A stretch of 64,000 nucleotides of DNA from Heloderma charlesbogerti (taxonomy: Eukaryota; Chordata; Lepidosauria; Squamata; Helodermatidae), in assembly GCA_026122225.1 (NCBI GenBank), contig JANEZZ010002683.1, forward strand, positions 1,116,001 through 1,180,000. Reading direction: 5' to 3'. Positions 1 to 64,000 of this stretch are shown here, piece after piece (within the stretch, counting starts at the first letter, position 1; each line of letters begins with the position of its first letter). Below the pieces are notes generated by a model. The model had not been told where the DNA came from and ran no database searches. It worked only from the letters and a program-made list of their open reading frames with translations. Position numbers and translations under genes: made by a program.

Positions 1-312
1 AAGAAATTGAGAATAAAACTGCCGATATCATACCACCCCTATACAAATCTATTGTGCGGTCACACTTGGAATACTGTGTACAGTTCTGGTTACAGCACCT
101 AAAAAAAGGTATTGTAGAGCTGGAAAAGGTGCAGAAAGGGGCATCTGAAATGATCTAGGGGCTGGAGCATCTCCCCTATGAGAGAAGGTAGAACAGCTGG
201 GATTGTTTAGCTTGGAAAAAAGGAGGGTAAGGGGAAATATGATAGAAGTGTACAAAATTATGCATTGTGTGGAGAATGTGGATAGGGAGACATTTTTCTT
301 CCTAAAAGCAAC
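1..312 (+). pseudogene. CR1-type LINE, C-terminal ORF2 and 3' fragment
   Basis: Translation gives a decayed match to the end of the CR1 reverse-transcriptase protein (for example SIVRSHLEYCVQFW around 50-90, then LEKVQKGA). In CR1 this region follows the catalytic core. The frame is broken by in-frame stops at about 158 and 190. The fragment enters from outside the window, so its 5' part is not visible. At about 313 it switches abruptly to an earlier part of a second CR1 ORF2, so the two belong to different insertions. It is a dead copy. Confidence 0.75.
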
Positions 313-553
313 TATAAGCAACAAAAAGGCTTTCTTCAGCTACGTGCATAGTAAAAGACAGAGGAAAGAAATGGTGGTTCAGCTATTAAATAAGGATGGC
401 AAAATGATAACAGATGACAAAGAAAAGGCAGAGGTGCTGAGTTCCTACTTTGGCTCAGTCTTCTCCCAAAAGAGGGTCTATGACCCCCTGGCAAAGGCGA
501 GGTACAGGCTGAAGGGGCAGGATTGTAGTTTGAGATCGATATGGTCACGGAAC
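313..553 (+). pseudogene. CR1 LINE ORF2, segment before the reverse-transcriptase core (left part, split by a hAT insertion)
   Basis: Encodes the CR1 linker between endonuclease and reverse transcriptase: a KKAFFSYVHSKRQRKE-like stretch, then KAEVLSSYFGSVF. The same DNA occurs at about 50771-51010 with only scattered substitutions, which fixes the family and frame. At 553 the sequence stops at a hAT element and resumes at 1391 with the HLITLNEF stretch. The 50.9-kb paralogue reads straight through that junction, so 313-553 and 1391-2553 were one CR1 copy. The CR1 copy is 5'-truncated, as is usual for target-primed LINE insertions. Confidence 0.85.
546..553. repeat. 8-bp target-site duplication, left copy (partner 1383-1390)
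   Basis: CACGGAAC on the left and CATGGAAC on the right, one mismatch. The CR1 paralogue at about 51010-51025 carries a single related site (CAAGGAAC) with no insertion. That makes it an in-window empty site and supports a hAT-type insertion. Confidence 0.85.
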
Positions 554-1382
554 TAGGGATGTATGAAAGTCACTTACCTGTTCGCGGATTATGCTGATGC
601 TGTGGGGGAGGCACTCCGTCCCTCCCCCCGAAATTCTGGCCAGCTGGCTCCGCTCCGCAGGTATTCCGCAGGACATCCGGCCGCTGGCTAGCAGGGACGC
701 AAATAGTGGCGGCCGTAGCCACGGCCGTTTGCGTCCCTGCAGTCAGCCGTGATAGGCTACGTAAATGGCTGAGTAAAAAACAACAACGCGCGTACGCAAA
801 TGGTGGCGCCCATGGGCGCCGCCATTTGCGTTCCTTATTTTGGCACGTCTTAGTCTACGTAAACATTTACGTAGACTACAGCGAAAATAAGGGGAACGCA
901 AATAGTGTAGATGCTACGCTATTTGCGTTCCCCTTATTTTCGCCATAGTCTACGTAAATGTTTATGTAGACTAAGACGTGCCAAAATAAGGAACGCAAAT
1001 GGCGGCGCCCATGGGCGCTGCCATTTGCATACGCGCATTTCTTTTTTTTCTTTTTTTTACTCAGGCGTGATAGGCTACGTAAACATTTACGTAGCCCATC
1101 ACTGTGTTTTTTAAAATTTAGCCGTGATAGGCTACGTAAATCTTTACGTAGCCTATCACTTTTTTTGTTTTTTTTTAAACTTGGAAATGGCGGCAGCCAC
1201 CGCCAGTTGGAAGACCAGCCGCTGCAGCTGCCGCCGCTGCAGCCGCCACCGCCAGGAAGATCCGCCCCAGGTAAGTCCCGTCCCGGGGGGGCGGGGGGCC
1301 GTTCTGCCACCGATTTCGGGGGGCCGAATGCGCTGGCATTCGGCCTCCCCAAGATCCGTGGCGGAACTTTCGTACATCCCTA
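554..1382 (-). mobile_element. Palindromic non-autonomous hAT-like element, copy 1 (B left, A right)
   Basis: Begins TAGGGATGTATGAAAGT and ends ACTTTCGTACATCCCTA, a 17-bp inverted repeat with one mismatch, flanked by an 8-bp duplication. Inward from the left come a C/G-rich arm, a GCAAATAGTGG palindrome, half of a GTGATAGGCTACGTAAA palindrome (its second half is deleted near 766-770), and then a 249-bp macro-palindrome (788-1036). Two further intact GTGATAGGCTACG palindromes follow at about 1068-1101 and 1125-1161. The right end carries the A-type hairpin (TTCCGCCACGGATC arms around a CATTCGG/CCGAATG core) but finishes with B-type terminal bases, a hybrid end. No transposase ORF is present; reading frames inside are by-products of the palindromes. 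The hAT assignment rests on the 8-bp duplication and short inverted ends. Confidence 0.9.
788..1036. repeat. 249-bp macro-palindrome made of five smaller palindromes
   Basis: Runs from GCGCGTACGC to GCATACGCGC with its centre at about 912. In order it holds a GCAAATGGTGGCGCC palindrome, a TAGTCTACGTAAAC palindrome, the central GCAAATAGTG/CTATTTGC palindrome, and then the second and first again in inverse order. Short A/T-rich connectors (TTATTTTGGCACG, GCGAAAATAAGGGG) are also mirrored. Both arm-to-arm and unit-level pairing are therefore possible. Confidence 0.9.
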
Positions 1383-1390
1383 CATGGAAC

Positions 1391-2553
1391 ACCTAATTAC
1401 TTTGAATGAGTTCAAATCTCCAGGGCCAGATGAACTGCACCCTAGAGTAATAAAGGAACTGGCAGAAGAACTCTCAGAACCACTGTCTATTCTCTTTGAG
1501 TACTGGAGGAGGGCTAATGTTGTCCCTATCTTCAAAAAGGGTAAAAAGGAGGAACCTGGGAACTACAGACCAGTCAGTTGGACATCAATCCCTGGGAAAA
1601 TTCTGGAGCAGATTATCAAGCAATCCATCTGTAAGCACCTTGAAAACAATGCAGTGATTACTCGAAGCCAACATGGATTTGTCAAGAACAAATCCTGCCA
1701 GACTAATCTGATCTCATGTTTTGATCAAGTCACCTCCCTTGTGCACTGTGGGAATGCTGTGGACATAATATATCTTGCCGTCAGCAAAGCTTTTGACAAA
1801 GTGCCCCGTAATCTCCTGATGAGCAAACTAGCTCAAAGTGGGCTAGATGAAACAATGATCCAGTGGATCCACAGTTGGCTACAGAATCAGACTCAAAGAG
1901 TGCTTATCAATGGGATCTTCTCAAACTGGGGAGAGGTAAAGAGCAGGGTACCGCAGGGCTCAGTCCTGGGCCCAGTGCTCTTCAACATATGTATTAATGA
2001 CTTGGAGGAGGAGGTGCAGGGAATGCTGATCAGATTTGCAGATGACACAAAATTGGGCGGGATAGCTAATACTTTGGAAGACAGAAACAAAATTCAAAGT
2101 GATCTGGATAGACTGGAGCGCTGGGCAGAAAACAACAGAATGACATTTAATAGGGAGAAATGCCAAGTTCTGCACCTAGGAAAAAGAAACCAAATGCACA
2201 GTTACAAGATGGGGGATACGTGGTTCAACAACACTACAAGTGAAAGAATCTTGGAATTGTTGACGATTCACAAGCTGAATATGAGCCAACAATGCGATGT
2301 GGCTACAAGAAAGGCAAATGCTCTTTTGGGCTGCATTAAAAGAAGAATAGCTCCCAAATCCCAGGAAGTACTAGTTCCCCTCTACCCAGCACTGGTTAGG
2401 CCTCATCTGGAGTACTGTGTCCAGTTCTAGGCACCACATTTTAAGAAGGATGCAGACAAACTGGAGAGGGTTCAGAGGAGGGCAACAAAGATGATCAGGG
2501 GACTGGAAACAAAGCCCAGTGAAGAGAGACTGAAAGAACTGGGCATATTTAGC
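1391..2553 (+). pseudogene. CR1 LINE reverse-transcriptase domain (right part of the split copy)
   Basis: A nearly open stretch encodes the CR1 reverse transcriptase. In order it shows FKSPGPDELHPRV, WRRANVVPIFKKG, NYRPVS, SQHGFVKNKSC, AFDKVPRNLL, RVPQGSVLGPVLF, the catalytic FADDTKL (about 2035-2055) and, near the end, RPHLEYCVQF. The family is known to copy its own RNA into DNA at a nicked chromosomal target. Against the paralogue at 51.1 kb the segment encoding the SWRTGEVPD-like motif is deleted near 1500. A stop at about 2428 and later changes end the frame. Sequence stops at 2553, where another hAT element begins, so the natural 3' end is missing. Confidence 0.9.
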
Positions 2554-3513
2554 TAGGAATGTACGAAAGTTCCACGACGGATCTCGGGGAGGCCGAATGC
2601 CAGCGCATTTGGCCCCCTGAAATCGGTGGCGGAACGGCCCGCCCCCCCGCCCCCCGTGGACGAGACTTACCTTGGGCGGATCTTCCTGGCAGTGGCGGCT
2701 CCAGCGGTGGCTCAGCGGCAGCAGCGGCGGCAGCCGGTCTTCCGACCAGCTGCCGCTGCTGCCATTTCCAGGTTAAAAAAACCAAAAAAACGTGATAGGC
2801 TACGTAAAGATTTCATAAAAATTACGAAAAGATTTCGAAAGAATTTCGTAAAGATTTCGTAAAGATTATGTAAAAATCACGGCTAGATTTTAAAAAAACA
2901 CCATGATAGGCTACGTAAATGTTTACGTAGCCTATCACGGCTGACTTAAAAAAAAAACAACGCGCGTACGCAAATGGCGGCGGCCATGGCCGCCATTTGC
3001 GTTCCTTATTTTGGCACGTCTTAGTCTACGTAAACATTTACGTAGACTAAGATGGCGAAAATAAGGGGAAATAAGTTCCCCTTTTTTTCGCCGTAAAAGC
3101 CTATGTAAATATTTACGTAGGATAAAATGGCGAAAAATAGGGAATGCAAATGGCAGCCGCCGTAGCTGCCGCCATTTGCGTATGCCGTTTTGGGGGGGGG
3201 GCATGCCATGATAGGCTACGTAAATCCTTACATAGTCTATCATGGCAGCCTGGAAGGATGCAAATGGCGGCCGCTATGGCAGCCACCATTTGCATCCACA
3301 GCAGCCCGTCCATGGCCGGTCGTCCAGCTGCGGACAGCCCTGGCCGGCTGCTCCATGGAGCTGCTGCGGAGCAGAGCCGGCCGGGCAGGATTCCGGGGGG
3401 AAGGACCGAATCATCTCCCCCCCTGTCAAGGATTCCGGGGGGAGGGATGGAGCGCCTCGCCCCCCACCACGAATCAATTCCGCGAAAAGGTAAGTGATTT
3501 TCGTACATCCCTA
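2554..3513 (+). mobile_element. Palindromic hAT-like element, copy 2 (A left, B right), no target duplication
   Basis: Starts TAGGAATGTACGAAAGTTCC, which joins a B-type terminus to an A-type hairpin, the same hybrid end as the right end of copy 1. It ends GGTAAGTGATTTTCGTACAT plus CCCTA, type B. Inside are a CCGGTCTTCCGACCAGC palindrome, a decayed run of GATTTCGTAAAG repeats at 2810-2870, GTGATAGGCTACGTAAATG palindromes, a GCAAATGGCGG macro-palindrome around 2965-3180, and the C-rich B arm. The left flank (TATTTAGC, inside CR1) and right flank (AACCTGAA, start of another repeat) do not match. Either the target was deleted on one side, or the copy is a recombinant of two elements. Confidence 0.85.
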
Positions 3514-3611
3514 AACCTGAACAGGGATGGGAAACAAGCCTCTCTTAATGGTTGAGTAGCCCCTGCAAGTTTGATGACATTCAGGTCTACTCCCCCAACC
3601 TCACCTGGAAG
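3514..3611 (+). repeat. Dispersed repeat 'X', left part (continues 5458-5607)
   Basis: Shares AACAAGCCTCTCTTAATGG and CCCTGCAAGTTTGATGACAT with 21850-21930 and with the reverse complement of 28040-28145. The repeat is split by a hAT insertion at 3612 and resumes at 5458 with TATGTTCCTTTCAAG. It has no coding capacity. Its relation to the element ending near 22068, which has short inverted ends, suggests a non-autonomous DNA transposon, but I cannot name it. Confidence 0.65.
3604..3611. repeat. 8-bp target-site duplication, left copy (partner 5450-5457)
   Basis: CCTGGAAG lies on both sides of the outer hAT element. It is a perfect match and sits inside dispersed repeat X. Confidence 0.9.
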
Positions 3612-3794
3612 TAGGGATGTATGAAAGTTACTTATCGTTTCGCGGATCTGCTTCGCAGTGCGGGGGAAGGTGCTCCGTCCCTCCCCCCAGAGTCCTGCCT
3701 GGCTGGCTCCGCTCCGTGGGGATACTGCAGAGCTGCTGGCCGGCTCCGCCAGCAACCAGACATCCGGCCGCTGGGTAGCAGGGATGCAAATGGT

Positions 3795-3802
3795 GGCTGC
3801 CG
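3795..3802. repeat. 8-bp target-site duplication of the nested copy (partner 4786-4793)
   Basis: GGCTGCCG flanks the inner element perfectly. Rejoining the two flanks restores the GCAAATGGTGGCTGCCG/TAGCCGCCGCTGTTTGC palindrome of the outer element. Confidence 0.95.
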
Positions 3803-4785
3803 TAGGGATGGCGGAGAATTTCTCCCCGAAACTTCGGGGGGCCGAGCGCCAACGTGTTCGGCCCCCCGAACAAGTTTTGGGGAGAAACCCTCCGCACCCC
3901 CCCGCACCCCGCACCCCCCCCGGGACGGGACTTACCTTTTGCGAATGTCCCTCCCGGTGGCTGGTCCGGCCGGCGGTTCGGCGGGTGTTCGAGCGAGGCG
4001 GGAGCGGCAGCCGGTCTTTCGACCGGCTGCCGCCGCCGCCATTGTAATGAAAGAAAAAAAAAAAACGCCCCCTGATAGGCTACGTGACGATTCACGTAGC
4101 CTATCACGGCTAGATTTGCAAAGTCAGCCGTGATAGGCTACGTCAATCGTCACGTAGCCTATCACGGGTGACTTTAAAAAATTTTTTTAAAAAGAGCGTA
4201 CGGATAATGGCGGCCCCCATAGGGAGCCGCCATTCCCGTTCCTTATTTGGTGGCTGTAGTCTACGTAAATGTTTACGTAGACTATGGTGAAAATAAGGGC
4301 AACGCTATTTGCGTTGCCCTTATTTTCGCCGTAGTCTACGTAAACATTTACGTAGACTACAGCGACTAAATAAGGAACGCGAATGGCGGCTCCCTATGGG
4401 GGCCGCCATTCGCGTACGCGCTTTTTTTTTTTTTTTAAGTTACCCGTGATAGGCTACGTGACGATTCACGTAGCCTATCACGGCTGACTTTGCAGATCTA
4501 GCCGTGATAGGCTACATGAATTGTCACGTAGCCTATCAGGGGGCGTTTTTTTTTGTTTTTTGTTTACTTTCGCGTTCGTGGCCGGGCGAGGCGAAGCGAG
4601 GCGCCTCCTCCCCGGCCTGAATTTCGGCCGGGCGAGGCGGGAAGCCTCCCCCCCGGCCTGAATTTCGGCCGGGCGAGGCGGGAAGCCTCCCCCCCGGCCT
4701 GAACTTCACGGGGGGAGCAGCGAAGTGCCTCCCCCCCACCGCGAACGGCCTTCGACAACAGGTAAGTGACTTTCGTCCACCCCTA
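3803..4785 (+). mobile_element. Palindromic hAT-like element nested inside another copy (A left, B right)
   Basis: Starts TAGGGATGGCGGAGAATTTC and ends AGGTAAGTGACTTTCGTCCA plus CCCCTA. It has three parts: a hairpin A end (GAGAATTTCTCCCCGAAAC, with GAGCGCCAACGTGTTCGG at the apex), a near-continuous palindrome of about 480 bp, and a B arm with direct repeats of GGCCGGGCGAGGCGGGAAGC at about 4620-4700. It is flanked by a perfect 8-bp duplication taken from the outer element, so it is the younger of the two. The 480-bp palindrome is the best preserved in the window. There is no transposase gene. Confidence 0.93.
4066..4545. repeat. 480-bp near-perfect palindrome built from nine sub-palindromes
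   Basis: Begins CGCCCCCTGATAGGC and ends GCCTATCAGGGGGCG, with its centre near 4306-4308. Left to right it holds two TGATAGGCTACGTGACG-type palindromes, the GTACGGATAATGGCGG palindrome, a TAGTCTACGTAAATG palindrome, the centre GGGCAACGCTATTTGCG, and then the mirror image of all four. A-rich connectors on the left match T-rich connectors on the right, so the arms extend slightly beyond these limits. Confidence 0.9.
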
Positions 4786-5457
4786 GGCTGCCGTAGCCGC
4801 CGCTGTTTGCATCCCTGTATTCAACTATGATAGGCTATGTAAAGACTTACGTAGTCTATCACGTCTGGGTAAAAAAAAAAAAAAGCATACGCAAATAGCG
4901 GCAGCTACGGCAGCCGCCATTTGCGTTCCTTATTTTTCGCCATCTTAGTCTACATAAATATTTACGTAGACTATTACGGCGAAAATAAAGGGGAACGCAA
5001 ATAGCGCCCGCTATGCTATTTGTGTTCCCCTTTATTTTCGCCATAATAGTCTACGTATATATTTACATAGACTAAGACGGCCAAAAATAAGGAATGCAAA
5101 TGGCAGCGGCTGTAGCCGCCACCATTTGCATACGCGTTTTTTTTTAACCCAGCCGTGATAGCCTACGTAAATCTTTATGTAGCCTATCATGTCTCTGTAA
5201 AAAAAAAAAAAAACTACCGCCAGACTGCAAATGGCAGCAGCAGCAGCCGGTCGGAAGACCAGCTGCTGCCCCTGCCAAAGCTGTCGCTGGAGCTGCCGCC
5301 GTCCGGAACATCCGCCCCAGGTAAGTCTCGTCCCGGGGGGATCCGCAGGGGGGCGGGGGGGCAGGCCGTTCTGCCACAGGTTTCAGGGGGCCGAATGCCA
5401 GTGCATTCGGCCTCACTGAAATCCGTGGCGGAATTCTCTGCCATCCCTTCCTGGAAG

Positions 5458-5607
5458 TATGTTCCTTTCAAGTGCTGTGTGACCTGAAAACCAGATTTTA
5501 AAGGTACAGTACACTTGGCGTATTGCTTCATGTGTCCCTGATGGACCAAAGCCAATTCCATGAAAGTCCAGGTAATACTCCAATGAGCTTCTCATTCTGT
5601 TGTCGTG
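5458..5607 (+). repeat. Dispersed repeat 'X', right part
   Basis: Continues 3514-3611 after the hAT insertion. TCATGTGTCCCTGATGGACC and CCAGGTAATACTCCAATGAG recur in inverse orientation at about 27930-28000. The right boundary, near GTTGTCGTGAAGATTCCC, resembles the GTCGTGGAGACACC terminus at about 22055-22068. Confidence 0.65.
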
Positions 5608-5890
5608 AAGATTCCCCTCACTGCTGCCAGTCACCTACCAGCTGCCACTGCATCAGGCTACCTGGATCTATTTCCATCCTAGCTAGTCATTATAAGCACT
5701 GTGTCCTTAAAAATTTGTCCCTCCTTCCTCCCAATCCCATTTTCTTTTTGTGTCCTGTCTTTTAGATTATAAGCCTGGGGGCAGGGACTGTCTTGTTTTG
5801 TTTTATTGATCTGTAAACTGCTGTGGGAGCATTTCTGGCTGAAAGCCTTCAGGTTAAAAATGCTTTGAATGAATGAATGAATTTATGCAG
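5608..5890 (+). repeat. LINE/SINE-type 3' tail ending in an (GAAT)n run
   Basis: Contains TTAGATTATAAGCCTGGGGG and CAGGGACTGTCTTG, then CTGTAAACTGCTGTGGGAGC and a GAATGAATGAATGAA run at about 5868-5882. This is a common form of retroposon tail in reptile DNA. The element it belongs to cannot be identified from the tail alone, and there is no reading frame. Confidence 0.5.
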
Positions 5891-6699
5891 CATGGAATCC
5901 ATGCATTTTCCCCAGTTTGATTCATAACTGGCACAGTTTTATCAGCTTTCTTTCAGAAAGCTTAGGTTTTTATGACAGTTGTTCAGGTGGGACCAGCCCA
6001 GGCAAGCTCTGCCCTCTGCCATTGTTGTTCTCGGTGGCTCACTGTGAACAATGTGCTTTGTTCTTTTCAGGTACAGGTTCTCAGACTCCAGTATTGGGAC
6101 AGGTCCAAGTGATGTAACCTCAGCATGCACTTGTCCAGTTGTTTTGGATTCTTAGCTCGTGCATTCCGAGGCTGTGGACGGGGTATCTGGAGCAGTGAGG
6201 GCCACTCACTACCTGTGGACCAAACCCTTGACCTTCTTGGCTGATTGAGGGCGCAATCGTATGTTGACAGTCGGCAGCCTCCAAAGTGGGAGACTGCTGA
6301 GTATCCTAATGCAGGGCGGCCGGATCACGGAAGCGCCTCTGTGCTCCATCTGACCTGCATCTCTGCAGTTTCGCCCATTTGGCCGCAGCGCTTTGGAGTG
6401 GGAGGGGAAGAGGCTGGGGCGAGCATAGGAAGCTGTGTGTGACAGCTTCCCCAGTCTCTTCCACCCCCCACCCCAGGCACACACTCTTTCCCCCATCTCT
6501 GCGCTCAGATTCCCAAGTGCAGAGAGGTAGCTGGCGCAGGTCTTTCCGTGCCAGTTACTGGGGGGGGGAGCAGGGGGGGTTCCTGGCTCTGAGGCCAGAG
6601 CCCTGCCCCTGACCTTGGAGCCAGGGAACCAAACAATCCTATGCCCCCCACAGGCACTGCCTAGGGGCCATGGGATTGCTCTCTCCATTGGCCAAAATG
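5891..6699. other. No recognisable gene
   Basis: Non-coding sequence with C/G-rich patches at 6360-6620. The short open frames in it have no family resemblance. I see no tRNA, no clear inverted ends and no conserved exon. Confidence 0.5.
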
Positions 6700-7956
6700 G
6701 GACTGAAACAAAGGCTAAGAGAAGTGACCCCTGCCTCTTTGTGGGAGACAGTTCTTCGCTCTTGCTTAAAGGATGGAGTCATAAGACCTTTATCACAGAA
6801 AACATTCCTTGACCCAGGAGACCTGTCTAGCTATAGGCTCAAATGTACCATTTTTGGCTAAGGTGATCAAGAAGGTGGTAGCCTTGCAACTCCAGATGCA
6901 TCTGGATGAAAGTGATGGTCTGGACCCATTTCAATTGGGCTTTTGGGCAGGATATGAGACTGAGACTGCTTTGGTCACCTTGGTGGACGACTGACACTGG
7001 CAACTGGATGGGGTAACCCTATTAGTTCTCTTGGACCTCTCAGAGGCTTTTGATACCATCGAATATGGTATCCTTCTGAACTGTTTGGCAGAGCTGGGCC
7101 TTGGGGCTGGTGTTTTGCAGTAGTTCTGGTCCTTTCTGTCAATGTCCAGCACTGGGGGATTACTGTTTGACTCAACAGCCATTGACCTGTAGTGTCCCAC
7201 AAGGTTCTATCTTGTCCACACGTTGTTTAATATCTACAGGAAACTGCTGGGAGAGGTAATTCGGAGCTTTGGCGTAAGGTACCACCAATATGCTGATAAC
7301 ACCCAACTATTGCTCTTTGTCACATAACAACAAGGAAGCAGTTGAAACTCTTGAATGCTGCCTGGGCTTGATTATGGGCTGGAAGAGGGTGAACAAGCTA
7401 AAGTTAAACCTAAACAAGATGGATGTGTTGTTGGTCAGCCTGACTTGAGGCTTGGAGTTCAACCTGTTCTAGAAGGGGCTGTGCTCCCCCTGAAGGATCA
7501 GGTCCATAGCTTGGGTGTGCTTCTTGATCCTGTGCTGTCTCTGGATTTCCAGGTGGTGGCAGTGGCAAGGAGTGTGTGCACACAATTGCGCTTGGTGCGC
7601 CAGCTGCGACCCTTCCTGAATCAGTCTGACTTGGCAACAGTTGGCCATGCCTTGGTTGCATCCTGTTTAGACTATTGCAGTGCACTCCACATGAGGCTAC
7701 CCCTTGCAAGTGTCCAGAAGCTTCAATTGCTGTAAAATGTGGCAGCTTGGCTGCTAACTGGTACATGTTATCGGGATCATATTACACCTGTCCTGAAATT
7801 GCTTTCTGGGCACAATTTGAGGTGTTTTTTTTTTAACCTTTAAAGCCCTAAATGACTCAGGCCTGGCTATCTACAGGACTGCCTGTTTTTCTATAAACCT
7901 ATCCAAGTATTAAGATCTGCAGGAGAGGCCCTTTTGAGGGCCCCATTATGCACAGA
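6700..7956 (+). pseudogene. LINE of the CR1/L2/L3 group, reverse-transcriptase relic (left part)
   Basis: The translation changes frame several times but keeps the order of the reverse-transcriptase motifs: GVIRPLSQK, LDPGDLSSYR, FQLGFWAGYETETALVTLVDD, LLDLSEAFDT (about 7030-7065), QGSILS, then YQYADNTQL-like DNA near 7290. A KLNLNKMD-like segment follows. The same order recurs at 18669-19700. The catalytic DD is damaged and stops are frequent, so it is dead. The 3' part resumes after 8379, following a hAT-like insertion. Confidence 0.8.
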
Positions 7957-8379
7957 TAGGGATGGACAAACCACCCTGTGCCTGCCCCACACACCACTCT
8001 CCAGACCGCCACCACTTACCCACCCCTGTTCAGCTCCTTGGATGAGCCACCAAGTGGTGCGCAGGCACCCGGCGAGCAGGGCGCAGGTGACAGTGAGAGA
8101 TGCGTGGGCGACGGCAAGCAGCATGAATGGCAAGCAGCATGAACAGAGCATTCAAGCCTGTAATCTTGCGTAAATGGCCACATTACAGCCACTGTTTGCA
8201 TAAAAGACAACGAGCTGCCATGTTTATGCAAAATGGCGGCTCACTGAAGGGTCAGGTGGCTGCTTGCTGGGCATCTGTGGACTGCCTAGTGGCCACCCTG
8301 GGAGCCGAACAGAGGCGGGCAAGCGGTGGCAGTCCACACACTGGAGTCTAGGAGGCTGAGGACTCCCGCAGCATCCCTA
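7957..8379. mobile_element. Divergent hAT-like insertion in the LINE
   Basis: Begins TAGGGATGGACAAACC and ends CAGCATCCCTA, ends like those of the palindromic family. It breaks the LINE between the segment at 7900-7950 and TTGTCATTGAAAGGGCTTTC at about 8395. A GTAAATGGCC/ATGCAAAATGG inverted motif sits near 8170-8240, but the GGCTACGTAAA units are missing. Flanks TGCACAGA and CCCATGGA agree at only four of eight positions, so the duplication has decayed or the limits are slightly off. Confidence 0.5.
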
Positions 8380-8685
8380 CCCATGGAGGCCTGTTTGTCA
8401 TTGAAAGGGCTTTCTCCTGTGTTGCCCCCCAACACACTATGGAATATGCTCCCTCAAGAACCAAGATTGGCCCCCACTCTCTTGGACTTTAGAAATGGTG
8501 TAAAGATGCAACTTTTCAATTTAGCCTTTTAAAACGTGTAGTTTTTAATATTTTAATGTTTTCTTGTTTTTATGTTCTTGTTTTTATTGATGCAAGGTTT
8601 TATTGTTTTAAATTGTTGTATACTGCCTTGATGACTTTTTAGCAGATAAGGTGGTATATAAATGTTAGTAATAAATAAATAATAA
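8380..8685 (+). mobile_element. LINE (CR1/L2/L3 group) 3' end
   Basis: Encodes the usual C-terminal ending (LWNMLPQEPRLAPTLLDFRN), then an AT-rich 3' region and the tail GGTGGTATATAAATGTTAG followed by AATAAATAAATAAT. It completes the copy begun at 6700. The 3' tail resembles that at 20160-20215. Confidence 0.8.
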
Positions 8686-11195
8686 ATTCTCACTCCTTTT
8701 CCCAAATTGACCTTGTGACATGGGTAAGCAGTGGTGAGGAGTGCTAGGAGCAGCTGAGGCCTCATTCTTGGTTCCCAGGTTTACAGGCAGCAATGAAGTC
8801 TTCAAGGATGCTTAGAGGCATGCATTGCCCCTGGGATCCCTGGGAATGGTAGTTTTTAGTTCATAAGGAGGAATTAAAAGTCACAGTGATCAGCCTTCAG
8901 GCAGAGGCTGCTGCTGCAAGGCCTTCCTCATGCCATCTACCATTTCAGGCTTGGCCTGAACTTCTAACATTGGTGCCATCACTACTTTTAATTCCATCAT
9001 AAATTTAATTCTTTCTACATTTCTGTTTCTTCCTCTCTCTCTCCCTCCCTCCCTCCTTCCCTCCCCCCTCCCCTTATTTTCTCCCCTACCCATTATTTTC
9101 CTTCTTCTAAAATGAAATTCCAAATGAACAAAAATGGGGGTAAGTCGGTGGTAGTGGTGCTCCTAGTGTTACCCACCATAGATCCAAGTGCAATCCACTT
9201 GTGGCATCTGATCCACCAGGTGAGGTCCAGTCCCTTTGAACTTTTGCCCTTGAAAGCATTTGTGGGGAGAAAGTAACACATGATGGCAAAGGGGAGGTTG
9301 TGTGCCATGATGCAAATAGCAACCAGTCTTTTGAACAAGCAGGCTTCAGATTCCCTTTCTTTCTTTTTACTCTTGATACCGAGTGTTCTCATCATAGACT
9401 AGGTCCCTAGCTGTCTGTTGCTAGAAGCTTCATTGTACTCTCATCAGGCTTGCTAACATAGACTACCTTTCTCCAAATTAAAAACAAAAACCATTCTGCA
9501 TTCTTGATTCAGTCACATCTGGTGAGGAAACAGCAGATTACAGCTTTGTGGCTCAGTTCTTTTGGCCACGGTCAAGCTTTCACTTCAGGCTCCATCACAT
9601 AGGTGGAGAATTCCACATCAATACTGGTGCTTTTCCCATCCGGTATCCTTGCGGGATTGGCTCACTCCCTTTAGATCACTGTCCTCATGTTATGTTTCAT
9701 TTCTTTCCTTTACACGGGGGTGGTGATGCTGCTTGGAGACATCACCACCTTTCCACCAAGAACCATTACACATGCCGGGGGCATTGCAATTATTCCTCCC
9801 TGGTTCCTGCCTCTTTCCCTCCCCTTGCATGTTACTGATGGTGGGGCTGTGAGTGACACGCAGACAGCCCTCCCCCATCATCCTGTGTTTCACCGATGTC
9901 TCTGCTTTTTACCCTGCCATTAACTCGACTGCTGGGAATGCAGAGCATGAGGGTGTCCCAGCAGGCTGGGATGCCACTACACCGGGCCTTTTTTCCCTTC
10001 TACAGAGGAACGTGCATCAGGGTTTCAGGGCACCCTTCCTTCCTTCCTGTAGTCCCTCCCTCTTCCTTGTTCCCCTCAAAGTGGCTGCTACGCAACTGCT
10101 CCTGAATCTTACTCTCACCCCAGCTTGCTAGGAGGTTGAAGGTTTCTTGGTAACGCCAAGATATGCCACAGCCATTGCAAGAGGGTGGAGTAACCTGAGG
10201 GGAGAACCAGTGATTTCTGTGGTCTCAGGCATTTGATAGCAGTGTAATGGCATGCTAGTGAAATGCCGCTCTGCCGTCTTGTTCTGAGGGCTGCAGGCCG
10301 GAAATGGCGAGGACCCAAAATGGTGCAGGCGCAGCAAGGTGACACACCCCACAGCCCATCATCACTGCCTTCGTCATCAGGAACCACCCACAGCCACCAG
10401 CACACACCAGTTTATTCACATTACAGGATAAATACACGGGCAGGCCACGGTGCTCCTGTTGCATGGACTGGAAAAATACCACATTTTTCCTGTTTGAGGA
10501 TAGGCAGGGGGAAATGGCGGGATAAGGACTGGAGAATGACAATGTCATGTAATGGACCCGCAAACTTCTGTGAGTGGCCAAACATGAATGTGCAGTAAAC
10601 TGCGGGTGTAGAGACGCCATTTGTGTACTTAACAGCACTTAGCATATTTTGTCTCCTAATTGTATACCAGGAGTTGTAGCCACATATCTGAGATGGACTG
10701 TGGTAAGAGAGGATTCTGGTGGCAAAGCCAAGAGCATCTGTGTCCCTTGGCAGGAGCCCAGTGTTTTCTTGGGCTTGACTTTGCTAGCCCTGTTGTTTCT
10801 TCCCACAAACAGGTTTTCTTTAGCCTGCACAGCTGCTGCCTCCAGATGTTGTGAAGTGAAGAAAGCTGGTATATTACCCACAGCTGCTGCAAGTTTTGCT
10901 CTACTATTCTGAATGTTTACATAACTCCACAACAGTTTAAGGGTTTGCCTTTTCATCGTGTACAGGACTGGTCCATTTCTGGACTCATTTGCAGAAGAGC
11001 CATGATTGAATAATGTAAGTAAATATTTTGAAATAAGGGGAGACTCAGAAACGATCTAGATGTGAGTTGTACTGATTTGCTCCAGTTCCTTTGTCAGTGC
11101 CATCAGCTCAAGTGTTGAATGGGCAGTTTTGAGTTTAAAATTCATATTCTTACTACAGAGATCCAAACGGAAGGAGGCAGCCTTGGAAGATATAG
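8686..11195. other. Long stretch without recognisable genes
   Basis: Contains a pyrimidine-rich tract (about 9033-9078, CTCCCTCCCTCC) and a short dispersed repeat at 10520-10612. The open frames (the longest, 127 codons, on the minus strand at 10255-10638) show no family motif, no neighbouring splice pattern and no codon pattern I would trust. Confidence 0.5.
10520..10612 (+). repeat. Dispersed repeat 'Y'
   Basis: ATGGACCCGCAAACTTCTGT and GAGTGGCCAAACATGAATG recur at 27735-27775 and 52505-52555. It ends GGGTGTAGAGACGCC, which resembles the GGGTGTCTCCAC termini of the element at 20818. It is probably one end of a non-autonomous DNA transposon. Confidence 0.6.
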
Positions 11196-11197
11196 GC

Positions 11198-11268
11198 AGT
11201 GCCATCCTATACACACTTGCCTGGGCGTAAGTAAGTACCACTGAACGCAACAGGGCTTACAAACTACC
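11198..11268. repeat. Short reptilian repeat (TTACTCCCAAGTAAG type)
   Basis: GCCATCCTATACACACTTGC and GTAAGTAAGTACCACTGAA match a dispersed short repeat also seen near 21120, 21385, 37535, 41612 and 49365. The complete form is self-complementary (CCTATACA...TGTATAGG), which suggests a short foldback element. Confidence 0.5.
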
Positions 11269-11589
11269 ACCCAATTAACACCCCAGCAGAGGCAGACGTC
11301 TTAAAGGAACAAGCTGGCAAAAAGGGCACAGAACTTGCTAAAGGAAGCAATAAGGCAGAGGCAACAATAAAATCAATGAACCTCATGAGGTGACAACTTG
11401 CTACTGATGAAACCATTTGCCCTGCCATCCTTCCAGATCAGGAAAAAGAACTGCAGCGACATGGCTCCACCCTATCCCTATTCTACACTCTCAGTAAATT
11501 TCACTAGTGGGACAGAAGATGTTTGGTATGGTGCCATTCATATCCAGCACTGCCAGAAAACACTCAGTAGCACTCTTCAGTGTCTTTAG

Positions 11590-11720
11590 CCTAGGGGTTG
11601 GCAACCTTTTTGTCCCTGAGGGCCACATGCAGAGCTGGATGGTGGGCTGGGGGAACATACATGTGCATACTCATGCATGCACACACACACACACACACAC
11701 ATGCACAGGGTGATGGGACT
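11590..11720 (+). mobile_element. Ancient hAT-type MITE fragment with a (CA)n run
   Basis: TAGGGGTTGGCAACCTTTTT followed by GAGGGCCACATG is the terminal signature of an old hAT-derived repeat common in reptiles. A simple (AC)n run of about 21 bp lies at 11680-11700. The far end is not identifiable. Confidence 0.55.
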
Positions 11721-11828
11721 GCTGGGGGAATGGTCCCGCCCCAGCGACCCTGAGCAGGAGTGCAGCATCAGCAACATAATTTGACACCTGCTTTAGCAAT
11801 GAGCTTTAAATTATAAATCCCTAAAGAG

Positions 11829-12603
11829 TAGGGATGTCAGAGAATTCCGCGACGGATCTCGGTGAGGCCGAATGCCAGTGCATTTGGCCCCCAGAAATCT
11901 GTGGCGGAACGGCCTGCCACCCCCCTGCGGATCCCCCCCGGGACGAGACTTACCTGGGGCGGATGTTCCGGGCGGCTGGTCTTCCAACTGGCTGCTGCCG
12001 CTGCCATTTGCAATCTGGAGGTGTTTTTTTTTTACAGAGACGTGATAGGCTACGTAAAGATTTACGTAGCCTATCACAGCTGGGTTGGAAAAAAAAAAAA
12101 CCCGTACGCAAATGGCGGCGGCTACAGCCACCGCCATTTGCGTTCCTTATTTTTGGCCATCTTAGTCTACGTAAATATTTACGTAGACTATTACGGCGAA
12201 AATAAAGGGGAACGCAAATAGCGTAGCAGGCGCTAATTGCATTCCCGTTTATTTTTGCCGTAATAGTCTACATAAATATTTACGTAGACTAAGACGGCCA
12301 AAAATAAGGAACGCAAATGGCGGCAGCCATAGCCGCCGCCTTTTGCATACGCGGGGGGGGGGGTTGGGGGGGGGTTTACCCAGAGCCCTCCGCGGCTGGA
12401 AATCCAGCTGCGGACGGCTCTGGCCTGGGCCTGGCCAGCTGCTCCGCAGAGCCGCCACAGAGCACAGCTGGTCGTTCAAGGATTCTGGGGGGGAGGAACG
12501 GATCTCCTCCCCCCCGTTGAGGATTCTGGGGGGAGGGATGGAACACCTCCCCCCCCCCATAAACATAATCCGCAGAAAGGTAAGTGACTTTCGTACATCC
12601 CTA
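11829..12603 (+). mobile_element. Palindromic hAT-like element (A left, B right)
   Basis: Starts TAGGGATGTCAGAGAATTCC and ends GGTAAGTGACTTTCGTACAT plus CCCTA. It shows the A hairpin (CCGCGACGGATCTCGG arm), a GTGATAGGCTACGTAAAG palindrome at about 12043-12077, a macro-palindrome at about 12104-12352 centred near 12227, and a C-rich B arm. Flanks CTAAAGAG and CAAGAGTC look like one 8-bp duplication shifted by small indels. No coding capacity. Confidence 0.85.
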
Positions 12604-13296
12604 CAAGAGTCTAGGTCCTGTGGGCTGTGGTGTTGTTGAGGTGGGCTACCTGCTCACTGCTGCCACCTGCCGAAGAAAAATCCTGGTGTGTGCCTGCTGG
12701 CAGGGAGCCTCTGGCCCAACCAGGTTCTAGTGATCACAGTCCATGGCTAATACCACTGTTCTGCTTGCTGTGGACTATGGGAGGGGGAGGAAGCAGCTGA
12801 AGCCGCAGTGGGGAGGCAGAGGCGAGTCTGTGGTAAGGCTGGTACATCGCTGTCATCACTCCTTTGTCCTTCCAGAAGGCTCCACCATTTCCTGCTGTAG
12901 AATCAGTCTCTCTTTCTCTAAAAAAATGTCTGTGCAGGCATGTAGGCAGAAACACTCCCCTTGTTTCGCCCCCTGGGCTTGTCAGCCTCTCCTCAGCTTG
13001 CCCTTGCCTGAGGCCTCTGCAGGCTTGATAGGTTGTCTGGCAGGCCAAAATTGGCCCATTGGCTGGAGGTTCCCCATCCCTGGGGTAATAGCGGGGGGGG
13101 GGGTGCTCAGTTGGAGGATCAGGTGGTCTATACATATGATCTTGGGCTACTGGGTTCAAGTTCTGAACCAGCCACAGGGGCTTCTTGAGGACAGGGCCCA
13201 TGTATATGGCTCCTTTGTAGACAGAGTTGCAGACTCATAACCTACCCACCTCCAGCTTATGATAAATCTTGGCTTTTTTCAGCATGAAATAACTGG
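12604..13296. other. No recognisable gene
   Basis: Mixed-composition DNA. Open frames of 155-165 codons overlap on both strands, the pattern of chance open frames in moderately G/C-rich DNA rather than of a conserved exon. A (G)n run lies near 13092. Confidence 0.5.
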
Positions 13297-13304
13297 TGCA
13301 AATT

Positions 13305-13937
13305 TAGGGATGTGCAAAAGTCACTTGCCTTTTCGAAGGGGTGATTCGCGGTGGGGGGGAGGCGCTCCGCACCTCGCCCCGAAATCCTAACTCGGCTGGC
13401 TCTGCTCTGCGGCAACTCCGCGGAGCCACCGGCTGAGTGCATTCGCAGGCATGCGGAGCCTGCGGACGCAAATGGTGGCGGCTATGGCGGCTGCCATTTG
13501 TGTTCCTGTTTTTTTGCCGTGATAGGCTACATAAATATTTACATAGCCTATCACGGCAAAAAAACACGGGCGCAAATGGCAGTGGCTACAGCGGCCACCA
13601 TTTGCATTCCCTTTTTTTGCCGTGATAGGCTACGTAAATATTTATGTAGCCTATCATGGCCTCTGCAGGGACACAAATGTTATCCCTGCGTTAGCTGTGT
13701 TAGCCTATGTAAGTATTTACGTAGCCTATCACGGCAAAAATGGGGAAGCGAATGGCAGCCGCAGACACCTGCCATTCGCAAAGCAGCGTGAACGGCACCA
13801 GGTAAGTACTCCGTTTCATGTGCCTTTCGCGGGGTGGTGAGGCGGGGGGGGCTTCGTTCCACCACAGATTTCAGGGGGCCGAATGCACTGGCATTTGGCC
13901 TCACTGAGATCCGTGGCAGAATCCTCTGACGTCCCTA
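13305..13937 (-). mobile_element. Palindromic hAT-like element (B left, A right), 'alternating' subfamily
   Basis: Starts TAGGGATGTGCAAAAGTCAC and ends ATCCTCTGACGTCCCTA, flanked by perfect TGCAAATT duplications (13297-13304 and 13938-13945). The interior alternates GTGATAGGCTACATAAAT-type palindromes with GCAAATGG-type palindromes and lacks the large macro-palindrome. CAGGTAAGTACTCC lies at about 13798 before the A arm. The A hairpin has CCGAATGCACTGGCATTTGG at its apex. Confidence 0.92.
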
Positions 13938-13945
13938 TGCAAATT

Positions 13946-14749
13946 AGATGCAGCATGGCTGGACCAACTGCCCTAATCAGGTCAGAGGGTGTGAGCGAGC
14001 CCTCATCCCAACCTGGCTCTGGGGTGATGCAGCTGAGGCAAAACTCCAGAAGGTAGTGTGGTAGAACCCCTATGAACAGTGCTGAGATTAACATTCAAGA
14101 ACAAGTAAGAAATCCATGCAAGCAGCATCTGTTCTGTGCACACACAGAGCACGTACACCTCGCACAGCACAGATCGAAGCTCGGATCCCTTGAGAGCCCC
14201 CAGGATATGAGTGTGCAGCAGCTTGCTGCAACCACGCCAGTCCTTTGCAAGATCTGCTCATATCAAGCTAACAAGCTTCCAGCTGAATATGTCCAGCAGC
14301 CACATGAGGCTGGAAGTGGCATCCCCCTGCCCCAGCAGTGGCCCTTAGTGCCTTATCCCTGAGAGCCACAAATCAGGGGAAGGAAGCGGAGGGAGGGTTA
14401 AGACCCAAGAGGTTTGGTTGTATAGGAGTGGGAAGGACAGAGCTTATAAAGATGGGCAGAATCAGTGTCTGTAGCCTTTGGTGAGCATGTTCCTGTATGC
14501 TTCTCCTTTTATCTCCTCCCCACCCCCGCTTTCCTTCAGTTTTCATTGCGCTCCTCCACAGCACTCAAAGGAGATGCAGCAGCTGTGGCCCACGGGCAGG
14601 CAAGTTTGTCCATCCATCCATCCATCCATCCATCCATCCATCCATCCATCTGTCCAAAGAGCTGTAGGAAGCCCCAGAATCAAAATCCTTGCAAAGAAAT
14701 AGCAGGGAAGGGAAGGAGGAGGAAAACCACGGACGGGGAGAAGGGCGAG
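13946..14749. other. Unassigned DNA with a (CATC)n microsatellite
   Basis: About ten CATC units lie at 14608-14651. No coding signal or known repeat is recognisable in the remainder. Confidence 0.55.
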
Positions 14750-15720
14750 TGCTTATTATTTGTTTGTTTACTACTTAGATTTATATACTACTTTCTACAG
14801 AATCATCAAAATAGTGAACATACAATGTCTTACCATCAAAACAACAATACAATAAAATAATAAAACTACACAACAATAAAAATGCTAATTGGCATTACAA
14901 CTCCACACTCTACTATGTGTCACTGACCATAGCTGACTGGGTCACACTTCAGGGAATGCCTGTATGAACAGATGGGTCTTGAGAAGACATTGGAGGGAGT
15001 AATCCTATGTGGATTGACAGACACCTCCGAGTCCAGGGGCGACTGCCTATCCAGTGCAGGGTGGGAGGAGTGGTGGGGAGCGGATCTCCTCCTCTCTCCC
15101 CCCGCCCTGCTTTCACAGCTAGGCAGCTGATTTCACTTGTGTAGCCGAGGGACCTTGGGGCATGAGAAGCGGCAGCCGGACGACACATAGGATGTGTCGT
15201 ACCAGCATTTCTGACCTCCTCGCCCCTGCCTGCCCCCAGGAATGCCCCGTTTTCACCACTTGGCGCTGCTCTTATGAGTGCAGAGCCGATCCGTGCTGCC
15301 TACAAGGCGGTGTGGGAGGGGGTGGGGGTCGGTTCTCCAGTAACCAACCTTGGAGTGCAGGATCCGAGGTCAGTTCCTGGGAACTGACCTATCCTATGAC
15401 TGTCTAGCCGCTGACTAGCAGCCATAGGATTGCACCCTAAATGTCAGAACTGTGGGGGCCTGTCTAAAGTCAGTTGGTAAAGCATTCCTGAAGGTGGGCA
15501 CTGCAACACTAAATGCTCTACTGCAAGTGCTCCTGAGGCGAACCTCAGGATCATGTGGCGCTCTCAGAAGTGCTCCCTCCGATGATGGCAGAGATCGGGC
15601 CATCAGAGTGAGGTGGTCCCTGAAGCAAGTTATTGAGGACTGTATATGTTAACACCTTAAACCTGGCCCAGTAGCTGATTGGTAGCCCGTGCCAGTGCAC
15701 CCGTCACAAAAAATGAAATA
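14750..15720. repeat. Retroposon tail debris split by an element with CCTATG inverted ends
   Basis: AT-rich tail-like DNA at 14755-14890 and GTATATGTTAACACCTTAAA near 15640 are typical of old retroposon sequence. Between them, 15002-15436 starts TAATCCTATG and ends CATAGGATTGCA, a short inverted pair that may bound a separate non-autonomous element. No reading frame is supported. Confidence 0.4.
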
Positions 15721-15959
15721 GGAGGGGGTAGATGATGGATGTGAAGCGGAAGGACTTGAACATCCAGCATTTTCCAAGCAAGCACCCAATGCTACGCTCT
15801 CCCAGGCCCCACAGACTCCCTTAAAACTCTTTTAACATTCCTGCTCTTGGGAGAGAACTAGCAAAGAGCACTGAACAATCCTTCAACATCCCTCCCTTAA
15901 AGCACTGGGAGTAGAGAAATCTGGAAAGGGGGAGGAGTTAGCTGCAAGGTGTGTTTGTC

Positions 15960-16599
15960 ACCTGACTTTACCTGGGGCTCTGATTGCAGGCTTTTTTCAT
16001 CTCCTTCCCATCCAGGTCATATAAAGCTTGGGCCTGGACAAAGACACAATCCAGCAGATTAGGGATCCTGCTGGTGTCCCGCCAACCCTGCTACCCATCA
16101 GTCTCCCTGCCTGAGCTGATGGAGGTGGCCTTGGGCCTGGTGTTGAGGATCCCTAGGATGATGGCTCTGGGGGATTTCCATTTCCATCAGATCACGGGCA
16201 GCTCAGGACTTCTGGCTGCCTTGACAACCATGAGGCTGTCCCAACATGTCACTGGCCCAGTGCATGTAGGAGGACACACTTTTGATCTGGTTTTCTCAAC
16301 TGGGCAGGAGGATGGTGATCTGGAATTGGGGGGATTAATATCTGTCCCCTTGTCATGGTCAGATCACTTCCTGCTGAGGTTTAGACTCTCAGCAGCCTTT
16401 CCTCTCTGTGAGGGTGGGGGACCCTCGGAGGCTGATGGATTCCAGGGGGCTCTGGGGGATTTTCCTGCTGGTATGGCTGGTACTCCTGTCAAAGCCCTGG
16501 TTACTCTGTGGAATGCAGAGATGACTCGGGCGGTCGACACATTCATTCCCAAGCGCCCCCTCCCTCTGAGCAGAGCCCAGGCAGGTCCTTGGTATACAC
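15960..16599 (+). pseudogene. LINE (CR1/L2/L3 group) endonuclease domain
   Basis: An open frame carries endonuclease motifs of these LINEs: ALGDFHFH (about 16164-16190), then GHTFDLVFS (about 16270-16300) and SWSDHFLL (about 16350-16375). In intact elements this apurinic-like endonuclease nicks the target DNA that primes reverse transcription. The frame is cut at 16599 by a hAT insertion and the apparent continuation to 16895 is transposon DNA. The N-terminal catalytic residues are not clearly present, so the copy is dead. The element continues at 17238 and 18640. Confidence 0.85.
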
Positions 16600-17229
16600 T
16601 AGGGGTGTATGAAACACTTACCTGGTTCCACTGGGGCCATCGGCAGTGGGGGGGGAGGCACTCTGCCCCCCCAAATCCTCCTCAGCCAGCTCTGCTCCGC
16701 AGCAACTCCGCAGAGCCACTGGCCGGGGCCGCCCGCAGCTGGACCTCCATCCGCTGCTGGGCTGCGGCCGCAAATGGCATAGCGGCTGCCATAGCCATGA
16801 TAGGCTATGTATATATTTACATAGCCTATCATGGCAAAAGGCAGGAACGCATATGGCGGCCGCTACGCCATTTGCATCCCTGCCTTTCGCCATGATAGGC
16901 TACGTAAATATATACGTAGCCTATTACGGCTACCGCAGGGATGCAAATGGCGGCCGGTACACCATTTGTGCCCCTGTGTTAGCCGTGATAGGCTACGTAG
17001 ATACTTACGTAGCCTATCACAGCTTGGCAGGGACGAAAATGGTGGCCGGCATAGCAGCCGCAGCCCAGCAGCAGCCGGAAGACCACCCGGAGCTACCGCC
17101 GGAGCTACTGCCAGAGCCACTGCCGTTGCCAGGTAGGCTCCGTCCCGAGGGGATTTCACGGGGTGGCAGGGGGGATTGCCCCATTCCACCATGGACTCCG
17201 GAGTCTGGCGGAATTCTCCAACATCCCTA
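16600..17229 (-). mobile_element. Palindromic hAT-like element in the LINE (B left, A right)
   Basis: Starts TAGGGGTGTATGAAACACTT and ends GGCGGAATTCTCCAACATCC plus CTA. It is flanked by perfect GTATACAC duplications (16592-16599, 17230-17237), which fit the loose hAT target pattern nTnnnnAn. The interior is of the alternating type, with ATGATAGGCTATGTATAT, ATGATAGGCTACGTAAAT and GTGATAGGCTACGTAGAT palindromes separated by GCAAATGGC palindromes. Confidence 0.93.
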
Positions 17230-17237
17230 GTATACAC

Positions 17238-17717
17238 CTGGGCTGAGGGCAATGAAGCAGGAGGGATGACGGTCAGAATGCAGGTGGAAGAAGACTCATG
17301 CCAAGTCCAACCAAGCACAGGTTAGTGCTCATTATTGAGCCTACTCTGTGGTGGAGAGGGTGGCAAAGAAAATTCTTTTCCACCTGCACTGCATCTTCTC
17401 AGGGTCATCCAGCAGAGCTTTTTCTGAGTGGTTTATGGCCTTTTGCAATCTGGGGCATGGTGGAACCCTCAGTAGCACACTGTAAGAAGTTTGCGTGGCA
17501 TTTTGAAGATAAAGTCGCTTGCAATTGTCACTACTTGGACATTATACTTAGTGCAGTTCTACTAGTAGAGGTGTCCAGAGCACCATCTGGTTCAGTTTTA
17601 TTGGATGAGTTTCTGTTGTTGAGGCACGAGGATGCAGACAAGGTGCTTGGCCAAGTCCGGTCAACCACCTGTGTGCTTGACCCTTGCCTGTCATGGCTTA
17701 TTACATCTAATAGGGAG
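17238..17717 (+). pseudogene. LINE segment between endonuclease and reverse transcriptase
   Basis: Continues the LINE after the first hAT copy. Frame shifts are present, but LVLIIEPTLWWRGWQRKFF and EVSRAPSGSVLLDEF-like stretches are the linker region of this LINE group. It ends with LITSNREG-coding DNA, which resumes exactly at 18640 after the second insertion. It is decayed, with no catalytic motif. Confidence 0.7.
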
Positions 17718-18631
17718 TAGAAATGTATGAAAGTCACTTACCTTTTTGTGGATCTGCTTCACGGTGGGGGGGGAGGTGCGCCGTCCCTCCCCCCAGAGTC
17801 CTGCCTGGCCGGCTCCGCTCCGCAGGGATTCCGCGGAGCCACTAGCTGGCTCCGCCAGCAGCCGGACATCCGGCTGCTGGGCAGCAAAGACGCAAATAGC
17901 GGCTGCCATAGCCACCACCGTTTGCATCCCTGTATTCAAACGTGATAGGCTACGTAAAGACTTACATACGTCTGGGTAAAAACTTACGTAGCCTATCACG
18001 TCTGGGTAAAAAAAACCAAAAACGTGTATGCAAATGGCGGCAGCTACGGCCGCCGCCATTTGCATTCCTTATTTTTCGTCGTCTTAGTCTACGTAAATAT
18101 TTACGTAGACTATTACGGCGAAAATAAAGGGGAATGCAAATGGCGTAGTGGGCACTATTTGCGTTCCTTTTTGATTCCCCGTTTTAGCCTACGTAAATAT
18201 TTACATAGGCTAAAACAGCGAATCAAAAAGGGATGCAAATAGCTCCCGCTACACCATTTGCGTTCCCCTTTATTTTTGCCGTAATAGTCTAAGTAAATAT
18301 TAACGTAGACTAAGGCGGCGAAAAATAAGGAACGCAAATGGCGGCGGCCGTAGCCGCTGCCATTTGCATATGCATTTTTTTTTAACCCAGACATGATAGG
18401 CTATGTAAGTTTTTACGTAGCTATCACGTCTATGTAAAAAAAAACACACACACATAAACAACCAGACTGCAAATGGCGGTGGCGGCAGCCGGTCAGAAGA
18501 CCAGCCGCCGCCGCCCGGAACATCCGCCCCAGGTAAGTCTTGTCCCGGGGGGGATCTGCAGGGGGCAGGGAGTGGCAGGCTGTTCCGCCATGGATTTTGG
18601 GGATCCGTGGCAGAATTCTCTGACCTCCCTA
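17718..18631 (-). mobile_element. Palindromic hAT-like element, large subfamily, in the LINE (B left, A right)
   Basis: Starts TAGAAATGTATGAAAGTCAC and ends TTCTCTGACCTCCCTA, flanked by perfect ATAGGGAG duplications (17710-17717, 18632-18639). It carries the expanded macro-palindrome at about 18023-18375, centred near 18199 on a GTTTTAGCCTACGTAAAT palindrome. That is one palindromic layer more than the small form. CCCCAGGTAAGTCTTG lies at about 18527. The A arm is shortened. No ORF. Confidence 0.93.
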
Positions 18632-18639
18632 ATAGGGAG

Positions 18640-20215
18640 GGAATGTCCGGCTGGGTCCAGGAGGTTATTTGAGAGAGGGAGTGGTGCTAGCAACTTTAAA
18701 GGAGGCAGTTATTAGGCCACTCCTGGAAAAGCCTAATCTGGACCCAGAAGATGTTAATTATAGGCCAGTTGCTAATATCCCCTTCTTGGGCAAGGTGCTT
18801 GAGCGGGTGGTTGCTGGCCAACTCCAGGGGCTTTTGAATGAAATGGGTTATCTAAATCCATTACGATCAGCCTTCAGACCTGGATCTGGAACAGAACTAC
18901 CTTGGTTGCTCTGTGGGGTGACCTTTCCCAGGAGAGGGACAGGAGGAGTGTGACCCTGTGGATTCTCTTGGACCTTTCAGCATCTTTTGATACCAGCAAC
19001 CATAGGCTACCTAGGCTGGGAGTTGGAGGCACTGCACTGCAGTGGCTCTGCTCCTACTTGGATGGCCGATTCCAGAAGGTGGTGCTGGGGGATTACTGCT
19101 CTGTGCCTTGGCAGTTGTGCTTTGGGGTTGCACAGGGCTCTATTTTATCCCCCATGCTGTTCAACGTTTACATGAAACTGCTGGGGGAGGTTATCTGGTG
19201 ATATGGGCTGAGGTGTCACCAATATACAGATGACACCCAGCTCCATCTCTCCTTTTCATCAAATTCAGGTGAGGCAGTGGATGTTCTGAACATCCATTGG
19301 CTGGGTGTAGTAATGGACTGGATGAGTGCCAATAAGCTGAGACTCAGTCCAGACCGCACAGAGGTACTTTAGTGAGTGATTCATCTGCCTGGCTAAATGA
19401 TGCTCAGCTTGTTCTGGAGGGGGTTGCATTCCCCCTAAAAGGTCAGGTTCATAGTTTGGCGGTGCTCCTGGACCCAGAACTGTCACTCAAGGCACAGGTG
19501 GCACAGAGCACCTTTTATCAGCTTAGGCTGGTATACCAACTATTACTGCAATGCGTTATACATGAGGCTGCCTTTGAAAACAGCCCAGAAACTTCAGCCA
19601 GTCCAAAATAGGGCACAAGACTGCTAATAGGGAGTGGCCAAAGTGATCATATTTTGCCAGTACTTTTCCATCTGCACTGGCTGCCAGTCCATTTCTGACC
19701 CTGATTCCAAGTGCTGGTACGAACATTCAAAGCCCTTAATGGCTTGAGGCCGGGCTACCTGAAGGATCATCTCCTCCCATATACACCTGCCTGGATCCCA
19801 AGATCATATTCAAGGGTCCTTCTCCATCAGTCCTCACCAAAGGAAGAGAGGGAGGTGGCTACTAAGAAGAGGGACTTTTCTGGTCTGGTACTCTGGTTGT
19901 GGAATGACTTCCCAGAGAGGTTTGCCTGGTGCCTACATTGTGCTCATTTTGGCACCAGTGACGACCCCTTTATTCTCCCAGGCATATTAGTTTTTCAGTT
20001 GGTTTTATATCTGGTATTGTATTTTACATTTTTGCATTGCTACTAGCTTCTGTTTGGTTGTTATTTTTATATTGTCGTTTTAAACATGTTTATGTTGCAT
20101 TTAACCGTCTGTACTTTATTGTCTTGTATTTTATGGTTTTAATTGCTGTGAACTGCCCAGACACCTTCAGTTATTGGGCGGTATTAAAATGCAATATCTA
20201 AATAAATACCATTCA
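18640..20215 (+). pseudogene. LINE (CR1/L2/L3 group) reverse-transcriptase domain and 3' end
   Basis: Continues the LINE begun at 15960. Motifs in order: EAVIRPLLEKPNLDPED, NYRPVANIPFLGKVLERVV, FRPGSGTE, LLDLSASFDTSNH, GVAQGSILSPMLFNVYMK, then the catalytic box as YTDDTQLHLS (about 19219-19250) and a KLRLSPD-like segment. Small deletions shift the frame. The 3' end has TGGGCGGTATTAAAATGCAA and an AAATAAATA tail at about 20175-20215. With the two hAT copies removed, the LINE relic is about 2.7 kb. Confidence 0.85.
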
Positions 20216-20539
20216 CTGTGATTAGAAGCTAGAGCTGGCAGTCTCAAAAATATACTCCTCCTCTCCACCTCCAGCCTCCTCACCTTGGTGAGTTCCTTAC
20301 GTGAAGAGCTTGGGGAAACAATTTTTGGGGACATGCTGTGTCCCTATGAATATACATTGCTAATGAATTGTCTGGCGTGTTCAGATTTGGAGGAGTCTCA
20401 CTTCAATTTGTACATCTCCCAGATCTGTCTGAATCAGCCCTATTTGGTTCAGGATTCAGTCAAATCCAAAACACAGCCCTAGTACAAATAGAAGTGATAC
20501 TGTTACACCTGGGTCTCCCCTGGTGCAACTGAGAAAAAC

Positions 20540-20815
20540 TCTGCTTCATCTTCTGTATGACAGCCTTTCAGATATTCGAAGATCGCTACCATATCTCCCC
20601 TTCATCTCCTCTTCTCCAGGCTAAACACAGCCTGCTCTTTCAACTGTCCCTCATAAGACTTGGTTTCCAGACCCCTCACCATTCTGGTTGCTCTTCTCTG
20701 TACACACTCCAGTCTGTCAATGTCCTTTTAAATATGTGGTGCCCAGAATTGGACATAATATTCCAAATGCAGCCTGACAAACACACAGTAGAGTGGAACT
20801 ATTACCTCCCGTGAG
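20540..20815 (-). mobile_element. CR1 LINE ORF2 C-terminal part, antisense (split at 20816)
   Basis: On the minus strand this gives the end of CR1 ORF2. The plus strand shows the characteristic antisense text CTCTTCTCCAGGCTAAACAC, AGACCCCTCACCATTCTGG and GTGCCCAGAATTGGACATAA. The CR1 sequence breaks after CTATTACCTCCC (about 20805) and appears to continue at about 22070-22115 (CTTCTGTTAATGCAGCCTAA). A 1.25-kb insertion lies between. Confidence 0.8.
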
Positions 20816-20817
20816 CT

Positions 20818-22068
20818 GGGGGGTGTCTCCACAGTCAATTTGCTGTGAACTGGCTCCGTTTCGAGGTCATTTGGAGTGCATGACGTCATGGCCGTCCTGC
20901 AGCCACCCTGGAGCTTTTCATGGAAAAAAATGGATTTCCTGAGACTACTTTAAGTCCAGTTCTTCTTCTTAAGTTGGGTTCTCTGCAGTATAGCTGTTGC
21001 GTGCCCCAACCCCTGCATTGACCTCAGGTATGCTAGCCCTGCTCAGGGGTGTGCCTTTCACTGTGACCAAGGCATGTTTCCTGTCCCTGTGTTCCCCAGC
21101 ACAAACCAATTAGTGTCTACTCAGAAGTAACTCCCATTGTGGTCAATGAGGCTTGTTCACTGAATGCGCACTTCAGAATTTACAGAGATCCCCCTCAATC
21201 GAAATAGCACGTTTTAAAGCATGAATTCCCTAAAGGCTGTAAAGTGCTATCTTGAAGCTGTGATTCTCCATTGTTTGGTTTCTTGCTGTTCAGAAATAAC
21301 TAATTTGCACCTTCAACCGTGTGCTGCATCAGGCTAGAAAGGGGGCTGGTTTCCCACCCCTGTCTTTCCCAGCACAAAGACATGTGTGTCTACTCAGAAG
21401 TAACTCCCATTGTGGTCAATGAGGCTTGTTCCCAAAATGCGCACTCCAGAAGTTACTGAGATTCCCATGCATCAAAATAATGCATTTTGAAGCCTTAATG
21501 TCAAAGCTGCATGTTACTGATGCTTGCTTCCTTGCTTTTCGGAAGTAATTAATTCACAACTTCAATCCTTTGCAGCATTGGGAGCTTCAGAGGAAAGGAG
21601 AAAGGGGATTAGAAAGGGGCTGGTTGGAGCCACGGTGCTTCAAGTACTCAGAGGGTTAAAAGGCTGTGAAGCACTATGTCAAAGCTGCTTTCTCAGCGTA
21701 AGGGAGTAATTAATGTGAAGCTTAGTTTGTTCTCAGCATTGGGAGCTTCAGGGGAGAAAGAAGGCTGTACCTGTGTTTCTTTAATGTTTGCTTTGGAGTA
21801 ATTAATATGAAGCTTCAATCGTTTGCAGCTTTGGCATCTGTAAGGAAGGATGGGGGAAGCCTCTTGCATTGGTTGATCAGCCCCTGCCAGTCTGATGACG
21901 TTCACTCCAATCCCCCCACCCCACCCAGAAGTATGTTCCTGTAGAGGGACTTAGAATGGTGCAGTGCACTCGTTTGTGGAGATCTGCGTGGACCAAAGCT
22001 GGCTCCTTGAAAAATCCGGGTAAGCCACCATTGGCTTCTTCCATTGTCGTGGAGACACCTCCTTGGAC
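20818..22068. mobile_element. Non-autonomous element with GTGTCTCCAC inverted ends, inserted in CR1
   Basis: Left end GCTGGGGGGTGTCTCCACAG; the right end reads, inverted, AGGAGGTGTCTCCACGACAA. The interior holds two tandem units of about 330 bp, each with GTCTACTCAGAAGTAACTCC (about 21115 and 21378), three later units with GTAATTAAT and GAAGCTTCAATC motifs, and a copy of dispersed repeat X near its right end. The target duplication is not clear. The superfamily is not assignable from these ends. Confidence 0.55.
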
Positions 22069-22115
22069 TCTGTGCTTCTGTTAATGCAGCCTAAGATTGC
22101 ATTAGCCTTTTTTAG
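22069..22115 (-). mobile_element. CR1 remainder, antisense
   Basis: TTCTGTTAATGCAGCCTAAG followed by ATTGCATTAGCC is the antisense CR1 text expected directly after the 20815 breakpoint. It supports the insertion model. Confidence 0.65.
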
Positions 22116-24347
22116 GGTTATATGTTTTCAAGGAATGAGATTTGTGGGGGGAGGAGGTAGGAAAAGAGGTTCTAGGAGACATGGGAAAGGGACTATGTGA
22201 TCATCAGTGGTGTTGTTTTTGCCCATGCCCTGCCTATGAGCTTTAAACAGACACTGAAACTTCATAATGCTTTCTAGCTCATGAAGCACTAGAAGATGAG
22301 AGAAGCGGGGGTGGGGGGGAGGCACTAGAGAGACTGAACTATGGATCAGAAAGTCCCCGGTTCAAATTTTGGCTTTGCTGTGAACTAACCAGATGGCCTT
22401 CGACAAGCCACACTCTTTCAGCCTCCATAGCCCTCCTTCACCTCAAGACTCACCTGCTGTACATTGTTGAAAGGATTACAAGGTAATGTATGTGAAGCAC
22501 TTTGAACACTTGAAAGCACTATAGCAACGTTTTGCACACAAGAACAACATTGCAGTGAATGTTTTAAATGTACCAAATGCCAGCACTGGCGCTCCAGATT
22601 AATTTAGTCAATATCTGAAAACTTGGAGATGCATTCAATTGTCCCAGCAGCCAATCAGGATGAAGCTGGTCACCAAGCAACGGCTTTGAAGTTGCAGACA
22701 TCCTTCCTTATGCTTGGCGTTTCTTTGAGGCAAGTACCTGGCTGGGTCTGTGCGATGTTGTGGCGATGCGCTGTCCCCTATCAAACGTCCAGCCAGACAG
22801 ACTGGCCTTGACCAGGGAAGCAGTGGCAGGCCATCCGTGTGAAGGCTCAGCGGCTCCGAGGCCAGGCTGGATTGTATCCTGGCAGGAAGCTGCTTGCGAC
22901 TGGCTCAATACCACGCTCCTGGTGCCACAAAGCTTTGTTTCCTGGTGACGGGACAGGTCATACACAGCAAGCCCAGCAGAGCAGTGTATGCTTATTATGT
23001 GCCACACAGAGGGAAGGGGTCCATGTGCACAGATGTTTAGCCAGCAGGATACTGGCACAGTCACACAGGCTAATGAGACACCCTGCCAGTCCTTAATGAG
23101 AACAAATGAGGGGCCAGCCAGTGTGGGGAAAAGCTATAATGTATAGACAAAACTCAAGCTACTACGTAATAATCAGAATGCAAGGCAGGCAAAAGTACCT
23201 TGTGGCACAAGCTGAGCTGGGCAGAGCACGGACAATGAGTGCAGGAGGCTAAAGAAGGTGACAGTGAGGCTCCCACATAGAGCTGCTCCTCTAAGAATGT
23301 GATCATATTCCTCTACAGACTGGCCTGATCTGCACCACCCAGACAGAGTACTGACTGCAGCTTCGTCAGTCTTAGATTTTGCACAACTTTCAGTAAAACA
23401 GGGTGGTCCAGGGGCTGCCTTTTAAACCCTTTCTGTGTCTTTTTGTTTGTGTAGGTAGCAGCTGTCCCAAGTGGCTACGAAGTCTGGCTGCCACCTTCCC
23501 CACTGCGCAGGCATTCACAGTGGGGCTGCAAATGCCCCTAGGAGTGACAGCACATGACAATGTGCTGCTTACCCCGGGGGAATTGTATGAAAAAAAGGTG
23601 GCTGCCCCCAGGGCCAGGGCATCCCTTTGCTCCCAGGGCTCATTGCAACCCTGTTTTGCACATGTGCACAGTGGCGATGACAGCAGCAGGATTTTATAGC
23701 TCCTTACCTACAAAGATGGAGAATGTTTTAAAAGGCAGCCCTGCTCAGACCACTTCATATTCCTGTTAAGCACATTTTTCAGTAATTGTTTTGGGAAAGA
23801 TTTTTTAAATCACAAATGGAAATGGAAACAGAGCAGAACAGACTTAAGCATGAACACGTGCAAAGTGACATGAAACGGAAGCAGACTAATACGTGCATTG
23901 CAAGTCTTTTTCATGTGTGGCGTCGTTCCATTTGGAGCCTTGGCTTTAGCAACTCTCTGGAATTTCTGCTCAGCTCTAGTGACTGGGAGTGCTTCCAGAA
24001 GGGGTTTTTCTTCTGCAATTACACTGCCTCGTTCACAGAATGTTATTGGGGTGGGGGCAAACAATGTTGCCCTCAATTTGTAGTCTTCCTGTTTTCTCCT
24101 ACTTGAAAAAAAAATCTCCTAAGGAAGAAAAGATGGAATTGCAGCACGCCTTTTAATTGTTAGTGAAAGAACTCTCCATCTAGGTACTCCATGCTGTAAG
24201 CCACTAAGAGAACTTTTTTCTGGGCTGCATATAGATATTTTAAATAAACATTAAAAAATCCCCAGTTACTTTAGTGTATGTCCACATTATACATCCAGCC
24301 TCACTGATAACCTTACTCAAGTTCCTTAGCCTGTCACATCTCCCAAC
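22116..24347. other. Mostly unassigned DNA
   Basis: Apart from the MIR-like SINE at 22330-22530 I see no repeat or gene I can name. The open frames (up to 118 codons) have no recognisable motif. Confidence 0.5.
22330..22530 (+). repeat. MIR/CORE-SINE-like ancient SINE
   Basis: A box-B-like CCCGGTTCAAATTTT near 22356 is followed by GACCTTGGGC-like DNA (GCCTTCGACAAGCC), CTCAGCCTC-like text, and the ending GTGAAGCACTTTGAACACTT plus GAAAGCACTATAG. That order is typical of MIR-type SINEs shared across amniotes. It is strongly diverged. Confidence 0.6.
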
Positions 24348-25070
24348 TAGGGATGTCAGAGAATTTCTCCACGAATCTCGGGGAGGCCGAATGCCAGCGC
24401 ATTCAGCCCCCCGAAATTGGTGGAGAAACGATCTCCCCCCCCCCCGGGATGGGACTTACCTTGCTCGAATGTCCCTGGCGGCGGCAGCTCCGGCGGCGGT
24501 TTGGCGGCGGTTCGGCGGCGGCTAGTCTTCCGACCGGCCGCCAACACTACCATTTCCAAGTAAAACAAACAAACAAACGTGATAGGCTACGTAAATGTTT
24601 ACGTAGCCTATCACGGCTGGCTTTAAAAAAAAAAAGCGCGTACACAAATGGCGGCGCCCATGGGCCCTTATTTTCGTTGCGTTGCCCTTATTTTCGCCGT
24701 AGTCTACGTAAACGTTTACGTAGACTACACGTGCCACAATAAGGAACGCAAAAGCGTACGCGCTTTTTTTTTTTTTAAGTCAGCCGTGATATCACGGCTG
24801 ACTGCAGGGACGCAAACGGCGGCGGCTACGGCCACCGCCATTTGCGTCCCGGCAGGAGACGAGGTTTCGCAGCCGGAGGGATGGGGCACCTCCCCCCCGG
24901 CCAGAATTTCGGCGGGGAGGGACGGGGCGCCTCCCCCCCGGCCAGAATTTTGGCAGGGAGGGACGGGGCACCTCCCCCCCCGGCCAGAATTTCAGGGGGA
25001 GGGACGGAGCGCCTCCCCCCCACCGCGAAGCAAGCTTCGGGATCAGGTAAGTGACTTTCGTCCATCCCTA
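24348..25070 (+). mobile_element. Palindromic hAT-like element (A left, B right)
   Basis: Starts TAGGGATGTCAGAGAATTTC and ends CAGGTAAGTGACTTTCGTCC plus ATCCCTA, flanked by perfect CTCCCAAC duplications (24340-24347, 25071-25078). It has one intact GTGATAGGCTACGTAAATG palindrome. The macro-palindrome at about 24635-24765 has lost large parts of both arms, yet TAGTCTACGTAAACG remains. Near 24783-24800 a GTGATATCACGG scar shows a palindrome collapsed by deletion of its middle. The B arm holds three imperfect direct repeats of GAATTTCGGCGGGGAGGGAC type. Confidence 0.92.
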
Positions 25071-25839
25071 CTCCCAACAATGAGAACTCACAGTCACACC
25101 CTTTCTAACAAAATCTTCCCCTCGATATTGTCATATACACATCTTATCTGAAACTTTAGTATGTTCCCAGCTTCCGCTGGAAATCCCCCCTCCCAATGCG
25201 AGAATGATTCAAGCATTCTGGTCACTAATATCAGATGGATGTCATGTTGCACACTTCAGTTATTAGACATTTAAAAGGCCATGTTTATTCTATAATAATA
25301 AGCACGGTTAAGGCTGGAGGAGTCTGACTGACTTCTTCTATTACAAAGGCTAAATGTTCTGTTAATAATATCCACATGGTTTATTCAAACTGTCTGAAAT
25401 TTGGTATGAACTATCTATGTAGAGATGCCATACAGTGGCCAAATTTCAGACAGATCCATTGGGAAATGGTGAAGATATAGCAGTTTAAAGAATTCCACTA
25501 CTTGGGCAAACTGGTTTACCACTCTTCTTTGCCCAGACGTAAAATACCTTCCCTTTTCCCCCTTTACCTCTTTGAATACATCCAAATATTCCAGGAAATT
25601 GCAAGTACCAATTATTAATTTAAATGGGGAATTTAAAAGTTGCATCATAAAGATGCAATGAGTTTTCACAAAAAGAGGAAGTGCAACTCCTTCATGTGGA
25701 TTTAAGACAGGGCAAGCAACCCTGCAATGTTTAGGCAAGGGGAAGCCTCTTTCTTAAACAAACATGGCTGCCACCTGGCAGGCAAGGAAGATTATAGCTT
25801 TGAAGCAAGGGCATTGCGGATGGGGGAAGAGGGGTGGCA

Positions 25840-25902
<63 letters not shown>

Positions 25903-26157
25903 TGGGTGCTTCCAGATGAGGTTTTTACCGTACCATCGTCCTGCTGAATTCATTGAATGTTATGATGATATCTTCCACTCATAACCTTCCGCTTCGTCTG
26001 TCTTACCATGAAAAACCTCTTTAGGGAAAAAAGATGGGATTGCTGGCCAAGGTTTTCTGAATGGTAGCACTAGCAGCCCTCCATCTTCTGGAAGCACCCA
26101 TTATAGGTAGGGATGGGAAAAGTTGGATGGAATACTTGTGGTGGAGGGGTCTCTCAC
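25071..26157. other. Unassigned DNA with a (TG)n(AG)n microsatellite
   Basis: A (TG)n run passes directly into an (AG)n run at 25843-25899. GCCAAATTTCAGACAGATCC at about 25438 resembles an old dispersed repeat also hinted at near 61878. No gene is recognisable. Confidence 0.5.
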
Positions 26158-26345
26158 TGGCTGGGTTCACACAACACGCTAACCCATGATGGTTTATTCT
26201 CCAGAACAACCCATGATGGGCTAGCATGTTGTCCGTGGGATGTTCCCCCCGCTCCCTGGTGGGTTATTCCCCCAAATAAGCCACCCTGAGAAGCCACATT
26301 CTACAGGAAGGGTTATTTTACCTGTGGTGGGTTAGCGTGTTGTTT
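26158..26345. repeat. Foldback repeat with CACACAACACGCTAACCC ends
   Basis: Left end GGGTTCACACAACACGCTAA, right part GGGTTAGCGTGTTGTTTGC in inverse orientation. It shares text with the larger copy at 43005-43390. No reading frame. Confidence 0.6.
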
Positions 26346-26764
26346 GCGCAGGTTACGAAGATCGCCTACAGAACTGCTCATCAAGAGTGGTAAAAAATGC
26401 TGCTGCTCCTCTGCTTCTTTGAAGCGATCTCTATTCCCACCACAAAGAAAGCTGGGATAGCTGCCCAGCTAGGCAGGAGGACTACAGGACGAGGAGGGGC
26501 AAGGTGTGTGTGTGTGAAATAAACTACTCTGTGTAGCTTCTTTGCCTGATTGTCTGATGGGAGCACAGTAGATTGTTTGCATAACCACCCACCCAGTGTA
26601 GCTTGCCACCCACCATGCGTTAGCATGATGTGTAAAACTAGCCTATGAGTGTGAAGTGCTTGTGGGCAGATTTGGGGCGTATCGTATGTGAAATGTTTTA
26701 TGTAATGTGCCTGAAAGAAGTTAGATCTAGAGTGATTGGGACCCAGACCACTCAGAGAGATCTT

Positions 26765-27003
26765 ATATATTTATTTATTACATTTATATCCCGCCTTTTT
26801 TCCTCTTGCAAGGAACCCAAGGCGGCTTACATTATCCTCCTCCTCTCCACTTTATCCTCCCAACAACAACCCTGTGAGGTAGGCTAGGCTGAGAGTCTGT
26901 GACTGGCCTAAAGTCACGGTGAGCCTCCATGGCTGAGTGGGGACTAGAACCCAGATCTCCCGACTCCCAGTCCAACACTCTAGCCACTACACCACACTGA
27001 CTC
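26765..27003 (-). repeat. Sauria-type tRNA-derived SINE
   Basis: On the minus strand the head reads AGTGTGGTGTAGTGGCTAGA and AGTGTTGGACTGGGAGTCGG, which carry tRNA-like A and B boxes (GGGTTCTAGTCCCC for B). The body has GTCACAGACTCTCAGCCTAG and CTACCTCACAGGGTTGTTG, then AAGCCGCCTTGGGTTCC and a TATAAATGTAATAAATAAAT tail. This SINE family is characteristic of squamate reptiles and is the main clue to the organism. Confidence 0.85.
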
Positions 27004-27710
27004 TTGATGGCTAAGAGACTCACTACATGTTATGTTAATAGAATGGCTTTTAGCCACATCAGGCTTTTTTTAATTAATCCTAGGCATCGGCAGGGGCAAT
27101 GATTTCCAGCTGGACTGCAGCATGTAGGGAAGGGAGGTGTAACGCTTTCCTCCTCAGTTGTGATTCCAGCGAATGGGAGCTTTTCCTCCTAACTGCAGCA
27201 TGGGGGGGGGTGGAGTGGTGGGGATTGAGAGGCCATTCATCTCTAATCCCTCAACCACTATCAACAGGACACAATAAAATAGACAGGAAAGTTTTAACTG
27301 AATGCACAGGATCTGTGAACAATCTCAATGGCACCTTGTCCCTCCACACTGGCTGGTGTTGCAGCTGCATTTTATTGTAAATCTAATTACAACAAATCAG
27401 GTCTGAAAAAACTTGGAGGACCACATAGAAAAGCCTGAACTGCAACAAACTGAGCATCTCTACATCAGCCTAAAATCCTTATTTAAAATGGGGCTTTCTG
27501 CTTCCATTTTAAATGCAGGATCACGACGGACTGCCTTTGCACGCCCTTCCTCCCCCGCCCTTTCCCTTCCTTTCCCCCCTGATCTGAGTCTTCCATATGT
27601 TTCATTGGTCTAGCTCCTCTTATTGTGGGTTGTCCTCTTTTCACGGAGGGAACTCAAGCAGATAACTCATTGATCTCCAATATTTTTAAAAATAGAATAA
27701 ATGTCATTTC
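27004..27710. other. No recognisable gene
   Basis: Non-coding DNA with a pyrimidine-rich patch near 27540-27590. No open frame with motifs and no clear repeat. Confidence 0.5.
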
Positions 27711-28145
27711 GTGCAGGAGACACCCTGGAGGTTAACGATGTCATTTAAAGGACCCGCAAACTTCCGTGAGTAACCAATCTCAATAGCAGGATAAAAGCTC
27801 CGTGTGAAGAAGCCCACTGACAATAATGTTGTCTGGATCCTGTATAAAAGTAAGTGAGGAATGGCAATTCCAGAAGAAAGGGTGAAAGCAATTTTGGGGA
27901 GATCTTCACAACAATGAAATGAGAAGCACGTTGGAGTATTACCTGGATTTTCATGGAATCGGCTTTGGTCCATCAAGGACACATGAAGCAAGATAAGCTG
28001 AGTGTACTGTACCTTTAAAATCCTGTTTTCAGGGATCACACAGTGCTTGAAAGAAACATACTTCCGGGGGGGGGGGGAGTAGAACTGAACATTATCAAAT
28101 GGGCAGGGGCTGCTCAACCAATGAGAGAGGCTTGTTTCCCGCTCC
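27711..28145 (-). repeat. Dispersed repeats Y and X, inverse orientation
   Basis: 27711-27800 matches repeat Y (TTAAAGGACCCGCAAACTTC). 27890-28145 matches repeat X in reverse complement (AGTATTACCTGGATTTTCAT, GGACACATGAAGCAAG, AACCAATGAGAGAGGCTTG). The two modules lie side by side here, which suggests X and Y are parts of one non-autonomous element family. Confidence 0.6.
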
Positions 28146-29895
28146 TGTCCAGGCTCCCCCCGCTACTACAGTATTGTGAATAGAGAGAAACTAGTTCACA
28201 ATTCTGAAGGATCCCCCCTGCTACTACATTATCTCCCTTCCTTTTCCCCAGTGTGTGCACTTTTGCCTTGAGAAGCCAAAATCCCTGATTCTCAAGTGCA
28301 GCATCTGAAGGCTTCCCCTGAGAGCACCCCCCCATTTTACCCCATTCCAGCACTCTGCCACGGAGTTATTGTTTCCACCACCACCCTTCTCCCTTTTTTC
28401 TTCTGCCTAATCGCAATGAGAAGCTCCTGTAAACAAAAAAAAATCATTATTGCAATAAAGCAGTAGGGACTCTACATAACAACAAAGAAATGACTTTACA
28501 TCAGAGAAACTACAGAACATCAAAGAAGCACAGCATCGCAATAGTGATTTAAGAGAGCATTGGAGAAGCGAAAGAGCACTTTAGGGCAAGTTACTAAAGT
28601 TAGCCTTTAACCCTTTAGCAAAATACCATGGCTCCAAATGCATAGAGATACGTTAAAGATTCACTGCAGGGGAGCGAGATTTATTTCTTACTTCTGAATA
28701 AACATGCACAGAAAGGGGGGTATATTAAGATTAAAAGCAGGCTACCTAAGGTGAATGAGCATCCCCACTACTGCAGTAATATGAGTGGTCACTGCTGCGC
28801 CCCTGGGGATTTTCTCAATGAGAAAAGCTACTTCGATTGGGGAAAGAAGAGGGAATGGGGCGTCCCACCCCCTTGACCATGTCACTGCCAGGTCAAAGAT
28901 GCACACCCAGGATTTAATGTGTGTGTGTGGGGGGGACATGGCACACTGTGGTAAAACTGCCAGGGAACCATTGCCAGTCAAAAAAGTCAGTGTAAAAGGA
29001 GTTTCAGAAAATGCAGCTTTTCAAGAGGGAAGCAGCTGGGTGGCAGCGGATTGGTTACAATATCATCGGTCACAAAGGAACTCAGACTGCTCTAACTTCG
29101 CACCAAATCACTCATGAAGATGGCCCCCAAAAGAATAGAGTTTGGAAAAGGATTTTGACACCCCCTCCCACCCCCACACAAGGATGCCACAGGGAAAGGG
29201 TTAATGTGATATTTCAACAATAAAGCAGGGGATATGCAGCTGGAACAGGGACATGACATTAAATCTCTATGCAGATGAAATCATCCCTGAGTATAGTTCC
29301 AGTGAAAAGGACATTGACAAATTAGAGAGAACGTGAAGAGCAAGAGTGATCTTATGGCTGAAAATCTCTCACCTTTAACATTGCAGGCTTAAGAACTGAA
29401 TTCTACTGGCTTTATATCCAAGAGAAACTAAGAATTTGATCATGATCTTTCAGGGAGAAACAATCTGGTGATGGACAGGTTGTTACTCAAGCAAGAAAAA
29501 CAGTGTGATAAGACCCAGAAGCTGGAAGTTGAAGTTAGAAAGTTCAAGCTGGAAATAAAGCAAGGGTAATTAACCAGTGAAACAACTTGACTAGGGATTT
29601 GGTGGCGTCTCTGTCACTTGATAATAAATCCAGATTTGGTGTTTCTATCTAAGGAATATACATTATAGCTCAGTCAGAGTAACATTTGATTTACTGATGG
29701 ACCTCTTTTTTGTTTGGTTATTTTTTACAGCAATCACAGCAGCAAACAGAACTTTTAGTCATGCCCAAGATGGAAGTGAAGGGTACACCATGTAGGATTG
29801 CTGTGATTGATTCAGTAGTATATTCAGGTTACTTGAGGACCCCTCTTCCTTTCTGACAAGAATACCACACTGAAAATACAGGGGAAAATATATGT
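28146..29895. other. No recognisable gene
   Basis: Mixed DNA with an A-run near 28433. Open frames of 79-110 codons overlap on both strands and show no motif. Confidence 0.5.
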
Positions 29896-29903
29896 CCCTG
29901 GAT

Positions 29904-30786
29904 TAGGGATGTACGAAAGTGACTTACCTTTCGCGGATTATGTTGATTGGGGGGGGAGGCGTTCCGTCCCTCCCCCCGGAATCCTGGACAGGGGGGGAAG
30001 CGATCCGTTCCGGAATCCTCGATGGCCGGCTGCGCTCCGCAGCAGCTCCGCAGAGCAGCCGGCCAGGCCCAGCCCAGCCCAGAGCCGTCTGCAGCCGGAT
30101 TTCTGGCCGCAGAGGGCTCGGGGGGGGGGAAACAACCCGTGTACACAAATGGTGGCGGCTATGGCTGCCGCCATTTGCATTCCTTATTTTTGGCCGTCTG
30201 AATCTACGTAAATATTTACGTAGACTATGACGGCGAAAATAAAGGGGAACGCAAATAGCGTAGCGGGCACTATTTGCGTCCCTTTTTGATTCACCGTTTT
30301 AGCAAACGTAAATCTTTACGTAGGCTAAAACAGCGAATCAAAAAGGGACGCAAATAGCGCCCGCTACGCTATTTGCGTTCCCCTTTATTTTCGCTGTCAT
30401 AGCCTACGTAAATATTTACATAGATTCAGACGGCCAAAAATAAGGAACACAAATGGCGGCGGCCGTAGCCGCCACCATTTGCGTACGCGGTTTTGTTTTT
30501 GTTTCTAAACCAACCCAGCCATGATAGGCTACATAAATGTTTACGTAGTCTATCATATCTTTTTTTTTTTTTAACAAGACTGCAAATGGCGGTGGCGGCA
30601 GCCGGTGAGAAGACCAGCTGCCGCAGCTGCCGCCATCAAAGCCACCGCTGGAGCCGCCACCTCCCGGAAGATCCACCCCAAGTAAGTCTCGTCCCAGGGG
30701 GGATCCACAGGGGGCGGGGGGTGGCAGGCCATTCCTCCACGGAGTTCGGGGGGCCGAATCCGTGGCGGAATTCTCTGACATCCCTA
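29904..30786 (-). mobile_element. Palindromic hAT-like element, large subfamily (B left, A right)
   Basis: Starts TAGGGATGTACGAAAGTGAC and ends GGCGGAATTCTCTGACATCC plus CTA, flanked by perfect CCCTGGAT duplications (29896-29903, 30787-30794). The expanded macro-palindrome runs about 30140-30489, centred near 30313 on GTTTTAGCAAACGTAAATC. The mirrored order is GCAAATGGTGG, TCTACGTAAATATTTACG, GCAAATAGCG, the GATTCACCG connector and the centre. Donor-like CCCCAAGTAAGTCTCG lies at about 30676. Confidence 0.95.
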
Positions 30787-30941
30787 CCCTGGATTGCTGT
30801 GAAGCAAAACTGGAGAAAGCTGAGTTCAAATCAAACCAGAGATGGGAAGAATGATATCCCCTCCTCCAATCTGAGGTGTGGAGATGGATTTATGTGCAAC
30901 ATCCTGAGCATTAATGTGTGTCAACTGAAGTTTATAGTATC

Positions 30942-31802
30942 TAGGGATGTCAAAGAATTCCGCGATGGATCTCGGTGAGGCTGAATGCCAGTGCATTCGG
31001 CCCCCCAAAATCCGTCGCGGAATGAAGCCCCTGCCCCCCCACGAAAGGCGCGCGGAACGAAGTCCCCTCCTCCCCCACCCCACAAAAGGCGCACGAAATG
31101 GAGCACTTACCTGCTCCCATCCGCGCTGCATTGCGAATTGCAGCTGTCCTGGCTGCCATTCTCTTCCTCCTCTTCCTAGCTGTGATAGGCTACGTAAATA
31201 CTTACGTAGCCTATCATGGCTAATGCAGGGACGCCATTTGTGTCCCTGCGGAGGCTGTGATAGGCTACATAAGTATTTACATAGCCTATCACGGCAGGGC
31301 AGGGGGAAACCCCAGCGTACGCAAATGGCGGCAGCTACCGCCATTTGCTTATGCTGGGTTTTTTTTCCCCCTGCCATGATAGGCTATGTAAGCATTTACG
31401 TAGCCTACCACGGCAGGGGGGAAAAAACGCCAGCGTATGCAAATGGCGGTAGCCGCCGCCATTTGCGTACGCTGGGTTTTTCCCCCCCTGCTGTGATAGG
31501 CTACATAAGTATTTGCGTAGTCTATCACAGCTCAATACAGGGTCGCAAATGGTGGCGGCTATGACAGTCGCCATTTGCGTCCCTGCAGGGCTGCCCAGCG
31601 GCCAGATGTCTGGCTGCGGGCGGCTGGAGCCAGTCGGCAGCTCCGCGGCTTGGCTGCAGAGCACAGCCGGCCAGGCAGGATTCCAGGGGGAGGCACGGAG
31701 CGCCTCCCCCCCCGTCGAGGATTCCAGGGGGAGGGACGGAGTGCCTCCCCCCCACCGTGGATGCCCCTGCGCGGAGCCAGGTAAGGGATTCGTGCATCCC
31801 TA
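30942..31802 (+). mobile_element. Palindromic hAT-like element, alternating subfamily (A left, B right)
   Basis: Starts TAGGGATGTCAAAGAATTCC and ends CAGGTAAGGGATTCGTGCAT plus CCCTA, with perfect ATAGTATC duplications (30934-30941, 31803-31810). It lies 155 bp from the previous copy and in opposite orientation. The A arm has two extra CGAAAGGCGC/AAAAGGCGCACGAAATGG direct units. Then GTGATAGGCTACGTAAATAC-type palindromes (five) alternate with GCAAATGGCGG types. It is closely related to the copies at 40733 and 13305. Confidence 0.95.
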
Positions 31803-31810
31803 ATAGTATC

Positions 31811-32722
31811 ATTGAGCTAAATTGCCATCTGCTCAGTCAATTTTGTATTTTTCAGAAGGCTAGCTGGATTTTTCACCCTTAAAAACATGCATATGCCCTG
31901 CAAGTGGCCCATCAGTGCAGTAAGGAGTTTTTCAAATATCCTCAGTACACCAGCCTAGCTTATGGGGACTAGTTTTTCCCATCTCAGCACTCCGAACATT
32001 CCTCCTTTTTCTCATGTTGGTCCCTGTCTTTAAATCTGGTTTGTATATTTAAAAGATTGCCCTGTCCTTCCCATCTAGCTTACAGGAGGCATTTATTTAA
32101 AAAAAAACCCTACCTACTGGCGACATCAGTAGCAGGCTTTGTTTAAAGTACCAGCACCACCTCACCGTGGTCAGCATTAAAACAAACGGGCCCCAGCCAG
32201 GATCATGGAAAGCTCCTGTCTTTCCATGAAACTAACGGCCAGATCCAGTGTTGTAAGGTGCCCATATTCTGACAGGATGTGGCCCAGAGGACAGATATCA
32301 GGTCCTAGAGGAGCACTCCAAAGATGCCACTCTACCCACTGCACTGTTTTCTTTCTCCAGGCCGTAAGGAGGCAAAATCCCAGAGTATTATGAAGGGCCA
32401 CTCTAGCCCACGCTATCTGTACCTTACCCACGGGTGCACAATTATGCACGCGTGATGGATGTTATTTTCCTCCATCAGTGGCAGTGCTCTCGGGGGGGGG
32501 CAGCCACACCAGGGCTACATATGGGCCATGGGTTGCCTGGGGATACACTGGGCTGTTTGCGAAATGTATGCTTTGGGAATACATGGATTGCACCACGCCT
32601 TTGGATATGTCGATGCCACCAATGCTACATCACTTTCACTCCAGCTTTGTTTGCATCTGGCTGGTTCTGTTGGGCCATGGAGCTGCTATACATCTGCAAG
32701 GAGGTGGCTCCCACTGGATAAT
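31811..32722. other. No firm gene; faint minus-strand coding relic possible
   Basis: No known repeat is obvious. The minus-strand frame at 32177-32449 has a weak resemblance to the SGNH-hydrolase-like segment found in some vertebrate retroelements (HILSEYGHLTTLDLAV against an HLGxNDL pattern). The key residues are not intact and I would not call a gene. Confidence 0.3.
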
Positions 32723-32730
32723 CATCCAGG

Positions 32731-33523
32731 TAGGGATGTACGAAAGTGACTTACCTTTTCGCGGATTCTGTTCATGGTGAGGGGGGAGGCGTTCCATCCC
32801 TCCCCCTGGAATCCTCGACGGGGGGGGAGGCGATCTGGTCCTCCCCCCCGGAATCCTCGACGGCCAGCTGTGCTCCGCGGCGGCTCTGCAGAGCAGCCGG
32901 CCAGGCCCAGGCCAGGGCCATCCGCAGCCAGATTTCCAGCCGCGGAGGGCTCTGGGTAACAAAAAAAAAAGGCGAACGCAAATGGCGGCGGCTATGGCCG
33001 CCGCCATTTGCGTTCCTTATTTTTCGCCGTCTTAGTCTATGTCAATATTTACGTAGACTAAGACAAAGAAAAGAAAGGGGAATGCAAATAGCGTAGTGGG
33101 TGCTATTTACGTTCCCCTTTCTTTTCTTCGTCTTAGTCTATGTAAATATTGACGTAGACTAAGACGGCAAAAAATAAGGAACGCAAATGGTGGCGGCCGT
33201 AGCCGCCGCCAATTCCGTACGCGTTTTTTTTTTTTAAACCCAGACGTGATAGGCTACGTAAGTCTTTACGTAGCCTATCACATCTATTGGGGGGGGGAAG
33301 ACACAGACTGCAAATGGCGGCAGTGGCAGCTGTTCGGAAGACCAGCTGCAGCCGCCGCCAGAGCCACTGCCATCTGGAATATCCGCCCCAGGTAAGTCTC
33401 ATCCCAGGGGGGATCCACAGGGGGCGGGGGGGTGGCAGGCCGTTCCGCGATGGATTTCGGGGGGCCGAATGCACTGGCGTGCGTCCTCACCAAGATCCGT
33501 CGCGGAATTCTCTGACATCCCTA
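32731..33523 (-). mobile_element. Palindromic hAT-like element (B left, A right)
   Basis: Starts TAGGGATGTACGAAAGTGAC and ends GCGGAATTCTCTGACATCCC plus TA, with perfect CATCCAGG duplications (32723-32730, 33524-33531). The macro-palindrome runs about 32973-33222, centred near 33097 (GAATGCAAATAGCGTAG). It has one GTGATAGGCTACGTAAGTC palindrome and CCCCAGGTAAGTCTCA at about 33387. This copy gives the clearest view of the 8-bp duplication that defines the family as hAT-like. Confidence 0.95.
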
Positions 33524-33531
33524 CATCCAGG

Positions 33532-34929
33532 ACAAATACTGGGCACTGAAAGGTCCAACTGTAACCCCAGGCTACATTGGACCTTGTGTCATGTGTCGCA
33601 ACTGGTTGCCACACAGCTGCAAAACTACTGTGTGTGTTTTCAGGATTTTTAGAAGGTTTTTTGATAAGTTCAGGATTTCTGGGCTTTGGACAAGAACATC
33701 CAAAGTGCCTTTCTTTTTATTTTTTCCTAGGGCTAGGCTGAAGGGAAGGGTCCTTGGCAATACTGCCCAGAAACACCCCAAGCATCTGGACAGACCAGGA
33801 TGTGTGGAGGTCCATCCTGACTGGTGGCAGCCTGTCCGTAGGACTTTTGGGGAGGAAACTTTGTAAAGAAGGGATCCACCAACAGGAAAAGTCACACACA
33901 CACCCCGCAGTCCATAACATACAGGTTTCTGACGAACAAAATGTTTGATATCCTCAAGACATTTATCTCATAGGGTTTGATATACATGACATGGTTTTTA
34001 GAGTGGGAAATGGAAGCAGGCAATCCCAGCACTCTTGGCCATGTAACAATGTTCTCACTGGGCCAGTCTCCAGCCCTCTTGGAGAGCGGAACAGCCCAGC
34101 TCCTGATGAGAGTGACAGGCTGTGCTATCTGCTCTGTCATGTGTATTTTATTACATTTCTGTTAAGATTCCCACTGCTCCTCAATGAGATATCCTAAGAA
34201 AATATAAACAGAGCAGCTGTTTTCAGTGGCCCACACACCATATGCAGGCACAGTCATGCCATTTCTATAAATAAATACACCCACGCTCTGCTGGGCATGT
34301 GACAACGCTCAGGGGAAGGCGATTGTCTGCTGGTCCCAGGGGGTGTCACTAGGACTAATAGGTTGAAATTGAGCAAGAGCAAATGCAGAGTGAATATTAG
34401 AAAACATTTCCTGACAGTGGAATCCATTACAGCACGGAGTCTCCCAGGAGAGGAGTGTCCACCACACTCAGCAGTGCAAACAGGACTGCACAGGGAACAG
34501 CAAAACACATCAGGGAGCCACCCCACACGTGCAGAGAAAACTCCCCAAACAGCCTGAAGGGAAGACTGTCCAAGCATGCACATGGTTCCTACTATAAGGG
34601 GCAATGGTGCATGGCTGGTTCTCTGAACTACTTTGCCTGGAGTGACCACTCATTTTACAGCCTTGATTCCATTGAACAATTTGCCCTGAATAACTCACCC
34701 CCCGCCCTCTGCTGACTCCTCTATAGTACACACACTTGTATCTAGAGTCACACAGGCTGCTGACATGGATTTATTTAGACACCCCCCCCACCCACACATA
34801 GAAGTGACAGCTGCCCATAGAAAACAATAAAGAAATCTAGGATTTTGGCCTAGGTGTAAATCCTTCTAACTCAGCTCTTATTTCAAGTACAGAAAGTCGT
34901 TTGGCTTGTTTACGCTCTTAAATTGGGGG
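33532..34929. other. Unassigned DNA with a CR1 fragment
   Basis: 34360-34475 (AGAAAACATTTCCTGACAGT, then CCATTACAGCACGGAGTCTC) is a plus-strand fragment from the region upstream of a CR1 3' end. The rest shows nothing recognisable. Confidence 0.5.
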
Positions 34930-35935
34930 CAGGGTAGGCAACAATGTGCCCACAAGCACCAGTGTACCCACAGACACATTTCTTGGTGCCCACCGAGGTG
35001 CCCTACCCCTCCCATGTTTTTTAAAATTAGCTAATTTTCTTACTGGGAGCTAGAATCACTCCAAAGCAAAGTGAGGGCTATGAGCCACCGCCACCTTCAT
35101 TTCCTCTGAATGCTTCTGGGCCACACTTGGGGCTCTGAGACATGCTTGGGAAACGAGGGTGGCAGGCGGCTGCAGGTGGAGGTTTTCCTCCGTGGCGCAC
35201 CAAGCCACCAAAAAAAGAAGAGAAAGAAGAAAAAGGGAATCCTGTCACTTCTGGCTGGTAAGCTGGGGAGGGTCTAAAGAAAGCCACAGGGGTGGGTGGG
35301 GGTCACAAGAGCAGTGGGGCAGGGTAGAGCTAAGAAGGGCAGCAGTAAGCAAGGGTGGGATGGGGGGGCAAGGGAAGCCCACAAAATGTCAGTGGGGGAT
35401 GAGCGGCAGGAGCCGGGGGAGTCAGCTGGGAGAGATCCGGGCACTGGGGACGGTTGTGTGCTTGTGTGTGGGGAAGGAGAATGGGAAAGAGAAGGGGTTT
35501 TGGAGGGATCATGAAAAAGAGTGAGCATGGTTTTTCATGTGTGTGTATAGACGATACATGGGGTGCTTGTGTGTGTGAGGGAGGGAGGGAAGGAGGGAGA
35601 GAAGGAATGCCTATAGGTGGTGATCCAGAGTGTGACAGAAAAAAAAGAGGTGGGGGAATTAGATGATTGGCAGGGGTTGAGGGGGAAGAAAAAGAGTTTG
35701 CCTTCTGCGAAATAGGCTTCTATAGGTAGTGAAAACTGTGAGTTCAAAGGAGTTATCTAGTGTGTTGTGGTTCAGACCCTACCTCTGCTTTTACTCAGTC
35801 ATTTGGACAGGTCACTTGTCCTTTGTGACTAGCCATGGCTCCCATGGCAACCATTTTGCAGTGGTGCCCAGGACAGTTTCTCAAATTGCCAAATGTGTTT
35901 ATGGACCCAAAAGTTGCCTACTGCTGTTTTAAGCA
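34930..35935. mobile_element. Old hAT-type MITE relic ('GTGCCCAC' family)
   Basis: Begins near GCAACAATGTGCCCACAAGC and ends near GGACCCAAAAGTTGCCTAC. Between them are CAACCATTTTGCAGTGGTGC and G-rich filler at 35270-35460, plus a GGGAGGGAAGGAGG run at 35578-35600. The same modules occur at 48530-49300. Both are strongly diverged, and the assignment rests on resemblance to common reptilian hAT repeats. Confidence 0.45.
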
Positions 35936-35944
35936 TTTAAAAGT

Positions 35945-36105
35945 GTAGGAACATCAGAAGCTGCCCTGTACTGAGGCAGACAATTGGTCCAGCAAGCCCG
36001 GTATTGTTGACATTGACTGGCAGTGGCTCTCCACAGTTTCCAGTGAACCCAGGACCTTTAGCCTGCAAAGTATGTGCTCTACCACCGAACTGTGGCCCCT
36101 CTCTC
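35945..36105 (-). repeat. tRNA-derived SINE fragment
   Basis: On the minus strand GCCACAGTTCGGTGGTAGAG and CACATACTTTGCAGGCTAAA plus GGTCCTGGGTTCA resemble a tRNA head with A and B boxes. A body containing GCCAGTCAATGTCAACAATA follows. A second, more degraded copy lies at 46218-46372. Confidence 0.7.
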
Positions 36106-36884
36106 CATCCATCCCTTGGACAGTAGTGTGTCTCCATATCAGACAATGGAGTGTAGTACGTGGCAAGTCAAAGGAGTGTAGCACGTCTCCATGCAAGTCA
36201 GGTTTCTGCATGCAGTTGAGCACCGGATTTGGGGTGTGAGTGGGCAATGTAAGGCGACTGACCTTCACTGCAGCCTGAGGGGGGGGGGCGGTTGGCAGAA
36301 GCCAGGATCAGCCACAGTGGAATACACTGCAGAGCTATCATAAACCACTCTCTCCCTGTCACAGTCCCCCCCCGCCCGCCCCCCCAGCACAATATGGGGA
36401 TAGTGGGCTGAATCTGCATGGGCAATTGCTGAGCTATTTTTAGAAAGTTTACTAAAGTTAATTAATTAAAACACATTTTCCACACAAAATGATAGAGCTG
36501 CAGGAGATGGTTAATTGAGATGAGTGGCTTCTTTAGCATTCTATTGCCTGAAACTTCCATTCATTGTAAAATCAAGACAATCTGTCATATCAATAGGAAA
36601 TCTGGCAGGGAAAATTTCCCTGTGAGAGGTAATCTGACAAATTTCAGAAACTTCTTGTGAAGAATGGATGAATTATAGCAGTTCAAGAAGTTTAATTTGA
36701 AATACAGCTTTCAAGCTGTTTGCAATTGTTCTCCCCCCCACCCCCATATTCTCTTTTTGTCAGAAGAGATGATGATGACAAAAACTCAGGGGTATTTCAA
36801 GAATGTGCCTTTAGCTAGTTTGCTGAAAATCTGTTATGTATTCTGAAAGTTATGAAATTTCAAAATTCCCATTTAACATTTGGC
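36106..36884. other. No recognisable gene
   Basis: AT-rich DNA with poly-C runs near 36370. No motif-bearing frame. Confidence 0.5.
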
Positions 36885-37140
36885 ACGTAACTAACAGCAT
36901 ATGTTTGCATGTGCCACACTACTGTGTTTTTGTATATATCTGATGTATTACTCTGCATATGTATACGTGAGATGTTGCATGTTACAGTAGGAGTCTGTTG
37001 GTAATATATTGCTGTGTGTGGTGTGATCTATTGTGTCCTTGCACACGCCATGTTGCTGCATTTGTTTGTGTGTGTGGCATTCTGCTCTGCATGCTTGTGC
37101 TCCTGTGTGCTCGTGGACATGCTCCTCCATGGCTCTTGTC
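36885..37140 (+). repeat. Degenerate TGTGGCATGCTGCTGTG-type minisatellite, locus 1
   Basis: Imperfect units of about 25-45 bp share ATGTGCCACACTACTGTG, GTGTGTGGCATTCTGC and CTGCATGCTTGTG. Units are too diverged for a fixed period. It matches the array at 38690-39232. Confidence 0.55.
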
Positions 37141-37529
37141 ATACCTTGGTTTTTTAGCAGGCTTGTTCTTCTATAACTAATTACTGGTTTTCACAGGAGC
37201 TTTAAATGCTGCTCTCCTGCTGCTATCTCACAACATCCCCTCCCTCTTTCCGTGTTATCTGAGAACAGGGAAACCCGGCATTTTCTGTGCTTGTGACTGA
37301 AATCACCATCCCCCCCGCACGTGTATTTCCTCTTCAGCACGTTGTCCCACTTTGTGTGGGTGTGCGCTAGGAGGTGTTGCTGGGCAGTGCTGAATAACAT
37401 TGTCATGGCAACAAATTGGTGGGACAGTGGGGGTTTCTGCCTCTCTTCCATTCCACTGCGGGGCAGGCGCTCCAACGGTAAAGTGGTTAACCATCCCAAA
37501 TGCTTCTCCGAGTCGAGATCCCCCGAGCA

Positions 37530-37660
37530 GAATAATGCTTACTTCTGAGTAAACTCACTGGCTGTCAGGGTTTCCTTTCCTTGGAGTAAGTGCCACTGAA
37601 ATCTGTGTGGCTTGCTTCTGAGTAGGCACGTATAGGACTGCATTGTAAGTCTACTTAGAG
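37530..37660. repeat. Short reptilian foldback-like repeat
   Basis: TTACTTCTGAGTAAACTCAC and GCTTCTGAGTAGGCACGTAT plus AGGACTGCATTG are two related halves of the dispersed repeat also seen at 11198, 41612 and 49365. Confidence 0.5.
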
Positions 37661-38689
37661 TAGCAGTCTTAAGGTCTCCCATCCCCCTCAATGCATTTAC
37701 TTTGAACTCCCCCCCCCTTGACTCCACTGACTGCTCCTTCTCCCTTTTGCTCACCAGCTTTTTTCCTCCCAGGGTGGGTGGGGGAGTCGCCCTTCTCAGT
37801 CACGCAGGAGAACGGCTTGACAGTTAGGATTTCAACGGGTATTGAAAGTGCCTTTTCTCCTCCCCTGAATAAATTCATCATGCAGAGCTTGGAATGGTCA
37901 TTTTTAATGGTTTCTTTTGTGTGTGTGGAGTTGTTTTAGATAAGGCAGTAATGCTGAGGTTGTTTTCCATAGTACTCCCTCCCACCTAGCCAGCCACTAT
38001 CTCTTCTCCTAGCCCACCTTGCAGGGTTGTTGGGAAGCCAGAATAAGGGGGAAGAGCAACAACAGTGTGGGGTGGGCGGAAGCAAGCTGGGTCTAATGAA
38101 GAAGGTGTCTCCCATGGTGCGGTTGTCTGGGGGGCGGGGGCTGCTAGGGCTGGCTTGGTGCATTGACCGTATACTAGTCTGTTTCTGGATTTCTTACTTC
38201 TGTAGTTGGGAACCCGGAAATCAGTATATCCTTCAAACTCAGTAGTGCAAGCAATGTACTGCATTTAATTCCATCCCATGCTGACATATTTTAGCAGAGA
38301 AGGACTAGCAGCACCAGCAGCCTCGGGGTAAGCCACGAGAAGACTCTTTCTCCCTCGGAGGAAGGAGGGGACCAGCTCCCGTAGCCCCCTATCCAGGCCA
38401 CCAGAAGGGCTTCCGACTTCCCTCCTGCTGTGGAGGAGTGGAGGGACAGGTGGAGCCATCAATCATGTTACAGGAACCAATCATCAGGGGAGGGGAGGGG
38501 CAAGGGGCCAGCAGCCCCCTTCTGTCCCGATTTTTCCATGCAGCTCCACCCAGCCATGAAAAGGTATAGAGCGGAGGGAAGTGCTATGAGAGATGCCTGT
38601 ATACAGGGCCAGTCCAAATCCCAGAAAGGATCTGGAATCAAAAGGACCGGTTTGTAGTGGGATAAAATGCCAGGTGTGAAGAGAGCCCA
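37661..38689. other. No recognisable gene
   Basis: Mixed DNA. The open frames on both strands have no family motif. Confidence 0.45.
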
Positions 38690-39232
38690 TATCTTTGCAT
38701 GTGGCATGAGGCAGGATGTATTTGTGGCATGCTGCTACGTTTTGCTGCCTGCCACACTGCTGTATTTCTGTGGCACGCTCCTGCATGTTGTACATACTCC
38801 TCCATCTCTCTCTGTGTGTGACATGCACATGGATGTGTTTGAGTGCTGGATACTGCTATGTGTGTTGTGTTACTGTGCTTATGCATATGTCATGTCGCTG
38901 GGTTTTTTCCCCTTATTTAGAAGTTTTTCTGCTCATGTTTGTGTGGCATGCATCTTTGTGTTGCTGTGCATGTTTGAGTGTGGTGTGGTGCTACATGTTG
39001 CTGTGCATGTGGTATGCTGCTATGTTTTACTGCACATGCTTGCATATGCTGGTCTACTGCATGGATTCACAAGTGGTATGCTGCTGTGTGTTTGCCTGTG
39101 ATATGCTCCCATGCATATGGCATGCTGTTGCATGTCACTACTCATATATATTTGTAGTGTGCTCCTGAACATGTGATATGCTGCTGCATATATTTGCATG
39201 TGGCATACTGCTGTGTATATGTTTGTGTTCTT
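38690..39232 (+). repeat. Degenerate TGTGGCATGCTGCTGTG-type minisatellite, locus 2
   Basis: Roughly fifteen imperfect units carry words such as TTTGTGGCATGCTGCTACG, GTGTGGCATGCATCTTTGTG, ATGTGGTATGCTGCTATG and GTGATATGCTGCTGCATAT. The long cysteine-rich frames of about 145-150 codons here are translations of the repeat, not genes. Confidence 0.7.
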
Positions 39233-39239
39233 GAGAGAG

Positions 39240-39832
39240 AGAAAGAAAAGGGGGATGGCGTGGGTGCCCAATTCCGTCCAGGAATCTGACGGAACTCCTC
39301 CTGCCTGCACCCCTGAGCCCTGCTTGCTGAGCCCCTGCCCACGCTCGCCCCCTGCCCATGCTCAGAGAGTGGCCCACACTCACCATGGCAGCCTCATCAA
39401 GCTCTGTGATAGCCATTTTTTGAAAAATAAAATGGCGATCACCAAAATGTGTATATTTGCGTATGTGCAAAAGTGCACATTTTGCGAATGTGCACATTTG
39501 CATATGTATAGAAGTGTGCCTTTTGTGGATGTGCATATTTGCATATGTGCGAAAATGCACATTTTTGTGGAAATGCACATTTTCATGCATATGCAAATAT
39601 GCACATTTGCAGAAATGCGCATTTCCACGCATATACAAATATGCGTATTTTGGCAATCGCCATTTTATTTTTCAAAAAATGGTGACTGCAGAGCTTGACA
39701 AGGCCGCTGGGGTAAGCACAGGCTGCTTGTGAGCACAGGAGGAGTTTGCGCATGGTCCGAGGACCGGTGAGCAGGCCAGGGGCTGGGCGGGTGCCTGGAG
39801 AACCTGGACAGGTGTGGGTTCGCACATCCCTA
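39240..39832. mobile_element. Foldback element rich in TGCACATTTGCATATG, hAT-like right end
   Basis: Right end GGGTTCGCACATCCCTA resembles the TAGGGATGTGCGAA terminus of hAT-like elements; the left limit is uncertain. A palindrome joins GCCATTTTTTGAAAAATAAA (39412-39431) to ATTTTATTTTTCAAAAAATG (39662-39681). Between them about ten short inverted units carry GCACATTTGCATATG variants. This repeats the design of the main family with a different vocabulary. Long frames here are translations of the repeat. Confidence 0.6.
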
Positions 39833-40239
39833 GGTGTAGGGGGCGCGGCACACCCAGACTAGTATATAATCCACAGGCCATAACTGAAATGACAGGCTGC
39901 ACAGGATGCAGAGCCAGCCCTCCCATGACGAGAGGTAAATCTCCCACCTTAGGCAGCAGAACGGGAAGGGCAACAGATCCCACACATCCGCTGCCAGGAG
40001 TCCCTATGCTGCTACCACCTTAGGCCTCTCAAAGTGAGGCATAGGACAGTTGAGTGCTCTGGAGAACCTGCTGCCAGTCTCCTGCTGTGGCAAATGCTGC
40101 AGCAGGATGGGCAGCCACTGTCGCTCCCCGGAGCAGCAACTGCTTTGACACAACCACCACCAGCACCCACCCATCCTATACCTCACTCTGAGTAGAGCAT
40201 AGGCAGGCAGCTCTCCACACGGCCCGCCCAGCCCAAAGG
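39833..40239. other. No recognisable gene
   Basis: C/G-rich DNA between two structured elements. No motif-bearing frame. Confidence 0.45.
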
Positions 40240-40382
40240 CCTCGCTCTGAGGGGTCCTTTTCAGAGCAAGGCATTGGCAGGGAGGTGACCCTGGAGACTG
40301 CCTGTGCTGCCGTGGCTCAGGCAGTCCCCAGGGCCAGCTCCATGCCAATGCCTTGCTCTGAAAAGGACCCCTCAGAGCGAGG
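40240..40382. repeat. 143-bp near-perfect palindrome
   Basis: CCTCGCTCTGAGGGGTCCTT at the left and AAGGACCCCTCAGAGCGAGG at the right are exact inverse copies. The inner parts (AGAGCAAGGCATTGGCAG and ATGCCAATGCCTTGCTCT) also pair. The centre is near 40311, inside CTGTGCTGCCGTGGCTC. It could form a hairpin with arms of about 64 bp. No known element is recognised. Confidence 0.85.
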
Positions 40383-40732
40383 TATTGAGAGGAAGGAAGG
40401 AAGGTGACGGCGGCAGTGGCAAGCAGGGCAGCTTACACTCCCCCACCTCTGGCAGTGCCTTGTGCCCCTCCCCCCACACACACAGAGGTGTGTCCTCCTG
40501 CCTCAGACAGCAGGAGGTCTTGCACTGCCCCTGATAGGATGGGGCCATATAAGGAGGGAACTCTGGTGGTGGGAACCATGGAGAAAGGGCATGTTGCATG
40601 AAAAGGGAAATTCTGCACAAACAGCCCGGCCTCAGAACACATCTAGGAAGAGCTCAGTGGTAACACTTATCTTCTCTGAACTCTTGGATGTCCTCTGCCC
40701 CAAGACTCCACACACAAACACCTTATAGGAAC

Positions 40733-41470
40733 TAGGGATGTCAGAGAATTCCATGATGGATCTCAGTGAGGCCGAATGCCAGTGCATTCAGCCCCCCAAA
40801 ATCCATCGCAGAACGAAGCCCCCGCCCCCCAACCCACGAAAGGTGTGTGGGATGAAAGTCCCCACCGCGCCCAACCCACAAATGGCACACGAAATGGAGC
40901 ACTTACCTGCTCCCGTCCATGCTGCTTTGCGAATGGCGGCTGTCCTGCGGCCGCCATTCACTTCGTCTTCATAGCCATGATAGGCTATGTAAATACTTAC
41001 GTAGCCTATCATGGCTAACGCAGGGATGCCATTTGCATCCCTGCGGAGGCCGTGATAGGCTATGTAAGTATTTACGTAGCCTATCACGGCAGGGGGGGGG
41101 AAACCCAGCGTACGCAAATGGCGGCAGCTGCCGCCATTTGCATACACTGGGTGTTTCTCCCCTGCCGTGATAGGCTATGTAAATATTTACGTAGCCTATC
41201 ACGGCTCAATACAGGGATGCAAATGGCGGCGGCTACGACAGCTGCCATTTGCGTCCCTGCAGGGCTGCCCAGCAGCCAGATGTCCGGCTGCGGGCGGCCG
41301 GAGTCGGCTGGCGGCTTGGCCACGGAGCGGAGCTGGCTGGGCAGGATTCGGGGGGGGGAGGACTGGATCGCCTCCCCCCCCATCGAGGATTCTGGGGGGA
41401 GGGACGGAGCGCCTCCCCCCCACTGCGGATTGCCCGGTGCGGAGCCAGGTAGGTGTTTCGTACATCCCTA
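40733..41470 (+). mobile_element. Palindromic hAT-like element, alternating subfamily (A left, B right)
   Basis: Starts TAGGGATGTCAGAGAATTCC and ends CAGGTAGGTGTTTCGTACAT plus CCCTA. Flanks are ATAGGAAC (40725-40732) and ATAAGAAC (41471-41478), one mismatch. It has three ATGATAGGCTATGTAAATAC-type palindromes alternating with GCAAATGGCGG types, the same order as the copy at 30942 but shorter, because one palindrome pair is missing. The B arm has two G/C-rich direct repeats. Confidence 0.93.
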
Positions 41471-41478
41471 ATAAGAAC

Positions 41479-43004
41479 CCCCTCTCTACTTTCTACAGCT
41501 GGGGTAAGGAAGGGAAAAGGGAGCCTATGCAAGGAAGTGGAACTGCTGCAAATGTCTCCTGTGCCTTACCCCTGCTTTTTCCCTATTTGGAAGTTGTAGC
41601 CATCTTTGGGCATTAAGACTGCAGTCCTATATACCCATCTACCTGGGAGGAAGCCCCATTGAACATATGAACACAGTGCATGGGATTGCACTGTAGGCCT
41701 CTCACATTGCCCACTGAATGCAGTGAGAGAGCAGGGACACACTCACTATGCCTGTCATGTTCCCGACGGCCTGTCCCCACTGCCATCCATGTGTTGGGGC
41801 TGAACTTCTGAAGTGGGTAGCCTGCTCTATTTCTGTATGCTCCCCAGCATGCAGTTTAGGACCCTGCATACATTTCCCACTTCAGAAGTTCAACCCCAAC
41901 AGACGGAAGACGGGGGAGGGGCAGAGCAGGGGGGCTGCCCTGCAGGGGTGGAACCAGGAGGTGGGGAAGGGAGGCCCAGCACTTCCTGGTCCTCAGCAGG
42001 GCCTGGGTCCCTCTCCCACGCTCTGATCTTTCCCCTGGAGGGTTTTTTTTTAAGGGAGATAAGGAACAGGCTGGCCTGCAAGTCTCAGCCCCACAATCCT
42101 TCCCTATCTCTAGCTGCACATAACACCTGTCACCCAAAGAGAACGGATCTGCACGCACACCCCAAAATGGCTGGTGGCAGGCTCCTTGCTGGGGCATGGG
42201 CCTTTTTCCTCCCCTTCTTCCTCTATGCAAATCAATAAAATATACCTCCCCTTATTTGCAGGGGGCGGGGGAAGAAAGAAGCTGCTCCCAGCAAAAATGG
42301 TTGGTTGGAGGCAAAAACCCATGCCCTTGCAAGGGCCATTATTAGGCCAACAGGTTCCTTGCTGGAGCCTGGGTATTGGTCTCCCACTCACCATTTTCAG
42401 GGAGCAAGTTCTTTAAACTCAGCACATAGGAGGAAGTGTTGCAAATCCACAGCTTTGCTCCATTCATTCCTGTGGCAGAGGGCAGAAAAGGGTTTCAGGG
42501 GTATATTTGGGGTGGGGCAGGGCAAATTCAGGAGGTGGGAGTGAGTAGTGGCTATGGCAGAGAGGCGAGGCATTCTTCTCTAGATTAAGATCCAGGTTTT
42601 GAGGCTTGCGAAAGCTCGCCTCAGTTTTGCGGTCACAGAAATTTGTTTCCAAACCTAACTTAAGCAAACCTCACTGACCCCACCACTAACGCTGAGTAAT
42701 ATTAGAGCATTAATCTTGGTACCAGCCAAGGACAGAATGGCAGAGTAAGGGATTCAGCTGCTATTTTGTCCTTTCATATCAGAGCACCATAATATAAACA
42801 TTTCTTCATACAAGCATATAGTACAGATGAGTCAAGCAAACATACTTTCCTTCTGCTGAACTTGCCTTGCCTTCATCTTATTCTTAAAACATCTGGGTCT
42901 GACTATATATCCTTATTTGGCATCATGGATCTCTTAACTTAAAAAACACACACACAATCCTCACGCATTTAGTCCTCATTTTAGATAAATTACTCACTGG
43001 GGCT
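41479..43004. other. Unassigned DNA with a short repeat and an inverted repeat
   Basis: 41612-41705 is the short reptilian repeat (GACTGCAGTCCTATATACCC, then GAAGCCCCATTGAA). 41792-41816 and 41876-41900 form a 25-bp inverted repeat with one mismatch (GAACTTCTGAAGTGGG and CCCACTTCAGAAGTTC). No gene is recognisable. Confidence 0.5.
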
Positions 43005-43390
43005 ATTCACACAACATGCTAACCCACACTCAGTGGTTGAGTGTGGGTTGTTTTGAATCATGGGTTGTTTGTTGAACTGTGGGGTACCATGTTGCCTGAA
43101 CGCAGCACATTTTCCACAGGGTGGGTTATCATGGGTGGCTTGTTAACCATGCCTCATGGCTTGTTATAACCACCCTGAACAACCCAAGAACTAACCATGG
43201 GTTCTCAAGGTGGCTTGTTCAAGAGAATAAGCCACACTGCATGGTTAACAAGCCACCCTGCAGAAAATATCCTGGGTACAGATAACACGTTAACCCACTG
43301 TTCAACAAACAACCCACTGTTCAACAACCCACAGTTCAACAACCGATACTCAACCAATGAGTGTGGGTTAGCGTGTTGTGTGAACCCAGT
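43005..43390. mobile_element. Foldback element with CACACAACATGCTAACCC ends
   Basis: Left TATTCACACAACATGCTAAC, right GTTAGCGTGTTGTGTGAAC. The interior repeats AACCCACTGTTCAACAA on the right arm and GGGTTGTTTGTTGAAC on the left, giving a long imperfect palindrome of about 385 bp. It is the same family as 26158-26345. A purine-rich GGA/GAA tract follows at 43400-43470. Confidence 0.7.
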
Positions 43391-43723
43391 CAATGTGATG
43401 GTGGAGGGAGGAAGAGGAGGAGGAGGACAAGAAGAAGAAGAAGGAGGAGGAGGAGGAGGTGGAGGAGGAGCCTTGGGCAGGGCCCATAGCTTTATTTCCT
43501 TTCTCCATATTTTAGCAGTTGGCTAAAAGTGTTATTTCCAAAAGATTCTAAATTATCAAATCTTGAAAGCAGAATAAGTTATACAAAATAAGAAAACCTA
43601 TGCAAACTAGTGACATAACATCCTGTGGGGTGAATTTACCTGATGCAAACTATGAACGTTAAACATTGCTTTGGGATACAGAACACACAGCCTGCGCATG
43701 GGTGATCTGTGCATTGCCGTCAG

Positions 43724-44242
43724 TAGGGATGTACGGATTCCCCACCATCTGTTTTGGTGGGGAATCCACCTGGGGGGAAGATCCATTCCTCCCCCCCCCC
43801 CCGAATCCTCTGGAGCGGCTCCGCTCCGTGAGGATTCTGCAGAGCCGCCCAGCTTGAGGGCTGCTTACCTAGACCCATTTGCCTCCGCGCTGATCGCCAT
43901 GTTGCTTAAAAAAATGGCAATTGGGAGGATGTGCCCATAGACTTATACGCAAAGTAGAGCCGTGAATCTTACGTATACGTCTGTGAACACTTATATGCAA
44001 GATTCATGGCTCTATTTTGCGTATTAAGTCTATGGGCACTTCCTGGTGATAGCCATTTTTTTTTTTTAAGGCGATCGACACGGAGGGGAATGGCTCCAGT
44101 TAAGCCAGCCGCCGAGAGCTGTTCTGCGCAGAATCCTCCTGGAGCGGAGGTAAGTGGGGCCGTCCCACCGCAGATTCCAGAGGCTGGATTCCAAAGAATC
44201 CTGCCACATTTGAATCCACAGCGGATTTCTCTAACATCCCTA
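43724..44242. mobile_element. hAT-like element with a different internal palindrome
   Basis: Starts TAGGGATGTACGGATTCCCC and ends GCGGATTTCTCTAACATCCC plus TA, flanked by perfect GCCGTCAG duplications (43716-43723, 44243-44250). The left arm folds (GGATTCCCCACC with GGTGGGGAATCC). The centre, 43931-44050, is a palindrome of TGCCCATAGACTTATACGC / AAGTCTATGGGCA and ATGCAAGATTCATGGCTC / GAGCCGTGAATCTTACGTAT. It lacks GGCTACGTAAA units. Family termini with an unrelated palindromic core mark it as a sister subfamily. Confidence 0.9.
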
Positions 44243-44250
44243 GCCGTCAG

Positions 44251-46217
44251 TCATAGCATGTCTTTCTTGTCGTATGGCTGCTTCCCTCCCCTTTAGCACT
44301 TGCCTTCCCTTTGCAGATCTAGCACAGCCTGCCAGGGGCTTCGTATGCTTATGCACTCTTCAGTGCTCCCTGTGTCTCTGCAGCACTGTCTAATTCCTCC
44401 CAGCAGGCTGCCTTCACATCAGGAATTACAGGTTTACAGGGTAACATGTAGATTTGGCTAGGCCATGGAGGTGGATCTCCGCCCCCACAGGGCCAGGCAG
44501 GGGGCTGTGGGATTTTCAAGCAATCATCTCTCCATCTGGCCCCGTACTCTAATTTGCTCAGTGGCAGCTGAAGAGCTTGGTAGGCAGTTTCTTTCTGTGT
44601 TGTTTGTCCCTCCTCCCCCCGCCACAAAAAGTATGCCCTTGTCTTCGCTCTAGACTTGCTCAATGTGTAGCTGTAGCAGGGGCCCTCCAGGCATTGCTGG
44701 ACTTCAACTCCCATCAGCCCTAGCTGGCATAGCCAATGGTGAGGGATGATGGGAGTTCCAGGCCAACCAAACTCCTGATGGAGCAGAAGTTGATTGCCCC
44801 AGTGTTTAGCGTGTTTGTTTTCTGAAACTGTGAGACTGGAACAAGAGGATCCACTGTACAAAGGCTGGTGCTACACAGTAACATCCATATGGACAGGGAA
44901 AAGCAAGATCAAGCCCAACAGAGATCCCTCAAATAGGAGTTAGCAGCTTAGTCTTGGGGTCAAATATTTCAGTTTGTCAAGCCTCTGAATTGTTTTCTGA
45001 TCCACTGTCCTGCCACCTTGGGAATATCTGGATCTAGCATATAACAAGCCCACAATCTCCCCTTCACTTTGGTGACCAGAACCATTTAAAAAGGTCTACA
45101 GAACATGTGCTGGGCAATACAGCATCATGAGCTATGTTCTACAGAGTTGAAAAGAGATGCCATATTTGAAATAACGGGCCACTCACGTATTCTGTGGATG
45201 CATGCTTCATGTTCTGGAATAAAGGGAGCAGAGTAAACACCGCATTGGCTGACTGGGCATCTGTGAGGGTGGCCTTTTTAGGGGTGATCCTTGAACTTGG
45301 CTCGCCCAAGGCCCATACTGTGGCTCCTCAGCACCACTGGCCTGCTCTTTAGCCAAGTCATAACCTAGTAGCATTGCAAACCAGCCAGTATCTGACCAGT
45401 AAAACCATGTTCTGTCTGATGATCAGTAGAGGGATATGAAAAGCCAACAAGCCCCAGATTCTACCAGTCGGCTGTGTCAGGAGTCGGCAAGGGTGGGCAG
45501 CTGCCGAGGGCCCAGGGCCTCAGAAGGGCCACCCCTAGCTCCATTCCTGCCCTTGCACCTGCCACTACCCTCCTCCTCCTCTTCCACCAGCCAGCCCACT
45601 GGCGCAAGGAAGCGCCATGGCCATGCCTGCAGGCCCCATGGTGCCCCATTTTTTAAAAAAAATTACTTACAGTTTGAGTAGCAGCAATCTGAACCGATCA
45701 GTTGCTGCCTTTGGGAGGTAACACAGCCAATGAGGGCATAGGGAGGTCCTTACATCTGTCCTGTGTTTTCACTGGCAATCCCCCCCCCCCCAAGGCAGCA
45801 CCTGTTTGGTTCAGATTACTGCTACTCAAACTTTACGTGAAAAAAAATCCTTTAAAATTGTGTGCAGCAGGCTTGGCCGGCTAGGTGCAGTTTAGCAGCA
45901 GGACTAGCGAAGGGAGGAGGAACAGCCCCCCCCCCCGGTCAGGTAGAACAACCCCAGAAGGCCTTTTTGGGGGCCATGCTGGCAGGCATCACTGGGGGGC
46001 GGGGGCTTGCTTCTGTGGGCAGGCAGGCAGCTGCAGGGGCTTGCTTGGCTGGGTGGCACGGGCTTCGGCAGTGGGCAGCTCGCTTGCTTTGGGGTAGGTA
46101 CCAGGGGCTTCAGCAGCAGCAGTGTCAGCTTGGGTAGCCATGGCATCCTCCGTTCCACCCACAAAGGCACTGGCTGAGTTCCAGAAAATGACAAGGAACA
46201 TGGGAAGTTGCTTTATT
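44251..46217. other. Mostly unassigned DNA with a short palindromic MITE
   Basis: 44685-44790 carries TGGACTTCAACTCCCATCAG and, inverted, GATGATGGGAGTTCCAGGCC around a GCTGGCATAGCCAATGG core. This is a short foldback repeat common in reptiles. G/C runs lie near 45780 and 45930. No gene is supported. Confidence 0.55.
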
Positions 46218-46372
46218 CCACTTTAGACTCTTGGTACTGGCAGTGGCCCTCCAGGGCTTCAGGCAGGAGTCTTTTCCCAGCCCTACCTGGAGCTGCCAGG
46301 GGTTTATTGAGCCTGGGGCCTTCTGTGTGCAGCGCATTGCTCTGTCACTGAGCCACAGCCAATTCCAGGAAT
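46218..46372 (-). repeat. tRNA-derived SINE fragment
   Basis: CTGGCAGTGGCCCTCCAGGG, then CCCAGCCCTACCTGGAGCTG and GCATTGCTCTGTCACTGAGC. On the minus strand this is the head and body of the same SINE family as 35945-36105. It is degraded. Confidence 0.6.
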
Positions 46373-48239
46373 GTGCTCTACCCTGCCTGGGCTCCGCTCG
46401 CTCCCTTATCTCCACAGAGGTAGAGAGTCCGGCCTTCTGGAGTGGCAAACAGATGCTATTGCACTTGGTTTGAGACAAGAGGCAAAGGAGGGTTGCCATG
46501 GAAACAAGCTATGTTTTTAAGGAGGCACTGAAGTAAGTGAACCTGTGGGCTTAGCATTAGCTTTTCAGAAGGAAAAAACCAAACAAACAGCCACAGTCCC
46601 CATGCATATTTAAATCACCGTAAAAAAATCCTAGGCTGGTTAGCCAGGGAACCCCTACAACCACTGGGTTTGAATGTTATAATAATTGGACTAGATGAAA
46701 TTTTTAGATTACAGCTTGATTGAGGAATAGGTAATAAGAGACACAATCCCTTAGTACCTTTGATGTGTAAGAAGCACTTTTTACTGAGGCTACTGTTTTG
46801 TGCAAACGTGAGGTCTGGCTGATTCAGCTCTTAGTTTGAAGCTTCTGGAATCTCGGCCTGCCCACTGTCGCTCTGTCTATGCCCCCCCACACACACACAC
46901 TGATCGCTGTTCTTCATAACAACTCTCCTGCTACTGTACCAGTGTCCTGTGGACTGTGCTGTGTACTCCACCAAAATGGAGAAAAGCCTCAGAACTCAGC
47001 TTCTTGAGAATCTCACTGTCAGGAGAGGAGCCTTCCTGTCTGGCAGCCCTGTGGCTTCATGGCCTGACTTGCCTAGTTGGATGCATACACAGGTCTTCAG
47101 GCACCTGTACTTGAGCTGCTCAACCTTCCACCTCCCCCACTTTAGAAGAGAAATTAAAAGGGCTCCTACTGGGACAGGGAGAGTGAATTGGAAGGAGGTG
47201 AGCACCTCAGGAGCAGTGAGGAAGGCAGCCAGAGGAGTGGCTATACGAGCCCTGGAAATGTTTCCATAACATCTAGGGCGTTGAAGGTGCAGTGGCTACA
47301 GCACAGGGCACGACTGTCACACAACAAGGCGTTAATAAGGTGAGCCCCCCCCCCCAGCCCCCATTTCCCATGTGCTCTCAGTGGGCTTGGAGACTTCAGC
47401 CACCTCCAAAGGTTTGGGTCTCTGTCCTCTGATGCTCGGTCCTAGGCCCCCACTCTAATTCTCACTCAGCTTTTGAAGAATGCAAACTCCTAGTTATTGT
47501 GGTTGGATTGGAAAGATGTGTTTGAGCAGTGGTGTAATCCAAAATTGGACAGAAGGTAGATCAGGATCTGCTGGTAGATCTGTCTGATTTGTAGTAGATC
47601 AGCAAGGACCAGCAAATTGTTTAATAACAGAAACACCAAAACGACTCTCTCCCACCCTAAATTATACTGCTGAAATGAAGAAGGCCATGCGAGGGGCAGG
47701 GGAGAACAGCAGGGGAGTTTTGTTGTGGAAGAATATTCAGTACATTCAATATAAGCTCCATTCAGTTCTGGTACTCAAAACTAGTTCCTGGGCTCAGAAT
47801 TATTTAGTTATTATTGCATACCTTTTGCATTTGGCTCTGGCTGGTACATTGCAAGGCTCTAGTAAAAAACAAAGAAGACCCCACAAGCCTGAACTCTGCC
47901 CTCCCCACTGTAGGCAAGGGGGAGAGGGCAGGAAGCATGCTATTTTTAGAGCAGGGGTGATGGTGTCATCTGCGGGAGCAATGCGTCTTTGCTTGCTGGC
48001 TGGCTTATGAGGTTATAACAAAGGCCTTTTACATTTTACTGTTGGTTGCGATGGTTCACTCAGATTCAAAAGTTGTGAAAGATAGGGGAAGCCAAGCCAG
48101 TCACCTTGTGTAGTAGGAGATTGCTTGTTCAATTATCTATGCTAATCAGTTGGCCCAAACAAGGATTGGGGAGGGGATGGAGGGTGAAGTGTTTTGCCTC
48201 TTCTGGTAGCATGGACTGCAGGGGGGTGGGGGGAAATGC
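46373..48239. other. No recognisable gene
   Basis: Unassigned DNA. Short CA and C runs occur near 46889 and 47347. The frame of 106 codons at 46949-47269 has no family resemblance and no support from splice context. Confidence 0.45.
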
Positions 48240-48445
48240 AAGAATTTCCTGACTGTTAGAGCAATACGACAATGGATCCAATTGACTAGGGAGGTGGTGG
48301 GCTCTGCCACACTGGAGGCATTCATGACGAGGCTGGACAGCCATCTGTCAGGGATGCTCTGACTTGGATTCCTGCACTGAGCAGGGGGTTGGACTCGATG
48401 GACTTGTAGGCCCCTTCCAACCCCACTATTCTATGATTCTATGAA
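48240..48445 (+). mobile_element. CR1 LINE 3' end
   Basis: GGGAGGTGGTGGGCTCTGCC, GGCTGGACAGCCATCTGTC, TTGGACTCGATGGACTTG and the octamer-like tail CTATTCTATGATTCTATG form the classic CR1 3' region. It is severely 5'-truncated. Confidence 0.9.
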
Positions 48446-48529
48446 ATACCAAAAACTAAATAGAGAAATAGAAGAATTTCCAGAGGGAAATAAAATGGAA
48501 TGAGGAAAATAATCAACAGAAGTTATATT

Positions 48530-49300
48530 CTACTCTAATGTGCCCACAGACCTCTCTCTTGATGCCCACCAGGCTCCCTGGCCCTCCTGAGTCCTGACTT
48601 CATTTCTATTAACTGGGAGGCATGCTGCAAAATGAAGTGATGCCCTTCAGCACCATTATTAGAAACTTAAAATATGTATAAAACAGCCCTTTGTTTTGAA
48701 GCCTGCCTAGCCACCCAGAAAAAAAAAAAGAAAAAGGTGAGCTGGGGGGTGGGGGAGTCCTGAAGGTCTAGAGTGGGGTGTAGAGGGCTGTACCTATGCC
48801 TTACATGTGTGATTCGCATTTGTGGCGGGACAGGTGGCTGTGTGATGTGTGTGTGTTTCTCTGAGCATCACCAGTTCGCTTTTTGTGAAATGGGCATTTT
48901 GTTGTGCTTTGTGGAGGCAAATGTGTGATTTGGCATTTGGGGCTCAGACTCCACCTCTGCTTTGTACTTAGTATCTTGACCAAGTTACTTGTCTGAGCCT
49001 CATCAGTTTGCTTTGTGTGAAATGGGTGTTGGAGCAGAAAACTGTGGGTTCAAAAGAGTGTTTTTCTGTTTTGTGGCTCAGAGCCCACCTTTGCCTTGTA
49101 CTTAAGTTTTGTCCAAGTTACTTTTCTTTTAGTCTCACCAATTTGCCTACTGGGAAATGTGTGTTTTCGTGGCCAGGCACAGTATGACAGCCATTTTGTG
49201 AATGCTTCCATGATAGTAATTTTGTGAGAGCACCTATGACACATTTATCATTCCAAAGTGCCCACCAACCTGCAAAAGCTGGGGACCCTGTGCTAATCTC
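48530..49300. mobile_element. Old hAT-type MITE relic ('GTGCCCAC' family), second copy
   Basis: Starts near CTAATGTGCCCACAGACC and ends near GCAAAAGCTGGGGACCCTG, with GACAGCCATTTTGTGAATGC and two related units each carrying a CTCACCAATTTGC or CATCAGTTTGC motif. It shares these modules with 34930-35935. Confidence 0.45.
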
Positions 49301-50059
49301 CTTTTCTTTGAGTGGGTTCCTACTTCTGGCTAACAGTTTAAATGATAAAATGTCTTTGTAAGATTGCTTTCAGTGGCACTTACTCCCAAGAAAGTATACA
49401 TACAATTGCAGTCTAAGAATCAAAAAATCTAGTTCAGAACCAGTTGGAAGTTAGGTAATGTTTTATCATTGGAGTACATCAGATTTCTCCCATTCGCCAC
49501 CTCTGGAACACAGACCTTTGCACATTCTGGGCCAGTTCACATGACATGAGGGTGGTTAATAAGCCTTGTTAATAAAGCTTGTTAAGCAGCCAGGGCTTGC
49601 TGGTCATGTGCTGGCCCCTGTTGGACAGAATTTCTTCTTTCCTAAAGGCAAGGCCATCCATTCAGCAATCTGCACAATCCACACCCAAGCAAAAAGGTGG
49701 TGCACCACAGAAATAGAGGCCGTGGAACAAAAATTGCCCCAGACAACGCAACTAAGTAAGCCAAGTTACACACACTACAGAAAAAGGAAAATATAGGGAG
49801 TTATTGTAACTACTATATTTGCAGTTCATATCATATTTAGCTATCTTTACTTGGAAGTACATGCCAAACAAACCTGTTTAGGCAAGCAGCTTTGGTTTGA
49901 AGGGAGGGTGTCTTCTGGGAATATGGCTGTGTGGGCTGTCATGAGGAGCTCCTGCACTTTAAAATTTACCATTACACCACTGTGTTTAAGCGTATGTCAC
50001 AATGCTTGGTGAAACTTTTAAAAAAACTGAACACCTTGCCTGGATATGATTTCCAGTAG
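49301..50059. other. Unassigned DNA with a short repeat
   Basis: 49365-49420 is the short reptilian repeat (GTGGCACTTACTCCCAAG). The rest is not recognisable. Confidence 0.45.
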
Positions 50060-51610
50060 TTAATGGTAGGCGTTCAGTGCTTTACATAGGTTCTTGCTCC
50101 TCCTCCAGACTAGCAAAACTTGAAAGAATTGTATCAAATTGTGCAGAATGGTAATATGTTTCACATGGACACTCGGCTCTGCCTCCTGGCAGCATTGGTG
50201 GGCAACAGGTGGAAGAGGCAATGGAATGGGAAGAAATGTTGCTGTTAACTTCCTCGTACAGAAAGTAGAGGAAGGAACTACAGGATTGGCTATCCTTGAC
50301 TTGATCCTAACCAACAGAGATGACTTGGTGGATAAAGTAGCAGTTATGGGAACTCTGGGGGAAAGTGACCATGTTATCCTTGAGTTCTTGGTTCTAAAGG
50401 AAGCAAAAGCCAAGTGTAGCCAAACACGTTCCCTGGATTTTAGGAAAGCCCATTTTAATAAGCTCAGAACAATTAGAAGTAAGGACCCATGGCAAGCAAC
50501 TAATGAGAAAAGGAGTCGAAGATATGTGGGAGTTTTTAAAAAAGGAAATTCTGAAGGCACAATTACAAACAATTCCAACAAGGAAAAAAGGCGGAATACA
50601 ACAGAAGAAGCCAATGTGACTTCACAAAAAGCTTAGAGAAGACCTGAAAACATAAAGGAAGTGGAAGGAAGGTCAAGCTACAAAGGAAGAGTAGAGGCAG
50701 GTAGCACAGAATTGCAGGGATGGCGTCAGGAAGGCTAAAGCTGAGAATGAGCTGAGGGTAGCGAGGGATGCTAAAAGCAACAAAACGGCTTTCTTCAGCT
50801 ACGTGCATAGTAAAAGACAGAGGAAAGAAATGGTCGTTCAGCTATTAAATAAGGATGGCAAAATGATAACAGAAGGCAAAGAAAAGGCAGAAGTGCTCAA
50901 TTCCTACTTTGGCTCAGTTTTCTCCCAAAAGAGGGTCTATGAGCCCCCTGGCAAAGGTGAAATACAGGCTGAAGGGGCAGGATTGCAGCTTGAGATCGAT
51001 AGGCATATGGGCAAGGAACACCTAATTACTTTGAATGAATTCAGATCTCCAGAGCCGGATGAACTGCATCCTAGAGTAATAAAGGAACTGGCAGAGGAAC
51101 TCTCAGAACCACTGTCTATTATCTTTGAGAAATCATGGAGGACAGGTGAAGTGCCAGATGACTGGAGGAGGGCTAACGTTGTCCCTATTTTCAAAAAGGG
51201 CAAAAAGGAGGAACCTGGGAACTACAGACCAGTCATCTATCCCTGGGAAAATTCTGGAGCAGATGATAAAGCAATCCATCTGTAAGCACCTTGAAAACAA
51301 TGCAGTGATTACTCGAAGCCAACATGGATTTGTCAAGAACAAATCTTGCCAGACGAATCTGATCTCATTTTTTGATCAGGTAACCTCCCTTGTGGACTGT
51401 GGGAATGCTGTGGACATAATATACCTTGCCTTCAGCTAAGCTTTCGACAAAGTGCCCCATGATATCCTGATGAGCAGACTAGCTCAAAGTGGGCTAGATG
51501 AAACAACTATTGGGTGGATCCATGGTTGGCTACAGAATTAGACTCAAGGAGTGCTTATCAATGGGATATAGGTCCCTTCCAACCCTACTATTCTATGATT
51601 CTACGATAAC
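50060..51610 (+). pseudogene. CR1 LINE, ORF2 middle portion fused to the 3' tail
   Basis: The frame shows the end of the endonuclease domain (ILDLILTNRDDL, then GTLGESDHVILEF at about 50350-50390), the linker (SKRQRKE at about 50806), SPEPDELHPRV, SWRTGEVPDDWRRANVVPIF (about 51130-51195), NYRPVI, SQHGFVKNKSC and FDKVPH. A frameshift near 51235 and a stop at about 51436 break it. After GGAGTGCTTATCAATGGGAT (about 51570) it jumps to the CR1 3' tail (GGTCCCTTCCAACCCTACTA), so the catalytic FADD part and most of the C-terminus are deleted. It matches 313-2553 closely and serves as an internal empty-site control for the hAT insertion at 554. Confidence 0.9.
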
Positions 51611-52439
51611 GTTTGCTCTAAATCTCTGAATCCTTGAACCTGAATCTTTGAAGGAACTCCCTGGACCTAAAACCATGTAGCTGCTAGTTTAAACAGAAAT
51701 AAGGAAATAAATCAATAAGATAGCATTCTGAATAGTACTCTGACTTGCTTTCAGATGTTATACATTATAGTCAGGAAGAGCTAATAGTTACAAACAGGCC
51801 TTAGCTTACCTTGCTGATGTTAAAAAGCCGTGCCCTAGCTGTTTCGCAGATGAGAACTTCTAAGGCTTTTCCAAAAAGTCCAAATACGCACACAATCACT
51901 GCACATTTCCTACACAGGATCCAGACCTCTTCCTTCAAGAAAAGGCTTCCAGTCTACTTTGGAAAGATAGCATTTTCCCAGGATCCAAACTGTAACATAT
52001 TTCTGCTGGGGAAATGCTACTCCCCCCCTGCCCCCAGTAAGTAGGATCATTGGGTTTGGAATCGCACTCTAGAATGGCTGTGTCAATGTCACATGGGGGG
52101 AAGGTACCTGTGACATCACCAGTGAAAAATTACAATATTCTTCCCATTGGAATATGTTAGAGAAAAAACAAGCAGAATTTGCCACTAGTCTTTGAAGGCC
52201 TCTCCACACTGGCTTTTTATCCTGCAACGTTACTGGGGCTTCTGCTTCCAGATTCTTTCCAGGATTACAACTGACTCCTTTACATGGGTGGACACGTGGT
52301 TTGAATTGAGGAAAGTCCTTCCTCTGCAAGTTCTATATGTTTCTGTACGTTTCATTTTCCAGCCACTAGATGGCACTGTGATAATAGTATTTTGCCAACA
52401 TTACACACAGCTGATAGAACAGATTAAGGTCCCTTGTTG
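51611..52439. other. No recognisable gene
   Basis: Non-coding DNA; no repeat or motif-bearing frame that I can support. Confidence 0.45.
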
Positions 52440-52585
52440 CTTCATCTCCGATCTTTTTGAAAATGAGATAAATGGGAGAAAGCATGGGAGACATCCTTGA
52501 GGTTGTCGACAGCATGTAAAGGACCTGCAAATTCCGTGAGTGGCCAGTCACAAGTGTGCAATAAATTGCTCGTGTAGAAATGCTC
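52440..52585 (+). repeat. Dispersed repeat 'Y'
   Basis: GAGACATCCTTGAGGTTGTC and TGTAAAGGACCTGCAAATTC, then GTGAGTGGCCAGTCACAAG, match 10520-10612 and 27711-27800. Confidence 0.65.
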
Positions 52586-52764
52586 TGAATCCCTTTCCAC
52601 AGTGTCTGGCTTCTTGAGGACCACTCTAAACCATTTTACATGGAGCTATCTGTGAGCACAGCTGCATAGAGGAAGGTATGGCATGACCATGTTGACAAGC
52701 TCCAATTCCCAGCAGTAGTTTGTAGACTGAGTCAAGTAAAGCATGTTCTACTAAAGCATGTTGG

Positions 52765-53478
52765 ACTCGATGTCCTTGTAGGTAGGGATGGACAAAAGTC
52801 CCTTACCTGGTCCCGCAGCTTGCTTCGCGGTGGGGGGGAGGTGCCCCATCCCTCCCCGCCGAAATTCTGGCCGGGGGGGAGGCGCCCCGTCCCTCCGGCC
52901 GCGAATCCTGCTGTCCTGCCGGGTTGCAAATGGCGGCAGCAATAGCCGCCGCCGTTTGCGTCCCTGCAGTCAGCCATGATAGGCTACGTAAATGTTTACG
53001 TGGCCTATCATGGCTGACTTTGGGGGGGAAAAAAAAGTACATACGCAAATGGCAGTGCTCATGGGCGCCGCCATTTACATACACGCTTCCCCCCCCCAAA
53101 GTCAGCCGTGATAGGCTACGTAAACATTTACGTAGCCTATCACGGTGTTTTTGGAAAATCTAGCCGTGATAGGCTACGTAAATCTTTACGTAGCCTATCA
53201 CGTTTGTTGTTGTTAGTTTTTTTTTACACTTGGAAATGGCGGAAGACCGGCCGCCGCCACCGCCGCACCACTGCCAGGAGCCGCCGCCGCCAAGGACATT
53301 TGACCAAGGTCAGTCCCATCCCGGGGAGGTGGCGGGGGGGTGGCGGACCGTTTCTCCACCAATTTCAGGGGGCTGAATGCATTGGCATTCGGCCTCCCGG
53401 AGATTCGTGGAGAAATTCTCCGACATCCCTACGTAGGCCCCTTCCAACCCTACTATTCTATGATTTTATGATTCTGTA
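52765..53478 (+). mobile_element. CR1 3' tail split by a hAT-like copy
   Basis: 52762-52782 (TGGACTCGATGTCCTTGTAG) and 53434-53478 (TAGGCCCCTTCCAACCCTAC, then CTATTCTATGATTTTATG) join into a normal CR1 tail once 52783-53431 is removed. Only the last part of the tail is present. Confidence 0.85.
52783..53431 (-). mobile_element. Palindromic hAT-like element in a CR1 tail (B left, A right)
   Basis: Starts TAGGGATGGACAAAAGTCCC and ends GAGAAATTCTCCGACATCCC plus TA. The left duplication CTTGTAGG pairs with a right CGTAGG that has lost two bases. The interior has an ATGATAGGCTACGTAAATG palindrome (with GTGGCC replacing GTAGCC on one side), a GCAAATGGCAGTGCTCATGG palindrome, two further GTGATAGGCTACG palindromes, and a shortened A arm with CCAAGGTCAGTCCC where other copies have AGGTAAGT. 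Confidence 0.9.
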
Positions 53479-55460
53479 CCTTACTCACAGAAATTGTGAC
53501 CGGGAAGTAGCACCTTCTAGCATGTCTGCATTGGTCAAACATTAGTTCAACCACAAACTATGCCCCAAGGCCGTCCCTACCATTAGGTAGAATGGATGAT
53601 AGGGAGGGGTGACTGAGGAGTCAGTTCCCAGCTGTTCTCCTTGAGCTCTCCTGCTGTTCCCACCCCCATGAGGTAGAAGAGTGGTGCAGCTAGGTAATTT
53701 TAGACCCTGGACTTAATAGTCGGGGGGGGGTGTCCTTTAGACAGCCATGTATATTACTTCAGTTGTGAAGCACACAACTAACATTTCTGTTCTCCTCCCC
53801 CATACTATTCCATGATTTATAATTCATTCCGGCTATGTTAGAGCACACAACAATAACTATTTGTCAGGCCTGCTAAAAAAAGGAAATATTCTGAGTATGT
53901 GCAGTTTCACATTTTAACTTCACTTAAATCATTGCCTCATCATGACTGCAGGAATAACATGGGGGAGTTTGTTTCTGCTGCCTTGATGCTAAACATATTT
54001 ACTTTGGAATAAGTACAACTTAGTTGTAGAAAAGGATAATATATTTTAAAAGTAAAGAATAATAAGTATCTGTAACCATGTACGTACCTGGCTAGCCAGC
54101 CCTTTCTGCAAAATGCTTTTAAGAATAAGGAGAAAGGGTGCTGCAATGAACAACGTCAGCCCAGACGATGGGGCAGTGCGCTGTTTGTCCCTGCCCCTAT
54201 CACCTGCCACTCTCTGGGGGGGTCATGGGGCCATGGGGTCCTGGACCTTTGTCCTGAGGTCCAGCCCTAGCTGCACCATTGAGGTGGACTGTTAAGAGTG
54301 ATCAGTGGCGAGGTGTCAGAGGGCAGCAGAGCAGTGTGTGCCTCTAGGCTAACCTACTGCTGCCAGGAGAGAATGTCAGTCTAGGCAGCTTCTGTAAATG
54401 GAATAGGAAGAACCAACTTGTCCTTTGCCTCAGGCACCAAAATGTCTTGGGCCAGCCTTGCCAGGGCAGTGGGAGGGAAGTGCTTAAACTTCACTGCAGT
54501 AGCACTCTTCTTTGGTAATTTTCAAGTATTCTGTAACTGCCTGGAGTTCAATATGTCAGCATCATCAACATTTAGTTTTTGGAGGTGCCAGAAGTAAAAC
54601 TGGGGTGCCTCATCTAAGTGGAGGCAGGGTAGTTAATGTAGGGGAATATATGTGTTGCATATTATGACCCTATGGGAAAAGCAAATTAATGTTGTTATTG
54701 TTGTTGTTCAAATCCGATCCTAAAGCATACATTTGGGGCCTATGTACATGGAGATTGTTTCTGAGGTGATTCCATTCAAATCCATTTTTCATGAAATCAG
54801 GTTGCTCCTCCCACAGCAAACATAGCCAGTAAAGCAGTGTCTACATTAAAAAAAAACACGCTTTCATGAGCAATCAGCACCTGAAGCCGGGTTAGTTGGG
54901 GGTTGGGTAGGTGGGGTCCTGCGAGTAGAACTGAACGTCAACAACTGCATAGGTGTGGGGCACCGAATGTGCAGAGGCTTGCTCCTGCCCCTCCCCCCCC
55001 ACACTCAGTGAAGTGCGATGGAGGACAAGTTACTTCCAAGTAGACGTGTTAAGCCGACACCTCTCCTCTATGTCCATCCTTTCTCCGCAGGAGTAAGCGT
55101 CACTTTTTAAATTCATTCGCTGGTCCGGGGATTTAAAAAAGACCAGGCAAAGGAACTCTCCACTTGTACTCAATAAAGTGCAATTGAAGGTAATGACTTC
55201 CTTCCAAGTAGACATGTTTAGCCCACTCCTCCCGTGTCCACCCTTTCATGACAGAACTTTCCCTTCCACCAATCAGGCTGCTCCCCCCAGCCCACACCGA
55301 AGGCAGTTGAGGTCACGTAGACTCCCAAACTGGACTGAAGCCACTGTGACAAGAAAATCCATCACAAAAAACATTTGCAGTAAAGTTTTTAAAGCATGAA
55401 AAACCATGGTTGCTTTGGAGAGGGGCATGCATCATGTGCCATGATCATCTTGGGGACGCA
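53479..55460. other. Unassigned DNA with a two-unit tandem duplication
   Basis: 55005-55085 and 55168-55250 are diverged copies about 163 bp apart (ACTTCCAAGTAGACGTGTT and CCTTCCAAGTAGACATGTTT, each followed by CTCCTC and a GTCCA-CCTTTC end). No gene is recognisable in the remainder. Confidence 0.5.
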
Positions 55461-55468
55461 GTAGAACC

Positions 55469-55780
55469 TAGGGATGTACGAAACGACTTACCTGTTTCGT
55501 TTCGTGACATCCGCGGTGGGGGGAGGAGCTCCATCCCTCCCCCTGAAATCCTCGCCGGCCGGCTCCGCTCTGCAACAACTCCGCAGAGCCGCCGGCCAGG
55601 GCTGCCTGCAGCGACATCCAGCCACTGCTGGGCTGTGCAGAGATGCAAATGGCGGCCGCTGTAGCTGCTGCCATCATTTGCGTCCCTTTTTTTTTGCCGT
55701 GATATGGCCTCCGCAGGGACGCAAATGTCATTGGCATTTGGCCTCACTGAGATCTATGGCGGAATTCTCCGCCATCCCTA
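55469..55780 (-). mobile_element. Internally deleted palindromic hAT-like element (B left, A right)
   Basis: Only 312 bp. Starts TAGGGATGTACGAAACGACT and ends GCGGAATTCTCCGCCATCCC plus TA. Flanks GTAGAACC (55461-55468) and GTAGAATT (55781-55788) agree at six of eight positions. It has the C/G-rich B arm and one GCAAATGGCGGCCGC palindrome, then a scar GTGATATGGCC where the GGCTACGTAAA palindromes were lost, then a short part of the A end. Confidence 0.9.
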
Positions 55781-55788
55781 GTAGAATT

Positions 55789-56465
55789 GGAGTAAATGCC
55801 CCATGTAGATGGGGCCTTGGAAAAGGCTTCTTTGAATGCAGTTCATCACTTTCTCTTCTAAAGCATTCTGCTTGCAAGGCAGCCGGAACAGCTATTTGTA
55901 GCTTAGCATTATTAGATCCATGCATATGCCCACCTCCAGTCCTGTTTCTGCAGGCAAAGTGACCTGTGTTCCCTACAGTGATAGCATTTCTAAGCATGAA
56001 CCACAAAACCAGGAGGAAAAAGGATGGCAGCTGGGGAGGAGACCTTTTTAGGCATCAGCAACTTCCAGTCCTATCTCCTCAAACAATGACGGTGCTGAGG
56101 AGAGGAGGATATGAGTAATAGCGATGCTAACAGAGCTGGAGCAGTTCCACAAGCAGTCTCGCTAGGGGGGACGATGGTGTTAACTGGCCTCCTGTGAAGG
56201 GCTCAGGGATGCTTGTGTGGTGCTTGGCTCCTGCTTAATGTGGCTGTTGAGAATGAAAACACAGATGGGAGCCAGAGAAAATTATGAACATTGTGTTAAG
56301 TAACACCGGTGGAGAAAGCACATGTAGGATCGTGTGCTGCCTTGCCAGAAGTCCCCCTCACTGGAATTATGTGTGTCTGGACATACAAAGATGGTGAGTA
56401 ATGGGCAGGGCTGAGCAATTACTGTGGGGACCAACATTAATCCCATATGCTACCTTCTTTTCTGA
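55789..56465. other. No recognisable gene
   Basis: Unassigned non-coding DNA. Confidence 0.45.
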
Positions 56466-56705
56466 ACATTTTGGAACCAGCATGGTACAGTGGTTAGAGT
56501 GTTGGGCTAGGACTGGGGAGACCCGGGTTCTAGTCCCCACTCTGCCATGAAGCTCACTGGATGATTTTGGGCCAGTCACTGACTCTCAGCCTAACCTACC
56601 TCACAGGGTTATGAGGATAAAATGGAGACGGAGAGGATCATACAAGCCGCTTTGGAGTCCTTGGAAGGAAAAAAACAGGATATAAATGTAACAAATACAT
56701 AAAAT
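56466..56705 (+). repeat. Sauria-type tRNA-derived SINE
   Basis: Head CATGGTACAGTGGTTAGAGT and GACCCGGGTTCTAGTCCCC carry A- and B-box-like tRNA promoter elements. Then come GGGCCAGTCACTGACTCTCA, CCTAACCTACCTCACAGGG and a tail with GATATAAATGTAACAAATAC. It is the same family as the copy at 26765-27003. Confidence 0.88.
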
Positions 56706-56929
56706 ACATACATGCTAACAGCAAGAATCTGTGGTACAATCTACACTTGGCGTAGCTTTCATAACTAAATGAATCCAGTGGGAAACTTGCAAGGAACTGT
56801 GGGAGAAAGGAAGAGGAGAGGAGAGGATTCTTTTCAACCTTCTGTCCCTTCTTTCCCCTACAACTAACTGACTGTTGTCAAGGCATGGCATTTTCCCCAG
56901 TGGACTATGCTATGGCCATAGATCCAGAC

Positions 56930-57440
56930 TTTGGCTTTTGGCCTGTGTTTGAATGAGAGATGTTAGGAATGCAGAATTCCCCGCTGGTGGGTATAGGCCC
57001 TATATGCTGAGAATTGCCACTGGCTGACTGCCTGAATGGCTGTGGTGGATTGGTTGTCTGTTGCTGCAGACATGGTGGCTCCAATCCTGATGAAGTGTGC
57101 ACCAAAATTCCTGAGGGGCAGGTGAAATGTAGCAATGCTGCCTACAGTATCCTGACTAGCTGATAGCATGTACTTTGGGAGCCACCCTTATGTATGAAGA
57201 TGGCGCCATGGTGACTAGGGTGGAGATTTAGGTAAGCCTGCATAGCCAGCAAAAGGTATGGGCTCATGCTTCTGGCCGCAGGTTTGTGCAGGAATTGCCC
57301 TCTGCCCCATTGGTCAATTTGGACCATCAAATGCAGATGGTGAGCCCCTTGTGGATTAGGGGTATGTCCTGTCTGCTAAGGACCTGGCCTATTTGATCAA
57401 GCCATGAGACTAGAACCAGTTCACCCGACCTGAGGGCCCC
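56930..57440 (-). pseudogene. DIRS-like retrotransposon tyrosine-recombinase domain
   Basis: The minus strand, with frameshifts, encodes a tyrosine recombinase of the DIRS/Ngaro kind. From its N-side: AYFGALRSGELV, then an LLLAMQAYLNLHP spacer, GAIFIHKGGSQ, the HxxR box as GAHFIRIGA (about 57080-57103), a W in AVSQWQFS, and the catalytic tyrosine region SAYRAYT (about 56990-57010). In intact elements this enzyme integrates a circular DNA copy without target duplication. Several frame changes make it inactive. The reverse-transcriptase relic at 58600-59215 lies upstream on the same strand, the expected order. Confidence 0.75.
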
Positions 57441-58599
57441 AAAGTAAGCTATGGAGAAGATGACTTGAAATAGTATAATGAGGCGGAGCCAAAGTCAAAC
57501 ACAGGCAAGTAGTCCAAATCAAGCACAATCCAAGGAACAGGGTCTTATCAGGCATCCAGGGGACAGCAGCTTGAGAGATCGTCCAAAACCAAAGCAGGTT
57601 GAGAAAAGCTAGATTGCAAGATACTGGGAGCTGAAAGAAAGGTGGTGTTCCAGCAACCAGCAGGTCTCAACTGTCAAGTCTCCCAGCCTACACCAAGGCA
57701 TAGATACAAGCTGTTAGACCTGGCTTCAGAATCTTCCTGCCTCCAAAGAGAGTAAAGGTCGCTTCACCTCTTAGTGGCAGCCTGTGCCTCTACCTTCTAG
57801 CACTAGTGCACTCTAGGGCTGGGCAGATGCTTGGCCTTCTCCTCTGACTCTACAAGGAAGATATGGTCCTCAGGAGCTCCATCCAGGGGTTCCTCAGAGT
57901 TCTCTCTACCTGGAGGACCCAGTGTAGCATTTCACTGATGCTGAAGGTGCCTGGGATATCACTAGTACAGGGGGACCCATAGGGTATTTAAACTCTGCAG
58001 CATCAAAGTCTTCAGAAGAAGAGTCTTCCTGGCCTGGGTCTGAGTCAGGCATTTACTGGAGTTTTGTTCCTGAACTCTTCTTGGATATGCACTAGTATGA
58101 GGATGGGGAAGAAGACAGGTGATGTCCTTCTCTTCCACCCCAATGGCCACCACCTAGAGCAGCAGCACCAAAGCCCATGCTGCCCAAGTTGTCTGACTGA
58201 ATCTTCAGATTGATTTCAAGGTGGTCTTGCCAAATACAGACCCCATGCAAATTCTCCAGGAAGGTGCATCAGACCGACGAAACATCCTTTATGCCCTTAG
58301 TTAACCTGATGTGATGGTATGGGCTATTATTCCCACCATAGGTCTGGCCATGTAGACACAGAACACTCTGCCTGGAGCAATAGCTTTGCAGGTCTTAGAT
58401 GGCCTAATAGCACCTGTAGTGCCTTACCATTTGTGGTGAGTGAGCATTTTCCTAATCATTTTTTTTTTAATGTGGTGATATTTTCTATGGTAAGCCATGA
58501 GCAGCCTGCTACTGAATCTGAATCTAATTCTATGCCCAGGTAAGTAATTTATGACACTGGCCCTTCTATCTTCTTATGAACTTAATGGAACTCCTACTT
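57441..58599 (-). mobile_element. Probable DIRS-like interior between reverse transcriptase and recombinase
   Basis: Lies between two same-strand domains of one element, so it probably holds decayed RNase H and linker DNA. I see no intact motif in it. Part, around 57470-57780, could be an unrelated insertion. Confidence 0.4.
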
Positions 58600-59215
58600 C
58601 TGGTTTTAGAAATTGGAAAACTTGGAGGAGTTCAGTGCTGCTGCTGCTGCTGCTGCTGGAGCCAGCACTTTGCACAAATAGGAAATCACCAAGATACTGT
58701 GTGGCATGAGGGTGACCTCTGCAAAGCTTAACAGCTCACTCAAGGAAGAAACTAAATGTTTCAAAACCTGCATAGGTGATGGAACATACCATAGGCAGGA
58801 CCTTGCTGAAATACCAATTACCATTGAATTTGAAATCCAGTAAGTGGACGTTGTGGGGATGGACTGGTCACTGGCAGAAAGATGAATGAATGAATGTCAT
58901 ACTTGGCTATTAGAGCCCCCAGCCTGCATGATCTAAATAACGTAACTGTGTGATCCACTGTGGGTAGCGAACTGATGGACTGCCCTTTTGGATAGGAGAG
59001 TTGATGGATGAGTGGGAAATTCCAAGAAGCCTTTTGGGGCACTACTGTAGTGGTCGACACTACACTCTGAGGTGTTCTGGTGTGTGCGTTGAGCAGTGCC
59101 TTGTTCTCGTTTTCCCCTGTGTCATGCCTGGTTGGGGTGGGGGCCCAAGCAATTGCTGTATCAATGGGCAAATTTACAGTGCATCTGGTTGCACCTGCCA
59201 AGGTTGTATTCAAGC
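58600..59215 (-). pseudogene. DIRS-like retrotransposon reverse-transcriptase domain
   Basis: In two overlapping minus-strand frames the order matches DIRS-type reverse transcriptase: FPLIHQLSYPKGQS, then GALIAKYDIHSF, GFQIQW or DFKFNGNWYF, LPMVCSITY, and the catalytic box as QYLGDFLFV at about 58675-58700. There the first aspartate of the usual YxDD has become glycine. A CTG run at about 58637-58658 adds a polyalanine or polyserine stretch. Decayed and inactive; the family copies its RNA by a circular intermediate. Confidence 0.75.
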
Positions 59216-59389
59216 AAAACCCATGAAAACGAGTCTTTTACTGACTGTCCTCCATAGCCTAACCCTGGTAGTGACCTCACCCTGTTGTCCATCCATGAGG
59301 ATAACTGGCCCAGCTATATGTCATTGTGCTTTCTATCCCCCACCCCAGCCAAGGGGTTACATGATGCTTATGACCATCACTACGTCTCA

Positions 59390-59599
59390 CTACCACAAGA
59401 CATAGTGATGGCCACCAGTTTGGATGGCTGTAAAAGGGGGTTAGACAAATTCCTGGAGGAGAAGGCTATCAATGGTTACTAGTCCTGATGGCTATGTGCT
59501 GCCTGCACTATCAAAGGCAGTATGCCTATGTACACCAGTTGCTGGGGAACATGGGTGGGAGGGTTCTGTTGCACTCATGTCCTGCTTGTGGGTTTCCTG
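59390..59599 (+). mobile_element. CR1 3' region, left part (continues 60186-60280)
   Basis: TTGGATGGCTGTAAAAGGGG, GACAAATTCCTGGAGGAGAA, GCTATCAATGGTTACTAG and CACCAGTTGCTGGGGAACAT belong to a squamate CR1 3' region. It is cut by a hAT copy at 59600 and resumes with GGGCAGCTGGTTGGCC at about 60186. Confidence 0.85.
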
Positions 59600-60177
59600 T
59601 AGGGATGTTAGAGAATTCCGCCACGGACTCCAATGAGGCTGGATTCTTTAGAATCCGGCCCCCAGAGTCCGTGGCAGAACAGAGCACTCTCCACCACCAC
59701 CCATGAAATTTTCCCGGGACGGACCCTACCTGGCATTGGCTGGTCTGGTCCATCCACAGCCCCGGTCTGTGGCCGCAAATGGCTACCCCAGTCTGCAGCC
59801 GCCGTTTGCCTCCCTACTTTAGCCGTCATAGGCTATGCAAGTATTTACGTGCTATCATGGCAAAAAGCAGGGACGCAAATGGCGTCCACTATGCCATTTG
59901 CGTCACTACTCTTTGCCGTGATAGGCTATGTAAATATATACGTAGCCTATCACAGCTAACGCAGGGATACAAATGGAGCCTGCTACACCGGACGCCATTT
60001 GCAGCCGCAGCCCGGCAGCGGACAGAAGTCCGCCTGTGGGCGGGCCTGACCAGCGGCTCCGTGGACTTGCCGCGGAGCAGACCCAGCCAGGGAGGATACT
60101 GGGAGGAGGGATGGATCGCCTCCCCCGCACCGTGGATGCCCCGCACCACAACGGGGTAAGTAATCTGCCCATCCCTA
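59600..60177 (+). mobile_element. Palindromic hAT-like element in a CR1 3' region (A left, B right)
   Basis: Starts TAGGGATGTTAGAGAATTCC and ends GGGTAAGTAATCTGCCCATC plus CCTA, with perfect GTTTCCTG duplications (59592-59599, 60178-60185). It is of the alternating type: a GTCATAGGCTATGCAAGT palindrome damaged on its right side (GTGCTATC), a GCAAATGGCGTCC palindrome, a GTGATAGGCTATGTAAATAT palindrome, and a short C-rich B arm. The A hairpin apex is GGCTGGATTCTTTAGAATCC, different from the CCGAATG apex of most copies. Confidence 0.94.
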
Positions 60178-60185
60178 GTTTCCTG

Positions 60186-60280
60186 TGGGCAGCTGGTTGG
60201 CCACTGTGTGAACAGGATGCTAGACTAGATGGACCGTTGGTCTGATCCAGCAGGGCTCTTCTTATGTTCTTATGTTAGAG
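60186..60280 (+). mobile_element. CR1 3' tail, right part
   Basis: GTGTGAACAGGATGCTAGAC, TAGATGGACCGTTGGTCTGA and TCTTCTTATGTTCTTATG end the CR1 3' region interrupted at 59599. Confidence 0.85.
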
Positions 60281-60940
60281 GCCTCATCATAAGCCATGGC
60301 TGCTGAGCCCCAGCAACCCTGCAAATGCACAGGGCTGCATAAAAGTGATTCAGCAGAGGGCCAGCCCAGTTCAGGATAGGCAGACTGGTTTGCTCCCATA
60401 GAAACCATGAAACCAGAGTTCCAGTTGCTAAACTATCTTTCACCCTCAGGGGTTTTGCTGTCTTTATCATCTTTTCAAGCTTTGGCTTACCCTTGTTCAT
60501 CTTATCTCCACTTTTTATTAGTTTAAAGATGTCCATGTAATACTTGAGTATATGCTCCCTAATTTTGCATGATAAGGGGACTCCCAGATTATTGTTGACA
60601 TCACTATAAGTTTCCTTCCTGATCAGTGGCCATCTGACCTATTAGTGCCAGGCACCCATGCCAGCTTAGGCACAGGACAATGTTGGCATTTTTTTCCAGC
60701 ACTGAGCCTACCCTGGTAGTCCAGGTATGTGCCCAGCCACCTTCCAGTACTCCCTGTCTGGGGATGGGGAATCCTCCTCTGAAGAAGATGTGTCACCTAA
60801 GCATCCCTTGCAAGTGAACTCATCTCTGTTGTACTTTGTATGTGCCACCCATTTGGACCTCTTGTGTTTTTTCTCTTTGGCACTCCGCTTACACAGTTTG
60901 GAGTGCCCCCTTGCACTCCTTGGAGAGCTGGTCAGCAAGG
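60281..60940 (-). pseudogene. Possible DIRS-like gag ORF relic
   Basis: The minus-strand frame 60536-60270 (MDIFKLIKSGDKMNKGK, then LVSWFLWEQTS) resembles the gag-like first ORF of vertebrate DIRS-type elements. The frame 60938-60708 has a basic and acidic low-complexity character (KKHKRSKW, SSSEEDSPSP), also typical of such ORFs. It lies upstream of the reverse transcriptase on the same strand, separated by the CR1/hAT insertion. The resemblance is weak and no catalytic motif exists to test it. Confidence 0.45.
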
Positions 60941-61614
60941 ATGCTCATGATCTGATTTGTTGCTACTACACTTTTGATCTGTTCCAACATGCAGGAGTCA
61001 GACTTTGTAAGAACTGCATGCTCCCCTTGAGCAAAGGCTCAGGTGGTGTGACTACTGGAGTTCTTGCATGTGATGTGGGACAGCCACTTGGTGGTACAGC
61101 CTCCTGTTTTTCTGTGGCTTTTTTGCCATGTCCCTGGGTGACCGGGGTCATTGCCCAACAAGCTGGGGTTCAAGCACTGTTCCTTTTGAGTGGCATGATC
61201 TATGCTAAACAAATAAACTGTAGGTTGTCACAAGTAACTATGCTGTAATATGACAACCAGCTTCTTATGGATGTGAATCCAGTGCTTCAAGCATTGTTAA
61301 TATTAAGCTTCTGTTCAAGACCAGATCCTTTGCTCCAGCCCTTTGCCTTGAGTGGCTATGCTATTGCCTATTCTTGCCTGCTGGTGGTACTGTGGGGGAG
61401 GATGGGAGAAAGGATGGGATCATGGGAATAAAAGTAGCACCTTAGTTTCCTTGATATAAGGATAGAAGTGTGAGAATAAGCATAAATAAATGCAGCAAAC
61501 ATAGTGATTGTTCTAGTTCACACTGCTTGTTCACTCTCACTGAGAGCGGCAGCAGCTAAACAACCCTGGGATGCTCTGTCCTGGGTTGTGCCATGCCCAA
61601 GAGTAAGGCTGTGC
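60941..61614. other. No firm feature
   Basis: May contain more decayed 5' sequence of the DIRS-like element, but I see no motif. The plus-strand frame of 173 codons at 60727-61248 lies antisense to the gag-like relic and is probably a shadow. Confidence 0.4.
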
Positions 61615-62158
61615 ACGGACCCCCCCGATCTGCTTCGGATGCCGCTTTGGATCATCTGAAGTGACCCTGATCTGCCTCGGTCAGATTCAGACCCCCTCTG
61701 ATCCAACTCAGATCTGAATCCGAAGCGAGATTCAGATATCCAGATCACCCATTTGGGGCTTTTTGCATTGACTTGCATGGGAAAACACAAATGGTCATAA
61801 CGTTTTTAGGTTTTATGATACAGGCATGAAATATGGGGACCTCTCCACCCCCTTGGAGAGGAGACCACCTGCAAAATTTCAGACAGTTTGGTCCAGTGGT
61901 TTTTGTGCTAGGCAGTGTTGAAATCTGACGTTTTCCACAGAAACTCTCAAAGCAAATTGCTGTAATGTCTCCCTGTTTCCACACACATACGTGACACCTT
62001 GGCTACTTCCAGCCCCCCTCAAGAGCATCCCACCCACCAAAGTCCAAGCACTTTGGCCACTGGCTTTGGCCACAAGGTGCTGGTGAAATTTGATTTATTT
62101 TCCAGGAAAACTCCCAAAGCCAAGAGCTGTAACTTCTCCCTGTTTCTATGCACGCATA
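61615..62158. repeat. Repeat with tandem units of about 167 bp (left of a hAT insertion)
   Basis: Units start TTTTCCACAGAAACTCTC (61931) and TTTTCCAGGAAAACTCCC (62098). A third, TTTTTCCAGGAAAACTCCC, lies at 63041 beyond the hAT copy. The block begins with GGCTGTGCACGGACCCCCC and symmetrical GATCCAACTCAGATCTGAAT words near 61620-61740, which suggest another non-autonomous element. Confidence 0.5.
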
Positions 62159-62998
62159 TAGGGATGTCAGAGAATTTTGCCACGAATCTCGGGGAGGCCG
62201 AATGCCAGCGCATTCGGCCCCCCGAAATCGGTGGCGAAATGGTCTGCCACCCCCCACCCCGGGACGGGACTTACCTTGGGCAAATCTCCCTGGCGGCGGC
62301 GGCTCCGGTGGCAGGTTGGTGGCGGTGGCTGCGGCAGCTGGTCTTCTGACCAGCTGCTTCCGCCATTTCCAGTAAAAAAAAAAAACGTGATAGGCTATGT
62401 AAAGATTTACGTAGCCTATCACGGCTAGATTTTTAAAAAATAGGCTACGTAAATGTTTACGCAGCCTATCACGGCTGAGTAAAAAAAAAAACAAAAACCC
62501 GCGCGTACGCAAATGGCAGTGCCCATTGGCGCCGCCATTTGCGTTCCTTATTTTGGCACGTCTAGTCTACATAAACATTTACGTAGACTACGGCGAAAAT
62601 AAGGGGAACGCAAATAGCATAGACGCTACGCTATTTGCGTTCCCCTTATTTTCGCTGTAGTCTACGTAAATGTTTACGTAGACTAGATGTGCCAAAATAA
62701 GGAACGCAAATGGTGGTGCCCATGGGCACTGCCATTTGCGTACGCGCGGTTGGTTTTTTTTTTTAACTCAGCCGTGATAGGCTACGTAAACATTTACGTA
62801 GCCTATCACGGCTGACTGCAGGGACGCAAGTGGCGGCGGCTATGGCCGCCACCATTTGCAGTCCCGGCAGGACAAGATTCGCGGCGGGAGGGACGGGGCG
62901 CCTCCCCCATGGCCAGAATTTCGGGGGGAGGGACGGAGCGCCTCCCCCCCACCGCAAATCAACTTTCGTAAAAGGTAAGTGACTTTTGTACATCCCTA
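62159..62998 (+). mobile_element. Palindromic hAT-like element (A left, B right), target duplication lost
   Basis: Starts TAGGGATGTCAGAGAATTTT and ends GGTAAGTGACTTTTGTACAT plus CCCTA. It has a GTGATAGGCTATGTAAAG palindrome, another that has lost its first GTGA, the 248-bp macro-palindrome at 62501-62748 (centre near 62624), one more GTGATAGGCTACG palindrome, a GACGCAAGTGGCGGCGG palindrome and the B arm. Flanks CACGCATA and GAGTCCAC do not match. The surrounding tandem unit lacks about 63 bp at the right junction, so a deletion probably removed the right duplication. Confidence 0.9.
62501..62748. repeat. 248-bp macro-palindrome made of five smaller palindromes
   Basis: From GCGCGTACGC to GCGTACGCGC, with the same unit order as 788-1036. 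Its length differs from that copy by one base, although the two copies are 62 kb apart in the window. Confidence 0.92.
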
Positions 62999-63130
62999 GA
63001 GTCCACTAGCTTGTGTGTAAGGCGCAGGTGAAATTTGATTTTTTTCCAGGAAAACTCCCAAAACAAAGAGCTGTAACTTCTCCCCACCTCTGCCCCTGCC
63101 AGCACTCCGAAGATGCCTCATATTGCGTTG
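62999..63130. repeat. Third tandem unit, right of the hAT insertion
   Basis: GGTGAAATTTGATTTTTTTC and AAAGAGCTGTAACTTCTCCC repeat 62083-62140. It belongs with 61615-62158. Confidence 0.65.
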
Positions 63131-63685
63131 AATTGCTTTGCTACACAGTGGACTGTTATTGGAATAAGAAGGTAATTAATATAAATACTACGTGTCTTGT
63201 GCTTTTTCAACACTGCCTTGAAATTTGGATGTATAGTGTTGGTGGAACAAAACCTAGCATGCACACAGACACGGACACAGACACACAAGAGCTAAAGAAA
63301 AGCAGAACTACCTAAGCAAATGACAGGTGTCTTTAATTTACTGTTTTATATATCATGTTCTTTTATAGAAGACAGGATAACTTCAAGAAATACAGGGTGA
63401 TAGTGCAGGCAATTCAAACCCTAATTTAAAAAAGCCCTTCTTTAATTTCTGTTTTGGGAAGATCAACGCAGAGAAGACACAGACAGTTCACTTCAGCACG
63501 GGGAGCGGGGATAAACACTACACACATAGACTGCTATGATATGTCTTTCTTTAAGGATTTAGAAAGAAAGAAAATCTAAATGCTTGAATATGACTTTAAA
63601 GGGGGGGTAACATGCCCAGAAGTCAATGTTTGTTTTTAAAATTCTAAATAAGACTTGATTTGTATAAATCAAACAGAGACAGAGC
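63131..63685. other. No recognisable gene
   Basis: AT-rich DNA with a short ACAGACACGG-type run at about 63263-63290. No coding signal. Confidence 0.5.
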
Positions 63686-64000
63686 TAGGGATGTACGAAA
63701 CTCACTTACCTTTGCTCCGTCCCTCCTTGCGGAATCCTCGATGGGGAGGGAGGCGATATGGTCCTCCCCCCGCCCTGGAATCCTCGACAGCTGGCTCCGC
63801 TCTGCGGCCAGGCCGTGGAGCAGCCGGCCAGGGCCATCCGCAGCCGGATTTCCGGCTGCGGATGGCCTGGTGCAGACACAAATGGCAGCCGCTGTAGCAG
63901 CCGCCATTTGCGTCCAGCTAGACAGCCGTAATAGGCTACGTAAGAATTTACGTAGCCTATCACGACTAACATAAAAAAAACACAAAACCACGCAGCATAC
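63686..64000 (-). mobile_element. Palindromic hAT-like element, cut by the window edge (B left)
   Basis: Starts TAGGGATGTACGAAACTCAC. It has the C/G-rich B arm, a GCAAATGGCAGCCGC-like palindrome at about 63879-63913 and an AATAGGCTACGTAAGAATTT palindrome at about 63929-63966, then an A-rich connector. The left flank GACAGAGC (63678-63685) is the expected duplication, but its partner lies outside the window. Confidence 0.88.

Follow-up and report, generated by a model that had tools for sequence, protein, structure and literature searches.

How can a genome come to hold palindromes nested within larger palindromes, and keep them in many copies? The window analysed here, a 64,000-nucleotide, N-free stretch of a Heloderma charlesbogerti contig, poses this question. 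In vertebrate DNA, palindromes that lack a spacer and run to hundreds of bases are considered unstable. Such palindromes here sit in a family with 73,757 copies of one end, and the symmetric core is present in 18 of the 41 unit strings sampled. The layered palindromes are real, genome-wide and present in many copies. They probably belong to a high-copy, non-autonomous, hAT-type cut-and-paste family in whose source copies one arm was rewritten from the other.

Ends, target sites and copy number

The original prediction of nineteen copies with common ends agrees with our count: 19 elements in the window have TAGGGATGT-like ends (Table 1), one of them a non-palindromic relative. Its eleven perfect 8-bp target-site duplications (TSDs) were also recovered; three more TSDs have 1–2 mismatches, none is recognisable in four of the 19 elements, and one element is cut. 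The two ends, X and Y, both carry TAGGGATGT; beyond some 9 bp of agreement their consensuses are unlike. With at most one mismatch, the X end accounts for the occurrences counted above in the 2.30-Gb genome, against 2 for the control.

The whole sample holds 32 perfect TSDs, some belonging to non-palindromic relatives; outside the window the TSD rate is biased, as element pairs there were chosen by TSD. Read on both strands, these 32 show a weak target bias, with T at position 2 in 28/64 and A at position 7 in 28/64. The target preference of the Ac group is nTnnnnAn, and the consensus of hAT terminal inverted repeats (TIRs) is YARNG. Excerpts of one source give hAT TIRs a length of 10–25 bp (PMC3942097). 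The 8-bp TSDs support the proposed mobile, hAT-like family, of which the TAGGG ends and the weak target bias may be further traits. The family is apparently non-coding and is found genome-wide. The 40 palindromic elements are 312–1208 bp long, excluding the insert in 3612–5449, with a median GC of 56% and many CpGs. Short, apparently non-coding, high in copy number and bounded by TIRs and TSDs, the family is best filed under GC-rich hAT-type MITEs.

Table 1. Elements in the window, with TSDs and palindromic cores (coordinates within the window; core identity in per cent).
Position	Strand	TSD	Palindromic core	Features
554..1382	+	CACGGAAC/CATGGAAC, mismatched	775–1049 (222–496 in element), spacerless, 90.9%	829 bp; Y left, X right; outward AGGTAAGT at 572–579 (minus strand) and 1269–1276 (plus strand)
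2554..3513	-	none recognised		960 bp; units CACBBCAAC
3612..5449	+	CCTGGAAG, perfect		outer element, hosts insert 3803–4785
3803..4785	-	GGCTGCCG, perfect	4037–4574, 538 bp, 88.8%	nested, S1-type
11829..12603	-	no clean TSD	12103–12351, 87.6%	S5-type
13305..13937	+	TGCAAATT, perfect		units CACABA, mostly C-A alternation
16600..17229	+	GTATACAC, perfect		alternating units
17718..18631	+	ATAGGGAG, perfect	17976–18416, 87.0%	rare third alpha variant
24348..25070	-	CTCCCAAC, perfect		units CBCA; core partly missing
29904..30786	+	CCCTGGAT, perfect	30134–30493, 91.1%	third alpha variant central
30942..31802	-	ATAGTATC, perfect		alternating units CACACACA
32731..33523	+	CATCCAGG, perfect	32951–33244, 86.8%	
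40733..41470	-	ATAGGAAC/ATAAGAAC, mismatched		alternating CACACAC
43724..44242	+	GCCGTCAG, perfect		relative without unit palindromes; X end related; outward donor-like motifs
52783..53431	+	none recognised		units CACAAC
55469..55780	+	2 mismatches		312 bp, short derivative; single beta unit remaining
59600..60177	-	GTTTCCTG, perfect		units CACAC
62159..62998	-	none recognised	62440–62806, 91.6%	units CACBDBCAC
63686..64000	+			Y end and element start, cut at window end

Coding content and candidate partners

The elements appear to be non-coding and non-autonomous. Of eight window ORFs scanned against Pfam, two overlap elements, and the sole Pfam match there is the reverse transcriptase part of one, outside the element. 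ORF 970–2427 encodes a reverse transcriptase (RVT_1), which we take to be that of CR1. No Rfam match at the gathering threshold and no tRNA was found in the window, and the alpha palindrome (see below) had no match in viral contigs. An outward AGGTAAGT lies near both ends, with at most one mismatch in 36 of 40 at each, and ATG-to-donor frames are open in 31 of 36 copies. These splice-donor-like motifs were set aside as proof of function, as the open frames may simply reflect short GC-rich stretches.

No autonomous partner was found among the hAT-domain candidates and flanks examined. All 150 scored of 871 candidates matched the hAT dimer domain; for DUF4371, 47 matches were obtained among 150 scored of 184. 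Of the first 20 flanks, 12 contain an exact ACATCCCTA, consistently placed behind the hAT domain of one abundant family, H1 (offsets 406–440, one 547), and 36 of 40 3' flanks of hAT-domain candidates belong to H1, its ACATCCCTA being internal. H1 was rejected as the partner: in 18 aligned copies homology continues beyond ACATCCCTA, which is therefore not an element end. Two of three H1 copies followed further are still homologous at about 2 kb past the domain, and the third, L090, is interrupted by an insertion.

The interior consists largely of two small palindromes

The window holds 78 palindromes with arms of at least 12, compared with 0 in one single-base shuffle; 74 of them lie inside elements, which total 13,790 bp (21.5% of the window). 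In contig C1, twenty 10-kb loci taken at even intervals gave 43, of which 22 fell outside hand-set element ranges. The palindromes of the original prediction are present, but its four or five separate types reduce to variants of two ancestral ones, alpha and beta. Alpha occurs as A (GTGATAGGCTACG..), B (TAGTCTACG..) and a rare third variant (GTTTTAGCCTACG..), beta as C (GCAAATGGCGG) and D (GCAAATAGCG). The alpha-arm 17-mer GTGATAGGCTACGTAAA has 80,660 + 80,134 = 160,794 exact copies genome-wide (reversed control, 0 + 1). Most copies have interiors of such units, as had been claimed for all; the relative at 43724 and the remnant at 55469 do not fit this description.

The alpha core TAG-CTACGTAAA is nearly invariant outside its CpG in 151 units, a conservation to be read with the caveat that units were picked by similarity. 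Site 8 is G/G in 98 of these units, T/T in 40 and C/C in 3. Genome-wide, B/B (T/T) occurs 52,402 times, A/A (G/G) at least 34,674 times (a lower bound, as a longer search pattern was used) and the A/B hybrid (G/T) 716 times. At position 12, of CpG type, C/T is found in 25 of the 151, T/C in 21 and T/T in 3, so change there is mostly one-armed.

In many copies the array is symmetric at a second scale

Among 41 unit strings, a sample partly selected for alpha content, 18 have a symmetric C-B-(D)-B-C core, 11 alternate and 12 are other or short. The predicted order around one centre therefore stands for the 18 but not for the alternating layout. In canonical copies the unit variants are mirrored (A outside, B inside, D central), and so are linkers and indels. 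The second-scale palindrome is likewise present: in 15 of 18 canonical copies the best self-inverted repeat spans 239–538 bp at 83–93% identity, centred and without a real spacer; in 2554, L034 and L046 it reaches only 72–78%. Consensus building, which had been proposed as a check, yielded three near-perfect palindromic subfamily cores of 518 bp (94.6%), 378 bp (96.1%) and 296 bp (94.6%), higher identities than those of the 15 single copies. The consensuses comprise 5 copies each (3 for S6b), with 23 of 40 elements hand-grouped from a tree. Symmetric order is lost in L002, L004, L006 and L041.

Arms change together between subfamilies

Between the S1 and S3 consensuses we counted 17 left-arm and 26 right-arm differences, 16 of them identical on both arms, where 2.6 would be expected if the arms were independent. 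Five other subfamily pairs gave 15, 32, 10, 9 and 14 both-arm differences, against 4.3, 11.8, 1.8, 1.2 and 3.2 expected; the pairs include the single copy L038, whose outer stretch lies against unlike sequence and inflates the S1–L038 figures. One-arm-only differences in the six pairs number 11, 11, 27, 12, 8 and 16. Indels common to both arms include CCCTT/CCCTTT and TAA/TCT/absent before TAG. Over 15 cores, same-side distances are roughly as large as cross-side ones. In 11 of these cores, no more than 10% of the comparisons made with other copies show a smaller distance than the core's own two arms do; in the other four the share is 13–39%. The L039 core lies 13.6% from the S1 consensus, yet its own arms are just 4.8% apart. 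In 7 of 20 copies, among them all five of S6a, the mismatch between arms is larger than twice the divergence (for example, 0.268 against 0.208 in L037).

Both-arm changes number 103 over all alpha units, against 37.7 in shuffles (maximum 59), and 96 over all beta units, against 64.2 (maximum 81). Inside a single unit class co-variation is not above shuffles (observed/shuffled: A, 22/20.2; B, 24/33.1; C, 53/54.8; D, 0/0.4). The signal thus comes from older differences, those between classes and between subfamilies, and perhaps from few independent events.

The centre occurs in both orientations, 6 forward and 2 inverted in S1-type copies and 3 forward and 2 inverted in S3. Among the 50 T/T places listed, 8 pairs lie 74–75 bp apart, with reverse-complementary centre dinucleotides in 8/8. 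Arms are homogenised and the spacer inverted between relatives, as in template switching; centre flips could also arise through recombination between arms. In the S1 consensus, identical mismatches within small palindromes recur on both large arms, indicating that copying was preserved and small-hairpin pairing was not. Shared both-arm changes, rare A/B hybrids and two centre orientations fit templated arm-to-arm copying better than independent compensatory mutation.

Origin of the symmetry

In the model that we favour, the ends would be bound in trans by a putative transposase supplied elsewhere, and the interior may have grown as an alternating array of short alpha and beta palindromes. One side of the array would be rewritten from the other in source copies, with polymerase template switching, fold-back copying between arms and arm-to-arm gene conversion as candidate routes. 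Such rewriting would place variants, indels and linkers on both arms and flip the centre; shared units would also permit mirror-symmetric deletion. Following insertion, copies would decay with their arms independent. We infer the copying process, its timing and the nature of the transposase, and the symmetry would be a side effect, not a function under selection. A bolder version, to which we give limited credence, is a self-symmetrising transposon in which arm rebuilds arm within the life cycle, possibly by fold-back synthesis during repair of the excision gap, so that transposition generates and enlarges the nested palindromes. The splice-donor-like motifs, which point outward on both strands, would add another conserved and symmetric trait. 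Our literature search found no description of this mode of transposon evolution.

Selection for hairpin pairing in RNA, cruciform or single-stranded DNA, with arms restored by ordinary compensatory mutations, is an unlikely source of the symmetry. The 840-nt copy 62159..62998 does fold well, at -334 as single-stranded DNA against -133 (sd 5) for 20 shuffles (z -39) and at -573 as RNA against -284 (sd 8; 20 shuffles); four consensuses pair 71–76% of bases over spans of at most 110, and the similarity-chosen alpha units have strongly conserved core letters. Pairing does not account for mirrored long linkers and indels, however, nor for S1 mismatches duplicated on both large arms, few hybrid intermediates and mostly one-armed CpG decay. 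We think it very improbable that the alpha and beta units are palindromic because they are arrays of protein-binding sites for transposase dimers or host factors. The near-invariant alpha core would suit such sites, as would beta GCAAATGGCGGC, which presumably resembles YY1 and octamer sites; against this, the free position 8 is complementary between half-sites although binding needs no such match, and the relative 43724–44242 has a perfect TSD with no units at all.

Could tandem palindromic units look mirror-symmetric regardless of history? Any palindrome array is symmetric at the unit level, 11 of the 41 unit strings alternate, and TRF reports repeats with periods of 93, 103 and 118 in the C-A-type copies 16600, 13305 and 30942, and with a period of 100 in both 17718 and 29904. 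But canonical copies also mirror variants, linkers and indels, and the summed longest symmetric order is 223, where 500 shuffles average 151 and reach at most 173 (37 elements, which are related and not independent); there is little chance that this trivial symmetry suffices. Libraries can yield long perfect inverted repeats from fold-back chimeric reads, but an assembly artefact would have to recur at tens of thousands of places with locus-specific TSDs and private arm mutations, and its probability is close to nil.

Comparison with known systems

A literature search with most subscription papers outside its reach found no description of the family. Its very many copies make homogenisation, centre inversion and palindrome loss countable on a family tree, and the origin and maintenance of natural palindromes thereby become numerically testable. 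In the foldback elements FB and Galileo the long inverted repeats are terminal, modular and variable in length. The present family resembles them in having modular inverted repeats able to change length. It lacks their long terminal inverted repeats: its own is internal (for example, 193–559 of 840), spacerless and composed of smaller palindromes, and its ends are unlike. Y-chromosome palindromes, whose arms are kept alike by arm-to-arm conversion, share the concerted arm evolution; ours differ in being 0.3–0.5 kb long and part of a very-high-copy transposon.

The Drosophila hAT MITE BuT2 is described, in excerpts of its source, as short, with 8-bp TSDs, short ends and no transposase gene (PMC3942097). 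As far as those excerpts go, BuT2 matches the present family in these traits, and the Drosophila hAT MITE Mar would do so too. The present family differs in its GC- and CpG-rich interior, a hierarchy of palindromes, in the brief agreement of its ends and in its parent element, which was not found. Template switching is reported, in parts of two papers, to leave arm homogenisation with spacer inversion as its signature (PMC8604942) and to create and maintain stems (PMC8794818). Quasipalindrome mutation as portrayed in those parts shares the homogenised arms and inverted spacer with our family, in which the process would act over subfamilies and hundreds of bases rather than in single short events.

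The palindromic family and its abundance

The original prediction described a dense family of hAT-like elements with palindromes nested inside palindromes, and exact motif counts, pairing of 8-bp target site duplications (TSDs) and a palindrome scan bore this out. The elements make up 21.5% of the window, and 74 of its 78 palindromes with arms of at least 12 fall inside them. Evenly spaced loci on contig C1, 200 kb in all, gave 43 palindromes, and 22 of these fell beyond the manually set element boundaries. The genome searched comprises 2.302 Gb in 3,246 contigs, and the window lies at 1116001-1180000 of contig C2452. Exact 17-mers of alpha, one of the two ancestral palindromes of the family, number 25 in the 64-kb window versus 160,794 in 2.3 Gb, and thus the window is enriched in the family. 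The palindrome family is real, abundant and unusual in structure. As far as the tools used here show, it is an apparently new variant of hAT-type MITE.

The comparative sample comprised 40 palindromic elements. The window supplied 17 of these, 20 evenly spaced C1 loci three (L011, and L025 twice), L002, L004 and L006 another three, and L029–L048 the remaining 17. The elements of the last two groups, 20 in total, were chosen through exact alpha 17-mers and are therefore biased towards alpha-bearing copies. Seven of 43 TSD pairs were excluded as non-palindromic (L010, L011_6441, L020, L021, two in L027, and window 43724); the set was supplemented with four window copies that lack a TSD. No pair was accepted in L001 or in L040, L043 and L044, which belong to the 20 targeted loci; L003, L005, L007 and L008 were omitted as overlaps.

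Element anatomy

The elements have two unlike ends, X and Y. Read from Y to X, the layout starts with TAGGGATGTACGAAAGTCACTTACCT and GC-rich hairpins, continues with the array C A C B (E D e) B C A (A) C and one more hairpin, and finishes with AGGTAAGT and, closing just short of the end, an X-end hairpin. Units A, B and a rare third are variants of alpha, and C and D are variants of a single palindrome, beta; thus the array is an alternation of beta and alpha. Among 41 unit strings, which include the excluded relative L027_866, 18 are canonical (a symmetric C-B-(D)-B-C core), 11 alternating (C-A-type order) and 12 other. The consensus cores of subfamilies S1, S3 and S5 are spacerless palindromes of 518, 378 and 296 bp (94.6–96.1%). 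The consensus of S6a, an alternating subfamily, contains a palindrome of 198 bp at 88%, and that of S6b reaches 72% over its longest core. The element at 62159-62998 folds at −334 as ssDNA versus −133 (sd 5) in shuffles, and at −573 versus −284 (sd 8) as RNA, with 20 shuffles for each. With spans limited to 110, 71–76% of bases are paired in S1, S5, S6a and S6b.

The related MITEs of the TAGGGATGT type carry 8-bp TSDs, one of them mismatched, and have no alpha/beta array; several have a related X end.

Related MITEs and examples of the outward motif
Feature	Coordinates	Strand	Evidence
TAGGGATGT-type MITE	window 43724-44242		TSD pairing
TAGGGATGT-type MITE	L027:866-1486		TSD pairing
TAGGGATGT-type MITE	L027:8223-8969		TSD pairing
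TAGGGATGT-type MITE	L011:6441-6859		TSD pairing
TAGGGATGT-type MITE	L021:5731-6041		TSD pairing
Outward AGGTAAGT, 5' splice-site-like	window 572-579	minus	motif search
Outward AGGTAAGT, 5' splice-site-like	window 1269-1276	plus	motif search

Pairs of X ends lie 28–29 bp apart on the same strand at C1:5519169-5519216 and C11:117916-117962. Long palindromes that do not belong to the family occur at L022:5529-5631 (arm 47 bp) and L018:1543-1626 (arm 36 bp). At 39406-39608 the window holds a TRF array of period 41 with palindromes, another repeat that appears unrelated by eye. A LINE-type reverse transcriptase frame with an RVT_1 match spans 970-2427, and part of it (1583-1882) has a second copy at 51234-51533, 92% identical.

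Concerted evolution of the arms

The main surprise is that the nested palindromes evolve in concert. With long-standing, separately evolving arms, the left arms of different copies would be expected to resemble one another more than they resemble right arms. This was not observed: in 15 cores, including the non-canonical L031, the mean for same-side comparisons is close to that for cross-side comparisons. In 11 of the 15, at most 10% of other-copy comparisons are closer than the core's own two arms; in L033, L036, L038 and 11829, 13–39% are. Differences between subfamilies fall on both arms more often than expected: 16 versus 2.6 for S1–S3 (11 on one arm only), 15 versus 4.3 for S1–S5 (11), 10 versus 1.8 for S3–S5 (12), and, for the single copy L038, 9 versus 1.2 against S3 (8), 14 versus 3.2 against S5 (16) and 32 versus 11.8 against S1 (27), the last figures being inflated because the outer stretch of L038 has no S1 counterpart. 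Indels between subfamilies are also common to both arms. For L039 the divergence from the S1 consensus is 13.6% and the difference between its own arms 4.8%; for window element 29904, measured against the S5 consensus, the two values are 9.9% and 8.2%. Arm mismatch is less than twice the divergence in 13 of 20 copies and more in seven (all five S6a, 11829 and 3612).

At alpha site 8, the two sides of 151 units are G/G in 98, T/T in 40 and C/C in three. Genome-wide, exact 28-mers number 52,402 for T/T and 716 for G/T hybrids in both orders, and G/G numbers at least 34,674, a lower bound from a longer exact 34-mer; hybrids are below 1% of the three summed. By rough estimate rather than calculation, this rarity might be near the level expected from single post-insertion mutations. 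Inside a single unit class, the two sides co-vary no more than they do in shuffles, indicating that any arm copying took place in source lineages and not in dead copies. Among 50 T/T places listed, eight pairs lie 74–75 bp apart, and their centre dinucleotides are reverse-complementary in all eight. With respect to X and Y, core centres point either way: among 19 centres, S1-type copies have six in one direction and two in the other, and S3 copies three and two.

Partner transposase and outward motifs

A search with PF05699 (hAT) gave 871 candidates, of which 150 were scored, and 36 of 40 fetched 3' flanks belong to one family, H1. A DUF4371 search gave 47 matches among 150 scored. H1 (L049–L095) is a hyperabundant hAT transposase family with many open frames of 879–908 aa; it looks multi-exon, and its copies have a very long 3' sequence in common. 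The motif ACATCCCTA was ruled out as an element end because it is internal to H1. S1-type copies, judged by eye, lie in H1 at five different sites (L050, L051, L079, L090, L092), suggesting that S1 was probably active after H1 had spread.

Outward AGGTAAGT, within one mismatch, accompanies the Y end in 36 of the 40 copies and the X end in an equal number, lying close to the end each time; on the opposite strand of the same stretches it was found in none of the 40 at either end. Both motifs are present within one mismatch in two of six non-palindromic relatives (43724-44242 and L027:866-1486), at distances unlike those in the palindromic copies; the other four lack this pair. All 40 palindromic elements, such as 62159-62998, have CpG-island composition (observed/expected 0.62–1.21). 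The background ratio is 0.21 for window sequence between elements and 0.27 across the 20 evenly spaced C1 loci. A possible role for the elements is that of a mobile cassette supplying a first exon or promoter in both directions.

Proposed history

Most likely, the family is a hAT-type MITE with a palindrome array that was lengthened and shortened as its repeated units recombined; in the few subfamily-founding copies, copying from one arm to the other would have held the two sides alike. S1 has AA on both sides and S3 has A on the left and AA on the right; S1 looks like S3 after its right arm was copied onto the left, up to the poly-A tract. Such copying may have occurred in replication, conversion or excision-gap repair.

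Stems can be created and maintained by template switching, according to PMC8794818. In PMC8604942, template switching is described as homogenising arms and inverting spacers, and the arms and centres of the present family display the same pairing of homogenisation with inversion.
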